A stretch of DNA of 64,000 bases from Cryobacterium tepidiphilum (GTDB taxonomy: Bacteria > Actinomycetota > Actinomycetes > Actinomycetales > Microbacteriaceae), in the NCBI RefSeq assembly GCF_003716325.1, contig NZ_RDSR01000003.1, forward strand, positions 1-64,000, given 5' to 3'. Positions 1 to 64,000 of this stretch are shown here, in pieces (position 1 is the first letter of the stretch; each line of letters begins with the position of its first letter). The notes under the pieces were generated by a model that saw only the letters and a program-made list of their open reading frames with translations, made no database searches and was not told the origin of the DNA. Made by a program: the position numbers and the translations under genes.

Positions 1-702
1 AAACGCGTCATCGACGCGTATATGAGCCCGCGCACCGCCCCGGTCGCGTTCATCGACGAAGAACTCGCCGCCCGCGGTGAGACCCGCGACCCGGGCGACA
101 CGCGCACGCCCGACCAGAAGCGGCACGACATCTTCGCCGTCATCGTCGCCACCGCCGCGAAAGCCGCCGAAACCCCCACCATCGCCGGAGACGCCCCGAC
201 CGTGTTGGTCAGCGTCCGCCAGGAAGACCTCGAACAGGGCACCGGTGTCGGCCACATCGACGGGGTGGAGACCCCGATCTCGATGGACGCGGTGCGGCAG
301 ATGATCTGCGCCGGCGGCCTCCAAAAAGTCGTCCTCAAGAAAAACGGCAAGATCGTCGAACTCGGCACCAAGGAACGCACCTTCAACCGGGCCCAGCGCC
401 GCGCGATCATGCTCCGCGACGGCGGCTGCATCATCCCGGGCTGTGACATCCCCGCCGCGTGGACAGAAATCCACCACGTCTGGCCCGACCGGGACGGCGG
501 ACCCACCCACACGAGCAACGGTGTCTGTTTGTGCTGGTTCCACCACCGCACCATCGAGACCTCGGGGTGGGAGATCCGCATGATCGACGGGTCACCACAG
601 ATCAAAGCCCCACCCTGGATCGACAGAACCGGACGATGGCGACCCGCCACCAAATCACCCACCCGGCTGCTCGACCAACTCGAACAGACCTACGGCAACT
701 AG
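1..702 (+). CDS. DUF222/HNH endonuclease-like protein, 3' part
   Basis: The reading frame is open to the left edge of the window, so the N-terminus lies outside; an in-frame ATG at 22 is probably internal. The C-terminal half carries an HNH-type zinc finger: CIIPGCD, then EIHHV with the paired histidines, an Asn-containing NGVCLCWFHH segment and a final HH. This arrangement is typical of actinobacterial DUF222-HNH proteins, which occur in many copies per genome and whose cellular role is not established. The gene ends about 120 bp before csrA, which is convergent with it. Confidence in the family is high; nuclease activity is inferred from the motif only. Confidence 0.85.
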   Translation, partial: KRVIDAYMSPRTAPVAFIDEELAARGETRDPGDTRTPDQKRHDIFAVIVATAAKAAETPTIAGDAPTVLVSVRQEDLEQGTGVGHIDGVETPISMDAVRQMICAGGLQKVVLKKNGKIVELGTKERTFNRAQRRAIMLRDGGCIIPGCDIPAAWTEIHHVWPDRDGGPTHTSNGVCLCWFHHRTIETSGWEIRMIDGSPQIKAPPWIDRTGRWRPATKSPTRLLDQLEQTYGN

Positions 703-747
703 CAGAATCGCGCTGCTGGCAGGATTCGCGAGAAGCGTCGCGCAGGC

Positions 748-786
748 TGGGCACTCAGAGTGGGCACTCAGAGTGGAAACTCAGAG
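748..786. repeat. Three tandem 13-bp repeats between the HNH gene and csrA
   Basis: Three head-to-tail units, TGGGCACTCAGAG twice and then TGGAAACTCAGAG, fill much of the 121-bp gap between the convergent HNH gene and csrA. No further gene is visible in this gap. The function is unknown. Confidence 0.75.
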
Positions 787-823
787 TAGGCCTCACGGCA
801 GGCAGCGCTGAGCAGGACGAGCT

Positions 824-1132
824 TCAGGCCTCGGGCGTTTGAGGTTCACCGGGGGCCGCCGACGTCGTGGGCCCAGCCGACGGCGTGGGCGCAGCCGGTG
901 GCCGCAGCAGCCCGAGGCTGGCCCTCAGCTGGTCCTCGGCGGAGGCATCCGCGGTGGCAGCCGCGATGTTCGCCTCGGTGACGGCGCGCACGACCTCGTC
1001 ACGTTGGATCTTGAGTCCGCGCGGTGCGTCGATGCCGATGCGGATGCTGTCGCCGCGGGCGTCGAGCACCGTGATGACGATGTCGTCGCCGAGGAGGATC
1101 TTCTCCCCCGGCTTGCGTGTGAGCACCAGCAT
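824..1132 (-). CDS. csrA: CsrA RNA-binding post-transcriptional regulator
   Basis: The first ~60 residues are a canonical CsrA: MLVLTRKPGEKILLGDD, then a VLD..GDSIRIGIDAP core and a basic segment. CsrA dimers bind GGA-containing loops in mRNA leaders and in Gram-positives repress flagellin translation until FliW sequesters them. The protein is about 102 aa, longer than the usual 60-75, because of an Ala/Pro-rich tail with no clear domain. Its ATG overlaps the stop of the FlhF-like gene (TGATG), so it is the last gene of the fliM-flhA export operon. Candidate target hairpins lie in the flgB, flbD and fliC leaders, and fliW is at the far end of the locus. Confidence 0.95.
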   Translation of the reverse strand: MLVLTRKPGEKILLGDDIVITVLDARGDSIRIGIDAPRGLKIQRDEVVRAVTEANIAAATADASAEDQLRASLGLLRPPAAPTPSAGPTTSAAPGEPQTPEA

Positions 1133-2043
1133 CAGGCCAGCCTATCGCCGTGCCGGGCCTGGCGACGTGAGGCGCGATCCCCCGCGGGGCGGCCGTCCGC
1201 CCATCCGACCGGAATCCCGAGCTCCTCCACAGTCCCGGGCGATGCCGTCGCCGCGCAGTCCACGACGGCCACGCCGTCGACGGGGAGCCGCCGCGCGAGC
1301 GCACCCACCCACGCCGCGGTGTCGGAGCTCTTGCGCGCCACGTCGACGGCCACCCACACCTGGTCCGCTCCCAGGTCCGCGACAGCCGTGGCGGCCTCCT
1401 CGCCGTCGGACCAACCGAGGCCGAATGCGACGTAGACCGGGCATCCGTTCTGCACCCCTCGCGCCCGGCAGGTGAGGGCACGACGCCGGTCGGTCACCGA
1501 CTCAGCGCGGGTGCGGGCCAGGAGGCCGGCACCCGAGACATCCGTTGCCGCCTCCCCCGCCACGTGCTCGGCCATCGACTGCGCCACCACCAGCGGATCC
1601 TCGCCGATCCCCAGGACGAGCACCAGGTCGCCGGCCCCCGCGAGCGGTGACGGAATGACCGGCGGCCGAGTCGCCTCCGGGTTCAGGAGTTCGAGGTCCC
1701 CGGGCGAAACGGTCGTGAAGGTCAGGTCGTCCATGAGCGCCGCGAAGTCGCCAGAGCCCGTCGACACAGGCGACGGGGCGCCGTGCAGCTGCGCCTCCGC
1801 CTCCTCCGCCTCGGCGAGGAGGGCCGCGATGCCGAGCCGGGCGGGAGTGTCGAGGGACCGCGGCAACGGGGCCGGCCCCGGCACCTCCACGGTCACCTCA
1901 TAGTGCTGGCGTGCGAAGAAGCCGCGGATGCCGCCAACGGTCACCTTCTCGGCGGCGACGATCCGCGCATGAGGCCCGAACTCGACGAGAACGGATGCCT
2001 GCAACGTCTCAAGGCTGGCGCCCTCACGTTGAAATCGAGTCAT
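1132..2043 (-). CDS. flhF: FlhF-like protein with degenerate GTPase site
   Basis: The N-terminus (residues 1-55: FQREG, then EFGPHARIV, then GGIRGFFARQHYEV) matches the B domain of FlhF, the SRP-family GTPase that sets flagellar position and number. The C-terminal half keeps an SRP-GTPase-like layout ending in PVGWADGRPAGDR. At the expected P-loop (about residues 143-152) the sequence reads VLGIGEDPLV rather than GxxGxGKT, so the Lys/Thr needed for GTP binding are missing. It overlaps flhA by 20 bp and csrA by 1 bp. The position (flhA-flhF) supports the assignment; the loss of nucleotide binding is inferred from the motif. It may act as a scaffold rather than a GTPase. Confidence 0.75.
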   Translation of the reverse strand: MTRFQREGASLETLQASVLVEFGPHARIVAAEKVTVGGIRGFFARQHYEVTVEVPGPAPLPRSLDTPARLGIAALLAEAEEAEAQLHGAPSPVSTGSGDFAALMDDLTFTTVSPGDLELLNPEATRPPVIPSPLAGAGDLVLVLGIGEDPLVVAQSMAEHVAGEAATDVSGAGLLARTRAESVTDRRRALTCRARGVQNGCPVYVAFGLGWSDGEEAATAVADLGADQVWVAVDVARKSSDTAAWVGALARRLPVDGVAVVDCAATASPGTVEELGIPVGWADGRPAGDRASRRQARHGDRLA

Positions 2044-4072
2044 TCGCGCGCACCACCCCGACGGTCTCGATGCTCACGTTCCCGGTCGTGACCTCCTGGT
2101 ACGAGAGCACAGGCAGGCCTCCGCTCTGAGCCGACACCAGCCGGCGGATCGCCGGCCGCAACGCCGGGGCGCAGACCAGCACGGCGCTCTGGCCGTTCCG
2201 CTCCACGGCCTGCACCGACTCGCGCAGCGAGCCCAGCACCGCCTCGGTGCGGGCGGGGTCGAGCAGGATCTGGCTCCCGTGGTCGGAGGGCCGCAGACCC
2301 TCGAGCATGGACTGCTCCAGCACCGGGTCGATCATGATCACGCGCAACAACGAGCCGTCGACGTGCTGCGCCGCAAGCGCCGGCCCGAGCGCCTGCCGCG
2401 CCGCCTCCACCAGCCCCTCGGGGTCGGTCGACACCTTCGCGCGCAGCGCGAGCGCCTCGTAGATGCGCGGGAGGTCGTTGATCGGGATCTGCTCGGCCAA
2501 GAGCCCCTGCAGCACGCGCTGCACCTCGGCGAGCGAGAGCAGGCCGGGCACGAGCTCCTCGACGGCAGACGGATTCACCTGTTTCACGCCGTCGGTCAGC
2601 ACACGCACGTCCTCGCGGGTGAGCAACCGGGCGGCGTTGGTGCTGATGATCGACGACAGGTGTGTGACGAGCACCGAGACCCGGTCGACGACGGTGGCGC
2701 CGGTCATCTCGGCGCTGTGGCGCATCTCACTGGGAATCCACTTGCCCGCCAGCCCGAACACCGGCTCGACGGTGCTCGCCCCCGGCAGGGAATCCAGGGT
2801 GTCGCCGAGGGCCAGCACCTTGCCCGACGGGGCGATGCCGCGGCCGGCTTCCACGCCGGCGATGCGGATGACGTACGTCGACGGGGGCAGCTCAATGCTG
2901 TCCCGGGTGCGCACGGGCGGCAGCACCACGCCGAGGTCCATGGCCACCTTGCGGCGCAGCGCCCGCACGCGCGCCAGCAGGTCATCGGAGGCGCCGGAGA
3001 CGAGGTCGACCAGGTCGGGGGCCAGCTGGATCTCGAGCGCGTGCACCCGCATCTGTTCGATGAGGTCCTCAGTGGTGTCCTGTTTGGGGGCGTTGGCCGC
3101 GGCATCCGCTGCCTGCTGCTCGGCCAGCTCGCCGGCGACGCGGGCCGTGGCGCGCTGCGCGATGAGCATCAGGCCGGCCCCGACGACGAGGAACGGGATG
3201 ACGGGCATGCCCGGGATCAGCGCCATCAGCACGGCGGCGCCCCCGGCGATCCGAAGCGCCGTGCGCGACTGGGTGAGCTGCAGCGACGCGGCCGAGCCGA
3301 TCTCGGACTCGGCGCCGGAGCGGGTGACGATCATGCCGGTGGAGACCGCCATGAGCAGGGCCGGGATCTGGGTGACCAGGCCGTCGCCGATGGTGAGCAG
3401 CGCGTAGGTGTTGAGGGCGTCGGTGATGGAGAGTCCGCGCTGGATCATGCCGATCGCGATGCCGCCGACGACGTTGATGATGATGATGACGAGCCCGGCG
3501 ATCGCATCACCCTTGACGAACTTCGACGCACCGTCCATCGCACCGTAGAAGTCGGCTTCGGCCGAGACCTCGGCGCGCCGTTCCCGGGCCTGCACGTCGG
3601 TGATGAGCCCGGCGTTCAGGTCGGCGTCGATGGCCATCTGCTTGCCCGGCATGGCGTCGAGGGTGAACCGGGCGCCGACTTCGGCGACGCGCTCGGCACC
3701 CTTGGTGACGACGACGAACTGGATGACGACGAGGATCAGGAAGATCACGGCGCCGATGATCATCGATCCGCTGACGGCGACGTGCCCGAAGGCGGCGATC
3801 ACCTGCCCCGCGTAGCCGTCGCCGAGCACCAGGCGGGTGGAGGCCACGTTGAGGCCGAGCCGGAACAGCGTGGCCACGAGCAGCAACGACGGGAACACCG
3901 AGAAGTCGAGCGGCTTCTTCACGAACATCGTGGTGAGCAGGATCACCAGGGCGAGCAGGATGTTGACGATGATGAGCACGTCGAGCAGGAACGCCGGAAC
4001 CGGCACCACGAGCAGCAGCAGGATGCCGACGACCGCGACCGGGACGGCGAGCATGGGGAGATTGCGTTTCAC
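2024..4072 (-). CDS. flhA: Flagellar export gate protein FlhA
   Basis: A 682-aa protein with about eight N-terminal membrane segments and a large cytoplasmic domain, the normal FlhA build. The FHIPEP-family signature (RFTLDAMPGKQMAIDADLNAG) is at residues 135-155, and RLGLNVASTRLVL at 71-83 is another family landmark. FlhA is the nonameric gate of the flagellar type III export apparatus; its cytoplasmic ring docks chaperone-substrate complexes. It starts with GTG one base after the flhB stop codon, so it is translated with flhB in the fliM-to-csrA operon. Confidence 0.97.
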   Translation of the reverse strand: MKRNLPMLAVPVAVVGILLLLVVPVPAFLLDVLIIVNILLALVILLTTMFVKKPLDFSVFPSLLLVATLFRLGLNVASTRLVLGDGYAGQVIAAFGHVAVSGSMIIGAVIFLILVVIQFVVVTKGAERVAEVGARFTLDAMPGKQMAIDADLNAGLITDVQARERRAEVSAEADFYGAMDGASKFVKGDAIAGLVIIIINVVGGIAIGMIQRGLSITDALNTYALLTIGDGLVTQIPALLMAVSTGMIVTRSGAESEIGSAASLQLTQSRTALRIAGGAAVLMALIPGMPVIPFLVVGAGLMLIAQRATARVAGELAEQQAADAAANAPKQDTTEDLIEQMRVHALEIQLAPDLVDLVSGASDDLLARVRALRRKVAMDLGVVLPPVRTRDSIELPPSTYVIRIAGVEAGRGIAPSGKVLALGDTLDSLPGASTVEPVFGLAGKWIPSEMRHSAEMTGATVVDRVSVLVTHLSSIISTNAARLLTREDVRVLTDGVKQVNPSAVEELVPGLLSLAEVQRVLQGLLAEQIPINDLPRIYEALALRAKVSTDPEGLVEAARQALGPALAAQHVDGSLLRVIMIDPVLEQSMLEGLRPSDHGSQILLDPARTEAVLGSLRESVQAVERNGQSAVLVCAPALRPAIRRLVSAQSGGLPVLSYQEVTTGNVSIETVGVVRANDSIST

Positions 4073-4073
4073 G

Positions 4074-5168
4074 TCAGTGAGCTCCGTAAGGCTTGGCAGG
4101 GTGCATGGTGTGCGTGCCGCTGGCGGCGCCGCGGGAATGCAGCGCCATCACGAACGCGAGGACGCGCGCGACGGCGTTGTACAGGTCGACCGGGATCTCC
4201 TGGCCGATCTCGCACGCGGCGTGCAGCGCGCGCGCCAGCGGGATGTCCTGCACGATCGGCACGCGGTCGGTCTCGGCCTGCTCGCGGATGCGGGCGGCGA
4301 CCACGCCGGCGCCCTTGGCGACGACGCGCGGGGCGGATTTGCCCGGTTCGTACTTCAATGCGACGGCGAAGTGGGTGGGGTTCACGAGCACGACGTCGGC
4401 GTCGGCAACGGATGCGATCATCCGGTTCCGGCTCATCGCCAGCTGCCGCGAGCGGCGCTGCGACTTGATCAGCGGATCCCCGTCGGAGCTCTTGTTCTCG
4501 TCACGCACCTCCTTCTTCGTCATGCGGGTCTTCTTGCGGTTGCGCCGCATCACGACGAACAGGTCGGCCGCGGCGAGGACGAGCCCGGCGACGACGGCCG
4601 CCTGCAGGAGGGAGGCGGAGCCCGTGCCCGCCGCGTCGAGGAGGGCGGAGACGGGCAATCCCCCGGCGGTCATCAGCACGGGCGTCAGTCCCTGCACGAC
4701 CGCCGTCAGCACCAGGGCGACGACGCCGGTCTTCAGCAGCGCCTTGGCCCCCTGCCAGAGCGCCTGGGTGCCGAAGGTGCGCTTCATGCCGGAGACCAGG
4801 TTGAACTGTTCGTAGTTGCCGGTGAACTTCTTGAGGTGCACGCCGCCCTGGAAGACGGCGCCGGCGAGGACGATCACGACCACTGCGGCCAGCAGCGGGG
4901 CGATGGTGCCCGTCATGGAGGCCAGGCCGTCGCCGAGCGCCTGCAGCGCGAGCTGGGGTTCCGGGTGCCTGATCAGGCCGCCGATGCCGAGCAGCTGCGC
5001 CGACGCGGCGTTCGCCCCGGCGGAGATGGTCGCGGGCAGCATGACGGCCGCGGCGCCGATGCCGAGCCAGGCGGTGAGGTCCTGCGACCGGGAGAGCTGT
5101 CCCTTGGACCGCACCTCCTTCATCCGCTTCTCGGTCGCTTGTTCGGTGCGTTCTGACGAGTCCGACAT
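4074..5168 (-). CDS. flhB: Flagellar export switch protein FlhB
   Basis: A 364-aa membrane protein with four N-terminal hydrophobic segments and a charged linker (RKKTRMTKKEVRDE) leading to a cytoplasmic domain. The autocleavage site NPTH is intact at residues 263-266 (VLVNPTHFAVAL). FlhB cleaves itself between Asn and Pro to switch export from rod/hook to filament substrates. It lies between fliR and flhA with virtually no spacing. All features are of usual length and composition. Confidence 0.97.
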   Translation of the reverse strand: MSDSSERTEQATEKRMKEVRSKGQLSRSQDLTAWLGIGAAAVMLPATISAGANAASAQLLGIGGLIRHPEPQLALQALGDGLASMTGTIAPLLAAVVVIVLAGAVFQGGVHLKKFTGNYEQFNLVSGMKRTFGTQALWQGAKALLKTGVVALVLTAVVQGLTPVLMTAGGLPVSALLDAAGTGSASLLQAAVVAGLVLAAADLFVVMRRNRKKTRMTKKEVRDENKSSDGDPLIKSQRRSRQLAMSRNRMIASVADADVVLVNPTHFAVALKYEPGKSAPRVVAKGAGVVAARIREQAETDRVPIVQDIPLARALHAACEIGQEIPVDLYNAVARVLAFVMALHSRGAASGTHTMHPAKPYGAH

Positions 5169-5927
5169 CTACTTCACCCCCATCAGCGTGTCGAGGGCGT
5201 GCCCGGTGAGTGAGGCGACGATGCCGGGAAGGGCGACGAAGACGATGACGATCAGGAGGAGGGTCAGCAGGATCTTGAGCGGGAAGCCGAGTGCGAAGGC
5301 GTTCAGCGCCGGCGCGACACGGGTGAGGAGGCCGAGACCGGCGTCGGCGAGGAACAGCACCACGATCAGCGGCCCGGCGATCTGCACGGAGGCGAGGAAC
5401 ATCTGCGTCACGGCGCCGACGGCGGCGTGCATGGGCTGGCCGAGGTCGATGCCGGCGCCGAGCGGCAGCGCGCTGTAGCTGCGGGCGAGGCCGCCGATGA
5501 TCAGCTGGTAGCCGCCGGAGGTGAACAGGAGCGCCAGGGCGGTCATCTGGTAGAGCCTCGTGAATTGGGCGCCGTTGACCATGGCCTGCGGGTCGAATGC
5601 CTGCGCCAGTTGGAAACCGCCGAACATGTCGATCAGGTTGCCGGCGGACTGCACGGCGGAGAACACCACCAGCACCAGGAACCCGAGGGCCGCCCCGACC
5701 ACGACCTCGAGCACGAGGGCAGTGACGAAGCCCGCCGTGTCGGGTGACGTGAACCCCGGCGTCACCCGCGGCGACACGGCGAAGGCCAGCCCGATGGCGA
5801 GCATGCCCTTGATGCGCACCGGGATGCCGTTGTAGGAGAACGGCGGGGCGATGACGAGGAAGGCCGTCATGCGCACGGCGGCGAGCATGACGGCTTCGAT
5901 CCAGGTGAAGTCGAGCGTGAGGTTCAC
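5169..5927 (-). CDS. fliR: Flagellar export protein FliR
   Basis: A 252-aa, strongly hydrophobic protein with about six membrane segments and the conserved GIPVRIKGMLAIGLA stretch typical of FliR. FliR forms the helical core of the export gate with FliP and FliQ and contacts FlhB. It starts with GTG 13 bp after fliQ and its TAG stop directly abuts the flhB ATG. The order fliP-fliQ-fliR-flhB is the conserved one. Confidence 0.95.
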   Translation of the reverse strand: MNLTLDFTWIEAVMLAAVRMTAFLVIAPPFSYNGIPVRIKGMLAIGLAFAVSPRVTPGFTSPDTAGFVTALVLEVVVGAALGFLVLVVFSAVQSAGNLIDMFGGFQLAQAFDPQAMVNGAQFTRLYQMTALALLFTSGGYQLIIGGLARSYSALPLGAGIDLGQPMHAAVGAVTQMFLASVQIAGPLIVVLFLADAGLGLLTRVAPALNAFALGFPLKILLTLLLIVIVFVALPGIVASLTGHALDTLMGVK

Positions 5928-5940
5928 GGCCGCGCGCCCA

Positions 5941-6216
5941 TCAGCCGCCGCCGAGCAGGGACGGGATCTTCTCGAACATCTGGTGGGTGAAGGCGACCAT
6001 CTCGGAGATCATCCAGTGGCCGGCCACCAGCAGGGCGAGGCACACGGCGATCGCCTTCGGAACGAAGGACAGCGTCACTTCCTGGATCTGAGTGATCGAC
6101 TGCAGCAGCGACACGGCGAATCCGACGACGAGCGCGGTGACGAGGATGGGCGCCGAGAGCTTCGCGGCGATGACGAGGCCCTGCAGGCCGATGTCCAGGA
6201 CGGCGTTCGAGTCCAT
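5941..6216 (-). CDS. fliQ: Flagellar export protein FliQ
   Basis: A 91-aa protein with two hydrophobic helices (LIVTAL-type and VCLALLVAGHW-type) joined by the conserved SITQIQEVTLSFVPK segment diagnostic of FliQ. Four copies of FliQ wrap around the FliP-FliR core of the export gate. Its ATG overlaps the fliP stop (TGATG), indicating translational coupling. Confidence 0.95.
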   Translation of the reverse strand: MDSNAVLDIGLQGLVIAAKLSAPILVTALVVGFAVSLLQSITQIQEVTLSFVPKAIAVCLALLVAGHWMISEMVAFTHQMFEKIPSLLGGG

Positions 6217-7076
6217 CAGCCACCCCCGGTGTGATAGCTGCTCACGAGCGACGTGATGATGAGCCCCCAGCCGTCGACGAGCACGAACAGCAGGATCTTG
6301 AACGGCAGCGAGATCATCACCGGCGGCAGCATCATCATGCCCATCGACATCAGGGCAGCGGATACGACGAGGTCGATGACGAGGAACGGCACGAAGATGA
6401 CGAAGCCGATGATGAACGCGGCCCGCAGCTCGGAGATCATGAACGCGGGGATCAGCGTGAGGATCGGAACCGTCGCCGCCGACTCCGGGTTCTCCTGCCC
6501 GGCCGTGCGGGTCATCAGGGCGAGGTCCTCCTCACGCGTGTGGCCCAGCATGAACTGCCGGAGCGGCTCGGAGCCGGTCCCGATGGCATCGGTGAACGTC
6601 ATATGCCCCGCAAGGTATGGCTGCACGGCCAGCGTATTGATGTCGGTGATCACGGGCGCCATGATGAACAGCGACAGGAACAGGGCGAGTCCCGCGAGCA
6701 CCTGGTTCGGCGGGATCGACGGCAGCGCGAGCGCGTTCCGGGTCATGGCCAGTACGACGAAGATCTTGGTGAACGACGTCATCATGAGCAGCAGCGCTGG
6801 AGCGACCGACAGGAGTGTGATGCCGACGAGGGTGACGATCGCCGACGAGGGGGCGCCGTCCGGGCCGTTGATCTCCACCGTGAAGCCGCCGCCCGTGCCG
6901 GGTGTCGCGGGCGCTGTTGGCGTGGCCGGGTCCGTCGGCGCCACCGGGTCGCCCGGGGCGGCGTGGCCGGCTCCCGCGGACAGCATGACCACGGCGATGA
7001 CGATGGCCAGGCCCAGCAGGGCGAGCACGCAGGCGCGCAGTATCCTCGCTCGCCGATACGAGGCGGCCGCGTTCAC
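6216..7076 (-). CDS. fliP: Flagellar export protein FliP
   Basis: The protein has a cleavable-looking N-terminal signal sequence (residues ~10-40), a Pro/Thr/Ala-rich linker, and then the FliP domain: four membrane helices with the conserved MMTSFTKIFVVLAMTRNAL and PFKILLFVLVDGW stretches. FliP forms the pentameric base of the export gate channel. The length of 286 aa is slightly above usual because of the linker. It starts with GTG overlapping the fliO TGA (GTGA). Confidence 0.96.
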   Translation of the reverse strand: MNAAASYRRARILRACVLALLGLAIVIAVVMLSAGAGHAAPGDPVAPTDPATPTAPATPGTGGGFTVEINGPDGAPSSAIVTLVGITLLSVAPALLLMMTSFTKIFVVLAMTRNALALPSIPPNQVLAGLALFLSLFIMAPVITDINTLAVQPYLAGHMTFTDAIGTGSEPLRQFMLGHTREEDLALMTRTAGQENPESAATVPILTLIPAFMISELRAAFIIGFVIFVPFLVIDLVVSAALMSMGMMMLPPVMISLPFKILLFVLVDGWGLIITSLVSSYHTGGG

Positions 7077-7573
7077 CGTCCCTGCCGGAGTGCGGCCGCG
7101 GTCTGCTGCCAGGTGGCCGGCGAGAGGATGGAGCCGCCCAGCTTGCCGGCGCGTTCCGGGTGGTGGAGTTCGCGGCGCGGCCGGAAGACGAGCGGCGGTT
7201 CCAAGGGCTTCTCCTCCTGGTCCGCCGCGGCATCCGCCAACAGGCGCGCGAATTCGTCGTCACGCTGCGCCGTCGTGGGCACCGCCTCGAGCATGGGGGC
7301 CGTGTGGCGGGCGCGGGCGATCGCGCCGCGCGCTTCGGTGTGGATCACGGTGACGTTCTGCTCGGTGACCCCGAGCACGAACCGGGTGGCCTCCACGTCG
7401 ACGACGACGACGGATGCCTTCTGGCCGATGGCGTGCCGGCCCACCACCGTCACGATGCCCGCTGAGCGCTTCGCCCCGGCCCGCCCGGTGACGCGGCGTT
7501 GCACATACCAGAGCAGCCCGAGCACAACGGCCAGGGACAGCACCACACGCAACGCGACGAGAACGGTGTCCAC
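7073..7573 (-). CDS. fliO: Flagellar biosynthetic protein FliO
   Basis: A 166-aa protein with one N-terminal membrane helix (ALRVVLSLAVVLGLLWYVQRR) and a cytoplasmic SH3-like FliO domain (VVGRHAIGQKASVVVVDVE, then RFVLGVTEQNVTVIH). FliO helps FliP assemble into the export gate. It starts with GTG directly after the fliN stop and overlaps fliP. FliO is poorly conserved in general, so position and the domain pattern together make the call. Confidence 0.9.
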   Translation of the reverse strand: MDTVLVALRVVLSLAVVLGLLWYVQRRVTGRAGAKRSAGIVTVVGRHAIGQKASVVVVDVEATRFVLGVTEQNVTVIHTEARGAIARARHTAPMLEAVPTTAQRDDEFARLLADAAADQEEKPLEPPLVFRPRRELHHPERAGKLGGSILSPATWQQTAAALRQGR

Positions 7574-8275
7574 TTACGAGAGGCCCTCGGCGACGTCGAG
7601 GATCTGCGTGATGCGCACGGCGTAGTCCTGGTCGATGACGACGATCTCCCCGTGCGCGATGAGGCGCCCGTTGAGGAGCACGTCGGCCGGCGCTCCGGCT
7701 GAGCGGTCCAGTTCGATGACGGCGCCGGGTTCGAGGGCCAGCACGTCCCGCACCGACATGCGGGTGCGCCCGATCTCGACGGTCAGCGACATCTCCACGT
7801 TGCTGATGCGGCCGAGCTTTCCGACGACCGAATCGTTCAGCGGCCGCACGGAGTTCCCGATCGCGCCGTTGGCGCGCACGCGGATCCCGAACCAGCCCGC
7901 CTCGATGCCGTTGTCGCTGAGTTCGAAGAGCACCGTCTCTGGGTCGGCGAAGACAGCGGATGCGTCGTCGATGCGCGTGTCGCCGAGCACGCCGCTGCCG
8001 AGTACGGCTGACGCGGCTTCCAGGGCCGGGCGCAGCACGTCGGCCGCTGCGACCAGCGGGGTGTCGGTGCCGGCAGCGGCGCGGACCGCCGAGGTGTCGG
8101 TCATCACGACCGCGAGGTCTGCGGAGGTGGAGCCCACGAAGGAGCCGACAACGGCGCCCGCGGAGCGGCCGGCGGGGATGGCGTCGACCGCGCGGACCTG
8201 CAACGGGACCGGCGTCGGGAGGAGCCCGACGAGCGCCTCGGCGGCGGCGGTCTGGAGCGTCTGGGTGGGGCTCAT
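7574..8275 (-). CDS. fliN: Flagellar motor switch protein FliN (with CheC/FliY-like N-terminal domain)
   Basis: The 233-aa product ends in a clear SpoA/FliN domain (VEMSLTVEIGRTRMSVRDVLALEPGAVIELDR), the C-ring subunit that sets rotation direction with FliM and FliG. The first ~130 residues resemble the CheC/FliY-type domain found in Gram-positive FliY, though I see no clear phosphatase motif. The ATG at 8275 overlaps the fliM stop as ATGA, which fixes the start; the open frame runs much further upstream, but that part is not coding. Confidence 0.92.
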   Translation of the reverse strand: MSPTQTLQTAAAEALVGLLPTPVPLQVRAVDAIPAGRSAGAVVGSFVGSTSADLAVVMTDTSAVRAAAGTDTPLVAAADVLRPALEAASAVLGSGVLGDTRIDDASAVFADPETVLFELSDNGIEAGWFGIRVRANGAIGNSVRPLNDSVVGKLGRISNVEMSLTVEIGRTRMSVRDVLALEPGAVIELDRSAGAPADVLLNGRLIAHGEIVVIDQDYAVRITQILDVAEGLS

Positions 8276-9231
8276 CTGAAGTTCTCCTGGACGTGCATGG
8301 CGGGGGTGGTGAGTGGTGCGGCGGCGTCGCCGAAGTCGGTGGAGGTCACGACGCAGGCCAGCCGGGACCCGTTGGCGCCCACCGCAGCGCCTGCGAGCGG
8401 CTGGCCGCCGACGGCGACGTCGAGCGGCCGGTGCTGCGGGTGCGGCAGGCGCAGCAGGTCGCCGACAGCGAGATTGAGGATGCGGTCGGGCAGTACCCGG
8501 GCCGACGCGAGCCGCAGCGACACATCCACCGGCACCCAGGCCAGCTGCGCATGCACGAGCTCCTTGGCGTTGGCGGTGGAGCGGGTGGGGTTCGTCTCGC
8601 CCAGCTGCGGCAGCAGCGCATCCGCCGGCAGCGCGACGGTGGCCGCAGCGATGCTCTCCCCCACGCGGATCTCGAAGCCGGCGACGATCATCAGGTCGCC
8701 CGTGGCAGCGGCCTGCGCGAACTGCGAGTTGTACTGGATCCCGTCGACGCTGATCGGGGTGACAAGGAGCGAACCGAGCGAATACCGCAGGTCCTCGAGC
8801 GCGTCCTCCATGAGCCGGCGCAGCAGGGCCTGCTCGATCAGGGTGAACTTTCGCTCCCCCGTGACGATCTGCGTGCCGTTGCCGCCGAGCATGTGACCCA
8901 CCCACGACAGGGCAGCGGATGTCGGGAACTGCACGACGGCCTTGGCGTCGAAGTCCTCCAGGGCGAAGAGCACCATGGCCGTGGTGGGCGGCAGCGACGC
9001 CGCGTACTCGTCGTAGGTGCACATGATGACCTGCTCGCAGGCCACCTGCGACACCACGCGGACCTTGGCGGTCAGCTGCGTTCCCCACTGGCGGGCGAAG
9101 GTCTCGAAAGCGAGCTCGAGCACGCGGGTGTGTTCGCGCGCGAGCGTGGTCGGACGGCGGAAGTCGTAGACGTCCACGGAGCGGGTCCCGCGCGCGGGCA
9201 TACCGCTGCCTGATTGTTCCTGGACCGTCAC
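8272..9231 (-). CDS. fliM: Flagellar motor switch protein FliM
   Basis: The middle domain (YDFRRPTTLAREHTRVLELAFETFARQW) and the C-terminal SpoA domain are typical of FliM, the CheY-binding C-ring protein. The N-terminal LSQxEIDALL CheY-P-binding motif of classical FliM is not visible. Candidate starts are GTG 9258, GTG 9231 (chosen, MTVQEQ) and ATG 9201; none has a strong Shine-Dalgarno. I prefer 9231 because a sigma-28-type promoter occupies 9240-9266, which would sit inside the gene if 9258 were used. Residue-level family identity is secure; the start is uncertain. Confidence 0.9.
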   Translation of the reverse strand: MTVQEQSGSGMPARGTRSVDVYDFRRPTTLAREHTRVLELAFETFARQWGTQLTAKVRVVSQVACEQVIMCTYDEYAASLPPTTAMVLFALEDFDAKAVVQFPTSAALSWVGHMLGGNGTQIVTGERKFTLIEQALLRRLMEDALEDLRYSLGSLLVTPISVDGIQYNSQFAQAAATGDLMIVAGFEIRVGESIAAATVALPADALLPQLGETNPTRSTANAKELVHAQLAWVPVDVSLRLASARVLPDRILNLAVGDLLRLPHPQHRPLDVAVGGQPLAGAAVGANGSRLACVVTSTDFGDAAAPLTTPAMHVQENFR

Positions 9232-9239
9232 AACGGTCA

Positions 9240-9266
9240 CTATCGGCAGCCCCGTCACCGATGTAA
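9240..9266 (-). promoter_or_regulatory. Sigma-28-type promoter for the fliM operon
   Basis: On the minus strand TTAC, a 15-nt spacer and GCCGATAG stand just upstream of fliM. The -10 is identical to those before fliC and flgB; the -35 differs by one base from TAAC. This is the only wide gap in the motA-to-csrA gene string, which fits an internal transcription start splitting flbD-motA-motB from fliM-csrA. An inverted repeat (GACCGT/ACGGTC, 9223-9238) follows immediately. Confidence 0.65.
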
Positions 9267-9299
9267 GGGGCTGTCGTGGTGTTTTCCGGAGATTCCCGG

Positions 9300-10121
9300 T
9301 CAGGGCTGGGCGACCACCCCCGGGATGAGTTTCCGTGCCTTGTCGGGGAGGGTCGAGAGCACGACGACATCGACGCGGCGGTTCTGGGCCATGTCCTCCA
9401 GTGCGTCGCCGGTGGCGGCCGGGCGGGCGGCGCCGTAGCCGACGGCACCCACCTCACCGGGCGGCACTCCCCCGTGTTCCACCAGGCGTCGCAGCACCTG
9501 GGTGGCGCGGCCCGAGGAGAGTTCCCAGTCGGTCGGGAAGTTGATGGTGCGGCCGTGCTTGTCGGCGTGGCCCTCGATGGAGACGTTGCGGTGCGCGGTG
9601 GCCAGCGCCGGGGCGATGGAATCGAGCACCACGGTCGCCTTCGCGCTGAGGTCCGCCCGGTCCGGGCGGAAGAAGGTCTCGGAGCCGACGAGGCCGACCG
9701 TGAGGCCGCGTTCGTCGATCTTGAACTGCACCAGGTCCTCGACGCCGTTGCGACGCAGGTTCTCCCGCATCTCGTCGCGGATCTTGACGAGCTTCGCCAC
9801 CTCGTCGCGGGCGAGGTCCAGGTCGGTCTCGACGTTCGTCTCGGTGTCGGTGAAGCCGGCGCCGTCCGCCTTCACCAGGTCGGGCGGAACGATCACCCCC
9901 TCCGCCGCGTCGACGTTCTCGGAGGCGACCGTGCCGAAGCCGGTCGCGAGGGAGTTCGCCAGCTGCTTGAACTTGCTCTGGTCAACCGTCGACATGGCGT
10001 AGAGCACGATGAACATGCACATCAGCACGGTGACCATGTCCATGTACGAGGCCATCCAGCGCTCGTCCGGGTGCACCTCTTCGTCGTCGCCGAGCTTGCG
10101 CCGGCGGGGCCGGGCGCTCAT
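9300..10121 (-). CDS. motB: Flagellar stator protein MotB
   Basis: A 273-aa protein with a short basic N-terminus, one membrane helix bearing the ion-carrying aspartate (MASYMDMV, D28), a plug/linker region and a C-terminal OmpA-like peptidoglycan-binding domain (SIEGHADKHG, ELSSGRA, NRRVDVVV). MotB anchors the stator to the cell wall and forms the ion channel with MotA. The ATG at 10121 overlaps the motA stop as ATGA, fixing the start. Confidence 0.96.
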   Translation of the reverse strand: MSARPRRRKLGDDEEVHPDERWMASYMDMVTVLMCMFIVLYAMSTVDQSKFKQLANSLATGFGTVASENVDAAEGVIVPPDLVKADGAGFTDTETNVETDLDLARDEVAKLVKIRDEMRENLRRNGVEDLVQFKIDERGLTVGLVGSETFFRPDRADLSAKATVVLDSIAPALATAHRNVSIEGHADKHGRTINFPTDWELSSGRATQVLRRLVEHGGVPPGEVGAVGYGAARPAATGDALEDMAQNRRVDVVVLSTLPDKARKLIPGVVAQP

Positions 10122-10885
10122 GCCGCCTTCGGGAGGGCCTCGGCCGGGACCATGGCGCGCAGTCGCTCGCCGAGCAGGCGCGGCTGGCTTCCGGACTGCA
10201 CAGCGAGCGCGCCCTCGAGCAGCAGGGTCATCCGGTCGACCTCGAGGTCGGCGAGCCGCTTCAGCCGCGTGCCGATGGGCAGCCAGATGAAGTTGGCGGA
10301 GAGGAGGCCCCACAGGGTGGCGACGAACGCCGACGCGATCATGGGACCGAGTTCGTCGGGCGAGGAGAGGTTCTCCAGCACGTGCGTGAGCGAGACGACG
10401 GTGCCGACGATGCCGACCGTGGGCGCGTATCCGCCGAGGGACATGAAGAACCGGGAGGCGGTGCGATCCCCCTTGGACTTCGTCGCGATCTCGTCCTCGA
10501 GGAGGGTGCGCAGTTCGTCGCCGTCGGTGCCGTCGGCGATGTTCTGCAGGGCGCCGCGCAGGAATGGGTCGTCGACGTTGTCCGCCTCCTGCTCCAGCGC
10601 GAGCAGTCCCTTGCTCCTGGCGGTCTCGGCGAGACCGACCATCTGGTCGATGATCTCCTGCGGAGGGGTGACCTTCCCCTTGAACGCGTGCGGCAGGGCC
10701 TTGAAGGAGTGAAGCGCGTCTTTCAGCGTGCCGCCGGCGACGCCCACGGCGATGGTCGCCACGAACACGAGGATCATGGGGGCCGGCAGCAGGATGGCCG
10801 AGATGTGGGAGCCCTCGAGGGTCAGCATCGTGATCAGGGCACCGAACGCCAGCAGGATGCCGATCAGGGTTGCGGGATCCATCAC
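10118..10885 (-). CDS. motA: Flagellar stator protein MotA
   Basis: A 255-aa protein with four membrane helices, a long cytoplasmic loop between helices 2 and 3, and the MotA/ExbB-type region GYAPTVGIVGTVVSL. MotA transmits ion flow to torque on FliG. Its N-terminal PATLIGILLAFGALI resembles the Gram-positive MotA/MotP branch. It overlaps flbD upstream and motB downstream by 4 bp each, so the three genes form a tightly coupled unit. Confidence 0.96.
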   Translation of the reverse strand: MMDPATLIGILLAFGALITMLTLEGSHISAILLPAPMILVFVATIAVGVAGGTLKDALHSFKALPHAFKGKVTPPQEIIDQMVGLAETARSKGLLALEQEADNVDDPFLRGALQNIADGTDGDELRTLLEDEIATKSKGDRTASRFFMSLGGYAPTVGIVGTVVSLTHVLENLSSPDELGPMIASAFVATLWGLLSANFIWLPIGTRLKRLADLEVDRMTLLLEGALAVQSGSQPRLLGERLRAMVPAEALPKAA

Positions 10886-11199
10886 TTCCTCCGCGGGCGC
10901 AGCGGCACCGTGTTGCCGGTGTCACCGATATCGTCGTCGGGGCCCGCGTCATCCGCTGCCGACACCAGCCCCAATGGGCGGCCATTGCCACGCTGCGCGG
11001 GCTGGGGCTCGTAGGCGAGGGCGAGCACGCGCGCCCGGTACGCGGCGATCCGTTCGACGACCTCATCCATCGACTCGGTCACGATGTACTTCGCGCCATC
11101 GACCATCACGAGGGTGGTGTCGGGGTTCGAGTGGATGCGTTCGATGAGGTCGGGATTGATCGCAAATCGACTGTCGTTCAGCCGCGTGACTACGATCAT
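10882..11199 (-). CDS. flbD: FlbD-family flagellar protein
   Basis: The first ~65 residues (MIVVTRLNDSRFAINPDLIERI, then GAKYIVTESMDEVVERI) match the small FlbD/SwrD family, which sits next to motAB in many Gram-positives and raises motor torque in Bacillus subtilis. An acidic tail extends it. Three in-frame starts exist: ATG 11229, 11208 and 11199. I chose 11199 because AGGGA lies at a suitable distance and the product then begins like other family members. The leader contains GGA-loop hairpins (11200-11238). Confidence 0.8.
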   Translation of the reverse strand: MIVVTRLNDSRFAINPDLIERIHSNPDTTLVMVDGAKYIVTESMDEVVERIAAYRARVLALAYEPQPAQRGNGRPLGLVSAADDAGPDDDIGDTGNTVPLRPRRK

Positions 11200-11238
11200 G
11201 GGTTCCATCCCTGTTCTTGCGCGACTCATCCTGAGTCG
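11200..11238 (-). promoter_or_regulatory. Candidate CsrA-binding hairpins in the flbD-motA-motB leader
   Basis: Two stem-loops are readable in the minus-strand leader. CGACTC-AGGAT-GAGTCG (11238 to 11222) has a perfect 6-bp stem with GGA in the loop. GGG-ATGGAA-CCC (11211 to 11200) touches the chosen ATG and again shows GGA in the loop. GGA in a hairpin loop is the known CsrA recognition feature; binding here is inferred. If translation began at the upstream ATG 11229, the hairpins would be coding. Confidence 0.5.
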
Positions 11239-11248
11239 TCAAGCACCA

Positions 11249-11275
11249 CTGTCGGCCGACCCGCCGTCGCCGTTA
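11249..11275 (-). promoter_or_regulatory. Sigma-28-type promoter for flbD-motA-motB
   Basis: On the minus strand TAAC, exactly 15 nt, then GCCGACAG. It differs by one base from the fliC and flgB promoters and lies ~50 bp upstream of flbD, in the gap after flgE. It would start the stator transcript independently of the flgB operon. Confidence 0.7.
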
Positions 11276-11397
11276 GGCGCGGGTTTCACCCATCAGTGGT
11301 AGGGGGATGCGTTTCCCTCTCCGCGAAACCGGAGTCGTGGTCGTTTTCAGCGACGTTCAGCGGCCACGACTACGGTTTCCCGTCGAGGAGGGGGTTA

Positions 11398-12570
11398 TCA
11401 GCGCTTCAGGTTGGTGAGCTCCTGCAGCACCTCGTCGGACGTGGTGATGATGCGGGCGTTGGCCTGGAAGCCGCGCTGGGCGACGATCAGGTTGGTGAAC
11501 TCCTGCGACAGGTCGACGTTCGACATCTCGAGGTAGCCGCCGGAGAGCGAGCCGAGGCCCGCGGAGCCGGCGGGGCCGGTGATGATGGCACCGGAGTTGG
11601 CGCTCGCGCGGTAGGTGGAGCCGCCCGCCTTCTCCAGGCCGCCCGGGTTCGCGAAGGTGCTGAGGGCGATGCGGGCGATCGGGGCGATCGCGCCGTTGGA
11701 GAACGACCCGGAGATGGTGCCGTCGTTGCCGATGCTGTACGACTCGAGCGTGCCGGCGTTGCGGCCGTCCTGGCTCGACATGGCGATGCTCGTGACGCCC
11801 GCGAAGCTCGTGACGCCGCCGAACTCGTACGTCACGCCCGAGGCGGCGTCGGTGATGGTGCCGCTGCCCTGGAGCTCACCGTCGGTGAAGGCGAGGGTGC
11901 CGAGGCTTGTCCCACCGGCGCTGACATCCCAGCCGCCGGCCGAGACGCTCTTGGTGAAGGTCAGCTGCGTGGTGCTCTTGTTGCCGAGCGCGTCGTACAC
12001 CGGAACGTCGCGGGTGAGGACAGCGCCGTCGGCCTCGTCGCCGGGGAGGTTGCCCGTGAAGATCGCGTTCGTGGTGGCCTGGGCGGGGGCGACGGTCTCC
12101 TTCGTGAGCGTGATGTTTCCCACGGCCCCCGTGTCGGTGATGACGCCGTTCTGCGCGGTCCAGCCCTGCACGAAGGCGCCGTCGCTGGTGACCAGGCGGC
12201 CGTCGGAGTCGAAGCCGAACGCCCCGTTGCGGGTGTAGAGCGCCTCACCGCCCACCTGAACGGTGAAGAATCCGTCGCCGTTGATCATGAGGTCGGTGGC
12301 CTTGCCGGTGGCCTGCGCCGAACCCTGGGTGAAGTTGGTGGAGATCGCCGCCACCTTCACGCCGAGGCCGATCTGGGCGGGGTTGGTGCCGCCGGCCTGG
12401 GCCTGCGCGCCACCGGCGCCCTTGATCACCTGCGAGAGGGTGTCCTCGAATTCGGCGGTCGACGCCTTGAAGCCCACGGTGTTGACGTTGGCGATGTTGT
12501 TGCCGGCCACGTCGAGCATGGTCTGGTGGGCACGGAGCCCGGAGATTCCGGAGTAGAGCGAGCGAAGCAT
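11398..12570 (-). CDS. flgE: Flagellar hook protein FlgE
   Basis: The 390-aa product begins MLRSLYSGISGLRAHQTMLDVAGNNIANVNT, the rod/hook-family N-terminus, and ends with the matching C-terminal helix (EFTNLIVAQRGFQANARII). The middle holds the variable hook domains. FlgE polymerises into the hook universal joint. AAAGG upstream supports the ATG at 12570. It is the only hook-type flgE/F/G gene in the window, and no flgF or flgG is present. It is the last gene of the flgB operon, followed by a gap holding the flbD promoter. Confidence 0.94.
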   Translation of the reverse strand: MLRSLYSGISGLRAHQTMLDVAGNNIANVNTVGFKASTAEFEDTLSQVIKGAGGAQAQAGGTNPAQIGLGVKVAAISTNFTQGSAQATGKATDLMINGDGFFTVQVGGEALYTRNGAFGFDSDGRLVTSDGAFVQGWTAQNGVITDTGAVGNITLTKETVAPAQATTNAIFTGNLPGDEADGAVLTRDVPVYDALGNKSTTQLTFTKSVSAGGWDVSAGGTSLGTLAFTDGELQGSGTITDAASGVTYEFGGVTSFAGVTSIAMSSQDGRNAGTLESYSIGNDGTISGSFSNGAIAPIARIALSTFANPGGLEKAGGSTYRASANSGAIITGPAGSAGLGSLSGGYLEMSNVDLSQEFTNLIVAQRGFQANARIITTSDEVLQELTNLKR

Positions 12571-12580
12571 GGTGTGCCTT

Positions 12581-13039
12581 TCAGTTGGCGGGCGTGGTGG
12601 GTGCGGCGGATGCCGGCGGTGCGGTGGCGACGCCGGCGATGGCGTCGAGGGCGATGTCGGCGCCGCCGACGGTGACGAGGGGAACCGGGCCGGCGAAGGA
12701 GACGGCGGTGGCCGTGCCGCTGACGGTGGCGCCGTCGGCATCCGTGTAGCTGACCTGCTGGCCGACGAGGCCGGCGGCGGCCATGCGCATCTGCAGGGAG
12801 AAGTTCTCGTCGCTCGTGGTGGAGAGGGCGGTGATCTTCTCCATCATGGCCAGCTGCGTCGTCTGCGAGATCATCTGGTTCGTGTCCATGGGGGAACTCG
12901 GGTCCTGGTTGCGCAGCTGGGTCACCAGGAGGGACATGAACACCTCGGAGTCCATGGTCTGTTTCGGCTCGCGCGTGGCCGTGGGCGTGGTGTACATGCC
13001 CGCGGTGCGCGCGGCCGGGGTGACGCTGTCGATCGTCAT
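12581..13039 (-). CDS. flgD: Flagellar hook-assembly scaffold FlgD
   Basis: The 152-aa protein contains the FlgD N-terminal signature (residues ~30-70: MDSEVFMSLLVTQLRNQDP, then MDTNQMISQTTQLAMMEKI). It is short: beyond it there is only a small beta domain (VGQQVSYTDADGATVSGTATAVSF) and an Ala/Pro tail, as in many Gram-positive FlgD proteins. FlgD caps the growing hook. AAGGAG lies 9 bp before the ATG at 13039; the long open frame upstream is fliK in another frame. Confidence 0.92.
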   Translation of the reverse strand: MTIDSVTPAARTAGMYTTPTATREPKQTMDSEVFMSLLVTQLRNQDPSSPMDTNQMISQTTQLAMMEKITALSTTSDENFSLQMRMAAAGLVGQQVSYTDADGATVSGTATAVSFAGPVPLVTVGGADIALDAIAGVATAPPASAAPTTPAN

Positions 13040-13052
13040 GGTGGGTCTCTCC

Positions 13053-14480
13053 TTAGGCCAGTACGTCGATGAGGGAGGATGCCGAGTGCCGACGGGAGGA
13101 GGCGGGGATGGCGGGCTCGACCGCGTGCCGGGGCGCTCTCGCCCGGTCCTCGACGGCCGACCGCGCCTGCCGGTCGGGGTTCTGCCCGGTGTCGGGCGCC
13201 TGGTCGTGTGCTGACAGGTCGAGGTTCGTGGACAGCGCCGAGGAGCCGGCGAGGTCGCGGCGCAGGTCGGGGAGGATGGCGCGCAGCGCGTCGCGGCCGG
13301 CGTCGTTCGGAGCGAAGAGCTCGACGTGCACGCGGTCTGCGGTGACGTGCGCACGCACGGTGACCGGGCCCAGAGTGTCGGGGGTGACGGTGACGGTGAC
13401 CACGTGCTCCCCCGGGCCTGCCGCGGCGAGCGAGAACACCGGACCCGCGATCTGTGTGGCCAGGGGTGCGGGCGCTGTGGCGGGCGCGGCGGCCGCGGCG
13501 GGCGCTGCGGGCGCCACGGCACCGGGCGCCGTCACCGTGGCCGAGCCGGAGGCGGGAGCGGGTACCGGTGCGGCGGCCGATGCCGGGTCGGCGGGCGTCG
13601 CGGGCCCGGCGGTGAGCGCATCTGCGGGCGCGTCGACGGCGGATGCCGCGGGATCCGGTGTGACGGCCGCGTCCGGGAGCGCCGGCGTCGTGGCGGGTGC
13701 GGGCGGGGCGGGTGCAGCGGTGGTGGATGCGGCCGAGGTGGCTGCGGCTGCCTTTACGGGCACGCCGGGCACCGCGGCGGGCGCGGTCGCCGGCGGGGCG
13801 GTGGCGGCGGTCGTCGCGGGAGTGGCGGGCGCGGCGGACGAAGCGGAGGACGGCACTGCGGGGGCCGTTCCTGCGGACACCGTCCCTCCGGGTACGGTCG
13901 CGGACACCATCCCTGCGGGCACCGTCGCTGCGGATACCGTCGTGGCGGGCGCCGCTGCGGGGCCCACCGCTGCTCGGCCCGCGACGGCCGGGGCTGCCGA
14001 GGCGGGACCGGCGGCAGCCGTGCCCGCAGTGGTTCCCGCTTCGCCCTGGCCGGGCTTCGCCGGTGCGATCGCGGTCGCGCCCGCAACCGGAGCGGCCGAA
14101 GCAGCAGCCAGGGCGGGCACGGCGCCGGACGGCGCACCGGCGACTGCGACGACGGAGGCTCCGGCCGCAGCGGGGGTACCGGCGACGGCGGTGCCGGCGG
14201 CGGTTCCGGCGACGAGCGGTGCGGCCTGGGCGAACACCGCCGGAATGACCAGGGGCGCGGCGGCGCCCGCGCCGGCATCCGTTGCGGTGCCGTCGGATGC
14301 GTCGTCGGCGCCGGACGCCGTCGATCCGGTTGCGGCGGACGTCGCGTGGTCGGCGGTCGGGGCCACGGTGTCGCTCAGCACGGCGGCGAAGGCACCGTCA
14401 TCGGAGGGCGCGCCCGGGCGGGACGCGGCCTTCGCGGCCGGCGCCGCGGGCGGTGGCGTGGTTCCGAGCAACAGGCTCAT
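13053..14480 (-). CDS. fliK: Flagellar hook-length control protein FliK
   Basis: A 475-aa protein composed of ~340 residues of very low-complexity Ala/Pro/Thr/Gly sequence followed by a compact C-terminal domain (EHVVTVTVTPDTLGPVTVRAHVTADRVHVELFAP) that matches the FliK Flg_hook domain. FliK measures hook length with its extended N-terminus and triggers the FlhB substrate switch with the C-terminal domain. The extreme composition makes this region prone to recombination. AAAGGAAG precedes the ATG, which overlaps the upstream peptidase stop (ATGA). Confidence 0.9.
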   Translation of the reverse strand: MSLLLGTTPPPAAPAAKAASRPGAPSDDGAFAAVLSDTVAPTADHATSAATGSTASGADDASDGTATDAGAGAAAPLVIPAVFAQAAPLVAGTAAGTAVAGTPAAAGASVVAVAGAPSGAVPALAAASAAPVAGATAIAPAKPGQGEAGTTAGTAAAGPASAAPAVAGRAAVGPAAAPATTVSAATVPAGMVSATVPGGTVSAGTAPAVPSSASSAAPATPATTAATAPPATAPAAVPGVPVKAAAATSAASTTAAPAPPAPATTPALPDAAVTPDPAASAVDAPADALTAGPATPADPASAAAPVPAPASGSATVTAPGAVAPAAPAAAAAPATAPAPLATQIAGPVFSLAAAGPGEHVVTVTVTPDTLGPVTVRAHVTADRVHVELFAPNDAGRDALRAILPDLRRDLAGSSALSTNLDLSAHDQAPDTGQNPDRQARSAVEDRARAPRHAVEPAIPASSRRHSASSLIDVLA

Positions 14481-15211
14481 GAGGCGCTTCCTTTCACGAT
14501 GGAGGCGAGTGCTGCCGAGAGCATGTCGCTGCCGCCGGCGCCGAGCCCGGCCCCGGGTCCGCCGAGCCCAGTGCCGCTGAGCGCGGTGCCGCCGAGCCCT
14601 GCCGTGCCGGCGAGGGCGGCCACGGCGGATGCGGCGGTCGGGGCCGGCGAGTCGGGGATGACGCGGCGGATGGTGTCGATGTCGGAGTCGTCCATGTAGG
14701 CGTCGACGAGGCAGACGGTGCGGCCCTCGTACGGCGCGTGGATGACCTTGTGGTCGCCCGCGTAGATGAGGATGTGGTCGCCGCCGCCGGTCACGATGAG
14801 GTCGCCCGGCTTGGCCTCGGCGAGCGAGCCGACCTCGGTTCCGACGGTCATCTGCCCGGAGACGAGGCGCGGCATGTCGATGCCGAGGTCGCCGTACACG
14901 CGCTGCACGAGCCCGGAGCAGTCCATGCCGCTCGCGTCCTCCCCGCCGAAGACGTAGGGCACACCGAGGTACTTCTCCGCTGCCGCGACCACGTCGGAGC
15001 CGGTGGCGGCGCCCGGGTTCGCCGGCGCGGTGGCGGTGCCGGTGGAGGTTGCTGCCGCGGCGCCGAGCGCGCCGGCCAGCGACGTCGCGAATCCCGCCGA
15101 TCCGGCGGTCGCGGCCGTGGCACCCGTCGACGCCGGTGCCTGCACGCCGCGGAGCTGCTGGAGTGTGGACTGGATCTGCTGGATGCGGCCCATCGCCTCG
15201 ATCATCGTCAT
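14477..15211 (-). CDS. NlpC/P60 (C40) peptidase in the flagellar operon
   Basis: Residues 1-70 form a helical segment and an Ala/Thr linker; residues ~72-195 are an NlpC/P60 domain with catalytic Cys98 (MDCSGLVQR), His146 (GDHILIYAG) and His158 (VIHAP). Such enzymes cut peptide cross-links in peptidoglycan. Lying between fliJ and fliK, it probably opens the wall for the rod, the job of the FlgJ muramidase in other bacteria. No signal peptide is visible, so export through the flagellar apparatus is plausible. AGGAGG 8 bp before the ATG at 15211 fixes the start. Confidence 0.88.
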   Translation of the reverse strand: MTMIEAMGRIQQIQSTLQQLRGVQAPASTGATAATAGSAGFATSLAGALGAAAATSTGTATAPANPGAATGSDVVAAAEKYLGVPYVFGGEDASGMDCSGLVQRVYGDLGIDMPRLVSGQMTVGTEVGSLAEAKPGDLIVTGGGDHILIYAGDHKVIHAPYEGRTVCLVDAYMDDSDIDTIRRVIPDSPAPTAASAVAALAGTAGLGGTALSGTGLGGPGAGLGAGGSDMLSAALASIVKGSAS

Positions 15212-15639
15212 CGGCCGGCCTCCTGGTCGCGGTGCCACCCGGTGGAGGCGATCTCGTCGAGGACCACCTGCTCCTCGTGCCGCTCCTCGCGGGCGGCCTC
15301 CTCGGCGTGCCGGGCGGCGAGCTTCTCGAGGCCCACGGCGCTGGCTCGGGCCAGGTCGAACGCGGCCTGCGCCTGCTGCACGCCGGTTTCGTGGTGCCGG
15401 CCGAGGGCGTCGAGGTCGGCGAGCATGCTGCGTGTGGAGGCGCGGGCGGCGGCGAGCGCGTACAGGGCTTCGACGCTCGTCGCGTCGGCGGAGGTCGCGC
15501 CCAGGGCGCCGCGCGCCCGGTCCCGGCGCACCCGGCTCTCGCGCAGCCGCGCGTTGGCGGCGGCGAGCTCGCTCGCCGCCTGGTCCTGCTGCAGCTGGCG
15601 CAGTCGGAGCAGTCCGGAGAGCGGGAAGACGCGGGCCAT
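15208..15639 (-). CDS. fliJ: Flagellar export chaperone/stalk protein FliJ
   Basis: A 143-aa protein that is almost entirely alpha-helical coiled coil (LRLRQLQQDQAASELAAANARLRE, later AARHAEEAAREERHEEQVV). FliJ is the coiled-coil stalk that links the FliI ATPase ring to FlhA. Sequence conservation in the family is low; the MARVFPLSGLLRLRQ start, the coiled-coil pattern and the position directly after fliI support the call. The ATG at 15639 overlaps the fliI stop (TGATG). Confidence 0.88.
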   Translation of the reverse strand: MARVFPLSGLLRLRQLQQDQAASELAAANARLRESRVRRDRARGALGATSADATSVEALYALAAARASTRSMLADLDALGRHHETGVQQAQAAFDLARASAVGLEKLAARHAEEAAREERHEEQVVLDEIASTGWHRDQEAGR

Positions 15640-16982
15640 CAGTTCACTCCCAACAGGCCGGTGAGGTGGGTGAGCCGCGCCCACGTCTCGGCGGCCTCGG
15701 TCTGGTCGTCCATGCGCTGGCGCAGGAACGCATTGATCGCGGGTTCGTGGTCGACGGCGGCGTCGACGAGCGGGTTGGTGCCGCGCTGGTAGGCGCCGAC
15801 GTCGAGGAGGTCCTGCGCACCCTTGCGCGCGGCGAGCACCGTGCGGAGCGCCGTGGCGGTCCGGGTGTGCTCGGGCGTGTTGACGCGGGAGGCGACGCGG
15901 GAGATCGAGGCGAGCGGGTCGACGGACGGGAAGTGTCCGACGACGGCGAGCTTCCGGTCGAGCACGACGTGGCCGTCGAGGATCGAGCGGGCGGCGTCGG
16001 CGATGGGCTCGTTGTGGTCGTCGCCGTCGACGAGCACCGTGTAAATGCCGGTGACCGAGCCCGTCTCCCCGGTTCCGGCGCGTTCGAGCAGCTGGGCGAG
16101 CAGCGAGAACGTCGATGGCGGGTATCCGCGCGTCGCGGGCGGCTCCCCCACCGACAACCCGATCTCGCGCTGCGCCATGGCCACGCGGGTCAGCGAGTCC
16201 ATCATGAGCATGACGTCGGCGCCCTGGTCGCGGAAGGACTCGGCGATGCGGGTGGCGACGAACGCGGCCCGCAGTCGCATAAGCGCCGGCTCATCGGAGG
16301 TGGACACGACGACGATGGAGCGGGCCAGGCCCTCCTCGCCGAGGTCGTCTTCGAGGAACTCGCGGACCTCGCGCCCGCGTTCGCCGACCAGCGCGATGAC
16401 CGACACCCGGGCATCCGTGCCGCGGGCCACCATCGACAGCAGCGACGACTTGCCGACGCCGGATCCGGCGAAGAGGCCGAGGCGCTGGCCCCGACCCACG
16501 GTCGTGAGAGTGTCGAGCACGCGCACGCCGAGCTGCAGCGGCGTCTCGATGCGGGCGCGGTGCATCGCCGAGGGGGTCTCGTTCTGCAACGGGACGAAGG
16601 TGCTCGCCTCGAGCGGGCCCTTGCCGTCGATGGGGCGGCCGAGTCCGTCGAGCACCCGTCCGAAGAGCCCGGCCCCGGTGGGCACCAGCAGCGGGGCGCC
16701 GGTGGAGCGGGCGGGCGCGCCGGCCGTGATGCCGTCGAGGCGGCCGAGTGGCATGCAACGGATGCCGTCCCGCGTCGTCGCGACGACCTCCGCGTCGACC
16801 CGGGGGCGCTCGCCCACGGTGATGAGGTCGCCGATGGCCGCGCGCAGGCCCGTGACCTCGAGTCCGAGCCCCACGATCGACGAGACCACACCCACCCGTT
16901 CCGGCTGCGCGGCAGCGCGCGCAGCGACGAACGACAGCGGGTTGTGGGCTGTCGTGCGGGGGGCCGGGGGCGCGATGGTCAT
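15639..16982 (-). CDS. fliI: Flagellar export ATPase FliI
   Basis: A 447-aa F1-beta-like ATPase. The Walker A loop is at residues 172-179 (AGSGVGKS) and Walker B at MLMMDSLTRVAMAQREIG. The FliI-specific ATRGYPPSTFSLLAQLLERAG segment follows. FliI hydrolyses ATP in the cytoplasm to release chaperones and unfold substrates for export. It overlaps fliH by 4 bp and fliJ by 1 bp. Confidence 0.97.
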   Translation of the reverse strand: MTIAPPAPRTTAHNPLSFVAARAAAQPERVGVVSSIVGLGLEVTGLRAAIGDLITVGERPRVDAEVVATTRDGIRCMPLGRLDGITAGAPARSTGAPLLVPTGAGLFGRVLDGLGRPIDGKGPLEASTFVPLQNETPSAMHRARIETPLQLGVRVLDTLTTVGRGQRLGLFAGSGVGKSSLLSMVARGTDARVSVIALVGERGREVREFLEDDLGEEGLARSIVVVSTSDEPALMRLRAAFVATRIAESFRDQGADVMLMMDSLTRVAMAQREIGLSVGEPPATRGYPPSTFSLLAQLLERAGTGETGSVTGIYTVLVDGDDHNEPIADAARSILDGHVVLDRKLAVVGHFPSVDPLASISRVASRVNTPEHTRTATALRTVLAARKGAQDLLDVGAYQRGTNPLVDAAVDHEPAINAFLRQRMDDQTEAAETWARLTHLTGLLGVN

Positions 16983-17602
16983 CGATTCTCCCGGAGGAGG
17001 GCGGCCCTGGCCCGCTCAAGGGCCGAGGAGATGCGGGCGTCGAGGTAGCCGTCCGGGAACTCGGTGATCGCGTCGCCGCGGCTGAGCGTGGCATCCGCGG
17101 TGAACCGCACGCCGGCGCGGGCGCGCGCCTCGGCATCGATGAGTGCCAGGTCGGCGGGGTGCATGCGCACGACGCGCACGAGGTCGACGTCGACCTCGTG
17201 GAGGGCGCGGGCGAGGGCGGCGCGGGCGCTGCGGGGCTCATCGTCCAGTTCGTAGCCGAGCACCGCCTCGGCCAGGTCGAGGGCGGCCGCAGCCAGGGCG
17301 CCGTGGGCGTCGGCGAGCACCGGGACGGTGCGGTCGTCGAGGGCGCGCGTCGCGGCGGCGAGCACCGCAACGGCCCTCTCGTGCTTGGCGCGCAGCTCCC
17401 CCACCACCGCCTGGTGGTCGGCCTCGAGGCGTCGCACCCGGGCCTCGACCTCGGAGCGGGCCGCGCGGAGGCCGTCCGTGTAGCCGGTGGCGTGGCCGCG
17501 GGCCCGCGCCTGCTCCTCGAACCCGGCGCTCACGTCGTCGCCGAGACGCGGGAAGCTCACTGCCGAAAATGCGGGGCGGGAGGAGGTGGCGTCAGAGAAC
17601 AT
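16979..17602 (-). CDS. fliH: Flagellar export ATPase regulator FliH
   Basis: The 207-aa product has an Ala/Arg-rich central coiled coil (RSEVEARVRRLEADHQAVVGELR) and a C-terminal domain of the FliH/V-ATPase subunit E type (VDVDLVRVVRMHPADLALID). FliH dimers bind FliI and tether it to the C ring. The ATG at 17602 lies inside the end of fliG (11-bp overlap). The family assignment rests on the pattern and on the fliG-fliH-fliI order. Confidence 0.9.
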   Translation of the reverse strand: MFSDATSSRPAFSAVSFPRLGDDVSAGFEEQARARGHATGYTDGLRAARSEVEARVRRLEADHQAVVGELRAKHERAVAVLAAATRALDDRTVPVLADAHGALAAAALDLAEAVLGYELDDEPRSARAALARALHEVDVDLVRVVRMHPADLALIDAEARARAGVRFTADATLSRGDAITEFPDGYLDARISSALERARAALLRENR

Positions 17603-18611
17603 AGTCGTCCTCGTCTCCGCGCAGCACGGTGATGCTGCCCTGCGCTTCGAGGTCGCGGATGGCGCGGACGATCTGCGCACGCGCTTCCTCCACCTGCGAC
17701 ATGCGCACCGGGGGCGCCGATTTGATCTCGTCCTCGAGGATCTCCCGGTTGCGTTCGGACATGTTGGCCCGGATGACCTCGGCGACCGACTCGGTGGTGC
17801 CCTTCATGGCGATCGCGAGCACGGCCGCGTCGATGCCGCGCAGCACCTGCTGCACGTCGCGGCTGTCGAGCTTGACGATGTCGGCGAAGGTGAGCATGCG
17901 CGAGCGCACCTCTTCGGCGAGGTCGGGGTCGCGGGCCTCGAGTCCATCGAGGAGCGCGCGCTCGGTGGCCGCGCTGGCCCGGTTGATGATCTCGACGAGC
18001 GGCTGCACGCCGCCGACCACCTCGGTGGCCTCGCGGGAGGACACGACGGCGCCGGCCCGGATCTTGAGCGTGTCGGCGACCACGCGCACCGCCTCGGGCG
18101 CGGCACTGCCCATGGTGGCGATGCACTGGGCGACGTCGGTGCGCAGGGAGTCATCGAGGCCGCCGAGCACGGCGGAGGCGTGCTCGGGCCGCAGGTGGGC
18201 GAGGATGAGGGCGATGGTCTGCGGCAGTTCGCCGTCGAGGAGGGTCTGGATCTGGCCGGGCTCCGCGGTGTCGAGGAACTCGAACGCCTTGCCCGCCATC
18301 GACGAGGCCACCCGGTTCATCACGCCGGCGGCCTTCTCGGCGCCGAAGGAGGCCTCGAGCAGTCCGACGGCGAAGTCGCGGCCCCCGCGGGCGCCGCGCG
18401 CCCCGCGGACGGTGAGGCTGTGGAATTCTTCGAGGGCGCTCTCGGCCACGGATGCGTCGACGCGGCGCAGGCGCACGATCTCGGCGGCGATCTCCTCGGC
18501 CTCGACCTCGCTGAACTGCTTCATGACCTGCGCGGCGCGCTGCTGGTCCATGTTCATCAGGACGATGGCGGCCTTCTGGGTTCCGCTGAGTGCGGTCAGT
18601 ACCTCGCTCAT
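17592..18611 (-). CDS. fliG: Flagellar motor switch protein FliG
   Basis: A 339-aa FliG of normal length: N-terminal FliF-binding domain (LSGTQKAAIVLMNMDQQRAAQVMKQ), central domain, and C-terminal torque domain (FADIVKLDSRDVQQVLRGID, then MSERNREILEDEI) with the charged residues that contact MotA. FliG joins the MS ring to the C ring. Its ATG overlaps the fliF stop by 4 bp. Confidence 0.97.
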   Translation of the reverse strand: MSEVLTALSGTQKAAIVLMNMDQQRAAQVMKQFSEVEAEEIAAEIVRLRRVDASVAESALEEFHSLTVRGARGARGGRDFAVGLLEASFGAEKAAGVMNRVASSMAGKAFEFLDTAEPGQIQTLLDGELPQTIALILAHLRPEHASAVLGGLDDSLRTDVAQCIATMGSAAPEAVRVVADTLKIRAGAVVSSREATEVVGGVQPLVEIINRASAATERALLDGLEARDPDLAEEVRSRMLTFADIVKLDSRDVQQVLRGIDAAVLAIAMKGTTESVAEVIRANMSERNREILEDEIKSAPPVRMSQVEEARAQIVRAIRDLEAQGSITVLRGDEDDYVL

Positions 18612-20215
18612 ACCGGCTGCCTGTCATCCATGAGGCCGCGGAGGAAGTCGGCGGCCTTCTGCGGGTCGCGCCCGGCGAGGGAGTCGATCTCGGCGCGCCG
18701 GCGGCTGGCCTCGGCGGTCGCGCCGTCGGGGGGCTCGGGGGCCGGCGGCGGGGCGATCAAGAGCGGAACGGTGGGCGCTTCGAGCCCGGCCGGCATGGCG
18801 GTGCCCTCGAGCGCGGCGGGCGCCTCGGAGAGCTCACCGAGTTCGATCGACTCGCGGGTCTGCCTGCGGGAACGCCGGGCGTAGAGGATGAGCCCGAGCA
18901 CGAAGGTGATCACGGCTCCGCCGACGATGATGGCCAGGCGCACGATCGCGGCAAACCGCTCGGCCGCGGCCTGCTGCTCGGCCTGGGCCAGCGCATCCGC
19001 TGCCGCCTTGGCGCCCGCGCTGTTGAAGCTCACGCTCGCCACCGTGACGGCGTCACCACGGGTGGTGTCGATTCCGGCGGCGGCGGTCACGAGGTTGGTG
19101 ATGTCGTTCACGTTCACGCCCGAGGTGGCGTCGGCGTTCAGCGCGACCGAGACGGTCTGCCGGGTGACGGCGCCGGCCGGGATCGTGCGCTCCTCGGTGA
19201 CCTTGTTGAGCGCGTTGTTTCGCGTGGTGTCCTCGGAGGTGAAGGTGCCGTCCTTGCCATCGGTCCCGGCGGGCACGGCGATGTTGTCGGGCCCGAGCAC
19301 GCCGGCCTGGGATCCGCCGGCACCCGTGTACGTCTCCTTCTTCACGGCCTCGTTCAGGGCGGGTGCCTGCGTCGGCGAGGTGTAGGTCTCGGAGGTCTGC
19401 TGCGCGGACTCGCGGCTCATGTCGGCGGCGACCACGACCGTGGAGTTGCCGGGGCCGACCACCTTGTCGAGCATGGTCTGCACGGCGGTGCGCACCCGGC
19501 TCTCGTAGTCGGAGGCCTGCTTGTCGGCGGAGCCGGTGGCGCCGACGCCGACGGCGGAGAGCACGACGCCCTGCGCGTCGATGACGGCGACGTCGGTGGG
19601 CGCCATGTTCTCGATCGACGCGGAGGTGAGGTGCACGATCGCCTGCACCTGGTCGCTGGAGAGGGTGACGCCGTTCTGCGTCTCAACGAAAACGGATGCC
19701 GTCGGGTCTTTCTTGGTGGAGACGAAGACGGTCTCCTCGGGGATCGCCAGCCGCACCGAGGCCGTCTTCACGCCCTTCATGGCCTCGATGGTGGAGGCGA
19801 GTTCCCCTTCGAGTGCCCGCTTGTAGGTCACCGACTGCTGGAACTCCGACGCCGTGACGCCCATCTTGTCGAGGAGGGAGTATCCGCCGGTCGAGGAGGA
19901 GGGCAGGCCGGCGGCGGCCGCCTTCAGGCGCTCGTCGTAGACGTTGTCCTTGGGCACGAGGATCGTCGCGCCGCCGTTGCTCAGCTGGTAGGGGATGCCG
20001 TCGGTGTTGAGCTGGTCGACGATGGAACTGGCATCCGTTGCGCTGAGCCCGGAGAACAGCGGCGTGTACGACGGTTTCGTCGCCCACATGGTCAGTGCCG
20101 CGACGCCGAGGACGAGCACGGCGACGCCGATGATCGCGACCGTGCGCTGCGCGAGGGTGAACTCGCGCAGCGTGGCGGCGAAGCGGCGGAACGCCGAGGA
20201 GACCTGGGTGGGCAT
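18608..20215 (-). CDS. fliF: Flagellar MS-ring protein FliF
   Basis: A 535-aa protein with two membrane segments, one near residue 30 (VAIIGVAVLVLGVAALTMW) and one near residue 440 (LAIIVGGAVITFVLGLILYA), flanking the periplasmic ring-building domains (SGLSATDASSIVDQLNTDGIPYQL). The C-terminal cytoplasmic tail binds FliG. FliF forms the MS ring on which the basal body is built. It overlaps fliE by 1 bp and fliG by 4 bp. Confidence 0.97.
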   Translation of the reverse strand: MPTQVSSAFRRFAATLREFTLAQRTVAIIGVAVLVLGVAALTMWATKPSYTPLFSGLSATDASSIVDQLNTDGIPYQLSNGGATILVPKDNVYDERLKAAAAGLPSSSTGGYSLLDKMGVTASEFQQSVTYKRALEGELASTIEAMKGVKTASVRLAIPEETVFVSTKKDPTASVFVETQNGVTLSSDQVQAIVHLTSASIENMAPTDVAVIDAQGVVLSAVGVGATGSADKQASDYESRVRTAVQTMLDKVVGPGNSTVVVAADMSRESAQQTSETYTSPTQAPALNEAVKKETYTGAGGSQAGVLGPDNIAVPAGTDGKDGTFTSEDTTRNNALNKVTEERTIPAGAVTRQTVSVALNADATSGVNVNDITNLVTAAAGIDTTRGDAVTVASVSFNSAGAKAAADALAQAEQQAAAERFAAIVRLAIIVGGAVITFVLGLILYARRSRRQTRESIELGELSEAPAALEGTAMPAGLEAPTVPLLIAPPPAPEPPDGATAEASRRRAEIDSLAGRDPQKAADFLRGLMDDRQPV

Positions 20216-20514
20216 CAGGCCTGCATTCGCATGATCTCGTTGAACGCGTCGACGCCCTTGTTGCGCACGGCGGCCACGAGTTCGAGGGTGACCTGGGCCC
20301 GGCTCGCGGCGATGGTGGCGGCGTGGATGTCGGTCAGGTCACCGGTCACGGCCGCGACGGCGAGCTGGTTCGAGGTGGACTCGAGCTGCTGCAGCCCGTC
20401 GACGGCGCCACCGAGGCTCGCGCCGAAAGCCGACCCGTCGGTGGACGGGACGGCCTTCGAGGAGATGTCGGTCGCGCTGACAGCCGGCAGGGAGCCGATG
20501 GCGGGGATGGGCAT
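20215..20514 (-). CDS. fliE: MS-ring/rod junction protein FliE
   Basis: A 99-aa protein with the FliE pattern: a variable N-terminus, then SFGASLGGAVDGLQQLESTSNQLAVAAVTGDLTDIHAATIA and the conserved VTLELVAAVRNKGVDAFNEIMRM C-terminus. FliE links the MS ring to the rod. It lies between flgC and fliF with 1-bp overlaps, as in most Gram-positive flgB operons. Confidence 0.95.
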   Translation of the reverse strand: MPIPAIGSLPAVSATDISSKAVPSTDGSAFGASLGGAVDGLQQLESTSNQLAVAAVTGDLTDIHAATIAASRAQVTLELVAAVRNKGVDAFNEIMRMQA

Positions 20515-20906
20515 CAGTTGCGTCCGATCTGCAGGGCGGCCTCGTACGCGGTCTTCGCGCGGTCCACGACGGCGGCGTTAGCCTGGTAGCCGCGCTGCGC
20601 CATGATCAGCTCGCCCATCTGCTCGGCCATGTCGATGTCCGGGTAGCGCACGTAGCCCTCCGCGTCGGCCAGCGGATGGTCGGGCGAGTAGACGAGGCGG
20701 CCTTCGGCGTCGCCCAGCGCGGCTCCCGCCACGTAGGCGCCGCTCACGCCCTCCCCCGCCTGGGCGAGAACATAGCGGGCCTGGAAGGCGTTGCCGCTCG
20801 TGGGCGAGGCGTTGTTGGCGTTGGCGAGGTTGTCGGAGACGGCGTCCAGCCACTTGCGGTGCAGGGTGAGGCCGGTGGAGGCGATCCCGATCGCGTCGAA
20901 CGTCAT
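20514..20906 (-). CDS. flgC: Flagellar basal-body rod protein FlgC
   Basis: A 130-aa rod protein with the family N-terminus (IGIASTGLTLHRKWLDAVSDNLANANN) and the FlgC-type C-terminus (ADAEGYVRYPDIDMAEQMGELIMAQRGYQANAAVVDRAK). FlgC is a proximal rod subunit with FlgB. It overlaps flgB and fliE by 1 bp each. Confidence 0.95.
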   Translation of the reverse strand: MTFDAIGIASTGLTLHRKWLDAVSDNLANANNASPTSGNAFQARYVLAQAGEGVSGAYVAGAALGDAEGRLVYSPDHPLADAEGYVRYPDIDMAEQMGELIMAQRGYQANAAVVDRAKTAYEAALQIGRN

Positions 20907-21247
20907 CAGTTGGTCCTGAGCGCGGCGCGCATGAAGGAGAACTGGTGGTTGGCTGCCTGGCTCGCGAACTGGTACCGCAGCACCGTGTCGATGTTCGAGA
21001 GCGTCTCGGTGTCGAGGTTGACGTTGTTGCCGTTGGTGTTGGTCGGCTCGAGGGAGGTGGCGGTCGTCGGCGTCGCCTGCCCGTCCCCCGCGGCGACCGA
21101 CGCGGCCAGGGCGTCTTCGAAGGCCACCCGCTTCGCGTGGTAGTCGGGCGTGTTGACGTTGGCGATGTTGTTGGCGATGGTGCGCTGGCGGAGCGCCAGG
21201 CCATCCAGGGCGCTCGAAAGCGCCGTGGCGGTCACGGAATCGAACAC
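20906..21247 (-). CDS. flgB: Flagellar basal-body rod protein FlgB
   Basis: A 113-aa rod protein with the FlgB signature RQRTIANNIANVNTPDYHAKRVAFEDAL and the C-terminal RYQFASQAANHQFSFMRAALR. It starts with GTG and is the first gene of the 12-gene rod, MS-ring, export ATPase and hook operon (flgB to flgE). Directly upstream are two GGA-loop hairpins and a strong sigma-28-type promoter. Confidence 0.95.
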   Translation of the reverse strand: MFDSVTATALSSALDGLALRQRTIANNIANVNTPDYHAKRVAFEDALAASVAAGDGQATPTTATSLEPTNTNGNNVNLDTETLSNIDTVLRYQFASQAANHQFSFMRAALRTN

Positions 21248-21274
21248 GACAAAACCCGCTTCATGTCGAACGAA

Positions 21275-21315
21275 GGCCGGTCCGTGGCCGAGAGGTGCGA
21301 GCGATCCGTGCTCGC
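21275..21315 (-). promoter_or_regulatory. Tandem candidate CsrA hairpins in the flgB leader
   Basis: Two stem-loops follow each other in the ~70-nt leader on the minus strand. GCGAGC-ACGGATC-GCTCGC (21315 to 21297) has a perfect 6-bp stem. GGCC-ACGGACC-GGCC (21289 to 21275) has a 4-bp stem. Both loops read ACGGA(T/C)C, so GGA is presented identically twice. Paired GGA loops are what a CsrA dimer bridges; binding is inferred. Confidence 0.6.
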
Positions 21316-21321
21316 TGTTAG

Positions 21322-21348
21322 CTATCGGCGCTCACTCAGGTTTCGTTA
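21322..21348 (-). promoter_or_regulatory. Sigma-28-type promoter for the flgB operon
   Basis: Minus strand TAAC, 15 nt, GCCGATAG, about 75 bp upstream of the flgB GTG. It is identical in both boxes and in spacing to the fliC promoter. It is unusual because flgB operons are early genes that are normally not sigma-28 dependent. Confidence 0.75.
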
Positions 21349-21377
21349 GACGTGTGCGGGATTTTCTTTTCTCCCGG

Positions 21378-21683
21378 CTATCCGGCGACGTCGAGGTAGA
21401 CGGATGCGGCGGTGTTGCGGAGTGCGGGGATGCTCCGGAGCGCGGTGAGGTGCGCGGCCGTCTCGCGCTTGGCGCTCTCAAGCTCGGCCACCCGCATCCG
21501 CTGTGCGCGGTTCAGGGCCTGCGCGCGTTCGACGAGGGCCTCGGGGATGAGGCCGAGTCCGGCCGGGGGGACCCAGCCCGTCGTCGGCTCCCCCGCCATG
21601 GCGAGGCTGGCCTCGAGCTCATCGAGCACGAGCTCCCACGCCGCCAGGTGGGGTTCAAGGGTGGTCTGCTCAAGCGACGCCAA
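21378..21683 (-). CDS. Small helical protein after fliS, FliT-like by position
   Basis: A 101-aa, mostly alpha-helical protein (LEPHLAAWELVLDELEASLAM, then RAQALNRAQRMRVAELESAKRET) with no motif I can name. It follows fliS with a 14-bp overlap, where many flagellar loci carry the FliD chaperone FliT, so a FliT-like role is plausible but unproven. The start codon is TTG; GGAGG 6 bp upstream strongly supports it. It ends ~30 bp before the flgB promoter. Confidence 0.65.
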   Translation of the reverse strand: MASLEQTTLEPHLAAWELVLDELEASLAMAGEPTTGWVPPAGLGLIPEALVERAQALNRAQRMRVAELESAKRETAAHLTALRSIPALRNTAASVYLDVAG

Positions 21684-22107
21684 GGGTGCCTCCGATGTTC
21701 GTGACCGGCGCCTGCGCGGGCAGCATCGCCGCCGCTTCGTGCCAGGTCTGCCGCAGTGGTTCGAGCAGCGCGATGCTCTCGCGGGTGCGCTCGATGTCGT
21801 GGTGGATGTTGGCGCTGATCATCGCCGTGGACACATAGGTGTAGAGGGCCATCAGGCCTTCGCCGCCGTCCCACGCGTCGACCCTCAGCGTGGAGGAGAG
21901 CTCGGAGACGATGGCCTGCGCGTGCAGCAGGTTCTCGCCGGCGACGGACCAGTTCTCGGCCGACTGCGCGGCTTCGGCCCGGCCGAGGTCGAGCAGCAGG
22001 CGGTCGTAGAGCATCGTGAGCAGGCGCACCGGGGTGGCGGAGAGGATCGCGTCCTGATTGTACTGGGAGCGCTGGGCGTAGGGATTGGTGGTCATCGACA
22101 TCATCAT
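21670..22107 (-). CDS. fliS: Flagellin export chaperone FliS
   Basis: The product (about 145 aa) has the FliS pattern: YAQRSQYNQDAILSATPVRLLTMLYDRLLLDL at the start and GLMALYTYVSTAMISANIHHDIERTRES in the middle. FliS binds the C-terminus of FliC and prevents early polymerisation. The start is ambiguous among three consecutive ATGs (22107, 22104, 22101) and ATG 22095; the first overlaps the fliD stop (TGATG). No Shine-Dalgarno is evident, so coupling to fliD translation is likely. Confidence 0.93.
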   Translation of the reverse strand: MMMSMTTNPYAQRSQYNQDAILSATPVRLLTMLYDRLLLDLGRAEAAQSAENWSVAGENLLHAQAIVSELSSTLRVDAWDGGEGLMALYTYVSTAMISANIHHDIERTRESIALLEPLRQTWHEAAAMLPAQAPVTNIGGTLGVA

Positions 22108-23447
22108 CAATTCGAACTCGGGAGGCTGGCGAGCTGGGAGGAGAGGTAGGACTGTTGCTTGTTGAGGTTGCTGAGCTGCACCTCGAGCGCGGCGTAGGTG
22201 CGCTCGAGGGTGGTGCGGCGGTCGGTGAGGCGCCTGTCCCAGCTGTCCACCTGCGTGCTGAGGTCCTTGACCTCCGACTGCTGGCCGCTGATGACCTGGC
22301 TGAGGGTTCCGTCGTACTTGTCCGAGATGCCGGTCGCGGCGTCCGAGACCCGGGAGGCGATCTCCTGCAGCGCCGCCTTGGTCGCGACGGGGTCCTTGGC
22401 CAGCGCTGCCTTGAACGCGTCCTGGTCGAAGTCGATGGAGCCCGACTTGTTGATGCTGATCCCGTACTCCGACGGCGAGATGCCGTCGACGGGGAGCGTG
22501 GCGGCGGAGAGCAGGCTCTCGTTCACGTCGCGCACGGTGCTGTCGCTCGTGAAGACGCCGCCCTTGACGCTGGTGGTGCCCGAGGAGTCCGTGTTGGTCG
22601 TGACGGCAGACTTGCTCGCGATCTCCGAGAAGATGCCGTTGAGTGACGCCACGAGGTCGGAAGCGCTCTTGGAGATGGCGTTGTCGTCGCGCTTCACGGT
22701 GATGCTGACCGGGTCGATGGAGACGGCGGAGACGGTCAGCGACACCCCGGGGAGCAGGTCGGTGAACGTGTTGCTCGTGGAGGTGATGGTCTGGGCCGCG
22801 GGGGTGCCGGCCCAGATCGTGATCGAGGCGTCCTGCGCGGCCTGGATCGGGGTGGTGGCCAGCGGCGTCGCCGTGCCGCTCCCCTGGTACAGCGTGAACG
22901 CACCGTCGGCGCCGATGGTGTTCGAGGTGAACTGGAGACGGTAGTTGCCGCCGCCGATCGAGACCTTCGTGGCGGTGATGCCGGCATCCGACGTGTTGAT
23001 CGCCGAGACCATGTCGTCGAGCGAGGTCGATGCGGCGGTGATCTCGTGGAGGGTGCCGTCGCTGCTCTCGACCGTGAGCACGGGAGGCGACGCGGGCCAC
23101 TGCGTCATCGACGCCGAGACCGACTTCTGCGCGTAGGCGAGCTGGTCGACGGTGACGTCGAGCTGGCCGGGGGCGGCGGCGGAGGTTGCGGTCGCCGTGA
23201 CATCCGAGGAGCTGCTGGTGGCGGAGTAGAGGTCGAGGGCCGCGGGCGCGGCGGTCTTGCCGGCGAGGTCGGCGAGGGACGCGACCTTCGTGTTGAGCCC
23301 CTGCAGGGCGGTGACGAGGGTCTGCGCCTCGGAGACCTTGTTCTTGAGAAGGGTCTGCGGGACGGCCTCGACCTGCATGAGGGAGTTGATGAGCGCCGTG
23401 GTGTCGAGGCCACTGACGAGACCGTCGATGGCGAGAGTCGATCCCAT
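22107..23447 (-). CDS. fliD: Flagellar filament cap protein FliD
   Basis: A 446-aa HAP2/FliD: N-terminal coiled segment (SGLDTTALINSLMQVEAVPQTLLKNKVSEAQTL), central FLAgellin-hook-like region (TNTFTDLLPGVSLTVSAVS) and C-terminal coiled coil (VDSWDRRLTDRRTTLERTYAALEVQLSNLNKQQSYLSSQL). FliD caps the filament tip and places flagellin. GGAGGA upstream supports the ATG. A strong hairpin separates it from fliC, so it may be expressed at a lower level by read-through. Confidence 0.96.
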   Translation of the reverse strand: MGSTLAIDGLVSGLDTTALINSLMQVEAVPQTLLKNKVSEAQTLVTALQGLNTKVASLADLAGKTAAPAALDLYSATSSSSDVTATATSAAAPGQLDVTVDQLAYAQKSVSASMTQWPASPPVLTVESSDGTLHEITAASTSLDDMVSAINTSDAGITATKVSIGGGNYRLQFTSNTIGADGAFTLYQGSGTATPLATTPIQAAQDASITIWAGTPAAQTITSTSNTFTDLLPGVSLTVSAVSIDPVSITVKRDDNAISKSASDLVASLNGIFSEIASKSAVTTNTDSSGTTSVKGGVFTSDSTVRDVNESLLSAATLPVDGISPSEYGISINKSGSIDFDQDAFKAALAKDPVATKAALQEIASRVSDAATGISDKYDGTLSQVISGQQSEVKDLSTQVDSWDRRLTDRRTTLERTYAALEVQLSNLNKQQSYLSSQLASLPSSN

Positions 23448-23490
23448 GGTTCCTCCGAGGTGTCGAACGGATGATGCTGGTTACGAGAAA

Positions 23491-23543
23491 AGCTGGTGGC
23501 GCCGGCGGATGAGGTCCAGTTCATCCGCCGACGGCCACCAGCT
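23491..23543 (-). terminator. Terminator hairpin between fliC and fliD
   Basis: A 22/23-nt near-perfect inverted repeat (arms starting AGCTGGTGGC and ending GCCACCAGCT) with an 8-nt loop, followed on the minus strand by TTTTCTCG. This is a classic intrinsic terminator for the highly expressed flagellin gene. fliD begins ~45 nt beyond it with no recognisable promoter, so partial read-through is likely. Confidence 0.8.
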
Positions 23544-23584
23544 GGTGCTCACCGTCAGGTGCCCGGTGGGCTCAGCCGCTCCGC

Positions 23585-24772
23585 TTAGCGGAGGAGCTGC
23601 AGCACACCCTGGTTGGACTGGTTCGCCTGCGCGAGCATGGCCGTGCCGGCCTGCGACAGGACGTTCGCCCGGGTGAACTTGACCATTTCCTCGGCCATGT
23701 CGGTGTCGCGGATGCGCGACTCGGCAGCGGTGAGGTTCTCCTTCGAGACGCTCAGGCTCTTGATCGCCGACTCGAACCGGTTCTGAGCGGCACCGAGGGT
23801 GGCGCGAGCGGTCGAGATGTTGGTGATCTGCTGGTCGAGGACCTTGATGGCCGCCTGAGCGTTCGCCGCGGTGTCGAACTTGACGCCCGTGACGGTCGCG
23901 CCCGTCGACCCACCGGTGGCAAGGCCCGCTGCCGGAGCGGTCGCGGTGTCGACCGTTCCGCCGTCGAGGGCCGTCACGACGATGCCGGTGCCCGCACCGT
24001 TCGCGTCCTTGGTCACGGAGACCGAGAAGTTGGCGGAGAAGGCGGCGTCCGAACGCAGCGCGGTGGCGTACTCGTCCACGCTCTGGAACCCTGCGGCACT
24101 GCCGTCGGCGGTGTCCGCCAGCGTGCCGGTGGTGACCGAGGTGGTCACGCCGGCGGCCGTGGTGCTCTCGAACGTTGCCGCTGCGGTGGTGAGCGAGGCG
24201 AGCGTGGTGGCGAACGACGAACCGGTCGCCGTGGTCGAGCCGCTGTTGAGCGCGGTGGCGACAGCTGCGACGTTGGCGCCGCTGAGGTCGACCGCGATCT
24301 GGCTGCTGGCGTCGCCGTCGGCGCCGACCTGGAACTTCAGCGACGACTGCGAACCGTCAAGCAGCTGGATGCCGTTGAAGTTCGTGGAGTCGCTGATGCG
24401 GGCCAGCTCGTCGGTGAGGGCCTTGGCCTCGGTGCTGATCGCAGCGCGCGAGTCGGCGTTGTTCGAGTCGTTACCGGCCTGCACGGCGAGGTCGCGCATG
24501 CGGTGCAGGATGGAGTGCACCTCGGTGAGCGAGCCTTCAGCGGTCTGGATGACCGAGATGCCGTCCTGCGCGTTGCGGGCGGCGACGTTCAGGCCGCTGA
24601 CCTGCGAACGCAGTCCCTCCGAGATCGCCAGGCCTGCTGCGTCATCCGCGGCGCGGTTGATGCGGAGGCCGCTGGAAAGCTTCTCCAGCGACTTCGACAG
24701 GTCGTTCTGCGTTCCCGACAGGTTGCGGTACGAGTTGAGCGCCGCAATGTTGGTGTTGATCTGCATACCCAT
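23585..24772 (-). CDS. fliC: Flagellin
   Basis: A 395-aa flagellin: conserved D0/D1 N-terminus (INTNIAALNSYRNLSGTQND, then SSGLRINRAADDAAGLAISE) and C-terminus (AAESRIRDTDMAEEMV, ending QANQSNQGVLQLLR) with a Ser/Thr/Ala-rich variable domain (~residues 170-300). No cysteine is present. GGAGGAA 7 bp before the ATG at 24772 fixes the start; the open frame extends further upstream but is leader. Transcription is from a sigma-28-type promoter and the leader carries two candidate CsrA sites, one over the Shine-Dalgarno. Confidence 0.97.
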   Translation of the reverse strand: MGMQINTNIAALNSYRNLSGTQNDLSKSLEKLSSGLRINRAADDAAGLAISEGLRSQVSGLNVAARNAQDGISVIQTAEGSLTEVHSILHRMRDLAVQAGNDSNNADSRAAISTEAKALTDELARISDSTNFNGIQLLDGSQSSLKFQVGADGDASSQIAVDLSGANVAAVATALNSGSTTATGSSFATTLASLTTAAATFESTTAAGVTTSVTTGTLADTADGSAAGFQSVDEYATALRSDAAFSANFSVSVTKDANGAGTGIVVTALDGGTVDTATAPAAGLATGGSTGATVTGVKFDTAANAQAAIKVLDQQITNISTARATLGAAQNRFESAIKSLSVSKENLTAAESRIRDTDMAEEMVKFTRANVLSQAGTAMLAQANQSNQGVLQLLR

Positions 24773-24780
24773 GGTGAATT

Positions 24781-24821
24781 CCTCCGTGATCTGGGTGTTG
24801 GTGCGCCTACCCATCCGTGGG
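24781..24821 (-). promoter_or_regulatory. Candidate CsrA sites in the fliC leader
   Basis: On the minus strand CCC-ACGGAT-GGG (24821 to 24810) is a short hairpin with GGA in the loop. About 25 nt downstream ACGGAGG (24787 to 24781) contains the Shine-Dalgarno itself. An upstream loop site plus an SD-overlapping site is the arrangement by which CsrA blocks hag translation in Bacillus subtilis. Binding here is inferred. Confidence 0.6.
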
Positions 24822-24834
24822 CCGGCACTGTGAG

Positions 24835-24861
24835 CTATCGGCAGCCGCCGCGCCCCCGTTA
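24835..24861 (-). promoter_or_regulatory. Sigma-28-type promoter for fliC
   Basis: Minus strand TAAC, 15 nt, GCCGATAG, predicting a ~55-nt leader. It agrees with the FliA consensus (TAAA-N15-GCCGATAA) at 3/4 and 7/8 positions. Confidence 0.8.
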
Positions 24862-24888
24862 GGTGTGGGGCCCGTCCATTTCGCCCCG

Positions 24889-24948
24889 CGCGGGTTGAAC
24901 GCCGCTGCGCGGGTTGAATTCAGCCCGCGTAGCGGCGTTCAACCAGCG
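24889..24948. repeat. 60-bp palindromic repeat, copy 1
   Basis: Two 30-nt arms meet at an EcoRI-like GAATTC centre with only three mismatches. Each arm contains CGCGGGTTGAA twice. It lies between the fliA stop and the fliC promoter, so it could end the fliA transcript. A sister copy is at 29371-29430. Confidence 0.85.
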
Positions 24949-24970
24949 AAACTCGGAGTAGTACTGCACG

Positions 24971-25792
24971 TCAGGAGGCGGCGGGGCTGGTGGCGGTGGC
25001 GCGCTGGTGCAGCGTGCGGGTGACACCGTGCGCGGCGTGGTCGGCCAGGCGGGCCAGGTAGGCGCTGCGGCTGGCCGGCGCGATCCGGGACTCCAGCACG
25101 TGTTCGATGTCGGAGTCGTCGGCGTAGTGGGTTCCCATGCCGTCGCGAAGCAGACGGATGGCTTCGGCTCGCTGCTGCGAGACCGCGGAGTGCGTGGTGC
25201 CGAGCTCCGCGGCGATCTCCTTCACGGAGCGGTCGTGGATGTACACCTGCTCGACCACGTGGCGCATCTTCTCCGGCAGCGCGGCGACGGCGGCGCGGAG
25301 GAAGCTCAGGCGCTCGGCGATGAGCACCGCCTCGTCGGGCAGGACCGTGTCGGCCACCAGGAATTCCGCTGTCGTCTCGTCGAGGGTCGTGAGCACGCGG
25401 GAGGCGTCGGCGAGGCCCGCGGCGGCGGTCTCGCGGTCGACGCCGAGTGCGGTTGCGATCTCATCGATCGAGGGCGCGCGGCCGAGGGCGGCCGACAGCG
25501 TCTCCTGCACGGCGACGGTCTCTTTGATGCGGCGCCTGGTGGAGCGGCTCGCCCAGTCGTTGGAGCGCATCTCGTCGGCGAAGGCGCCGATGATGCGACG
25601 CCTCGCGAACGCGCCGAACGGAACGCCGAAATCGGGATTGAAGGCATCCGCCGCGGTCACCAGCGCCAGCGCGCCGGCCGAGGCGAGGTCGTCACGGGAG
25701 AGGTGCCGGGCCTTGGACCAGACCTCTGACACCAGATACCCGACGAGGGGCAGGTTCTCGAGCACGAGCGCGTTGCGTTCTGACCGATTCAC
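24971..25792 (-). CDS. fliA: Flagellar sigma factor FliA (sigma-28 / WhiG family)
   Basis: A ~273-aa sigma-70-family factor of the FliA/WhiG group lacking region 1. Region 2 (DDLASAGALALVTAADAFNPDFGVPFGAFARRRIIGAFADEMR), region 3 (ALGRAPSIDEIATALGV) and region 4 helix-turn-helix (RSVKEIAAELGTTHSAVSQQRAEAIRLL) are all present. It directs RNA polymerase to TAAA-N15-GCCGATAA-type promoters, of which five occur in this window. The frame is open to a TTG at 25825, but GTG 25792 has GGGAG at good distance and gives a family-like start; GTG 25795 is also possible. No flgM is seen. Confidence 0.93.
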   Translation of the reverse strand: MNRSERNALVLENLPLVGYLVSEVWSKARHLSRDDLASAGALALVTAADAFNPDFGVPFGAFARRRIIGAFADEMRSNDWASRSTRRRIKETVAVQETLSAALGRAPSIDEIATALGVDRETAAAGLADASRVLTTLDETTAEFLVADTVLPDEAVLIAERLSFLRAAVAALPEKMRHVVEQVYIHDRSVKEIAAELGTTHSAVSQQRAEAIRLLRDGMGTHYADDSDIEHVLESRIAPASRSAYLARLADHAAHGVTRTLHQRATATSPAAS

Positions 25793-25986
25793 CACTGACT
25801 CCCGGAGAGGCTTACAGGCGGACAATTCTGCGTATCTTCGGGTGCACGCGGTGAGGCTGAAGCTCGATGACGCTTTATCGAGGTGAAGTTTTCGCCTCGA
25901 ATCTCACGCTAACGATGGATCGAGCGCCGCCGGGGGGCGCCATACCCCCAGTTCAGGGCATCGTCTGTCGGCATTTATGCGGACAA

Positions 25987-26006
25987 TGCAACCCGTTTGG
26001 GGTGCA
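25987..26006. promoter_or_regulatory. Inverted repeat in the fliA/flgN divergent gap
   Basis: TGCAACCC-GTTT-GGGGTGCA, 8-bp arms with one mismatch, lies in the ~315-bp region between divergent fliA and flgN, 18 bp upstream of the flgN -35 box. It is a candidate operator for a regulator of fliA, for which I see no recognisable promoter. A second, shorter repeat (GGGGG-CGCCATA-CCCCC, 25933-25949) lies nearby. Nothing else is identifiable in the gap. Confidence 0.4.
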
Positions 26007-26023
26007 TGGATGCTTTTCACAGC

Positions 26024-26050
26024 TAACCCCGCCCTCCCCGCGACCGATAG
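26024..26050 (+). promoter_or_regulatory. Sigma-28-type promoter for flgN-flgK-flgL-fliW
   Basis: TAAC, 15 nt, ACCGATAG on the plus strand, ~58 bp before the flgN GTG. It differs by one base from the fliC -10. The leader includes a CATACC-GCC-GGTATG hairpin (26068-26082). Confidence 0.7.
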
Positions 26051-26107
26051 TCGACGGAAGAGGTGACCATACCGCCGGTATGTGCAAACCAAGAGCTTGG
26101 AGGAGAC

Positions 26108-26593
26108 GTGGGCGCGAACGAACTGTCGTCGCTGCTGTGGCGCGAACGGGAGTTGCTCGAGCTGCTTATTTTCAAGCTCGAGGAGGAACAGCTGCTGCTG
26201 ATGTCGGGCAAGACCCGCTGGCTTCAGCACGCGACCCAGGAGGTCGAGCAGGTCATGGGACGGCTGCGGGAAGCAGGCCTCGGCCGCTCGGTCGAGGTCG
26301 CGGCACTGGCACGCGAGTGGGACACGCCGGAGGACGGAACGCTGCGCGACGTCGTGGAGCGCGCGCCCGAGGGGCCGTGGCGCGAGATCTTCGGCGCCCA
26401 CCTGACTGCCATGACGTCGCTCACCAGCCAGATCAAGAGTCTCCGCGACGTCAACGAGCAGTTCCTCCGCGCCGCCGCCCGGTCCACGCAGGAGACGCTC
26501 GCCGGCGTCGGCCAGGACGCCCACACCTATGACGCCCGCGGCGCGTCGGGGGGCTCCGTGCCCAACGCCCGCCTCTTCGACCAGAGTCTGTGA
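26108..26593 (+). CDS. flgN: Flagellar chaperone FlgN
   Basis: A 161-aa helical protein (ANELSSLLWRERELLELLIFKLEEEQLLLMSGKTRWLQHATQEVE) matching the FlgN pattern: long coiled coil with a C-terminal ...DVNEQFLRAAARSTQE segment. FlgN chaperones the hook-filament junction proteins FlgK and FlgL, which are encoded next. GTG 26108 is chosen because GGAGGA directly precedes it; the in-frame ATG at 26063 lies within the promoter leader. Confidence 0.88.
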   Translation: MGANELSSLLWRERELLELLIFKLEEEQLLLMSGKTRWLQHATQEVEQVMGRLREAGLGRSVEVAALAREWDTPEDGTLRDVVERAPEGPWREIFGAHLTAMTSLTSQIKSLRDVNEQFLRAAARSTQETLAGVGQDAHTYDARGASGGSVPNARLFDQSL

Positions 26594-26603
26594 GGGCGAT
26601 GAC

Positions 26604-28010
26604 GTGAGCACTTTCGGCGGCCTCAGCACCGCATACTCCGGGCTGGTCGCGGCGAGGCAGGGCCTCGACGTGGTCGGGCAGAACATCGCGAACGCCAACA
26701 CCGACGGGTACACCCGGCAGCGTGTGACGACCTCCGCGATCGGCGGCTCCGCCCAGATGGGCATGTTCACCGGCGGCGTGCGCGTGGGCCAGGGCGTCTC
26801 GGTCGACGGGATCGAACGGCTCGGCAGCGCCAACCTCGACGCGCAGGTGCGGTCCACGGCGGGCACGTCCGGGTACACCGCCGTGCGCGCCAACGCGCTC
26901 AGCAGCCTGGAGACCTCCCTGCACGAGCCGGGCGAGAACGGCTTGTCCACGCAGCTGCAGGAGTTCTGGGCGGCGTGGCAGGACCTGTCGAACGCGCCCG
27001 GCGAGTCGGCGCAGTCGGGACTGGTGCTCAGCCAGGCGGGCGTGCTCGTGACCCAGATCGCCTCCGGCTATCAGGCCGTCGACAGCCAGTGGTCAGAGGT
27101 GCGGGCCGACCTCTCCGGTCATGTCGACGAGCTCAACAACGTCGCGAGCCGCGTGGCGGAGCTGAACGGCCAGATCCGCTCGACCCTCGCCTCCGGCGGC
27201 AACGTGAACGAGCTGCTCGACCAGCGGGGCACCCTCACGACCACCATCGCATCGCTCACGGGCGGGGCGCTGCAGGAGCGCCCCGACGGCACCGTCGATG
27301 TCCTGGTCGGAGGGAATCTGCTCGTCTCAGGGACCACCGCCCAGCGCCTCACCGTTACCGGCTCCAGCCGCATGGACCAGGCCGGCGCCGCGCCGGTTCG
27401 CCTGCAGTGGGCCAGCTCCCCCGGCACACCGGTCGCCATCGACGGCGGCGAGATCGCCGGCGGGCTGTCGCTGCTCGCCGCGTCGGGACCGCTCGCCCAG
27501 GCGGCGGCGTCGTACAACGACTTCGCCACGCAACTCGCCGGCCAGGTCAACGCCATCCACCAGGGCGGAGTGAGCACCACGGGAGCGACGGGCCTGGCGT
27601 TCTTCGGGCTCGACGCCGCCCTGCCTGCCGCTCTCGGCCTCAGCGTCATCCCAACGGATGCCTCGGGGATCGCGACGGGCGACCCCGCGTCGGGCAGCCA
27701 GGACGGCGGGGTCGCCGACGCGATCGCGCAGCTCGGCGCGACCGCCGACTCCCCCAACCGCACCTGGGCGTCGTTCGTCACGAGCATCGGTGTCGCTACC
27801 AAGTCGGAACTGCAGACCGCCTCGCTGGCCGACCTCGCCGCGACATCCGCTGTCGATCGCCAGCTGGCCAACTCGGGCGTCGACCTCGACGAGGAGAACG
27901 TCAACATGCTGATGTTCCAGCACGCCTACCAGGGGGCCGCACGCGTCATGACGGCCGTCGACGAGATGCTCGACACCCTGATCAATCACACCGGACTTGT
28001 CGGAAGGTAA
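26604..28010 (+). CDS. flgK: Hook-filament junction protein FlgK
   Basis: A 468-aa HAP1: N-terminus STFGGLSTAYSGLVAARQGLDVVGQNIANANTDGYTRQRV, long coiled region with VDELNNVASRVAELNGQIRS and NVNELLDQRGTL, and C-terminus VNMLMFQHAYQGAARVMTAVDEMLDTLIN. FlgK joins hook to filament together with FlgL. It begins with GTG 11 bp after flgN, with GAGGG upstream. Confidence 0.96.
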   Translation: MSTFGGLSTAYSGLVAARQGLDVVGQNIANANTDGYTRQRVTTSAIGGSAQMGMFTGGVRVGQGVSVDGIERLGSANLDAQVRSTAGTSGYTAVRANALSSLETSLHEPGENGLSTQLQEFWAAWQDLSNAPGESAQSGLVLSQAGVLVTQIASGYQAVDSQWSEVRADLSGHVDELNNVASRVAELNGQIRSTLASGGNVNELLDQRGTLTTTIASLTGGALQERPDGTVDVLVGGNLLVSGTTAQRLTVTGSSRMDQAGAAPVRLQWASSPGTPVAIDGGEIAGGLSLLAASGPLAQAAASYNDFATQLAGQVNAIHQGGVSTTGATGLAFFGLDAALPAALGLSVIPTDASGIATGDPASGSQDGGVADAIAQLGATADSPNRTWASFVTSIGVATKSELQTASLADLAATSAVDRQLANSGVDLDEENVNMLMFQHAYQGAARVMTAVDEMLDTLINHTGLVGR

Positions 28011-28013
28011 GCC

Positions 28014-28931
28014 ATGATCACCCGAGTCACCAGCCAGACCTCGATGCGGTCGGCGCAGCGCAACCTGCAGGCGAACATGGCCCAGCTGCACAAGCTGCAG
28101 GAGCAGGCCATGTCGCACAAGGCCATCAACCGCCCCTCCGACGACCCGGCCGCCACGGCCGACTCGTTGAAGGTGCGCGCCGACCAGCGGGCCGTCGAGC
28201 AGTACAGCCGCAATGCCGACAACGGCAACGGATGGCTCACCACGATCGACTCGGCGCTGTCGTCGACGAACTCGCTCCTGCGCCGGGTGCGTGACCTCAC
28301 CGTGCAGGGCGCGAACGACGGCGCGCTGTCGCAGACGGCGAAGGACGCCATCGCCGCCGAGCTCGACGGCCTCGGCGAGGAGTTGCTCGCCCAGGCGAAC
28401 ACCACGTACCTCGGGCGGAACGTCTTCGCCGGCACCACCGGTGCGGGCGCGGCCTTCAACGGCGACCACACGTTCAACGGCGTCGCCGGCGCCACCGTGG
28501 AACGGCGCATCGGTCCCGGTTCCACCGTGCGGGTCGACATCGACGGCGCCGCCGTCTTCGGCCAGGCCGACACGACCGCCGGCACGGACGACTCGGTGTT
28601 CGCGCTGGTCGCGAAGATCGCCTCCGAGCTGCGGGGCACGAATCCCGGCGGACCGGTGAACGTCGCCACGAACTTGACAGCGCTCGACGCGCACATGAAG
28701 ACTATTGCCGGTCAGCAGGCCCAGGTCGGCGCCCGGCAGAATCAGATCGAGCGAGCGGAGGGTCTCCTGATGGAGCAGAAGGGCTCCCTCGAGGCTCAGC
28801 GGGCAGGCGTCGAAGACATCGATCTCTCGCAGGTGATCCTCGACCTGAAGACCCAGGAAGTGACCTACCAGTCCGCCCTCGCCGTCACGGCGCGCGTGCT
28901 GCAGCCGACGCTCATGGACTTCCTGCGATGA
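28014..28931 (+). CDS. flgL: Hook-filament junction protein FlgL
   Basis: A 305-aa HAP3 with flagellin-like ends: MITRVTSQTSMRSAQRNLQANMAQLHKLQEQAMSHKAINRPSDDPAAT at the N-terminus and VEDIDLSQVILDLKTQEVTYQSALAVTARVLQPTLMDFL at the C-terminus. The middle LLAQANTTYLGRNVFAGT is a FlgL landmark. It starts 3 bp after flgK and its stop overlaps fliW (ATGA). Confidence 0.96.
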   Translation: MITRVTSQTSMRSAQRNLQANMAQLHKLQEQAMSHKAINRPSDDPAATADSLKVRADQRAVEQYSRNADNGNGWLTTIDSALSSTNSLLRRVRDLTVQGANDGALSQTAKDAIAAELDGLGEELLAQANTTYLGRNVFAGTTGAGAAFNGDHTFNGVAGATVERRIGPGSTVRVDIDGAAVFGQADTTAGTDDSVFALVAKIASELRGTNPGGPVNVATNLTALDAHMKTIAGQQAQVGARQNQIERAEGLLMEQKGSLEAQRAGVEDIDLSQVILDLKTQEVTYQSALAVTARVLQPTLMDFLR

Positions 28932-29326
28932 GCGTCGCCACAGGGAGCGCCGCGCTCGCATTCGTCACGCCGCCGCCCGGGCTGGAACCGCTGGTCGACT
29001 TCGCACTGCAGCCCATCGCCGGCGCCGCCGGGTTGTTCGGTCTGCAGTCCCAGGCGAGTCCCCGCACCCGACTGTTCGTGCTGGACGCCGGCGTGTACCT
29101 GCCGGACTACCAGCCGGTCATCTCCGACGAGCAGGTGCAGGCGCTCGGGCTCACCTCGCCCGACGACGCGCTCGTGCTTGTGGTCGCGAACCCCGGCGAG
29201 GGCGGCACCTCGGTGAACCTCATGGCGCCCATCGTGGTGAACACGCGGCTCGGCATCTGCGCCCAGGTGATCCTCGACGACCAGGACTTCCCGCTGCGCG
29301 CATCGCTCGCGGCGCCTGCTGCCTGA
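28928..29326 (+). CDS. fliW: Flagellar assembly factor FliW
   Basis: A 132-aa FliW: LFGLQSQASPRTRLFVLDAGVYLPDYQPVI and the highly conserved NLMAPIVVNTRLGICAQVIL. FliW binds flagellin C-termini; when flagellin is exported, free FliW binds CsrA and relieves its translational block. It is the last gene of the flgN-flgK-flgL unit and overlaps flgL, so it is probably made with the late junction proteins. Its partner csrA ends the export operon ~28 kb away. Confidence 0.95.
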   Translation: MSVATGSAALAFVTPPPGLEPLVDFALQPIAGAAGLFGLQSQASPRTRLFVLDAGVYLPDYQPVISDEQVQALGLTSPDDALVLVVANPGEGGTSVNLMAPIVVNTRLGICAQVILDDQDFPLRASLAAPAA

Positions 29327-29370
29327 AGCCGGCCCACGCGCTCGCTCCCCCGCATCCGCTAAACGCCGAA

Positions 29371-29430
29371 CGCGGGCCGAACGCCGTTGCGCGGGCTGAA
29401 TTCAGCCCGCGCAACGGCGTTGGACCCGCG
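29371..29430. repeat. 60-bp palindromic repeat, copy 2
   Basis: Two 30-nt arms with two mismatches around GAATTC. The left arm matches copy 1 (24889-24948) at 26 of 30 positions. It sits between the convergent ends of fliW and the transglycosylase gene, an ideal place for a bidirectional terminator. Confidence 0.85.
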
Positions 29431-29463
29431 TATCGGAGTGCGAACAGCGAGAGCAGTGCCGGC

Positions 29464-30354
29464 TCAGTACCAGCCGACCGACTCGGAGTGGCCCCAGGCG
29501 GCGCAGGGCGTGCCGTAGGAGCCGCTGATGTAGTTCAGGCCCCAGGCGATCTGCGTGGCAGGGTTCGTCTGCCAGTCGGAGCCGTAGCTGGCCATCTTGT
29601 TGCCGGGAAGGGCCTGCGGGATGCCGGTGGCGCCGCTCGAGGCGTTGTAGGCCGAGACGCTCCAGCCGGACTCGCGCTCCCACAGGGAGTTGAGGCACTG
29701 GAACTGGTCGTCGCCCCAGCCGTACTGCGACGAGGCCATGGAACGGGCGATGGAGCGGGCGTCGCCCGAGCTCACCGACGAGGCCGGCGGGGCTGAGTAG
29801 TCGCTGGAGGAGCCGCTGGAGGAGTCGCTGGACGACTCCTGCTCGGCAGCGGCCTCGGCGGCCGCCGCTTCCTCGGCCGCGCGGGCTTCGGCTTCCGCCT
29901 TCGCCTTGGCCGCAGCTTCCGCCTTGGCCTTGGCCACGGCCGCCTTGCGGTCCGCTTCCTTGGCCGCGGCCTGCACCTTCTTGGTGGCGTCCTGGGTCTT
30001 CTCGGTGAGCGAGCGCACCGTGTAGGCGGACAGGCTGGAGTAGTTGGAGAGCGAGGCGACCGACGAGGCCAGCGGCTTCGCATCCACCTTGTGCTTGGTG
30101 GCGGCGATCACCTGGTTGGCCCTCTTGATGGTGATCTCGGCGCCCTTGTCGGCCTGGGCCTTCGCGATGACGGGGTACGCGTTCAGCTGCTCGTGCTTGA
30201 AGCCCGAGGTGTGACTGAGGGCGGCCGTCTCGGCGACGCTCTCGGCGTGCAGGTTGGCCTGGGCGGTGAACTGGGTGGCGATGAGGATCGCGGCGGCGGA
30301 GGCCGCGGTGGCGGTCCCCAGCGAGGCGCGCGAGAAGATGCGTCGTAGATTCAA
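29464..30354 (-). CDS. Secreted lytic-transglycosylase-like protein
   Basis: The N-terminus has a signal-peptide-like stretch (LGTATAASAAAILIATQF). A ~120-residue Ala/Lys/Glu coiled coil (KAKAEAAAKAKAEAEARAAEE) and a Ser-rich linker follow. The C-terminal ~95 residues form a lysozyme-like fold (FQCLNSLWERESGWSVSAYNASSGATGIPQALPG, then WGLNYI), where ERESGW holds the candidate catalytic Glu. It probably remodels the cell wall. No ATG is available; TTG 30354 gives the most natural signal peptide but lacks a clear Shine-Dalgarno, and the frame stays open to TTG 30429. Not obviously flagellar. Confidence 0.75.
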   Translation of the reverse strand: MNLRRIFSRASLGTATAASAAAILIATQFTAQANLHAESVAETAALSHTSGFKHEQLNAYPVIAKAQADKGAEITIKRANQVIAATKHKVDAKPLASSVASLSNYSSLSAYTVRSLTEKTQDATKKVQAAAKEADRKAAVAKAKAEAAAKAKAEAEARAAEEAAAAEAAAEQESSSDSSSGSSSDYSAPPASSVSSGDARSIARSMASSQYGWGDDQFQCLNSLWERESGWSVSAYNASSGATGIPQALPGNKMASYGSDWQTNPATQIAWGLNYISGSYGTPCAAWGHSESVGWY

Positions 30355-30430
30355 GAAATGGTGTCCAATGCTTATTCCGCCGCATCGGAACGCGACGCAC
30401 GTCCCGGCTTCACGGGGAGTGCGATCCAAG

Positions 30431-30448
30431 CGGTCACGCGACGGTAAC
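30431..30448 (-). promoter_or_regulatory. Direct repeat upstream of the transglycosylase gene
   Basis: On the minus strand GTTACCG and GTGACCG are repeated with an 11-bp period, i.e. on one face of the helix, about 80 bp upstream of the chosen start. Such direct repeats are typical of OmpR-family regulators; MtrA, which controls wall hydrolases in actinobacteria, is one candidate. The remaining 30355-30692 region holds only this and the treZ terminator. Confidence 0.35.
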
Positions 30449-30634
30449 GGTCGTTATTCGGGTTTATTCGAAACCGTGCGGCTCCGAGCGCAGATCCACC
30501 GTGGTCGATCGTTTTTGCGCGAAATGCAGCCCCATGCTGCGCCCGAAACCTGACGAAAGCATCCGCTGAACCTGAGCATCTCGTGTAAAAATGCGCCTCC
30601 CGCGCCGCCGCGGCCCGGTTCAGGACGGCGGCGA

Positions 30635-30686
30635 GTGACCGGTTCCTGGCGCAATCGCCGCGCCGATCGCCGCAGAAACCGGTCAC
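30635..30686 (-). terminator. Hairpin downstream of treZ
   Basis: GTGACCGGTT(C)CTG pairs with CAG(A)AACCGGTCAC across a ~24-nt GC-rich loop, starting 7 bp after the treZ stop. There is no U-tract. It is a plausible end of the treX-treY-treZ transcript. Confidence 0.55.
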
Positions 30687-30692
30687 CGGCGC

Positions 30693-32456
30693 TCAGGGCC
30701 CGAGGACCAGGAGGGCGTGCGGTGGCAGGGTCACCGTGCCGGGGGCGAAGCTCGGCCGGGCGTGGGGATCGGTCGCGAAGAAGAGCAGCTCGGTCGCGCC
30801 GAATGCGGGGAGTTTCTGCTGGTCAGGACCAAGATTGAACACAATGGATGTGTCGCCGCGATCGAGGACGAGCCACCGTGCCTCGTCGTCGAAGCGCACC
30901 GAGGCGCGGTCGAAGCGCGGGTCGGTGAGGTCCGGATGCCTGCGCCGCAGACCGATGAGGTCGCGGTAGAGCTGCAGCAATCGTGCATGCTCACCCTCGG
31001 CCGATTCGGCCCAGTCGAGCTTCGAATCCTGAAAAGTCGCTGGGTCTTGCGGGTCGGGCACCACATTCGGGTCCCAGCCCATGCGTTCGAACTCCGCGAT
31101 GCGGCCCTGGGCCGTCGCCGTGCCGAGCTCGGGCTCGGGATGCGACGTGAAGAATTGCCAGGGCGTCGAGGCGCCCCATTCCTCCCCCATGAACAGCATG
31201 GGCGTGAAGGGGCCGAGGAGGGTGAGGGCCGCCGCGATCCCCAGCTGGCCGGAGTCGAGCTGCGCGGTGAGGCGGTCGCCCACCGCCCGGTTGCCGATCT
31301 GGTCGTGGTTCTGGCCGGCCACGACCAGGCGCCACGTGGGCATCCGAGCGGTGTCGATCGGCCGGCCGTGCACGCGGCCCCGGAAGCTGGAGAAGGTGCC
31401 GTTGTGGAAGAAGCCCTCGGTGAGCACCTTTGCGAGCGCCGACAACGGCTCGAAGTCGGCATAGTACCCGGTGGTCTCCCCGGTGAGGGCGACGTGCACG
31501 CCGTGGTGGAAGTCGTCGCTCCACTGCGCGTCGAGCCCGTAGCCGTGCGCCTCCCTGGGCGTGATGAGCCGCGGGTCGTTCAGGTCCGACTCCGCGATCA
31601 GGGTCAGCGGACGGCCGGCGTGGGCGCTGAGTGCGGCGACCTCGCTGGCCAGCTCCTCGAGCAGGTGCACGGCGCGGTGATCGACGAGCGCGTGCACGGC
31701 GTCGAGGCGCAGCCCGTCGACGCGGTAGTCGCCCAGCCACATGAGCGCGTTGTCGATGATGTACCGGCGCACCGTGTCGGATCCCGGGCCGTCGAGGTTC
31801 ACCGAGGAGCCCCAGGTGTTGCCGGGCCCGTCGGTCAGGTACGGCCCGAACATCGGCAGGTAGTTTCCGCTCGGTCCGAGATGGTTGTACACGACGTCCT
31901 GGATGACGCCGATCCCCGCCTGGTGGCAGGCGTCGACGAAGCGCTGGTACCCCTCCGGGCCGCCGTAGCCCTCGTGCACGGCGTACCAGAGCACGCCGTC
32001 GTAACCCCAGTTGTGGGTGCCGTTGAAGTCGTTGACGGGGAGGACCTCGACGAAGTCGACCCCCAGGGCGCGCAGGTGGCCGAGCCGGCCGATCGCGGCG
32101 TCGAAGGTGCCCTCGGGCGTGAACGTGCCGATGTGCAGCTCGTAGATCACGCCGCCGGGCAGTTGGCGTCCCGTCCACGCACCATCGCCCCAGGCGTGGC
32201 GCGAGTGGTCGTAACGACGGGAGAGCTCATGGACGCCGCGCGGCTGGCGGCGGGACCGGGGGTCGGGGAACGGGCCTTCGCCGTCGAGGAGGAACCCGTA
32301 GTCGACGTCATCTGCGGGCTCCGGCAGCGTGCCGGCCGCCGGCTCCCACCAGCCGTCGCCGGCCGCCACCAGCGCGTGGTTGCCGTCGGTGAGCACCAGG
32401 TCGACCCGGGAGGCGCGCGGCGCCCAGACGGTGAACGGTCGGTCGTGGGGCGTCAT
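30693..32456 (-). CDS. treZ: Malto-oligosyltrehalose trehalohydrolase TreZ
   Basis: A 587-aa GH13 enzyme: N-terminal beta domain ([15 protein letters not shown]), then the (beta/alpha)8 barrel with [13 protein letters not shown], the nucleophile region [11 protein letters not shown], acid/base ...[12 protein letters not shown] and the TreZ-specific [18 protein letters not shown]. It hydrolyses the terminal maltosyl-trehalose bond to free trehalose in the cytoplasm. It follows treY by 3 bp and is the last gene of the operon. Confidence 0.96.
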
Positions 32457-32459
32457 GGT

Positions 32460-34784
32460 CTAGTCCTCCCCGGCAACGGATGCCGCGTGGTCGGGCACGA
32501 GGAGCGCCACGGGGTACTCGTGGAGCAGGTCGGCGACGCGAACGGTGCCGCCGTCGTACCGGCGGCCCGTGACGGCGTCGCGCAGCGGATGGCCGGCGAG
32601 CACGATGGTCGTGTCGCGCCATCCGCCGGCGGCCGCGAGACCGACCGGCAGCCGGGTGGCGACGGTCACCGCGCCGCCGCGGTCGAAGGCCACCACGTGC
32701 TGCGCCCCAGGGCCGTACGCCGGGACGCCCTGGTAGCGGGTGAACCACTCCGGGTGGTCACGGCGCACCCGGAGGGCCCGGGAGGTGACCAGCAGTTTGG
32801 CCGCACCGGTCTCATCGACGGGCGGCAGCCATCCGTCGTCGACGCGCGCGAGGAACTCGCGGCGGACGCCGAAGTCGACAAGGCGGCGGTTGTCGGGGTC
32901 GACGAGCGAGGTCTCCCAGAGTTCGCTGCCCTGGTACACGTCGGGAACGCCCGGTGCGGTCAGCTGCAGGAGCTTCGCCGACAGGCTGTTCGACCAGCCG
33001 GGCTGCGCCACCCGGTTGACGAACGCCGTCACGAGGCCGTTCACCTGCTCGTCGTCGAAGGCCGCGTCGATGAGGGCGTGCATCCGCTGCTCGAACGGCT
33101 CGTCCGGCGCCGTCCAGGTCGTGGACGTGCCCGCCTCCCGGGCGGCCTTCTCGGCGTAGCCGTGCAGGCGATCGCGCGACGCCGGCCACGCCCCGATGAC
33201 CGCCTGCCAGAGCAGGTTCTCGAACACCGCGTCTCCGAGCGGCTGCGCCTCCCGCAACCGGGCCAGCGTCTCCTCCCACTCGGCGGGAATCTCGGCGATG
33301 ACCGAGATGCGGGTGCGCACGTCTTCGCCGCGTTTGGTGTCGTGGGTGGAGAGGGTGGTCATCGAGGCGGGCAGCGCGCCCTGCCGCCGTTGCTGGCGAT
33401 CGTGGAACTCGTTTACGTCGATGCAGAACTCGCCGGGCTCTCCCCCGACCTCGTTCAGCGACGTCAACCGGCTGAACTGGTAGAACGAGGTGTCCTCCAC
33501 CCCTTTCGCCATCACCATGCCCGAGGTCTGCTGGAACCGGATCGCCACAAGCTGCTCCGGGTCGGCCAGCACGGTGAGCAGCGCGTTCACTGTGTCGGCC
33601 AGCTCCGGGCGGCGCGCGCACGCCCGCTCGGCCGCCTCGCGGAGGTACTCGCGGCCGAACGGCAGGTACGACCGGTACACCGGGAAGCAGGCGATGAGTT
33701 CGGCGATGGCGTCGGCGGCGGCGGGGATCCAGGGAACCAGCCGGGCCAGGCGCAGCACCTCCGAGCGCAGGATGCCGTCGGCGATGCGCCGCTTGTTGTC
33801 GTGCACGATCTCGGGCCAGAGCTCGTCGATGGGCACGCGGGCGCCCTGCAGGCTCACCTCGAGGGCGTCGAGCGGATGCCGGCCGGCCGGGTCGACGAGG
33901 ACGCGGTCGATGTCGCCGAGCGCGTCGTACCCGGTCGTGCCGGCGGTCGCCCAGCTCGGCGGCAGCGGTTCGTCACCCTCCAGGATCTTCTCGACGAGCA
34001 CATAGGTGCCGCCGGTGGCCTGCTGCAGCGCGTCGAGGTATCCGCCGGGGTCGGCGAGGCCGTCGGGGTGGTCGACCCGCAGGCCGTCGACCAGACCGTC
34101 CTGCACCCAGCGCGCGATCGCCGCGTGCGATTCCGCGAACACCCAGGGCACCTCCACCCGGATGCCGGCGAGCGAGTTCACCGCGAAGAACCGGCGATAG
34201 TTCAGCTCGGCGTCGGCGCGGCGCCAGTTGACCAGCTCGTAGTTCTGCCTGCCGTGCACGGTGCGCGCGTCGGCGCCGTCGTCGGCGGTGCCGGGGGCGA
34301 TCGGGAACCGGTTGTCGTAGTAGCGCAGCTCGTCGCCGGCGATCGTGAGCGCGCCGAGTTCATCGTCGCCGTCACCGAGCACGGGGATGCGTATCCTGCC
34401 GTTGCCCGCCGCCCAGTCCACGTCGAACGCCTCCGCGTAGCGCGACCGCTGCCCGTGGCTGAGCAGGTCCCACCACCACGCGTTGGTGACGGGCGTGGCC
34501 ACGCCCACGTGGTTCGGGACGATGTCGACGAGGATGCCGCGGCCGGCTTCCCGGGCGGCGCCCGAGAAGCGCACCAGGGCCTCGTCGCCGCCCCGGGTGG
34601 GGTCGACCTCGGAGTGGTCGATCACGTCGTAGCCGTGGTCGGAGCCGTCCTCGGCGGTCAGCAGCGGCGAGAGGTACAGCCAGTCGGCGCCGAGTGCGGC
34701 GATGTAGTCGATGACGCCGGCCGCCTGGTCGAGGTCGAATGAGGCGCGGATCTGCAGGCGGTAGGTCGACACCGGGATGCGCAT
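32460..34784 (-). CDS. treY: Malto-oligosyltrehalose synthase TreY
   Basis: A 774-aa GH13 enzyme starting [21 protein letters not shown], the hallmark TreY N-terminus. [46 protein letters not shown] (nucleophile region) and [14 protein letters not shown] (acid/base) are visible, as is the C-terminal [15 protein letters not shown]. It isomerises the reducing-end alpha-1,4 bond of a glucan to alpha,alpha-1,1. GGAGGAG 8 bp upstream fixes the ATG at 34784; the frame is open further upstream only as a shadow of treX. Confidence 0.96.
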
Positions 34785-34786
34785 GG

Positions 34787-37156
34787 CTAGGACTCCTCCC
34801 CCGCATCCGGCTTCGCATCCGTCTTCGCATCCGGCTTCGCGCCCGTCTTCACATCCGGTTTCGCCTTGGGCTGTGCGCCGTCGGGCGTCGCACCCGTCTC
34901 TGTCGACGCGGCGGCCTCGTCCGCCGCGTTCGCCGTCTGGGAGGGCGAACGCGGCGCCTGCTCGTGCTCGGCTCCGGGCACCGGCAGCGCCTGCGCGCTC
35001 GAGAGCCCGGCCAGCGAAGCGGCGACGGAATGGTCCGGCTCGGCCGCGGGCTTCGTGTAGGCGCGCAGCACGATGAGGGAGCGCGCCTGCACGGGCAGCA
35101 CGGACCCGGCGTCGTGCGGAGGCGAGTCCGTCTGGGCCCCCGCCGTGTCGATGACGACCTCCCACTGCTCCGAGTACTCCGCCGGCGGCAGCGTGCAGTC
35201 GGCGTCCTCGGCATCCGCGTTGAAATACACCAGGAAGTTCACGTCGACGATATATTCCCCGCGGGCGTCACGTTCGCGGATCCCATTCCCGTTCAGGAAC
35301 ATACCGACGGTGCGGGCGAGGTTGGCGTCCCAGTCCTCTTCCTGCATGGCCTCGCCGTCGCGGTTCAGCCAGGCGATGTCGGGCAGCGGCTCGCCTTCGC
35401 CGCGGCGCACCGGGCGCCCGTTGAAGAACAACCGGCGCCGGAACACGGGGTGCTCGGTGCGGAGCCTCGCGACCGCGGCCGTGAACTCCACCAGCGGCAG
35501 GTCGGCCTGGTCCCAGTGCACCCAGGTGATCTCGTTGTCCTGGGCGTAGCCGTTGTTGTTACCGCCCTGCGTGCGGCCCAGCTCGTCGCCGTGCAGGATC
35601 ATCGGGACGCCCTGCGACAGGAGCAGGGTGGCCAGGAAGTTGCGCTGCTGCCGGGCTCGCAGGGCGAGCACCGTCGGGTCGTCGGTGTCGCCTTCGGCAC
35701 CGGAGTTCCACGACCGGTTGAACGACTCGCCGTCGTTGTTGTCCTCGCCGTTGGCGTCGTTGTGCTTCTCGTTGTACGAGACGAGGTCGCGCATGGTGAA
35801 GCCGTCGTGTGCGGTGACGAAGTTGATCGACGCGACCGGGAACCGGCCGGAGTGCTCGTACAGGTCGGCCGAGCCCGTGATGCGGGAGGCGAACTCGCCG
35901 AGCGTCGACGGTTCACCGCGCCAGAAGTCGCGCACGGTGTCACGGTACTTGCCGTTCCACTCCGTCCACTGTGGCGGAAAGTTGCCCACCTGGTAGCCGC
36001 CGGGTCCGACGTCCCACGGCTCCGCGATGAGCTTCACCTGCGACACGATCGGATCCTGCTGCACGAGCTCGAAGAAGGTGGAGAGCCGGTCGACGTCGTA
36101 CAGGTCGCGGGCCAGCGTCGACGCCAGGTCGAAGCGGAAACCGTCGACGTGCATCTCGGTCACCCAGTAGCGCAGCGAGTCCATGATGAGCTGCAGCACG
36201 TGCGGATGCCGCACGTTCAGCGTGTTCCCGGTGCCGGTGTAGTCGGTGTAGTACCGCTTGTCGTTCTCTTCGAGGCGGTAGTACGCCTCATTGTCGATGC
36301 CCTTGAACGAGAGCGTCGGGCCCAGGTGGTTGCCCTCGGCCGTGTGGTTGTACACGACGTCGAGGATGACCTCGATGCCCGCCGCGTGGAGGCTGCGGAC
36401 CATGCCCTTGAACTCCTGCACCTGCTGGCCGTCCTCGCCGGTGGACGCGTACGCGCTGTGCGGGGCGAAGAAGCCGATGGTGTTGTAGCCCCAGTAGTTG
36501 CTGAGTCCCTTGTCGGCGAGCGTCGAGTCCTGCACGAACTGGTGCACCGGCATCAGCTCGATCGCCGTCACGCCCAGCTTCTGCAGGTGCTCGATCACCG
36601 AGGGATGCGCCACCCCGGCGTAGGTGCCACGCTGTTGCTCCGGAACGGCGTCGTTGAGTTCGGTCAGGCCCTTCACGTGGGCCTCGTAGATGATGCTCTG
36701 CGCGTACGGGGTGCGCGGATGACGGTCGCTGGCCCAGTCGAAGAACGGGTTCACCACCACGCTCAGCATCGTGTGCGCGGCGGAGTCCTCGTCGTTGCGG
36801 GAGTCCGGGTCGCCGAAGTTGTACGCGAAGAGCGCCTGGCTCCAGTCGTTCGTGCCGCAGGTCGCCTTCGCGTACGGGTCGAGCAGCAGCTTGTTGGGGT
36901 TGGCCCGCTGGCCGTTCGCCGGGTCGTACTGCCCGTGGATGCGGTAGCCGTACCGCTGCCCCGGCTGCACCTCCGGCAGGTAGCAGTGCCAGATGAAGGC
37001 CTCCACCTCCCGCATGGTGATCCGGGTCTCGGTGCCGTCCGCATCGAACAGGCACAGCTCCACCTTCTCAGCCGGTTCGCTGAAGATCGAGAAGTTGGTG
37101 CCGCTCCCGTCGTAGGTTGCGCCCAGCGGATGCGCTGTTCCCGGCCAGGATTCCAT
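34787..37156 (-). CDS. glgX: Glycogen debranching enzyme TreX/GlgX
   Basis: A 789-aa isoamylase-type GH13 enzyme: N-terminal CBM48 ([30 protein letters not shown]), then barrel motifs [23 protein letters not shown] (nucleophile), [16 protein letters not shown] (acid/base) and [21 protein letters not shown]. It removes alpha-1,6 branches and feeds linear chains to TreY. The last ~75 residues are a low-complexity tail ending in tetrapeptide repeats (see 34803-34862), not usual for the family. AAGGAG precedes the ATG at 37156. First gene of the treX-treY-treZ operon. Confidence 0.95.
34803..34862. repeat. Five 12-bp tandem repeats in the glgX 3' end
   Basis: Five consecutive 12-nt units (GCATCCGGCTTC and close variants, plus-strand reading) encode five K-P/T-D/G-A/V tetrapeptides at the C-terminus of GlgX. 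A coding minisatellite of this kind can change copy number by slippage. Confidence 0.85.
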
Positions 37157-37240
37157 GCCACTCCTTGCATTCAAGCAATCGTCGATCGTCGGGTTGGAGA
37201 GGCCCCAGACCAGGGTCCCCCTCGGCCATTCTGCCGTGAA

Positions 37241-37262
37241 TGTCCCCGACCGGTCAGGGGCA
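37241..37262. promoter_or_regulatory. Palindrome between glgX and ligC, candidate operator
   Basis: A 22-bp inverted repeat, TGTCCCCGACC/GGTCAGGGGCA, with two mismatched pairs lies in the 189-bp gap between divergent glgX and ligC. The size and symmetry suit a dimeric repressor. No other feature is evident in the gap. Confidence 0.4.
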
Positions 37263-37345
37263 CGGGGAGGATTGCCAGGAGCGGGCGCACCTGCTTCACC
37301 GGTCACCCCCTGTCGCCGCGGCTCCCGGCGCGGAAGGATCGGGTC

Positions 37346-38398
37346 ATGGAGATTTCACCGCAGCCACCGGTCTCGCCCATGCTCGCCAAGGCGGTGCCCG
37401 CCGTCCCCGAGCCGGGGAGCGTCTCCGGGGGGCTTGGCTACGAGCCCAAGTGGGACGGCTTCCGGGCCATCGTCTTCTTCGACGGGAAGGACGTCGAGAT
37501 CGGCAGTCGCGGTTCCAAGGCCCTCACGCGGTACTTCCCCGAGCTCGTCGAGGCGTTCACGCGCCTTCTTCCCGGGCCCTGCGTGCTCGACGGCGAGATC
37601 GTGGCGCGAACCGGGGCGCCCGGCGCCGAGCGGCTCGACTGGGAGGTCCTCACCCAGCGCATCCACCCGGCCGAGAGCCGCATCCGCAAGCTCGCGGCCG
37701 AGACGCCCGCGATGTTCGTCGCATTCGACCTGCTCGGCGACGCCGGCGGCTCGTGGCTCGACCGGTCCTTCCGGGAGCGCCGTGCCAGGCTCGAGGCGCT
37801 GGCCGGCGGGCTCGGCCATCCCGTCCACCTGAGCCAGCTGACGACGGATGCGGAGCTCGCGCGCCGCTGGCTGGTCGAGTTCGAGGGCGCTGGGCTCGAC
37901 GGCGTCGTCGCGAAGCCGCTGGATGCCCTGTACACGCCGGGCAAACGGGTGATGCTGAAGGCGAAGCACCACCGAACCGCGGATGTCGTGGTGCTCGGTT
38001 ACCGCGTGCACGCCAGCGGGAGCGGTGTCGGGTCGCTGCTCCTCGGTCTCTACGACCGCGACGGCGCCCTGCAGAACGTGGGCGGTGCCTCCGCCTTCAC
38101 CGACAAGCGGAGGAAGGAACTGGTGACCGAGCTGGCACCCCTCGTGGTGCGTGACGAGTCGGGCGACGCCGTGCATGGCGAGACGGATCGCAGCCGGTTC
38201 TCCTCCGGCAAGGACACCTCCTTCGTTCGGTTGGAGCCGACCCGGGTGGCCGAGGTGCGTTACGACCAGATGGAGGGATCGAGGTTCAGGCACACGGTGC
38301 AGTTCGACCGGTGGCGCCCCGACCGTGACGCCCGCTCGTGCACGTTCGACCAGCTGGAACGGCCGGTCGCCTACGACCTGAGCGACGTGATGGTCTGA
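37346..38398 (+). CDS. ligC: ATP-dependent DNA ligase, LigC type
   Basis: A 350-aa ligase: nucleotidyltransferase domain with the adenylated lysine in EPKWDGFRAI (K35), LDGEIVAR, MFVAFDLLG, GLDGVVAKPLDALYTPGKRVMLKAKHHRTAD (motifs IV-V), then an OB-fold. It lacks the polymerase and phosphoesterase domains of full LigD, so it matches the stand-alone LigC group that repairs nicks and base-excision gaps in actinobacteria. AAGGA precedes the ATG at 37346. It is convergent with a LigD-type polymerase gene 4 bp away. Confidence 0.93.
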   Translation: MEISPQPPVSPMLAKAVPAVPEPGSVSGGLGYEPKWDGFRAIVFFDGKDVEIGSRGSKALTRYFPELVEAFTRLLPGPCVLDGEIVARTGAPGAERLDWEVLTQRIHPAESRIRKLAAETPAMFVAFDLLGDAGGSWLDRSFRERRARLEALAGGLGHPVHLSQLTTDAELARRWLVEFEGAGLDGVVAKPLDALYTPGKRVMLKAKHHRTADVVVLGYRVHASGSGVGSLLLGLYDRDGALQNVGGASAFTDKRRKELVTELAPLVVRDESGDAVHGETDRSRFSSGKDTSFVRLEPTRVAEVRYDQMEGSRFRHTVQFDRWRPDRDARSCTFDQLERPVAYDLSDVMV

Positions 38399-38402
38399 CG
38401 CG

Positions 38403-39428
38403 TCAGTCCTCCGTCTTGCGTGCGCGACTCGGCTGCACGCGCGGCGGCTCACCGGGCATCTTCGGGTAGTCCGGCGGGAAGGGCAGCTCTCCGAGTCCGG
38501 CCGCGAGGTCGCGCTCCCACCATCCGAGCAGCTCGCTGATCGACCCGGGGCGGGCGTGCATGTCGGCCCACGGGTCCCCGACGCTGCGCAGGCGCTCCGG
38601 AATGGTGAGCACCGTGAATGAGGCGGGGTCGGTCGTCTCCAGCTCCTCCCAGGCGAGCGGGCACGACACGGGGGCGTGCGGCAGGGCCCGCGGGCTGTAC
38701 GCGCCCGCCATCGTGCGGTCCCGGTTGGCCTGATTGAAGTCCACGAACACACGCTCACCGCGCTCCTCTTTCCACCACGCGGTGGTGACCGCCTTCGGCA
38801 TGCGGCGCTCCAGCTCCCGGGCGGCGCCGATCACGGCGTGCCGCACATCGAGGAACTCGTGGGTCGGCTCGATCGGGGCGAACACGTGGAGTCCCCGGTT
38901 GCCGGAGGTCTTGATGAACGCCGTGAGCCCCGCCTCCGCGAGCACGCTCCGCAACTCGAGCGCCGCGGGCACGGCCTCGGCGAACCCCGTGCCGGGCTGC
39001 GGGTCGAGGTCGATGCGCAATTGGTCGGGATTGTCGGAGTTCTCGGCCCGCGAGGCCCACGGATGGAAGACGACCGTGTTCATCTGGGCGGCCCAGACCG
39101 CGCCGGCCGGTTCGTCGATGACCAGCTGCGGATGCGTCCGCGCGCTCGGGTAGCGCACCGTCACCGCGCGCATGAAGTCGGGCGCCCCCTTCGGCGGGTT
39201 CTTCGAGAAGAACTCCTCTCCCTCGATGCCGCCGGGAAAGCGCTGCAGTGCCAGCGGTCGGTCGCCGTTCGCGCGCACGAACGCCTCCCCCACCGCCACC
39301 AGGTAGCGGGCGAGGTCCAGCTTGGTGATCCCGAGGTCCGGCCACAGCACGCGCCCCGGGCTGGAGATGCGCACCACCCGTTCGCCGTGCGGTCCGGGTA
39401 CGGAGAGCATGTGCGCGTCGCTGGCCAT
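38403..39428 (-). CDS. Stand-alone LigD-type DNA polymerase/primase domain protein
   Basis: A 341-aa archaeo-eukaryotic-primase-type polymerase (LigD PolDom): RVLWPDLGITKLDLARYL, GEEFFSKNPPKGAP, the catalytic aspartates in LRIDLDPQPGTG (D140, D142), KTSGNRGLHVFAPI and NQANRDRTMAGAYSPRALPHAPVSCPLAWEEL. Such proteins fill gaps with ribonucleotides or deoxynucleotides during end joining or excision repair. Its pairing with LigC amounts to LigD split into parts; no ku gene is in the window. ATG 39428 is preferred over GTG 39434. Confidence 0.92.
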   Translation of the reverse strand: MASDAHMLSVPGPHGERVVRISSPGRVLWPDLGITKLDLARYLVAVGEAFVRANGDRPLALQRFPGGIEGEEFFSKNPPKGAPDFMRAVTVRYPSARTHPQLVIDEPAGAVWAAQMNTVVFHPWASRAENSDNPDQLRIDLDPQPGTGFAEAVPAALELRSVLAEAGLTAFIKTSGNRGLHVFAPIEPTHEFLDVRHAVIGAARELERRMPKAVTTAWWKEERGERVFVDFNQANRDRTMAGAYSPRALPHAPVSCPLAWEELETTDPASFTVLTIPERLRSVGDPWADMHARPGSISELLGWWERDLAAGLGELPFPPDYPKMPGEPPRVQPSRARKTED

Positions 39429-39490
39429 ACCCACAACCTACCCGGCGCTCCCCCAGCGCACACTCAGATTTGACGAGCTTTCCTTAGAAA

Positions 39491-39508
39491 TACCCCCATT
39501 CGGGGGTA
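39491..39508. promoter_or_regulatory. TACCCCC-N4-GGGGGTA inverted repeat upstream of the CotH-protein gene
   Basis: Perfect 7-bp arms around ATTC, ~110 bp before the CotH-protein ATG and 63 bp from the polymerase gene start. Without a U-tract and between divergent genes it looks like an operator rather than a terminator. It would suit a NarL/LuxR-type regulator, but this is a guess. Confidence 0.4.
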
Positions 39509-39616
39509 GCGGGTGAGGGCCCCGGGATCGATATGATTGCATCGCGTTGTACCCGAGCAACGCGGACGCCCGTGGCCACCCACCCGTGGGCATCCACCTT
39601 CGTTCCAAGGAATACC

Positions 39617-42600
39617 ATGGCTCACGCACACCCTCGAGTGCCCGTCCTCCATCGTCGCAGCCTGGCATTCGTCACGGCATTCCTGACCATGGCCGGAGTG
39701 CTCGTCACCATCGAGGCGTCCCCCGCCCACGCCGCCACCGGCGGTATCGTCATCTCCGAGCTGAACTACCATGCCGGTTCCGACCTCGACACCGATGACT
39801 TCCTCGAACTCACGAACGCGGGCACGACATCCGTCGACATGTCGGGGTGGTCGTTCACGGCGGGCGTCTCCGGAACCCTGCCGGCCGGCAGTGTCGTCGC
39901 ACCGGGCGCACGCTTCGTCGTGGCCAGAGACGCGGCCCAGTTCACCGCCACCAACGGCTTCGCACCCGACGCCGTGTACGGCGGGGACCTGAAGAACAGC
40001 TCCGAGGCCGTCACCCTCGTTGACGCCAACCTGGCCACGGTCGACACCGTCACCTACGCCGACACGGCCCCGTGGCCCACCTCACCCGACGGCACCGGGC
40101 CCACCCTGGAGCTTCGCGACCTCGCCGCCGACAACGAGCAGCCCGAGAACTGGGGCGCCAGCCTGCTGAACGGGGGCACGCCGCGCGCGAAGAACTCCGT
40201 CGAAGGCACCACACCCGCGCCGGCCACGCCGACCGTGACCGATCTGACGGCGACGCCGGCACGCCCGGCCGCCGGGCAGGCCGTCGTCGTCTCCGCCCGG
40301 CTCGCGGCGGGTTCGGATGCCTCCCTCACCTACAAGGTCACGTTCGGCAACGACGTGGCGATCCCGTTCCGCGACGACGCCGCGAGCCCCGGCGGAGCCG
40401 GCGACGGGGTCTACGCCGCCACGATCCCCGCCCAGTCCGCCGGCAAGCTCATCCGCTACCGCATCGAAGCGCGCGTGAACGGCACCTCGTATTCCGAGCC
40501 GGCTGAGGGCGACTCCGCCCACTACCGCGGCCTCGTCGTACGCGACCCGAACGTGACGAGCACGATCCCGATCATCGAATGGTTCATGGATGACGCGGTG
40601 TACAACGACATCCTCGCCAACCACCGGGAAGACGACGTCCAGGGCGACGCGGTCTGGGCGTACGACGGCCAGGTCATCGACGGCGTGCTCATGAACGTGC
40701 GCGGCAACTCCTCGCGCACCGACCCGAAGGTCAACTGGAAGGTCGAACTCCCGAAGGGATACACCTTCGACCTCGGCGGCAAGCTGCCGTACGCGCTCGA
40801 CGAGTTCGCACTGCAGAACTACTCGCACAACTTCACCGACGTCGGCTGGGACACCGTGAAGGACGCCGGCGCCCGGGCGCTGAACATCATCCCCGTGCGC
40901 ACCCAGCGCAATGGCGCGTTCTGGGGCCTCACTCGAATCATGGAGACCGAGGACGGCGAATGGCGCAAGGACCAGGGCGTCGAGGACTGGGCGATCTACA
41001 AGGGCGACGCCGGCAGCGTGGGTCGCACGAGCTCCCCGTCTGCGCTCGAGGCGTCGGGCTGGCTCGACAAGAAGACCCGCGAGGACGAGGACTTCACCGA
41101 TGTGTGGACCCTGTCCAACACCGTTGACGCCTCCCCCAGCGCCGCGCAGCGGGCCTGGATCTACCAGAACGTCAACGTTCCCGAGCTCATCAACTACATG
41201 GCGATCAACTCGATCATCCGTCACCAGGACAGCGGCTATTACAACTGGTGGCTCGCCCGCGACACGGCCGACACCGGCCGCTGGGAGATGTGGCACTGGG
41301 ACCTCAACTGGATCTTCACCACGCCGTCCCGTGACGGCAAGGGCGAATTCCTCACGCCGGACACCTCGAACAACTTCACGCAGGCGATGCTCGCCTACCC
41401 GGAGTTCAAGGAGATGTTCTTCCGCCGGCTGCGCACGCTGGCCGACGAGTTCCTGCCGGCCGGCAAGTACGAGGCCGAATGGGACGCCATCACCGCGCAG
41501 ACCGGTGCGGACTGGAACCTCGACCGCGCGAAGTGGGGCGGCTACACCCCATCGTCGGCACGCTCGGCATTCCTCGACGGCCTCGCCGACCGCCGCAGCG
41601 TGATCGCGAACAACACCGGTTCCGGCAAGCCCGTGCCCGCCAGCCAGTCGGCGAGCGCGTCGGTGGTGATCAACGAGATCCAGTACAACCCGGGCGGCAC
41701 CGGCGGGGAGTTCATCGAGCTCGCCAATCCGGGCAGCACGGCTGTCGACATCTCGGGGTGGACGATCGACGCGATCGACCTCACCGTGCAAGCGGGCACC
41801 GTCATCCCGGCCGGCGGTCGGGTGGTGTTCGTGGAGAACGACACTGCCTTCCGCTCCGCGTACACCGGCGCGAACCGCTTCGTCGGGGGCGAATACGACG
41901 GCGCCCTGAGCAACGGTGGCGAGACGCTGGAACTCAAGCAGGGCAGCCGGGTCGTCGACACGGTCGCCTTCGATGACGCGTCACCGTGGCCCGTCGCGGC
42001 CGACGGCACCGGTCCGTCACTGGAGCTCGTGTCACCGACCGCCGACAACTCGGTGGCGAGCAACTGGCGCGCCGCGTCCACGACGGCCGGCACGCCGGGC
42101 CTCGAGAACACGGCGGGCGGCGCCGACCCGGGTGACGGCGGTGGCGACCCCGGAGACGGCGGCGGCACCCCGCCACCGGCAGGCACCCTCGCCAAGGACA
42201 CCTTCGAGCGCACCAGCAGCGGCGGCCTCGGCACGGCTGAGACCGGTGGGGCCTGGACCGTCGCGGGAACGTCCTCCGCGTACAGCGTCTCGGACGGCGC
42301 CGCGAAGATCAGCGTTCCCGGGGGCAGCAACCGTTTCGCCTACCTGATCGGCGTGTCATCCACCGACACCGATCTGCGGGCGACGACCTGGCTGACCCGC
42401 CCGACGAGCAGCAGCGCCTACGTCGGCGTCATCGGGCGCAGGGTGGGCACCGACAGTTACGGCGCCCGCGCCGTGGTCGGCAGCTCCGGATCGGTCTCGC
42501 TGCAGCTGCAGCGCAACACCGACACCATTCTCCGGTCGGCCAGTGTGCCGGGCCTGAGCTACGCGACGGGCGACAAGCTGGCGTTCCGCCTGCAGGTCAC

Positions 42601-43738
42601 CGGCACGGCGCCCACGACCATCCAGGCCAAGGTCTGGAAGGCGGGCACCGCCGAGCCGGCCGCCTGGCAGGCAATCGTCACCGATACGACGGCAGCCCTG
42701 CAGCAGGCGGGTGGCATCGGCCTCTACAGCTACCTCAGCCGCAGCGCAGCCCCGACCCCGAACACCATCTCCTTCGATGACCTCAGTGCCACCGGCACCG
42801 GCGACGGCGCGGGAGGCGGCGGAACGCCGGAGCCCCCGGCGAACGTGGCACCGGTGGCCGCGTTCTCCTCCACGACCGACAAGCTCGCCGTGAACGTCAC
42901 GGGGGCGGCGTCCAGCGACGCGGATGGCAGCATCCGCTCGTACGCCTGGACCTTCGGCGACGGCGGCACGGCGGCCGGCGTGACCGCCGGTCACACCTAT
43001 GCGTCGGCCGGCGACTACACCGTCACCCTGACGGTGACCGACGACGCCGGAGCGACGAACCGGGTAAGCCACACGGTGACCGTGGCGGATGACGTGACGC
43101 CGCCTCCGGCCGGCGGCACCGACCTCGCCACGGACACCTTCGAGCGCACCGCCAGCGGCGGCCTCGGCAGCGCCGAGACCGGTGGGGCGTGGACGGTCGC
43201 GGGGTCCGCGTCGGCATACGGCGTGTCCGACGGTGCGGCGAAGATCACGGCGGCCGGCGGCAGCAATCGCTACGCCTACCTGAACGCGGTGTCTTCCGCT
43301 GACACCGATCTGCGGGCAACGGCCTGGTTCACCCGGCCGGTCAGCAGCAGTGTGTACGTGGGTGTCATCGGGCGCCAGGTCGGCAGCGACAGCTACGGCG
43401 CCCGCGCGGTCATCAGCAGCTCCGGCTCGGTGACCCTGCAGCTGCAGCGCAACACCGACACCATCCTCCGGTCGGCCAGCGTGCCGGGCCTGAGCTACGC
43501 GACGGGCGACAAGCTCGCGTACCGGCTGCAGGTCACCGGCACGGCGCCCACCACCATCCAGGCCAAGGTCTGGAAGGCGGGCACCGCCGAGCCGGCCGCC
43601 TGGCAGGCAACCGCTACCGACTCGACGGCAGCGCTGCAGAAGGCCGGAGCGATCGGTCTCTACACCTACCTCAGCCGCAGCGCCGCTCCCACCAATCTCA
43701 TCTCGTTCGACGACCTCACCGCCACGAGCACGAAGTAG
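39617..43738 (+). CDS. Large secreted CotH-kinase / lamin-tail-domain protein
   Basis: A 1373-aa exported protein. A signal peptide (residues ~15-40, ending PAHA) is followed by a lamin-tail domain (VISELNYHAGSDLDTDDFLELTNAG). Next is a CotH domain (MNVRGNSSRTDPKVNWKVEL, later WEMWHWDLNWIF), then a second lamin-tail domain (VINEIQYNPGGTGGEFIELANPG). A ~200-aa beta-rich module, a PKD domain (YAWTFGDGG) and a second copy of the module complete it. CotH proteins are atypical protein kinases, here presumably extracellular. No sortase or membrane anchor is seen. AAGGA supports the ATG at 39617. Confidence 0.88.
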   Translation: MAHAHPRVPVLHRRSLAFVTAFLTMAGVLVTIEASPAHAATGGIVISELNYHAGSDLDTDDFLELTNAGTTSVDMSGWSFTAGVSGTLPAGSVVAPGARFVVARDAAQFTATNGFAPDAVYGGDLKNSSEAVTLVDANLATVDTVTYADTAPWPTSPDGTGPTLELRDLAADNEQPENWGASLLNGGTPRAKNSVEGTTPAPATPTVTDLTATPARPAAGQAVVVSARLAAGSDASLTYKVTFGNDVAIPFRDDAASPGGAGDGVYAATIPAQSAGKLIRYRIEARVNGTSYSEPAEGDSAHYRGLVVRDPNVTSTIPIIEWFMDDAVYNDILANHREDDVQGDAVWAYDGQVIDGVLMNVRGNSSRTDPKVNWKVELPKGYTFDLGGKLPYALDEFALQNYSHNFTDVGWDTVKDAGARALNIIPVRTQRNGAFWGLTRIMETEDGEWRKDQGVEDWAIYKGDAGSVGRTSSPSALEASGWLDKKTREDEDFTDVWTLSNTVDASPSAAQRAWIYQNVNVPELINYMAINSIIRHQDSGYYNWWLARDTADTGRWEMWHWDLNWIFTTPSRDGKGEFLTPDTSNNFTQAMLAYPEFKEMFFRRLRTLADEFLPAGKYEAEWDAITAQTGADWNLDRAKWGGYTPSSARSAFLDGLADRRSVIANNTGSGKPVPASQSASASVVINEIQYNPGGTGGEFIELANPGSTAVDISGWTIDAIDLTVQAGTVIPAGGRVVFVENDTAFRSAYTGANRFVGGEYDGALSNGGETLELKQGSRVVDTVAFDDASPWPVAADGTGPSLELVSPTADNSVASNWRAASTTAGTPGLENTAGGADPGDGGGDPGDGGGTPPPAGTLAKDTFERTSSGGLGTAETGGAWTVAGTSSAYSVSDGAAKISVPGGSNRFAYLIGVSSTDTDLRATTWLTRPTSSSAYVGVIGRRVGTDSYGARAVVGSSGSVSLQLQRNTDTILRSASVPGLSYATGDKLAFRLQVTGTAPTTIQAKVWKAGTAEPAAWQAIVTDTTAALQQAGGIGLYSYLSRSAAPTPNTISFDDLSATGTGDGAGGGGTPEPPANVAPVAAFSSTTDKLAVNVTGAASSDADGSIRSYAWTFGDGGTAAGVTAGHTYASAGDYTVTLTVTDDAGATNRVSHTVTVADDVTPPPAGGTDLATDTFERTASGGLGSAETGGAWTVAGSASAYGVSDGAAKITAAGGSNRYAYLNAVSSADTDLRATAWFTRPVSSSVYVGVIGRQVGSDSYGARAVISSSGSVTLQLQRNTDTILRSASVPGLSYATGDKLAYRLQVTGTAPTTIQAKVWKAGTAEPAAWQATATDSTAALQKAGAIGLYTYLSRSAAPTNLISFDDLTATSTK

Positions 43739-43855
43739 CCAGGGGACGCCGACTCACAGGAGAGGACACGATCAGGACGCACCTCGAGACGGCGACGAGC
43801 AGCTCAGCGAGCTGCTCGTCGCCTCGTGTGCGCCCTGCCCTTCCGGGGACCGCGC

Positions 43856-44410
43856 TCAGGCGACGTCGAGCCCGGCGGCCGACTCCGCCTCGGTCGCTTC
43901 CAGGGCGAGCCGACGGCGATAGAGCTGCACGGCCACCACGACGGGCATGGCCGCGACCGCGACGACGCGCAGCCACGGCCGGTCGAGGACGTGACCGGTG
44001 ACGTGGTCGAGCGACACCCGGCCGGCCCCACCCACCGCGAACGACGCGGCAGCGAGGCCGAGGACCGCCGGGTATTCCAGCCCGCCTTCCGCAGCGAAGA
44101 AGCCGTTCCGCACGTGGGTGCTCGCTGCGACGCTCATGGTCGTGGCCGCGCCGGCGCCGGCGAGGGGGGTGCACAGCCCGAGGGCGAGGGCGGCTCCCGA
44201 GCCGGCTTCGCCGAGGCCGGCGAGCACCGCGTTCGGCTTCGCGGGGCGGAAGCCCATGGCGTGCATTCCCTTGGCCGTCCCCTCGACACCGCCGCCGCCG
44301 AACCAGCCGAAGAGTTTCTGCGAGCCGTGGGCGACGAGGACCGCGCCCAGCGCGACACGGAACAGGGTCTGCGCGGCGATGGCCGCAGGACTGGTGCTCT
44401 CTCCGGACAT
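43856..44410 (-). CDS. DoxX family membrane protein
   Basis: A 184-aa protein with four hydrophobic helices and the DoxX start TLFRVALGAVLVAHGSQKLFGWFGG, followed by MGFRPAKPNAVLAGLGEAGSGAALALG. DoxX proteins are small membrane proteins of uncertain role, linked in mycobacteria to redox homeostasis. AGGAGG lies before the ATG at 44410. It follows clpC on the same strand but is separated by a hairpin, so it is probably its own transcript. The 117-bp gap to the CotH gene shows nothing notable. Confidence 0.88.
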   Translation of the reverse strand: MSGESTSPAAIAAQTLFRVALGAVLVAHGSQKLFGWFGGGGVEGTAKGMHAMGFRPAKPNAVLAGLGEAGSGAALALGLCTPLAGAGAATTMSVAASTHVRNGFFAAEGGLEYPAVLGLAAASFAVGGAGRVSLDHVTGHVLDRPWLRVVAVAAMPVVVAVQLYRRRLALEATEAESAAGLDVA

Positions 44411-44511
44411 GCGGGGATCCTCCTGTTCGGAATGCGCGGGCCGGCGAGCCCGTTCGCGACCCACCGTACCCGCGCATCCGTCGCCGCGCAGCTGGGCCGG
44501 GCGGCACGCCG

Positions 44512-44544
44512 CACCGGCCCGCCGAGCTGTTCGACGGGCCGGTG
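44512..44544 (-). terminator. Hairpin downstream of clpC
   Basis: CACCGGCCCG pairs perfectly with CGGGCCGGTG over a 13-nt loop, starting 6 bp after the clpC stop. No U-tract follows, as is common in high-GC genomes. Confidence 0.6.
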
Positions 44545-44549
44545 GGCGA

Positions 44550-47087
<2,538 letters not shown>

Positions 47088-47104
47088 CTGACCTCCTCTA
47101 GAAA

Positions 47105-47125
47105 CTTGAGTGCCTTTGACTCAAC
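47105..47125 (-). promoter_or_regulatory. HAIR (HspR-binding) box upstream of clpC
   Basis: CTTGAGT-N7-ACTCAAC matches the HspR-associated inverted repeat (CTTGAGT-N7-ACTCAAG) at all but the last base and lies 18 bp before the clpC ATG. HspR represses dnaK and clpB in actinobacteria; repression of this gene is inferred. Confidence 0.85.
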
Positions 47126-47305
47126 CCAACGCGGCACCCGGCGGAATCATTCCCGCGACGCGTGCCACCCGCTCGGGGGCTGGCGCCGGACGAAAAGTTG
47201 TGAGAAAAGCTCGCGTCCCCCCGAGGATGGGAGTACCGTACCGCTAACCGGTCGGGGCCGTGCAGCCTCCCGGTGACAACCCGAAACACGCACTGTGGAG
47301 CCATC

Positions 47306-49777
47306 ATGCACTCGAAGAACCTGGTTCCGGTCGCTGTCGCGACCCTGCTCCTCCTGACGACTTCCTCCCTGGTGGCCCGGCCCGCCGCCGCCGCAGACGA
47401 CTTCTCCTTCACGGTGATCGGCGACGTGCCATACGGGGAGACGCAGTACGACAACTTCACCACGTTCACCAACCAGATCAACGCCGACCCCGCCTTGCAG
47501 ATGGTCAGCCACATCGGCGACATCAGCAGCCCGCTCAACTGCTCGGACGCCTACTACGCCGACATCAAGTCGCGATTCGATCGGTTCGCCGACCCGTTCG
47601 TCTATACGCCGGGCGACAACGAATGGACGGACTGCAGCCGCGCAACGGTCGGCGCCGCCAACCCGCTCGAGCGGCTGGCAGCGGTGCGCAGCACCTTCTT
47701 CCCCTCCCCGGGGACCACGCTCGGCGCCAACAGGATGAGCGTCACCGCACAGTCCGGCTACCCGGAGAACGTGCGCTTCAACCAGAGCGGCCTCACCTTC
47801 GCCACCCTGCACATCGTGGGCTCGAACAACGACCTGAACACCTGGAGCGGCTATTCTTCCCGAACGTCGGCCCAGAGCGCGGAGGTGACGGCCCGCACCA
47901 ACGCGGACATCGCCCATCTGCACGACGCCTTCGCCCAGGCCAAGGCCGCCGGCAGCCGCGCGGTCGTGCTGCTGACCCAGGCCGACATGTTCTACTCGAG
48001 CTGGACGGGCACGACCTACAAGACGGCGTTCCAGCCGTTGGTGCGGGCCATCGCATCGGAGAGTGCGAGTTTCCAGAAGCCGGTCTTCCTGATCAACGGC
48101 GACAGCCACTCCTACGTCAATGACAAACCGCTCACCTCGTCGACCTGGCTGTCCTACTACGGAATCTCGTCGGCCGTGCCGAACCTGACGCGCGTCACCA
48201 TCCACGGCGGAACGAGCGAGTACGCGCGGTTCACCCAGGTGAGCACCTCCGCGGTGCTGAGCGTGACCCGCGTGCCGTACCAGGCCGGGTCGACCAACGC
48301 CGCACCCACCGCCGCCTTCTCCGCCACGACCGACGGGCTGTCCACGAGCGTCAACGGCTCCGGGTCGAAGGACTCGGACGGCACGATCGCGTCGTACGCG
48401 TGGTCGTTCGGCGACGGAGCCACCGCGAGCGGCGCGACCGCGAGCCACACCTACGCGACGGCCGGAACGTACACCGTCAGGCTGACCGTGAAGGACAACG
48501 CCGGAGCGACGGGAACGACGACCCGCTCCGTCACCGTCGCCTCGACAACGCCCACGCCCACGCCGTCAACGGATGCCTTCGCCCAGGACTCCTTCGGTCG
48601 CACGGTCAGCGGCGGGTTCGGTACCGCCGACACCGGCGGCGCGTGGACGGTCGCGGGAACCGCATCGAGCTTCGCGGTGGGAAACGGATCCGGGACCATC
48701 ACCCTTCCGCGCGGGCGCAACCTCTACGCCTATCTGAACGCCGTCTCCTCGGACGACACCGACCTCAGCACCAGCCTCCGGTTCACCCGTCCCTCCGCCA
48801 GCAGCATCTACACCGGTGTCATCGGGCGCCGGGTGGGGACGGACACCTACGGCGCCCGCGTCATCGTGAACAGCACCGGGCGGGTGCAGCTTCAGCTGCA
48901 GCGCAACACCGACACCATCCTGAAGACGGCGACCGTGTCCGGTCTCACCTTCAACAGCGGCGACAGTCTCCAGCTCCGACTCCAGGTGACCGGGACGGCA
49001 CCCACCACGCTGCAGGCCAAGGTGTGGAAAGCCGGGAGCACCGAGCCCGGCTCCTGGACCGTGACCGCCGCGGACAGCACGGCGTCACTGCAGTCGGCCG
49101 GTGGGATCGGCCTGTACGGGTACCTGAGCAGCAGCGCGACCCCCACCAGCATCCCGGTCGCCTTCGACAACCTGGCGGCCGTGCATACCAGCGGTGCCGC
49201 CGTCGCGGCCGAGACCACGACGCCCACACCGACACCGACAACGACACCGACACAGACGCCCACGGAGGCGGCCGCCGGAACCGAGCTGATCCAGGCCGGC
49301 TCGTCGTGGCGCTACTGGTACAGCAGCACGAATCCCCCCTCGGGGTGGGCCGGGCGGGCGTTCGACGACTCAGGCTGGGACTCGGGGCGGGCCCCGATGG
49401 GGTGGGGAACGAGCGACATCGCCACGACGCTGACCGCGAGCACGCCCAAGCCGTTGACGTCGTACCACCGGGCATCCTTCACCGTGGCTGACGCCGCGGC
49501 CATCGCGTCGGTGACCCTCACCGCCCGGTCCGACGACGGGATCGTGGTCTACGTCAACGGCACCGAGGTCGGGCGCCACAACCTTCCTGCCGGCACCATC
49601 GGCTCGGGAACCTACGCCACGACGGCGGTCTCCGCCGCCACCGCCCTCGCGAGCCCGGTGACCTTCACGGTGCCGGGCTCGGCGCTTGTCGACGGCGCCA
49701 ATGTGGTCAGCGTCGAGGTGCACTCCAACTACCACGCGGCGGCGAGCCACAGCTTCGAGCTGACCGCCACCTCCTGA
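47306..49777 (+). CDS. Secreted metallophosphoesterase with PKD and carbohydrate-binding-like modules
   Basis: An 823-aa exported protein. A signal peptide (to ~residue 31, ARPAAA) precedes a calcineurin-like phosphoesterase with metal motifs FTVIGDVPYG, SHIGDIS, PGDNEWTDC and LINGDSHSY. A PKD domain (YAWSFGDGA), one copy of the ~200-aa module found twice in the CotH protein, a Thr/Pro linker and a jelly-roll-like C-terminal domain (SDDGIVVYVNGTEVGRHNLP) follow. The substrate is unknown. GGAG 7 bp before the ATG at 47306 supports the start. The 218-bp upstream gap otherwise holds only the clpC HAIR box. Confidence 0.87.
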   Translation: MHSKNLVPVAVATLLLLTTSSLVARPAAAADDFSFTVIGDVPYGETQYDNFTTFTNQINADPALQMVSHIGDISSPLNCSDAYYADIKSRFDRFADPFVYTPGDNEWTDCSRATVGAANPLERLAAVRSTFFPSPGTTLGANRMSVTAQSGYPENVRFNQSGLTFATLHIVGSNNDLNTWSGYSSRTSAQSAEVTARTNADIAHLHDAFAQAKAAGSRAVVLLTQADMFYSSWTGTTYKTAFQPLVRAIASESASFQKPVFLINGDSHSYVNDKPLTSSTWLSYYGISSAVPNLTRVTIHGGTSEYARFTQVSTSAVLSVTRVPYQAGSTNAAPTAAFSATTDGLSTSVNGSGSKDSDGTIASYAWSFGDGATASGATASHTYATAGTYTVRLTVKDNAGATGTTTRSVTVASTTPTPTPSTDAFAQDSFGRTVSGGFGTADTGGAWTVAGTASSFAVGNGSGTITLPRGRNLYAYLNAVSSDDTDLSTSLRFTRPSASSIYTGVIGRRVGTDTYGARVIVNSTGRVQLQLQRNTDTILKTATVSGLTFNSGDSLQLRLQVTGTAPTTLQAKVWKAGSTEPGSWTVTAADSTASLQSAGGIGLYGYLSSSATPTSIPVAFDNLAAVHTSGAAVAAETTTPTPTPTTTPTQTPTEAAAGTELIQAGSSWRYWYSSTNPPSGWAGRAFDDSGWDSGRAPMGWGTSDIATTLTASTPKPLTSYHRASFTVADAAAIASVTLTARSDDGIVVYVNGTEVGRHNLPAGTIGSGTYATTAVSAATALASPVTFTVPGSALVDGANVVSVEVHSNYHAAASHSFELTATS

Positions 49778-49836
49778 CGCCCTGCCGCCGCGCCGGACGC
49801 ACCTCACCCCGGTGGGCGGGGGCGAGGCGGGCGGGA

Positions 49837-51612
49837 CTAGTGCGAGTGGCGGGGCTTCACGCGCCCGACATCGTGGTACTTCTCGGCGAAGCCGAGGGTC
49901 ATGCCGTCGGCAAGCTGGGTGACGTGGGCGCGGTACAGCTCCTCCCACGGGCTGTTCGACACCGGGATCGTCTGCCGCAGGTCGCCCCAGCGGCGCTCGA
50001 TCTCCTCGTCGTCGACCTCGAGCTGCACCGAACGGTTCACGAGGTCCACGGTGATGCGGTCCCCGGTCTCCACGATGGCGATGTTGCCGCCGGCCGCGGA
50101 CTCCGGCGTGACGTTGAGGATGGAGGGGTTGTCCGAGGTGCCGCTCTGGCGCCCGTCACCCAGGCACGGCAGCATCCGCACGCCCTGCTGGATCAGGTAG
50201 CCGGGCGGGTGCATGTTGACGACCTCCGCGGAACCCGGATACCCGATGGGGCCGGCGCCGCGCACCACGAGCATGCAGTCCTCGGTGATGCCGAGGTCCG
50301 GGTCCTCGATGCGGGCGCGATAGTCCTCCGGGCCGTCGAACACGATCGCCCGCACGGTGAACCGGCCGTCGTCCCCGAGGAACCGCGCGCGGAAGTCCTC
50401 GCTGATGACCGACGTCTTGATGATGGCCGAGCTGAACAGGTTGCCGGAGAGCACCATGAAGCCGGCGTCGGCCATCAGCGGGTCGTCGACCGAGCGGATG
50501 ACGTCGCGGTCACGACTGGCGCTCGTGCCGTAGCTGGCCTCGATGGTGTCGCCTGTCACGGTGAGGGCATCGCCGTGCAGTCGGCCCGCGGCGAGCAGTT
50601 CGCCCATGATCGCCGGCACGCCGCCCGCGCGGTGGAACTCCTCACCGAGGTACTCCCCCGACGGCTGCACGTTGGCCAGCAGCCCGATCCCGTGCCCGAT
50701 GCGGTCCCAGTCGGCGATGTCGAGCTCGACGCCCATGTGCGCGGCGATCGCGTTGATGTGCGGCGGCGCGTTGGTGGAGCCGCCGATAGCCGAGCTGACG
50801 ACGATCGCGTTCTCGAACGCCGCCCGGGTCATGATGCGGCCGGGCGTCAGGTCCTCGTGCACCATCCCGACGATGCGAAGGCCGGTCTTGTACGCCATGG
50901 CGGCGCGCTCGGCGTAGGGGGCGGGAATGGCGGCACACCCGGGCAGGGACATCCCCATCGCCTCGGCGAGGCTGTTCATCGACAGCGCGGTGCCCATGGT
51001 GTTGCAGTGGCCGGCGCTGGGGGTGGCGTTGAACACCTGGTCCACCAGCTCCGCCTCGGTGATCTCCCCGGCCGCGAGCTTGCGCCGGGCCTCCCAGAGC
51101 ACCATGCCGCTGCCGGCCCGCTTGCCGTCCAGGTAGCCGTTCAGCATGGGGCCGCCGGAGAGCACGATCGACGGGATGTTGACGGTGGCAGCAGCCATCA
51201 GGCAGGCCGGCGTCGTCTTGTCGCATCCGGTGGTCAGCACCACGCCGTCGAACGGGTAACCCGCCATGACCTCGACGAGGCCCAGGTAGGCGAGGTTCCG
51301 GTCAAGGGCCGCGGTGGGCCTCCGCACGGTCTCCTGCAACGGATGCACCGGGAACTCCAGCGGGATGCCGCCGGCGTCGCGGATCCCCGCCTTCACCCGC
51401 TCGGCCAGTGCGATGTGGTGCCGGTTGCACGGCACCACATCGCTGCCGGTCTGGGCGATGCCGATGATCGGCCGGCCGGACTGCAGTTCGCCGCGGGTGA
51501 TCCCGTAGTTGGCGAAGCGCTCGAGGTAGACGGCGGTCTCCGCCGGTTCATCGAGGTCGTTGAACCAGATCTCGCTGCGGAGCCGCCTGCGCTCCTCGGC
51601 CGCCCCGCTCAT
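49837..51612 (-). CDS. IlvD/Edd family sugar-acid dehydratase
   Basis: A 591-aa Fe-S dehydratase. GIAQTGSDVVPCNRHH, VVLTTGCDKTTPACLMAAATVNIPSIVLSGGPMLNG and SAGHCNTMGTALSMNSLAEAMGMSLPG contain the cluster cysteines and the family core. The N-terminus (LRSEIWFNDLDEPAETAVYLERF) resembles pentonate dehydratases (L-arabinonate/D-xylonate) more than IlvD of branched-chain synthesis. It would convert an aldonate to a 2-keto-3-deoxy acid. It is the last gene of the gntR-tctCBA-dapA-like operon and overlaps the aldolase gene by 4 bp. Confidence 0.88.
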   Translation of the reverse strand: MSGAAEERRRLRSEIWFNDLDEPAETAVYLERFANYGITRGELQSGRPIIGIAQTGSDVVPCNRHHIALAERVKAGIRDAGGIPLEFPVHPLQETVRRPTAALDRNLAYLGLVEVMAGYPFDGVVLTTGCDKTTPACLMAAATVNIPSIVLSGGPMLNGYLDGKRAGSGMVLWEARRKLAAGEITEAELVDQVFNATPSAGHCNTMGTALSMNSLAEAMGMSLPGCAAIPAPYAERAAMAYKTGLRIVGMVHEDLTPGRIMTRAAFENAIVVSSAIGGSTNAPPHINAIAAHMGVELDIADWDRIGHGIGLLANVQPSGEYLGEEFHRAGGVPAIMGELLAAGRLHGDALTVTGDTIEASYGTSASRDRDVIRSVDDPLMADAGFMVLSGNLFSSAIIKTSVISEDFRARFLGDDGRFTVRAIVFDGPEDYRARIEDPDLGITEDCMLVVRGAGPIGYPGSAEVVNMHPPGYLIQQGVRMLPCLGDGRQSGTSDNPSILNVTPESAAGGNIAIVETGDRITVDLVNRSVQLEVDDEEIERRWGDLRQTIPVSNSPWEELYRAHVTQLADGMTLGFAEKYHDVGRVKPRHSH

Positions 51613-52490
51613 TCCACCGGTGCGAAGGTGTCGTACTGCCTGACCACCCGCTCGAGCTCGGCGAGGCCCTCGGCATCGGGCTCCTCGAGCGCCATGCGGG
51701 GCCAGCCCGCGTGCACGCCCTCCATGCGCAGCGCCGCCTTCATGCGGGCCATGTCGCCCCGCACCGTATCGACCGCGTCGTCCACGGCCTTCTGCGCCTC
51801 GGCGAGGTCGGTCTCACCGGCGCCGATCTTCGCGGTGATGTCCGTGAACGGCTTCGGGAGCGTCGAGGCGATGCCCGAGACGACGCCCTGTGCACCGTGG
51901 TCGCCGACCCGGGCGATGTCCCGGTCGCTTCCGGTGTAGATGATGAAGTCGTCCGGCACGACGGCCCGGTATTCGTCCAGGCGCGACAACGGCTCGTCGC
52001 TCACCTTGGCGCCGACGATGTTCGGCAGCCGCGAGATGGTCGCCATCACGTCGGCGGTGATGAAGTTGCCGGTGCGCGCCCGGAACACGTACACGTAGAC
52101 GTCCAGCCCGTCCGACGCCTCCGAGACCGCCGTGTAGAACCGCACCATCTCGGCATCCGTCACCGGAAGGTAGTGCGGCGTCAGCACGGCGATCTCGGTC
52201 ACCCCGGCGGCGCGGGCCTGTTCGATGAGCCGAAGCACCTCGAACAGGCTGGCCGCGCCGACGTGGATGATGCAGCGGATGCCCGCGAGCTCCTCCACCG
52301 CGACCTGCACGATCTGGCCGCGTTCCTCGAAGCCGAGCGAGACGAACTCGCCGGTGGTGCCGAGCACGAGGCCTCCCTGCACTCCGCTCCCGGCGGCCTT
52401 GCGGAAGATCTCCCGCGTGCCGTCGAGGTTGAGCGTGCCGTCACTGTCGAACGCGACAGGCAGGGCGGTGATGATGTCGGGCTGGCTCAC
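51609..52490 (-). CDS. DapA family aldolase
   Basis: A 293-aa class I aldolase of the dihydrodipicolinate synthase/N-acetylneuraminate lyase superfamily. GTTGE is at 44-48 and the Schiff-base lysine in VGAKVSDEP at K162. The usual YNxP motif reads YVFRA (Y134), so substrate recognition differs from DapA itself. Between an aldonate dehydratase and a TctA permease, it probably cleaves or dehydrates the 2-keto-3-deoxy sugar acid rather than making lysine precursors. Confidence 0.85.
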   Translation of the reverse strand: MSQPDIITALPVAFDSDGTLNLDGTREIFRKAAGSGVQGGLVLGTTGEFVSLGFEERGQIVQVAVEELAGIRCIIHVGAASLFEVLRLIEQARAAGVTEIAVLTPHYLPVTDAEMVRFYTAVSEASDGLDVYVYVFRARTGNFITADVMATISRLPNIVGAKVSDEPLSRLDEYRAVVPDDFIIYTGSDRDIARVGDHGAQGVVSGIASTLPKPFTDITAKIGAGETDLAEAQKAVDDAVDTVRGDMARMKAALRMEGVHAGWPRMALEEPDAEGLAELERVVRQYDTFAPVE

Positions 52491-52494
52491 GTTG

Positions 52495-54045
52495 TTACTT
52501 TCCTTTTGATTTGGTTGTGGTGGTCTCGCGCGGGACGGAGGCGTCGGCGGCCACGGCTGCGACCGCCGCCATCTCCTTGCGGCGTGCGCGGATACGGCTG
52601 TACAGCGTGCCCCCGAATGCCAGGATCGCGAACACGAGGAGCACCATGGCGATCGGTGCGGTGAAGAACCCGCCGAAGCCGTCGATGACGAGTGCGCGAC
52701 GCAGGTTCGACTCGGCGAGCGGGCCGAGCAGCAGGCCGAGCACGACCGGGCCGGCCGGGAAGCCGGTGCGCTTCATGAGCACCCCGACGGCGCCGGCACA
52801 GAGCATCACCACCACGGTGTTGATGTCGTTGGTCGTCGCGTAGGTGCCGATGACGCAGAGGATCAGGACGGATGCCCACAGGTAGTTGCGGGGCAGGTCG
52901 AGGATCTTCACCAGCCCACGGACGCGGAACAGGTTCAGGCCCATGCTCACAAGCGTGGAGACGACCATGATTCCGGCGATGCTGGCCACGAGCGCGGGCT
53001 GCGTCGCGAAGAGCTGGGGCCCGGGCTGCAGGCCCCAGATGAGCATTGAGCCGAGCATCACCGCGTTGACGGAGTCGCCGGGGATGCCGAGGGCCATGGT
53101 GGTGGTGAGCGCGCCGCCGAGGGTGGAGGTCGACGCGGAGTCGGCGGCGACGAGGCCCTCGAAGGACCCCTTGCCGAATTCCTCCGGCTTCTTGGAGAGT
53201 GACTTCGCGCGGTCCCAGCCGATGAGCCCGGCGATGTCGCCACCCGCCGCCGGCACGATCCCGACGATCGTGCCGATGACCGAGCCGATGAGGAGGGGTT
53301 TGCCCATCTGCTTGTACTCGTTCTTCGACGGCCACCAGCGGCCCAGGGAGGCGACCGGCTTCAGGTGCAGTTTGTTGTGGCTGAGCATCTGGTCGAAGAT
53401 CTCGGCGATGCCGAACAGGCCGATCACCACGGCAATGAAGTCGAGCTTGTCGCTCAGGACGTCCAAGCCGAACGTGAACCGAGGGTCGGCGGTGATCGGG
53501 TCGTGGCCGATCGTCGCCAGGAACAGGCCGAACAGGCCGGCGATGATGCCCTTGATCAGCGACTTCGACGAGATCGAGATCATGACCGTGAGGCCCAGGA
53601 CCACGAGCGCGAAGAACTCGTACGGGCCGAAGTTCAGGGCGAATGATGCGATCGGAACCGCGGCGACCGAGAACACGACCATGCTGACCAGGATGCCGAT
53701 GGCGGCAGCGAAGCCGGAGATCACGAGCGCCAGACCCGCCTTGCCCTGTTTGGCAAGCGGATACCCGTCGAACGTCGTCGAGATCGCCGCCGGAGTCCCC
53801 GGGGTGTTGACGAGGATCGCTGGAATCCTGTCCCCGAAGTTCGCACCGGTGTAGATCGAGAGGAGCACGGCCAAGCCCTGCACGGGCGACATGGTCAGCG
53901 TGAAGCCGGAGGCCAGGGCGACGGCCATGGTGGCCGTGATGCCGGGGAATGCGCCGACAAGCATTCCCAGGCCGATGCCGACCGCCATGCCCAACAGCAC
54001 GGTGGGATCGAGCAGGGCGGTCAATCCTTCAACCCAGGGGTTCAT
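52495..54045 (-). CDS. tctA: Tripartite tricarboxylate transporter large permease TctA
   Basis: A 516-aa membrane protein with about 12 hydrophobic segments and TctA signatures GAFPGITATMAVALASGFTLTMSP, YTGANFGDRIPAILVNTPGTPAA and PAAGGDIAGLIGWDRAKSLSKKPEEFGKG. It is the main permease of a TctABC solute-binding-protein-dependent secondary transporter, which carries carboxylates. It overlaps tctB by 4 bp. Confidence 0.95.
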   Translation of the reverse strand: MNPWVEGLTALLDPTVLLGMAVGIGLGMLVGAFPGITATMAVALASGFTLTMSPVQGLAVLLSIYTGANFGDRIPAILVNTPGTPAAISTTFDGYPLAKQGKAGLALVISGFAAAIGILVSMVVFSVAAVPIASFALNFGPYEFFALVVLGLTVMISISSKSLIKGIIAGLFGLFLATIGHDPITADPRFTFGLDVLSDKLDFIAVVIGLFGIAEIFDQMLSHNKLHLKPVASLGRWWPSKNEYKQMGKPLLIGSVIGTIVGIVPAAGGDIAGLIGWDRAKSLSKKPEEFGKGSFEGLVAADSASTSTLGGALTTTMALGIPGDSVNAVMLGSMLIWGLQPGPQLFATQPALVASIAGIMVVSTLVSMGLNLFRVRGLVKILDLPRNYLWASVLILCVIGTYATTNDINTVVVMLCAGAVGVLMKRTGFPAGPVVLGLLLGPLAESNLRRALVIDGFGGFFTAPIAMVLLVFAILAFGGTLYSRIRARRKEMAAVAAVAADASVPRETTTTKSKGK

Positions 54046-54656
54046 AGCGGCACCTTCAGGAACGTGTGGAAGAGCAGGTAGATGCAGGCAATCGTGGCGA
54101 TGGGATAGATGACGAGCGCCTTCCAGCCACGGCCGTCATAGACCCACATCAGTGCGACCAGGAGGATCACGGCCGGGATGACGAAGTTCCCCGTCAGCGT
54201 CCAAGCGACAAGGAAGAGCGCCGAAAGCACGATGGTCCAGGCGAGCCGTACCCAGCCGCCACGGTTGGTGCTCTCCAGGTCTTCGCGGTCGAAGGGGGGC
54301 CGGGTGAAGGCGATGACCGCCAGCAGGATGGACAGCGCCAGCGCGATACCGCACATGACCGTGGGCCACCAGCGCGGGTCGATTCCGCCGGTCTCGGTGC
54401 GCACCCCGATGAGGCGCGAGCCGATGAGGCCGGCGACGCAGAGCACCACGAGACCCAACGCGATGGCCACTTCCAGCTTGCGCGAGGGACGCGCCTGGAG
54501 CGCGGATACCTCGCGCTCCATCTCTTCGACGAGGGCGAGTTCCTCTGCGGAGATGCCCTCCTCCAGGCTCGGCGTGCGAGTGACGGCGTCAGCCGGGCGG
54601 GACGGCCCCGCGGCGGTTGCCGCGGAGCCGTCCTGCTTGTTACGACGTGATTTCAC
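54042..54656 (-). CDS. tctB: Tripartite tricarboxylate transporter small permease TctB
   Basis: A 204-aa protein with an unusual ~50-residue hydrophilic N-terminal extension and then four membrane helices (VAIALGLVVLCVAGLIGSRLIG, ALSILLAVIAFTRPP, VILSALFLVAWTLTGN and VIYPIATIACIYLLFHTFLKVPL). This is the small permease subunit of the same transporter as tctA and tctC. It lies 12 bp after tctC. Confidence 0.88.
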   Translation of the reverse strand: MKSRRNKQDGSAATAAGPSRPADAVTRTPSLEEGISAEELALVEEMEREVSALQARPSRKLEVAIALGLVVLCVAGLIGSRLIGVRTETGGIDPRWWPTVMCGIALALSILLAVIAFTRPPFDREDLESTNRGGWVRLAWTIVLSALFLVAWTLTGNFVIPAVILLVALMWVYDGRGWKALVIYPIATIACIYLLFHTFLKVPL

Positions 54657-54668
54657 GATCGACCGGCG

Positions 54669-55670
54669 TCACTTGCCGAGGACTTCGCCGAAGCGCTCGT
54701 GCTCGTCGTTCACGAACTTCGTGAAGTCGTCAGCGCTCTTGTAGACGACGACCGTGCCCGTCTTGCTGATCGGGTCGACGAAGTCGGGCGACTTCACGGC
54801 CTTGGCGATCGCGTCTTCGAGCGTGGTCGCGACGTCGTCCGGCAGGCCCTTGGGCGCGTACAGGCCGCCCCACGCGCCGAACACCACGTCGTAGCCCTCA
54901 GACTTGGCGGTCGGAATGTCGGTGAACACGGGGTGCGGCTCGTCGCTGAACACGGCGAGCACGCGGAGCTGCCCGTTTTCGGCCGCGGTGTGGGTCTCGC
55001 CCGCACCGGCGACCACTGCGTCGACCTTGCCACCGGAGGCGGCGGTCACAGCGGGCGCGCCGCCATCGAACGGAACCGGGGTGAACTCGACGCCGGCCGC
55101 CTTGCCGAGCAGCTTGGTCGCAGCTTCCCACGAGGACCCGGCGCCGGAGTTGCTGACCGTGATCTTCTTGGTCTTCGCCGCCTCCACCAGGCTCTTGAGG
55201 TCCTTGTACGGGCTGTTGGCGGGAACCGCGATGGTGCCCGGCTGGTTCATGATCTCGCCCAGCAGCTGCACGTCGTCCGGGGAGACGTCGTAGCCGAGGT
55301 GGTCGAACATGGCCAGCTCGACGGGCGTGAACCCGATGTGGTAGCCGTCGGGCTTGAGGCCCGAGACGTACTTGACGGCGAGCGAGCCGGCGGCACCGGG
55401 GCGGTTCTCGACGATGATGCTCTGGCCGAGCTCCTTCTCGAGAACCTTGGCGATGGTGCGCGAGGCCAGGTCGGAACCGCCACCCGGAGCGGCCTGGACC
55501 GTCAGGGTGATGGGGTGCGAGGGGTAGTCGGAGCCCGAGGCAGCCTTGCCCGAGTCTCCCGATCCCCCGTTGGACGCACAGCCGGCCAGTGCGGCGGCCA
55601 TGCCGACGGTGGCTGTGACGGCAAGGGCACGCTTGAGCATGCTGATGCGGTTGCGGTGGTGAAGTTTCAC
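54669..55670 (-). CDS. tctC: Tripartite tricarboxylate transporter substrate-binding lipoprotein TctC
   Basis: A 333-aa Bug/TctC-type binding protein with a lipoprotein signal (AAALAGCASNGG, lipobox LAGC). The mature protein begins PSHPITLTVQAAPGGGSDLASRTIAKVLEKELGQSIIVENRPGAAG, the conserved ligand-loop region. It captures the carboxylate outside the membrane and delivers it to TctAB. GTG 55670 follows AAAGGGA at 7-8 bp. It is the first transporter gene after gntR. Confidence 0.94.
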   Translation of the reverse strand: MKLHHRNRISMLKRALAVTATVGMAAALAGCASNGGSGDSGKAASGSDYPSHPITLTVQAAPGGGSDLASRTIAKVLEKELGQSIIVENRPGAAGSLAVKYVSGLKPDGYHIGFTPVELAMFDHLGYDVSPDDVQLLGEIMNQPGTIAVPANSPYKDLKSLVEAAKTKKITVSNSGAGSSWEAATKLLGKAAGVEFTPVPFDGGAPAVTAASGGKVDAVVAGAGETHTAAENGQLRVLAVFSDEPHPVFTDIPTAKSEGYDVVFGAWGGLYAPKGLPDDVATTLEDAIAKAVKSPDFVDPISKTGTVVVYKSADDFTKFVNDEHERFGEVLGK

Positions 55671-55739
55671 TTCAGTTCCCTTTCTCTGTGGTGCATTGGG
55701 TGGTGCGATTGGGTCGTGGATAAGCGGATGGGGCGGGCG

Positions 55740-56414
55740 TCAGCCCGCGGCCTCGATGGCGAGCCGCTCGTAGGCGGCGATCATGCGTTCCCGGGCCCGG
55801 TCGATGTGGTCGCTGACTTCGTCGGCGACGCGGTCGTCGGCCGCCCGGAGCATGCCGAGGAGGGAGTTGTGGTCTTCCGCCGACTTGTGCAGGCGTTCCT
55901 CCTGCCCGACGGCGGACTGCAGGATGGTGGCGAGGATCGGCATGTACTGGTGCCACACGTCGGCCAGGCGGCGATTGCCGGAGATCGTGAACAGCAGGCC
56001 GTGGAAATCAACGTCGGCGTCGGCGAACCCGGGGTGGTCATCGATGACGGCTGCTTCCCGCATCCGCTCGACGCAGCCCTGCATCTCGGCAAACTGTTGG
56101 TCGGTGGCGTGGACCACGACGGCTTTGACAGCGAGCAGTTCGAGCGCCTTGCGCAGGTCGTACAGGTGGCCGATGTCCTCAGCGGTGAGTCCGACGACGT
56201 AGGCCGCCCGCTTGCGGACGGCGACCAGTCCCTCGCGTTCCAGCTGTTTGAGGGCGTCGCGGATCGGCCCGCGGCTGACGTCGAACCGGCCGGCGAGTTC
56301 CTCTTCCACCAGGCGCATGCCGTCGGGGAGGTCGCGGCGCAGGATCATTTCCCGCAACCGCTGGGCGACCTGGGCACCGAGGTTGACGCTCTGAATCGAA
56401 ATGGTGGAAACCAC
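55740..56414 (-). CDS. GntR/FadR-family (FCD) transcriptional regulator 1
   Basis: A 224-aa regulator: winged helix-turn-helix (RLVEEELAGRFDVSRGPIRDALKQLEREGLV) and a C-terminal FCD ligand domain with metal-binding-type Asp/His residues (DVDFHGLLFTISGNRRL, HNSLLGML). It heads the minus-strand tctCBA-dapA-ilvD operon and is divergent to a close paralogue at 56521. The ligand is probably the imported sugar acid or its keto-deoxy derivative. The start codon is GTG. Confidence 0.9.
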   Translation of the reverse strand: MVSTISIQSVNLGAQVAQRLREMILRRDLPDGMRLVEEELAGRFDVSRGPIRDALKQLEREGLVAVRKRAAYVVGLTAEDIGHLYDLRKALELLAVKAVVVHATDQQFAEMQGCVERMREAAVIDDHPGFADADVDFHGLLFTISGNRRLADVWHQYMPILATILQSAVGQEERLHKSAEDHNSLLGMLRAADDRVADEVSDHIDRARERMIAAYERLAIEAAG

Positions 56415-56441
56415 GCTGTCTCATCCTGTCTCGCGGTCCAT

Positions 56442-56456
56442 TGTTAACCGTGAACA
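56442..56456. promoter_or_regulatory. Imperfect palindrome between the two gntR genes, candidate operator
   Basis: TGTTAACCGTGAACA is symmetrical at 12 of 14 paired positions and lies in the ~105-bp divergent gap. A similar half site (AACAG) recurs twice just downstream (56456-56471). It suits a dimeric FadR/FCD regulator acting on both operons. Confidence 0.5.
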
Positions 56457-56520
56457 GAGAACAGTAAACAGATTTCCTAATAACATGTCAAGAAGCAGTT
56501 ACCGCGATGAGGAGGCAATG

Positions 56521-57189
56521 ATGACGACGTTCAAGCCCGTCCGGCGGAAGGCCTACGGGGAACAAGTCACCGAACACCTGCGGGATTCGATCGTTCGCGG
56601 CGAACTCGAGCTGGACCAGCGGCTCGTCGAGGAACAGCTGGCCGAGCGATTCGGCGTGAGCCGTGGCCCCATCCGAGAGGCATTGCGCCAGCTGGAGCTG
56701 GAGAGCCTGGTCGAGTCACGCGGGAACGGCACGTACGTGATCGGGATCAGCGAGAGGGACATCGACGAGCTCTACTCGCTGCGCGAGGCGATCGAGATCC
56801 TCGCCGCCGAGCTCGCGCTGCAGAACAGCACAGCCGAGGAGTGGGGCGAGCTGGCCGCGCTCGTCGCGCGGCTCGAGGCCGCCGCTGATGCCCGCGACGG
56901 CGACGAGTTCGCCGCCGCGGACATCCAGTTCCACAGCCTCATCTACACGCTCTCCGGACACCGCCGGCTGGCCGATGTCTGGTACCAGTACTCGGCGATG
57001 CTGAACACGCTGCTGCGCACGACCGTGCACGTCGACGCGGACCTCCATGAGTCCGCGGCCAAACACCGCGTCCTGCTGGAGCTCATGATGTCGGGTGACG
57101 GGTCGGCCGTCACGCGTGAACTGCGCGACCACCTCGAGGGCTCGCACCAACGGATGCTGGCGGCGCACCGCAAGGCGAAGAAAGACTGA
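56521..57189 (+). CDS. GntR/FadR-family (FCD) transcriptional regulator 2
   Basis: A 222-aa paralogue of the divergent regulator: RLVEEQLAERFGVSRGPIREALRQLELESLV and IQFHSLIYTLSGHRRLADVWYQYSAML are nearly the same in both. It heads the plus-strand operon of HpaI-like aldolase, KDPG-type aldolase and dehydrogenase. AGGAGG 5 bp upstream supports ATG 56521 over ATG 56518 or 56485. The two regulators may form heterodimers or respond to different intermediates. Confidence 0.88.
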   Translation: MTTFKPVRRKAYGEQVTEHLRDSIVRGELELDQRLVEEQLAERFGVSRGPIREALRQLELESLVESRGNGTYVIGISERDIDELYSLREAIEILAAELALQNSTAEEWGELAALVARLEAAADARDGDEFAAADIQFHSLIYTLSGHRRLADVWYQYSAMLNTLLRTTVHVDADLHESAAKHRVLLELMMSGDGSAVTRELRDHLEGSHQRMLAAHRKAKKD

Positions 57190-57193
57190 GGCC

Positions 57194-57946
57194 ATGGCGA
57201 CTCTGAAGCGGCTCTGGGCCGACAACACCCTGGCCTATGGCGTGTGGAGCGGGCTGGACGACCCCATCGCCGCTGAGATCATCGGCCGATCGGGATTCGA
57301 TTTCGTCGTGGTCGACCTGCAGCACGGATTCGCCGACATGGCTTCGGCCCCGGCTCTCATGAACGCGCTGGAGCACACGCCGTCGATCCCGGTGATCCGG
57401 GTGCCGTGGAACACCCCCGACCTGCTGATGCGAGCCCTCGACCTCGGCGCCGGCGCCGTGATCGTGCCCCTCGTGAGCACCGCTGCCGAGGCGCGGCGGG
57501 CTGCCGACGCGTGCCGGTACGCCCCGGCGGGCAATCGCAGCTGGGGACCGCTGTGGACCACCGCGCGGCGCACGCTGGTCGACGTCGCCGAGGGCGACGA
57601 GAAGGCCACCTGCATCGCCATGATCGAGACCGCGGAAGGGTTCGCGAACATCGATGAGATCGTCAGGGTCGACGGCCTGCATGCGATCTACGTCGGCCCG
57701 AACGACCTCGCCCTGAGCCTGGGCTTCGGACGGGTGCGATACCCGGAATCCCCCGAACTGCAGGCCGTCATCGAACGGATCGTCGACGCGGCCCACGAGG
57801 CCGGCATCGCCGTGGGTGTGGACTGCAACGGCACGGCGGAGATCGGGCACTGGCGCGACTACGGCGTGGACTTCGTGATCTCGCACACGGACACGACCCT
57901 GCTGCTGGAGTCGTCGGAGGCGGCGGCGCGCGCAGCCCGGGACTGA
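57194..57946 (+). CDS. HpcH/HpaI family class II aldolase
   Basis: A 250-aa barrel enzyme with the HpaI pattern: FDFVVVDLQHGFADM, PVIRVPWNTPDLLMRALDLGAGAVIVPLVSTAAEA, and metal ligands in AMIETAEGFANIDEI and YVGPNDLALSLG. The family cleaves 2-keto-3-deoxy acids or 4-hydroxy-2-oxo acids to pyruvate and an aldehyde using a divalent metal. It starts 4 bp after gntR-2. A KDG/keto-deoxy-glucarate type substrate is likely but not provable. Confidence 0.88.
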   Translation: MATLKRLWADNTLAYGVWSGLDDPIAAEIIGRSGFDFVVVDLQHGFADMASAPALMNALEHTPSIPVIRVPWNTPDLLMRALDLGAGAVIVPLVSTAAEARRAADACRYAPAGNRSWGPLWTTARRTLVDVAEGDEKATCIAMIETAEGFANIDEIVRVDGLHAIYVGPNDLALSLGFGRVRYPESPELQAVIERIVDAAHEAGIAVGVDCNGTAEIGHWRDYGVDFVISHTDTTLLLESSEAAARAARD

Positions 57947-58005
57947 CCGACCATCCTCAACCGGCCGCCGCCGCGGCTGCACCATCCCAACCGAAAGGAA
58001 CACGC

Positions 58006-58614
58006 ATGGACACCACCGCCTTCTTCGACGAGCACCTGTCGAAGCATCCCGTCATGGGCATCTTCCGCGGACTCTCTGCGACGCAGACCGTCGAGCTGTG
58101 CGAGAAGGCCTGGGCGGCCGGCGTGCAGCTGATCGAGGTCCCGATCCAGAGCGACGACGCGATCGCGACGCTCCGTGCCGTGATCGCGGCCGGCGCCGAC
58201 CGCGGCAAGCTGGTCGGGGCGGGCACGGTCACCTCCCCCGCGCTGGTGCGCGCGGCCGCGGAGGCGGGCGCGCGCTTCACGGTGGCGCCCGACCTGAACG
58301 AGGAGGTGGCCCGCGAGGCCGACCGGCTGGGTGTCGCCCACCTGCCCGGCGTCGCCACCTCGACCGAGATCGGCAAGGCGCTCGGCCTCGGACTCGTCTG
58401 GCAGAAGATGTTCCCGGCGGCACAGCTCGGCGCCGACTGGGCGGCCGCCCAGCACGGGCCCTTCCCAGAGGTGCAGTTCGTCGCCACCGGTGGCATCAAC
58501 GCCGGCAATGCCCAGTCGTTCCTCGATGCCGGCGTGCGCGCCGTGGCCGTGGGCTCCGCCTTCGCCGACCCGGAGCAGATCCGCCGGCTCGCCCTGCTCA
58601 CGGCCGCCTCATGA
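58006..58614 (+). CDS. KDPG/KHG-type aldolase (Eda family)
   Basis: A 202-aa class I aldolase: catalytic Glu44 in IEVPIQSD and Schiff-base Lys134 in WQKMFPAAQLG, plus GAGTVTSP and VATGGINAGNAQSF. Family members cleave 2-keto-3-deoxy-6-phosphogluconate, 6-phosphogalactonate or 4-hydroxy-2-oxoglutarate. A second aldolase type in the same operon suggests either two substrates or a phosphorylated and a non-phosphorylated branch. It overlaps the next gene as ATGA. Confidence 0.9.
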   Translation: MDTTAFFDEHLSKHPVMGIFRGLSATQTVELCEKAWAAGVQLIEVPIQSDDAIATLRAVIAAGADRGKLVGAGTVTSPALVRAAAEAGARFTVAPDLNEEVAREADRLGVAHLPGVATSTEIGKALGLGLVWQKMFPAAQLGADWAAAQHGPFPEVQFVATGGINAGNAQSFLDAGVRAVAVGSAFADPEQIRRLALLTAAS

Positions 58615-59567
58615 GCGAGCCGACCACCCGCATCCTTCAGGCCCAGCCGATGATGTCGATGCTGCAGGATGACCTCGCGCGCGACTACTTTGTCGTACCG
58701 TTCACGGCGACCGACTCCGCGGCCGACCTCGCCGAGCGCGGCCGGGGCGTCGCCATCGCGGTCACCACCGGAGAGGCGGGCCTGGGCGCCGAGCAGCTCC
58801 GCGCGCTTCCCGACCTCCGCGCGATCGTGAACTTCGGCGCCGGGTACGACTCGAGCGACATCGCAACGGCGCGCCGGCAGGGCGTCGTCGTGAGCAACAC
58901 CCCCGACGTGCTGACGGACTGCGTCGCCGACCTCGCCGTCGGCCTGGTCATCGACACGCTGCGTCGTGTGAGTCTCGCTGACCGGTTCCTGCGAGCCGGC
59001 CACTGGGCGAACGGCCCCTTTCCGCTCGCCGCGCGGGTGACGGGCAAGCGGATCGGCATCGTCGGACTCGGCCGCATCGGCCTGGCGATCGCCCACCGCC
59101 TGCGGGGCTTCGACGTGGCCATCTCGTACCACAACCGGCGCCCGAAGAACGACGTCGCCTACGACTACCTGGCCTCCGTCGAGGAGCTCGCCGCGTGGTG
59201 CGACGTGCTCATCGTCACCGCGCCGGGCGGCCCCGACTCACGAGGGCTCATCTCCGCCGACGTCCTTCGCGCGCTTGGCCCCGCCGGCTACCTCGTCAAC
59301 ATCGCACGGGGATCCGTCGTCGACGAGCCCGCCCTCGTGCAAGCGCTCATGGACGGCACGATCGCCGGCGCCGGGCTCGACGTCTTCGCCGACGAGCCGA
59401 ACGTTCCCGAGGCGCTCACAGGTCTGGACAATGTGGTGCTGACGCCGCACATCGGCAGCGGGACCGTGGAGAGCCGTCGGGCGATGGCCGACCTCGTGCT
59501 GGCGAACATCCAGCGCTTCCGTCAGACGGGCGCGCTGGTGACACCGGTGCCCGAACAGCCGGCGTGA
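58611..59567 (+). CDS. D-isomer-specific 2-hydroxyacid dehydrogenase
   Basis: A 318-aa NAD(P)-dependent dehydrogenase: nucleotide loop GIVGLGRIGLAIAHRL, catalytic Arg in NIARGSVVDEPAL, Glu in VFADEPNVPEAL and His in LTPHIGSGTVESRRAM. The GRPHR/GhrB-like sequence suggests glyoxylate or hydroxypyruvate reductase activity, which would deal with the C2/C3 product of aldol cleavage. Last gene of the operon. Confidence 0.9.
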   Translation: MSEPTTRILQAQPMMSMLQDDLARDYFVVPFTATDSAADLAERGRGVAIAVTTGEAGLGAEQLRALPDLRAIVNFGAGYDSSDIATARRQGVVVSNTPDVLTDCVADLAVGLVIDTLRRVSLADRFLRAGHWANGPFPLAARVTGKRIGIVGLGRIGLAIAHRLRGFDVAISYHNRRPKNDVAYDYLASVEELAAWCDVLIVTAPGGPDSRGLISADVLRALGPAGYLVNIARGSVVDEPALVQALMDGTIAGAGLDVFADEPNVPEALTGLDNVVLTPHIGSGTVESRRAMADLVLANIQRFRQTGALVTPVPEQPA

Positions 59568-59577
59568 CCGGGGTGCA

Positions 59578-60003
59578 CTAGGGCTGTGTCGCACCGCCCT
59601 GCCCGGCGACGTTGAGCATCCAGTTCACGCCGAACTTGTCGGTGCACATGCCGAAGGTGTCGCCCCAGGGCGCCTGCTCCAGCGGCATCGTGACGCTGCC
59701 GCCCTCCACGAGCTTGTCCCAGTAGGCGCGCAGCTCCTGCTCGTCCTCGCCGCTGACGGAGAGGGAGTAGCCGCCCGACGGGGCGTCCATGCTGTTCGGC
59801 GTGTCCGACGCCATCAGGACGAACTCATTGCTCGACGTGAGCATCGAGTGCATGACCTTGTCGGCCTCGGCCGGGTCTTCCGACGCCTGGAAGTCGCCGA
59901 AGGTGCTGACCGTGAGGTCACCGCCGAACACCGACTGGTAGAACGTCATGGCGTCGCGGGCGGTGTCCCGGAAGCTCAGGTACGGGTTCAAGCGAGTCGT
60001 CAT
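59578..60003 (-). CDS. VOC family protein (PhnB-like)
   Basis: A 141-aa PhnB-type member of the glyoxalase/bleomycin-resistance superfamily: NPYLSFRDTARDAMTFYQSVFGG at the start and PWGDTFGMCTDKFGVNWMLNV at the end. These proteins have a duplicated beta-alpha-beta fold; many are of unknown substrate. It is convergent with the dehydrogenase gene, 10 bp apart, and is probably unrelated to the sugar-acid pathway. Confidence 0.87.
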   Translation of the reverse strand: MTTRLNPYLSFRDTARDAMTFYQSVFGGDLTVSTFGDFQASEDPAEADKVMHSMLTSSNEFVLMASDTPNSMDAPSGGYSLSVSGEDEQELRAYWDKLVEGGSVTMPLEQAPWGDTFGMCTDKFGVNWMLNVAGQGGATQP

Positions 60004-60129
60004 TGTCTGTACTTCCTTGTCAGGGCGCGCCGGACGGACGCGCCGTCGTTGCTGAAGATCACTCTACTCGTGCCATACACTCATCTCTCAGATAAGCGGC
60101 TAGGCAGGATGGGCGGAGCGGAACACACA

Positions 60130-61281
60130 ATGCTCGACGTTGCGACACTACGGGTCGCGTTCGGTGTGGTGGCACTCACCCTGGTCTTCCTTTTCACCGT
60201 GACCACCCACCGCGGCCCCCGCTCGGCCTACAGCCGATGGTGGAGCCTGGCGCTCATCCTCTTCCTGGCGGGCTCGGCCGCCTATCTGTTCAATGGAACG
60301 CCGCACCAGGTCTGGGCCAACCCGCTCGGCAACGCCCTGCTGGTGGCCGGCGCCGCAGACGTGTGGGCGGGCGCCCGATCGCTGCGACTGCCGAGGCCGG
60401 AGGTCTGGCCCCTCGTCGCCGCCCCCGTCGTGGCCTTCGGCGTGGCCTCCCTCGACCACCCGGCCACCAACGTGTGGTCCGGCGGGGCCGCCTTCCTCGC
60501 CCTGATGAGCCTCATGATCGGGCTGGCCTCGTACGAGCTCTCCGCGCTTCCCCGGAGCTATTCCCGGGTGCGCCGGCCGATGTTCTTCGCGTCGGCGACG
60601 TTCTCCGCGTACTACTTCCTGCGGCTGGTCGCCTTCATGGCCGAGGGACCGGACGGCGCCACCTTCCGCGCCTACTTCGGATCGGCGGTCACCACGCTCG
60701 TCACCATGGTGCTCCTGGTCGTGGTCTCGTTCAGCATGGCGGCGCTCAGCAACGAGCAGCGCACCCGGGACCTGAACGCCCGGGCCATGCACGACAGCCT
60801 GACCGGGCTCCTCAACCGTGCCGGGTTCATCGAGGCGGCCACCGACACGGTGCGTCAGATGCAGCGCGAGAAGAGCTATGGGTCGCTGATCCTCGCCGAC
60901 CTCGATCACTTCAAGTCCATCAACGACACCTACGGCCACCCGGCCGGCGACGACGTGCTGCAGGTGTTCGCCGGCGCCTGCATGGGCAGCATCCGGGCGA
61001 CGGATGTCGTGGGCCGGTACGGCGGCGAGGAGTTCATCCTGCTCCTGCCCACGGCCGGTCCGGATCGGGCGCAGGAGGTGGTCGCCGAGATCAGTCGCAA
61101 GCTCACCGCCGCGCACGCGGACGATCCGCGTCTCGACCCGACCGCGAGTTACGGCATCGCCTCGTTCGGCCACGGGATCACCGACCTGAACAGCGTGATC
61201 GCCTCCGCGGATTCCGCGCTGTACCGGGCGAAGGCGCTCGGCCGCAACCGCTCTGAGCACGGCCTGCCCCAGTCGATCTAG
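60130..61281 (+). CDS. Membrane-bound diguanylate cyclase
   Basis: A 383-aa protein with about six to seven N-terminal membrane helices (residues 5-205) and a C-terminal GGDEF domain (215-375): HDSLTGLLNRAGF, LADLDHFKSINDTYGHPAGDDVL, GGEEF at 298-302. The allosteric inhibition site RATD lies five residues before GGEEF, so feedback control by c-di-GMP is expected. It makes c-di-GMP from GTP and may influence motility. ATG 60130 is chosen; ATG 60109 is possible. No EAL domain is present. Confidence 0.92.
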   Translation: MLDVATLRVAFGVVALTLVFLFTVTTHRGPRSAYSRWWSLALILFLAGSAAYLFNGTPHQVWANPLGNALLVAGAADVWAGARSLRLPRPEVWPLVAAPVVAFGVASLDHPATNVWSGGAAFLALMSLMIGLASYELSALPRSYSRVRRPMFFASATFSAYYFLRLVAFMAEGPDGATFRAYFGSAVTTLVTMVLLVVVSFSMAALSNEQRTRDLNARAMHDSLTGLLNRAGFIEAATDTVRQMQREKSYGSLILADLDHFKSINDTYGHPAGDDVLQVFAGACMGSIRATDVVGRYGGEEFILLLPTAGPDRAQEVVAEISRKLTAAHADDPRLDPTASYGIASFGHGITDLNSVIASADSALYRAKALGRNRSEHGLPQSI

Positions 61282-61291
61282 GCGGCCGGGC

Positions 61292-63565
61292 TCAGGCGGC
61301 TGAGGGCTGGAACCTCCGGAGCCGGAGGCTGTTCGTCACCACGAACACCGACGAGAGCGCCATCGCTGCGCCCGCCACGAGCGGATTCAGCAGTCCCGCC
61401 ATCGCCAGTGGGATGGCTGCCGTGTTGTAGGCGAACGCCCAGAACAGGTTCCCCTTGATGGTGCCGAGGGTGCGCCGGGCGAGCCGGATGGCGTCGACGG
61501 CCGTCTGCAGGTCACCGTGCACGAGGGTGATGTCGCTGGCCTCGATGGCCACGTCGGTGCCGGTTCCCATGGCGATGCCGAGGTCTGCCGTGGCGAGGGC
61601 GATCGCGTCGTTCACCCCGTCGCCGACCATGGCCACGACCCGGCCGTCGCCCTGGAGCCGGCGGACGACATCCGCTTTGTCCGCCGGCAGCGCACCGGCG
61701 ATGACGTCGTCGATGCCGACCAGGTCGGCGACAGCGCGGGCGACCCCCGCGTTGTCGCCCGTGAGCAGGACCGGGTGGAGCCCGAGGGCACGGAGGCGGC
61801 GCACGGCAGCGGCGCTGGTCGGTTTCACGGTGTCGCCGATGGCGATGAGGCCGCGGAGGCGGCCGTCCCAGGCCACCGCGACGCTCGTCAGTCCGGCCTG
61901 CTCCTGGTCGTGGTGGAGCCGGGCGGCCTCGTCGGTCACCGGCACCTGCCAGTGGCCGACGAGCCACGGGAGCCGGCCCACGAGCACGAGGTGCCCGTCG
62001 ACGACGGCCTGCACCCCGAAACCCTGCATGGATTCGAAGGCCTCGGCCGGGGGGAGCTCCTCATCCCGGCCGCGTGCGGCGTCGACGATGGCGGCGGCGA
62101 TCGGATGCTCTGAGCCGTTCTCGGCGGCGCCCGCCAACCGCAGCACATCAGCCTCGTCCTCGCCGTCGAGGGCCGCCAGCCGGGCCAGCGCCATGCGCCC
62201 GTCAGTGATGGTTCCGGTCTTGTCGATCACGATGGTGTCGACCCGACGGGTCGATTCCAACACCTGCGGACCCTTGATCAGGATGCCGAGGCCGGCACCG
62301 CGGCCGGTGCCGACCAGCAGCGCGGTCGGTGTGGCGAGCCCCAGCGCGCACGGGCAGGCGATGATGAGTGTCGCGACGGCCGCCGTGAAGGCCGGCGCGG
62401 CGCCGGCGCCGGCGACGAGCCACCCGATGAGCGTGAGAACGGAGAGGCCGAGCACGACGGGGACGAAGACGGCGGCGACGCGGTCGGCGAGGCGCTGCAC
62501 CTCCGCCTTCCCGGACTGGGCCTGTTCCATGAGCCACCCCATGCGGGCGATCTCGGTGTCGGCACCCACCCGGTCGGCCTGCACCACGAGCCGGCCGTGC
62601 ACGTTGATGGTTCCTCCGGTGACCGGCTCCCCCGGGTGCACTTCGACCGGCACCGCCTCACCCGTGAGCATGCCGGCGTCGATCGCGGAGGCGCCGTCGA
62701 CGATGTGGCCGTCGGCCGCGACCTTCTCCCCCGGCCGCACCACGAACCGGTCGCCGACGGCGAGGGACGCCGCGGCCACCCGGGTCTCGACTCCGTCCCG
62801 AAGCAGGGAGGCCATTTTCGGGCCGAGGTCGAGCAGGGCCCGCAGTGCCGCGCCGGAGCGCTTCTTCGCGCGGGCCTCGGCGTAGCGACCCGCGAGGATG
62901 AAGACCGTCACGGCCGACGCGACTTCGAGGTAGATCTCGTCGGTGCCGGAGCCCGGGCGCGCGACGACGCTGAAGCTCATGCCCATCCCGGGCTCACCGG
63001 CGGTGCCGAAGAACAGCGCGTACAGCGACCAGCCGAGCGCGGCGAGCACCCCCACGCTCACGAGGGTGTCCATCGTGGCGGCGCCGTGCCGGGCGTTGAC
63101 CCAGGCGGCACGATGGAACGGCCACGCGCCCCACACGGCGACGGGGGCGGCGAGAACGAGGGCCAGCCACTGCCAGTTCGTGAACTGCAGGGCCGGGATC
63201 ATCGACAGCAGGGCGACCGGCAGCGCGAGTGCCGCCGAGACCAGCAGTCGCTGCCGCAGCCTCAGGGTCTCCGCATCCTCCGGCTGCGCATCGCCTGATG
63301 CCGATGGTTCGGGCAGCGTGGCCGTGTAGCCGGCCGCTTCGACGGTGGCGATCGCATCGGCGACCGCCGTGCCGGCCGGCAGCGTGACATGCGCCTTCTC
63401 GGTGGCGTAGTTGACGCTCGCCTGCACCCCCGGCATCCGGTTGAGCTTCTTCTCGATCCTCGCCGAGCACGACGCGCAGGTCATGCCGCCGATGAGCAGT
63501 TCCACGCGGTCACCGGTGACGGCGGCGCGTGGCTCCTGCGCGGACGTCGCTGCGGGAACGGTCAC
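61292..63565 (-). CDS. copA: Copper-translocating P1B-type ATPase CopA
   Basis: A 757-aa copper pump: one HMA domain (GGMTCASCSARIEKKL, C30 and C33), eight membrane helices, the CPC ion site (IIACPCALGLATPTALLVG), DKTGT phosphorylation site, GDGVND hinge and the HP locus (SEHPIAAAI). It exports Cu(I) from the cytoplasm. GTG 63565 is preceded by AGGAG at 5 bp, so the longer open frame to 63673 is promoter and leader. A CsoR-type operator sits in the promoter. Confidence 0.94.
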   Translation of the reverse strand: MTVPAATSAQEPRAAVTGDRVELLIGGMTCASCSARIEKKLNRMPGVQASVNYATEKAHVTLPAGTAVADAIATVEAAGYTATLPEPSASGDAQPEDAETLRLRQRLLVSAALALPVALLSMIPALQFTNWQWLALVLAAPVAVWGAWPFHRAAWVNARHGAATMDTLVSVGVLAALGWSLYALFFGTAGEPGMGMSFSVVARPGSGTDEIYLEVASAVTVFILAGRYAEARAKKRSGAALRALLDLGPKMASLLRDGVETRVAAASLAVGDRFVVRPGEKVAADGHIVDGASAIDAGMLTGEAVPVEVHPGEPVTGGTINVHGRLVVQADRVGADTEIARMGWLMEQAQSGKAEVQRLADRVAAVFVPVVLGLSVLTLIGWLVAGAGAAPAFTAAVATLIIACPCALGLATPTALLVGTGRGAGLGILIKGPQVLESTRRVDTIVIDKTGTITDGRMALARLAALDGEDEADVLRLAGAAENGSEHPIAAAIVDAARGRDEELPPAEAFESMQGFGVQAVVDGHLVLVGRLPWLVGHWQVPVTDEAARLHHDQEQAGLTSVAVAWDGRLRGLIAIGDTVKPTSAAAVRRLRALGLHPVLLTGDNAGVARAVADLVGIDDVIAGALPADKADVVRRLQGDGRVVAMVGDGVNDAIALATADLGIAMGTGTDVAIEASDITLVHGDLQTAVDAIRLARRTLGTIKGNLFWAFAYNTAAIPLAMAGLLNPLVAGAAMALSSVFVVTNSLRLRRFQPSAA

Positions 63566-63611
63566 GTCGGCTCCTCTCCTGCGGGCGCCAGCGGGCCCGT
63601 CCGTACCTGAC

Positions 63612-63640
63612 ACTATACCCCCGGGGGGTAAGTGAGGCAA
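63612..63640 (-). promoter_or_regulatory. copA promoter with CsoR-type operator in the spacer
   Basis: On the minus strand TTGCCT, 17 nt, TATAGT make a good sigma-70 promoter. The spacer and -10 contain a G/C-tract palindrome TACCCCCCGGGGGTATA (63630 to 63614), the form bound by the copper repressor CsoR. Cu(I) would release the repressor and turn on copA. No csoR gene is in the window. Confidence 0.75.
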
Positions 63641-63680
63641 GGTGGCATGCGGACGGGCCGCTGGGGCAGGCACGGGTGCG

Positions 63681-64000
63681 CTACTTGGACTCCTTCTTCA
63701 CGGTCACCGATACGCTGAACGGGCCGATGCCGATCTCGATCGTGATGGTCTTGGTCTTGGTGCCGCCGGTGTTGCTGCGGGCCAGGGTGCCGGGGGTGCC
63801 CTCGCTTCCGGAGGGGCCGTCGACGGCCGTGATGGTGACGACGCTCTCCACGCCGAGTTCGCCGAACAGCTTCTCCACACTGGAGCTGCTGCCGCGGTGG
63901 ACGGCGTCGATCACCTTCTTCGTGAGGTCGTCGTCGCCCGAGAGTGCCTCCGCGACCTTCCCCACCTGTCGCACGTAGTGCTGCACGCCCTCGACGTGAT
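63681..64000 (-). CDS. Unknown protein, possibly 5'-truncated by the window edge
   Basis: The frame is open to the window edge; the first possible start inside is GTG 63986, giving 101 aa. I do not recognise the family. The sequence has a helical N-terminal part (LTKKVIDAVHRGSSSSVEKLFGELG), a Gly/Ser/Thr-rich linker and a short alternating hydrophobic strand region (TITIEIGIGPFSVSVTVKK). It ends ~40 bp before the copA promoter on the same strand. Confidence 0.6.
   Translation of the reverse strand, partial: HVEGVQHYVRQVGKVAEALSGDDDLTKKVIDAVHRGSSSSVEKLFGELGVESVVTITAVDGPSGSEGTPGTLARSNTGGTKTKTITIEIGIGPFSVSVTVKKESK

Follow-up and report, generated by a model that had tools for sequence, protein, structure and literature searches.

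GGA-loop hairpins in flagellar transcript leaders of Cryobacterium tepidiphilum and its relatives: candidate CsrA sites beyond flagellin

Flagellar gene runs and leaders in the window

We analysed a window of 64,000 nucleotides from Cryobacterium tepidiphilum (contig NZ_RDSR01000003.1). It contains the genes and leader features below, the leaders and promoter motifs being read directly from the sequence.

824..1132, minus strand: csrA, last gene of the flbD run (Pfam CsrA, 7.9e-23)
10882..11199, minus strand: flbD (Pfam FlbD, ORFs), head of the motA-motB-...-fliOPQR-flhB-flhA-...-csrA gene run
11205..11214, minus strand: ACAGGGATGG, a GGA site over the flbD Shine-Dalgarno
11222..11238, minus strand: flbD leader hairpin CGACTC-AGGAT-GAGTCG, with pentaloop AGGAT
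11249..11276, minus strand: sigma28-type promoter motif of the flbD operon
20906..21247, minus strand: flgB (GTG start), first gene of flgB-flgC-fliE-fliF-fliG-...-flgE (ORF and tblastn synteny)
21275..21315, minus strand: flgB tandem element, 41 nt (sequence and model R1; conserved in relatives)
21289-21275, minus strand: second hairpin of that element (SL2), GGCC-ACGGACC-GGCC, heptaloop ACGGACC
21315-21297, minus strand: first hairpin (SL1), GCGAGC-ACGGATC-GCTCGC, heptaloop ACGGATC
21322..21349, minus strand: sigma28-type promoter motif of the flgB operon, CTAACG-N14-GCCGATAG
23585..24772, minus strand: fliC, flagellin (ORF and translation)
24767..24796, minus strand: fliC leader hairpin 2, ACCCA/TGGGT, with Shine-Dalgarno CACGGAGG in the loop and the start codon on the 3' side (predicted fold)
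24803..24828, minus strand: fliC leader hairpin 1, CCC-ACGGAT-GGG within a longer stem (sequence and fold)
24835..24862, minus strand: sigma28-type promoter motif of fliC
24971..25825, minus strand: sigma factor gene (Pfam sigma70 regions 2-4, translation), FliA-like by position, start codon provisional
26023..26110, plus strand: sigma28-type promoter motif and leader of flgN-flgK-flgL-fliW, free of GGA-loop hairpins and used as an internal control
28928..29326, plus strand: fliW, last gene of flgN-flgK-flgL-fliW (Pfam FliW, 1.5e-22)

Names in the flbD run other than flbD and csrA are presumptive, taken from the likeness of the translations. A genome search returned this csrA as the only CsrA match; among solved chains its product is best matched by CsrA in entry 5dmb, a structure that also contains FliW, and the product of fliW matches the FliW of the same entry. 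FliW is a protein antagonist of CsrA. The genome holds both csrA and fliW, as flagellin control of the hag/flaA type requires.

Early and late flagellar operons have one class of promoter in common. The fliC, flgB and flbD leaders all sit behind a sigma28-type promoter, and that of flgN-flgK-flgL-fliW is of the same type. Among family loci, a loose sigma28-type motif precedes flgB in 85 of 91 (internal genes, 0-2), and a sigma28-type motif precedes fliC in 74 of 79 and flbD in 49 of 53. The 5' end of the flgB mRNA is placed from the promoter motif.

The first-pass annotation of this DNA had described hairpins with GGA loops in these three leaders. The flgB pair and the fliC loop with its second site over the Shine-Dalgarno are present as described. 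For flbD, the AGGAT hairpin stands; the supposed ATGGAA loop is weaker (GGG-ATGGAA-CCC, three pairs) and is better described as the GGA run listed above.

Conservation of the hairpins in relatives

GGA-loop hairpins were counted in 151 flagellar loci, comprising the window, 90 loci from the family and 60 from the order (one of the 60 also from the same family); the counts ignore kinship between loci. Our main figures come from a tolerant detector, with 20 dinucleotide shuffles per leader. At least one hairpin was found in 130 of 131 fliC leaders (shuffle mean 9.2), 145 of 151 flgB leaders (11.2) and 63 of 98 flbD leaders (8.2), and at least two in 123 of 151 flgB leaders (0.3). A strict detector, which allows no mismatches and under-counts stems with one, gave in the family and order batches 57/78 and 49/52 for fliC, 91/91 and 54/60 for flgB, and 30/51 and 29/45 for flbD. 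The background rate of the tolerant detector was 2-15% at other flagellar gene starts and 2-8% in shuffles; its flgE-start control (21/137) includes some true flgE hairpins and one or more mislabels, among them L111, whose best flgE match lies in flgB. In antisense reading, hairpins appeared in 0/131 fliC, 6/151 flgB and 0/98 flbD leaders. The GGA hairpins are genuine and far above chance, and they are strongly conserved in sequence, place and strand across three large flagellar transcripts, the flbD sites much less so than those of fliC and flgB. CsrA-type sites stand not only before flagellin but also, as had been claimed, at the heads of the rod-hook and motor/export operons, nearly always on the sense strand.

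All 131 fliC leaders carry a C-AYGGAH-G hexaloop, in agreement with the CsrA recognition rule that the annotation had invoked, and the outer stem varies by paired changes (C-G, G-C, U-A, A-U). An ANGGA falls within the last 22 nt of 129/131, and the predicted Shine-Dalgarno hairpin has a stem of at least five pairs in 93/131 leaders, versus 274/655 with the 5' side shuffled. The GGA of hairpin 1 and that of the Shine-Dalgarno are 26-32 nt apart in 108 of 128.

At flgB, the window has a single occurrence of the tandem pattern (100 shuffles gave a mean of 0.00). Among the 140 leaders with a script-detected pair, the loops are 20-26 nt apart in 137 and the distance from the SL2 loop down to the start is 34-50 nt in 111; in the window, 27 nt separate the 3' end of SL2 from the start. 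In L028 and L040 the script chose the wrong hairpins (spacings 29 and 36), and model R1 gives a normal pair in both; the script also counted L131 and L135 as pairs although their hairpins look different. In six of the 151 leaders (L131, L136, L139, L143, L153 and L156) the tolerant detector found no GGA hairpin, though model R1 recovered the tandem pair in L139; L086 has lost SL1.

Model R1 was built from an alignment (A1) of 96 of 135 eligible flgB leaders, the window's included, after removal of duplicate rows and of roughly half the rows from the family. Matches of R1 at those loci therefore arise by construction; matches outside the order and pattern matches beyond the fetched loci are independent of its building. 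R1 scores 49.6 bits at 21270-21317, with the next best match in the genome at 19 bits, and locates the element at flgB in 89/90 family loci and 49/60 order-batch loci. It also finds the element outside the order; at E<=0.1 it matches in 76 of 296 class genomes, where most matches are weak, unplaced and probably due to chance. When named genomes were scanned with the pattern, 113 of 123 matches lay before flgB, 8 before fliH and 2 at locus ends. Where the operon is split, a second tandem copy with its own promoter motif precedes fliH or a fliJ-like gene. In the alignment, 86.3% of cells are paired versus 29-41% when slid, and the covariation score is 0.135 versus 0.071 shuffled. The arms vary between sites (GAGC, GGCC, GGCCC), and their changes are paired, G-U included; compensating stem changes and conserved GGA loops are thus both found in relatives.

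Searches with Rfam gave no match over the window at the gathering threshold, and only chance matches at E<=10 over 11150-25000 and six loci. The covariance model of TwoAYGGAY (RF01731) did not match these leaders at either threshold. The tandem flgB element, a marker of flagellar operon heads, has no counterpart in Rfam 15.

Two further pairings were considered at flgB. A third hairpin, over the Shine-Dalgarno, was rejected, the difference in unpaired probability being too small (0.37 versus 0.46 tail-shuffled, means of 79 family leaders). The SL1 5' arm GAGCACGG might pair with the flgB start CCGTGYTC: the duplex has a mean of -11.59 kcal/mol versus -11.36 kcal/mol when start regions are swapped between genomes (2/200 swaps as low), and changes in the arm are associated with changes in the start (Fisher p 0.0018, kinship ignored). 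GAGC is kept with a changed flgB start in L072-L074, L077, L080 and L081, and the evidence for this possible pairing is weak.

Of the 98 flbD leaders, 35 from several lineages have no GGA hairpin by the tolerant detector. In 48/98, an ANGGA lies within the 22 nt upstream of the flbD query start, a point some 9 nt inside the gene. The leader of flgN-flgK-flgL-fliW has a GGA hairpin in only 6 of 43 cases (tolerant detector), so the predicted control does not extend to every flagellar transcript; the sites proposed as regulon-wide head the three large transcripts and are mostly lacking from this one. From its leader sequence, the transcript of the CsrA antagonist looks exempt.

These patterns bear on two readings that dispense with CsrA. 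The inverted repeats could be promoter-proximal DNA operators for a transcription factor: the arms are palindromic, the two sites mostly lie 22-23 bp apart (about two helical turns), and the distance from the first GGA to the -10 motif is near-fixed (18 nt in 49/58 for fliC, 14 nt in 43/65 for flgB, 17-18 nt in 17/23 for flbD). We regard this as very unlikely, given that the most conserved part is the unpaired, asymmetric loop, that arms differ between sites and covary, G-U pairs included, that reversed orientation is rare, and that in fliC the Shine-Dalgarno itself forms the second site. Hairpins at the very 5' end generally protect mRNAs, and generic stabilisers with no protein partner might look similar; with AYGGA loops near-invariant, and with the flgN leader nearly devoid of hairpins although its promoter is of the same type, this reading is hardly credible.

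Distribution of CsrA, FliW and FlgM

CsrA was found in all 91 flgC-positive family genomes and in one further genome, of 299. Across the order (396 genomes), 101 have flgC and CsrA, 4 flgC only and 2 CsrA only. Five flgC-positive genomes, four from the order (G032, G129, G163 and G185) and one from the class (G699), gave no CsrA match. All are drafts of at least 450 contigs, although completeness is rated at 99% for G032 and 95% for G129. G129, G185 and G699 carry the tandem element at flgB, and G163 has a weak match there (E 0.87); the G032 contig stops short of the flgB leader. We take csrA of these drafts to lie in assembly gaps. None offers a clean natural negative control of a csrA-less flagellate; a true absence of csrA from them would be evidence against the CsrA reading.

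The claim that csrA is distal in the export operon has support: in 78 of 91 family genomes csrA follows flgC on one strand at a distance of up to 60 kb, in 11 it is on another contig and in 2 on the opposite strand. Within the locus stretches, to which the search was confined, FliW was detected by tblastn in 68/151 loci, including 53/91 family loci, many stretches ending before fliW. FlgM (PF04316), noted as missing by the first-pass annotation, was found in none of 20 genomes, with E. coli, B. subtilis and T. maritima positive as controls; that a CsrA circuit takes its place, as the annotation had suggested, is speculative.

Probable CsrA-FliW control beyond the filament

We consider it probable that the hairpins are cis-acting CsrA sites and that CsrA-FliW control reaches the basal-body and motor/export operons. 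With one GGA in a hairpin loop and another at the Shine-Dalgarno, the fliC leader looks like a target of hag/flaA-type CsrA repression. In the CsrA-FliW-Hag switch of B. subtilis a CsrA-type site likewise covers the Shine-Dalgarno of the flagellin leader (PMC7652899, PMC6529632), and the flaA leader of C. jejuni likewise forms a pair of ANGGA stem-loops, of which the second covers the ribosome site (PMC4894983). Unlike in the hag system, CsrA-type sites here also stand before the rod-hook and motor/export operons. In C. jejuni, CsrA does bind several flagellar mRNAs; evidence against a wider reach is that its flgB mRNA is barely enriched (1.6x in Table 1), and that csrA deletion changed FlaA alone among FlaA, FlaG, FlaB and FlgI (PMC4894983). 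The excerpt of that report does not mention a tandem flgB element.

If CsrA bound all three leaders, it might repress all three operons alike, as a uniform checkpoint. Repression is the commonest CsrA effect (PMC7492729), FlaG, FlaB and FlgI decreased on fliW deletion in C. jejuni (PMC4894983), and GGA sites do fall at the Shine-Dalgarno of fliC and of many flbD leaders. At flgB, however, SL2 is far from the start and only 25/151 leaders have an ANGGA in the last 22 nt; with the sites off the Shine-Dalgarno, simple repression of translation is not the mode that suggests itself. Moreover, early and late genes have one promoter type, so uniform repression would not order them, and we find this reading possible but rather doubtful.

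The flgB leader, and perhaps that of fliC, might act mainly as an mRNA-borne sponge for CsrA, which we judge unlikely. We do not expect flgB mRNA to be abundant, and in the places checked the pair precedes flagellar operon heads and reappears at the new head after an operon split; this tracking fits cis control better than a sponge. The sponge would be in line with titration of CsrA by the C. jejuni flaA leader (PMC4894983) and with TwoAYGGAY RNA, a proposed CsrA-binding sRNA of Clostridia that likewise has two AYGGAY-loop hairpins (PMC4333381); unlike that RNA, these hairpins stand in mRNA leaders, in cis, and lack an Rfam match.

Under cis-acting CsrA control, CsrA would bind the hairpin sites of the fliC, flgB and flbD leaders until flagellin export, after hook completion, frees FliW to remove it. 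On fliC, CsrA would bridge hairpin 1 and the Shine-Dalgarno hairpin and so block translation, an effect that it also has on hag and flaA. A single dimer would span the two 5'-terminal hairpins of flgB, off the Shine-Dalgarno; the site spacings of both leaders are compatible with dual-site binding, which has its optimum above 18 nt (PMC7652899). The flgB layout, two dimer-spaced GGA sites near the mRNA 5' end, is of the flhDC type: E. coli flhDC likewise has two CsrA sites near its 5' end that activate (PMC7652899), and ymdA likewise couples leader CsrA sites with activation (PMC7492729). Unlike those cases, the putative sites here belong to a structural operon in Actinomycetes, and the hairpins are conserved across families. 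By analogy, mRNA protection or unmasking of the start is, by a slight preference, the likeliest effect at flgB, repression being the alternative; the direction may be read from architecture only. On flbD, CsrA would damp the motor/export genes and csrA itself, a negative feedback, in keeping with the autoregulation that the annotation had suggested.

The net result would be a single switch in which high free CsrA favours basal-body synthesis and free FliW filament synthesis. In its full form, which we put forward tentatively for flagellated Actinomycetes, free CsrA would keep flgB mRNA active or protected and silence fliC, FliW would flip this state at flagellin export with its own transcript exempt, and loop size (hepta for flgB, hexa for fliC, penta or hexa for flbD) would grade affinities and hence the order of events.

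CsrA-FliW control is known mainly as flagellin homeostasis. The 41-nt tandem element is a simple, testable object for RNA-protein work. If functional, a CsrA-type element conserved at the rod-hook operon in many families would amount to a regulon-wide timer, and a single protein may set the schedule for the flagellum as a whole, beyond the filament. Unlike systems with a FlgM-sigma28 checkpoint, these bacteria gave no FlgM in the 20 genomes searched, and a CsrA timer could explain the order of assembly in Actinomycetes without FlgM.

GGA-loop hairpins in flagellar leaders

The flagellar genes of the window (70% GC, in a genome of 2.86 Mb) lie mostly on the minus strand, as judged from ORFs, Pfam and tblastn; names beyond the Pfam and tblastn assignments are presumptive, following likeness of the products.

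Minus strand: FliA-like sigma factor gene
24894-24943: possible terminator, a long inverted repeat (GTTGAACGCCGC...GCGGCGTTCAAC) separating the sigma factor gene from the fliC promoter
Minus strand: fliC-fliD-fliS
Minus strand: flgB-flgC-fliE-fliF-fliG-...-flgE
11333-11371: inverted repeat (arms AGTCGTGG/CCACGACT) that separates flgE from the flbD promoter and may be a terminator
Minus strand: flbD-motA-motB-...-fliOPQR-flhB-flhA-...-csrA
Plus strand, divergent: flgN-flgK-flgL-fliW

From a family sample of 299 genomes, loci were fetched for all 90 other flgC-positive genomes. An order sample of 396 genomes contained flgC in 105, 97 of these from outside the family; 60 order-batch loci were hand-picked for family spread (59 of the 97, plus same-family locus L129). 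flgB starts were usable in all 151 loci (the window included), fliC leaders in 131 and flbD leaders in 98, the remainder being lost to contig ends, genes not found or starts that were not usable.

The first-pass annotation had placed GGA hairpin loops in the flgB, fliC and flbD leaders, and all are present, although in the flbD leader the ATGGAA loop is weak, with a stem of only three pairs, and the other loop stands. Conservation in relatives is strongest for two of the leaders: a mismatch-tolerant detector found at least one GGA-loop hairpin in 130/131 fliC and 145/151 flgB leaders (two or more in 123), but in only 63 of 98 flbD leaders, the least conserved of the three. Control gene starts in the same loci gave far lower counts with the same detector (flgC 3/151, fliF 4/151, fliD 9/136, motA 6/90, sigma factor 8/113, fliG 18/150, flgE 21/137), and shuffled leaders gave 2-8%, depending on the set. 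Part of the excess at flgE is genuine because some lineages have their own flgE hairpins; the rest is mislabelling. Such hairpins precede flgE (hook) in loci L048, L061, L134, L138, L140, L142, L149 and L150, where flgE might be a further operon head that is controlled in the same way. Loop classes follow the operon, with heptaloops at flgB (248 counted), hexaloops at fliC (112) and hexaloops (39) or pentaloops (24) at flbD.

In the family loci, a loose sigma28-type promoter motif lies upstream of fliC (74/79), flgB (85/91) and flbD (49/53), compared with 0-2 loci at each of eight internal genes. Among measurable leaders, the distance from the -10 motif to the first GGA is nearly fixed (fliC, 18 nt in 49/58; flgB, 14 nt in 43/65; flbD, 17-18 nt in 17/23), and therefore the first hairpin starts a few nt from the predicted 5' end. 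The flgN-flgK-flgL-fliW transcript has the same promoter type. A flgK start was located in 107 loci, and the flgN leader was counted only in the 43 with a recognisable promoter; 6 of these contained a GGA hairpin and none contained two. Given this rarity, the gene for the CsrA antagonist, FliW, seems to lie outside the putative CsrA control.

RNA features and the fliC leader

The GGA loop is nearly invariant and asymmetric, and the arms vary more freely, in paired changes. Across 96 aligned flgB leaders, 86.3% of cells were paired, versus 29-41% when slid by 1-3 columns; much of the flgB covariation lies in the outer pairs of SL1, the first hairpin, and the shuffles used ignore kinship. For fliC hairpin 1, the values were 89.8% versus 19-53%, with a C-G pair closing the loop in 131/131. 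Read on the opposite strand, hairpins appeared in 0/131 fliC, 6/151 flgB and 0/98 flbD leaders. These sequence comparisons point to RNA, not DNA, elements.

The fliC Shine-Dalgarno, CACGGAGG, falls within a second predicted hairpin (stem ACCCA/TGGGT), whose arms covary in relatives with the codon after the start (e.g., AGCCG/TGGCT, GCCA/TGGC). Its stem reached at least 5 pairs in 93/131 leaders, versus 274/655 with the 5' side shuffled. Because hairpin 1 and the Shine-Dalgarno hairpin are both present, the leader has the same two-stem-loop layout as C. jejuni flaA (PMC4894983); its plan equals that of known repressed leaders.

The flgB tandem element

The two flgB hairpins, SL1 and SL2, are separated loop to loop by 20-26 nt in 137 of the 140 leaders with a scripted pair; 11/151 leaders had no pair. 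R1, a covariance model built from the 96 flgB leaders and matching those by construction, had a single strong match genome-wide (49.6 bits; the next scored 19 bits, E 1.26). It matched flgB in 89/90 family and 49/60 order-batch loci, and its other matches in fetched loci at E<=0.05 were second copies only. Among 18 flagellates outside the order (from a class sample of 197 genomes that seems to be part of the 296 scanned with R1), 10 had a match at E<=0.1 that preceded the start of flgC by ~380-465 nt and therefore lay at the flgB leader; 8 had none upstream of flgC at that threshold. All ten matched sequences contain the hairpin pair, altered in some. An exact tandem-pattern scan of named GTDB genomes returned at least 119 stretches. 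Among the matches listed, all 80 titles were actinobacterial, and 113/123 lay upstream of flgB, 8 lay upstream of fliH (tblastn identified 7 of these; L186 was assigned from its N-terminal likeness), and the other 2 were at the ends of loci.

In loci with a split basal-body operon, the second head is preceded by a promoter motif and a tandem pair of its own.

Upstream of fliH: six Frigoribacterium-like loci and L129 (L129:8067-8113)
Upstream of a fliJ-like gene: L069:13700-13746

Second copies at split operons (fliH; fliJ-like in L069) were noted in L181, L186, L202, L211, L214, L224, L249, L297, L069 and L129. Several fliH products there start FlgB-like (MLDS, MLES or MLDP), as if leader and start had been copied together. 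The strongest argument for the pair being a functional cassette is that it turns up at new operon heads.

CsrA and its putative targets

CsrA is single-copy in this genome. Among solved chains, it is best matched by the CsrA of entry 5dmb, an entry that contains FliW as well. CsrA accompanies flagella in the sampled actinobacteria: it was found in 91/91 flgC-positive genomes of the family sample and one further genome, in 101/105 of the order sample and two others, and in 17/18 flagellates outside the order. The five flgC-positive genomes in which it was not found are drafts of at least 450 contigs, two of them rated 95% and 99% complete; three have the tandem element at flgB, a fourth has it weakly and the leader of the fifth is unreadable. 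The family genome with CsrA but no flgC match (G562; 88% complete, 200 contigs) has a tandem-element match on one contig (C112:1397-1442, E 0.0013) and is probably a flagellate with missing sequence. FlgM, which the first-pass annotation took to be missing, was found in 0/20 genomes, in agreement with a survey (PMC10746217) that includes it among components absent from later classes.

At flgB, the SL2 loop lies 34-50 nt upstream of the start in 111/140 leaders. PMC7652899 describes CsrA sites near the flhDC 5' end that protect against RNase E, and flgB likewise has two sites near the predicted 5' end, distant from the start. By this likeness we lean toward activation or protection at flgB as our first choice, with repression the second. 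Pairing of an SL1 arm with the flgB start, for which our test had a weak outcome, could add a ymdA-like unmasking to activation or protection. In Table 1 of PMC4894983, flgB is not a notable CsrA partner in C. jejuni (1.6x).

In the flbD leader, the combination of a hairpin and a site at the Shine-Dalgarno points to repression by CsrA; csrA lies in the same gene run, and such repression would provide feedback. A title-level literature search covering few subscription journals returned no title on CsrA sites in actinobacterial flagellar leaders. CsrA-FliW control is an already known type; CsrA-type sites on the flagellar leaders of actinobacteria, as predicted here, are apparently new.
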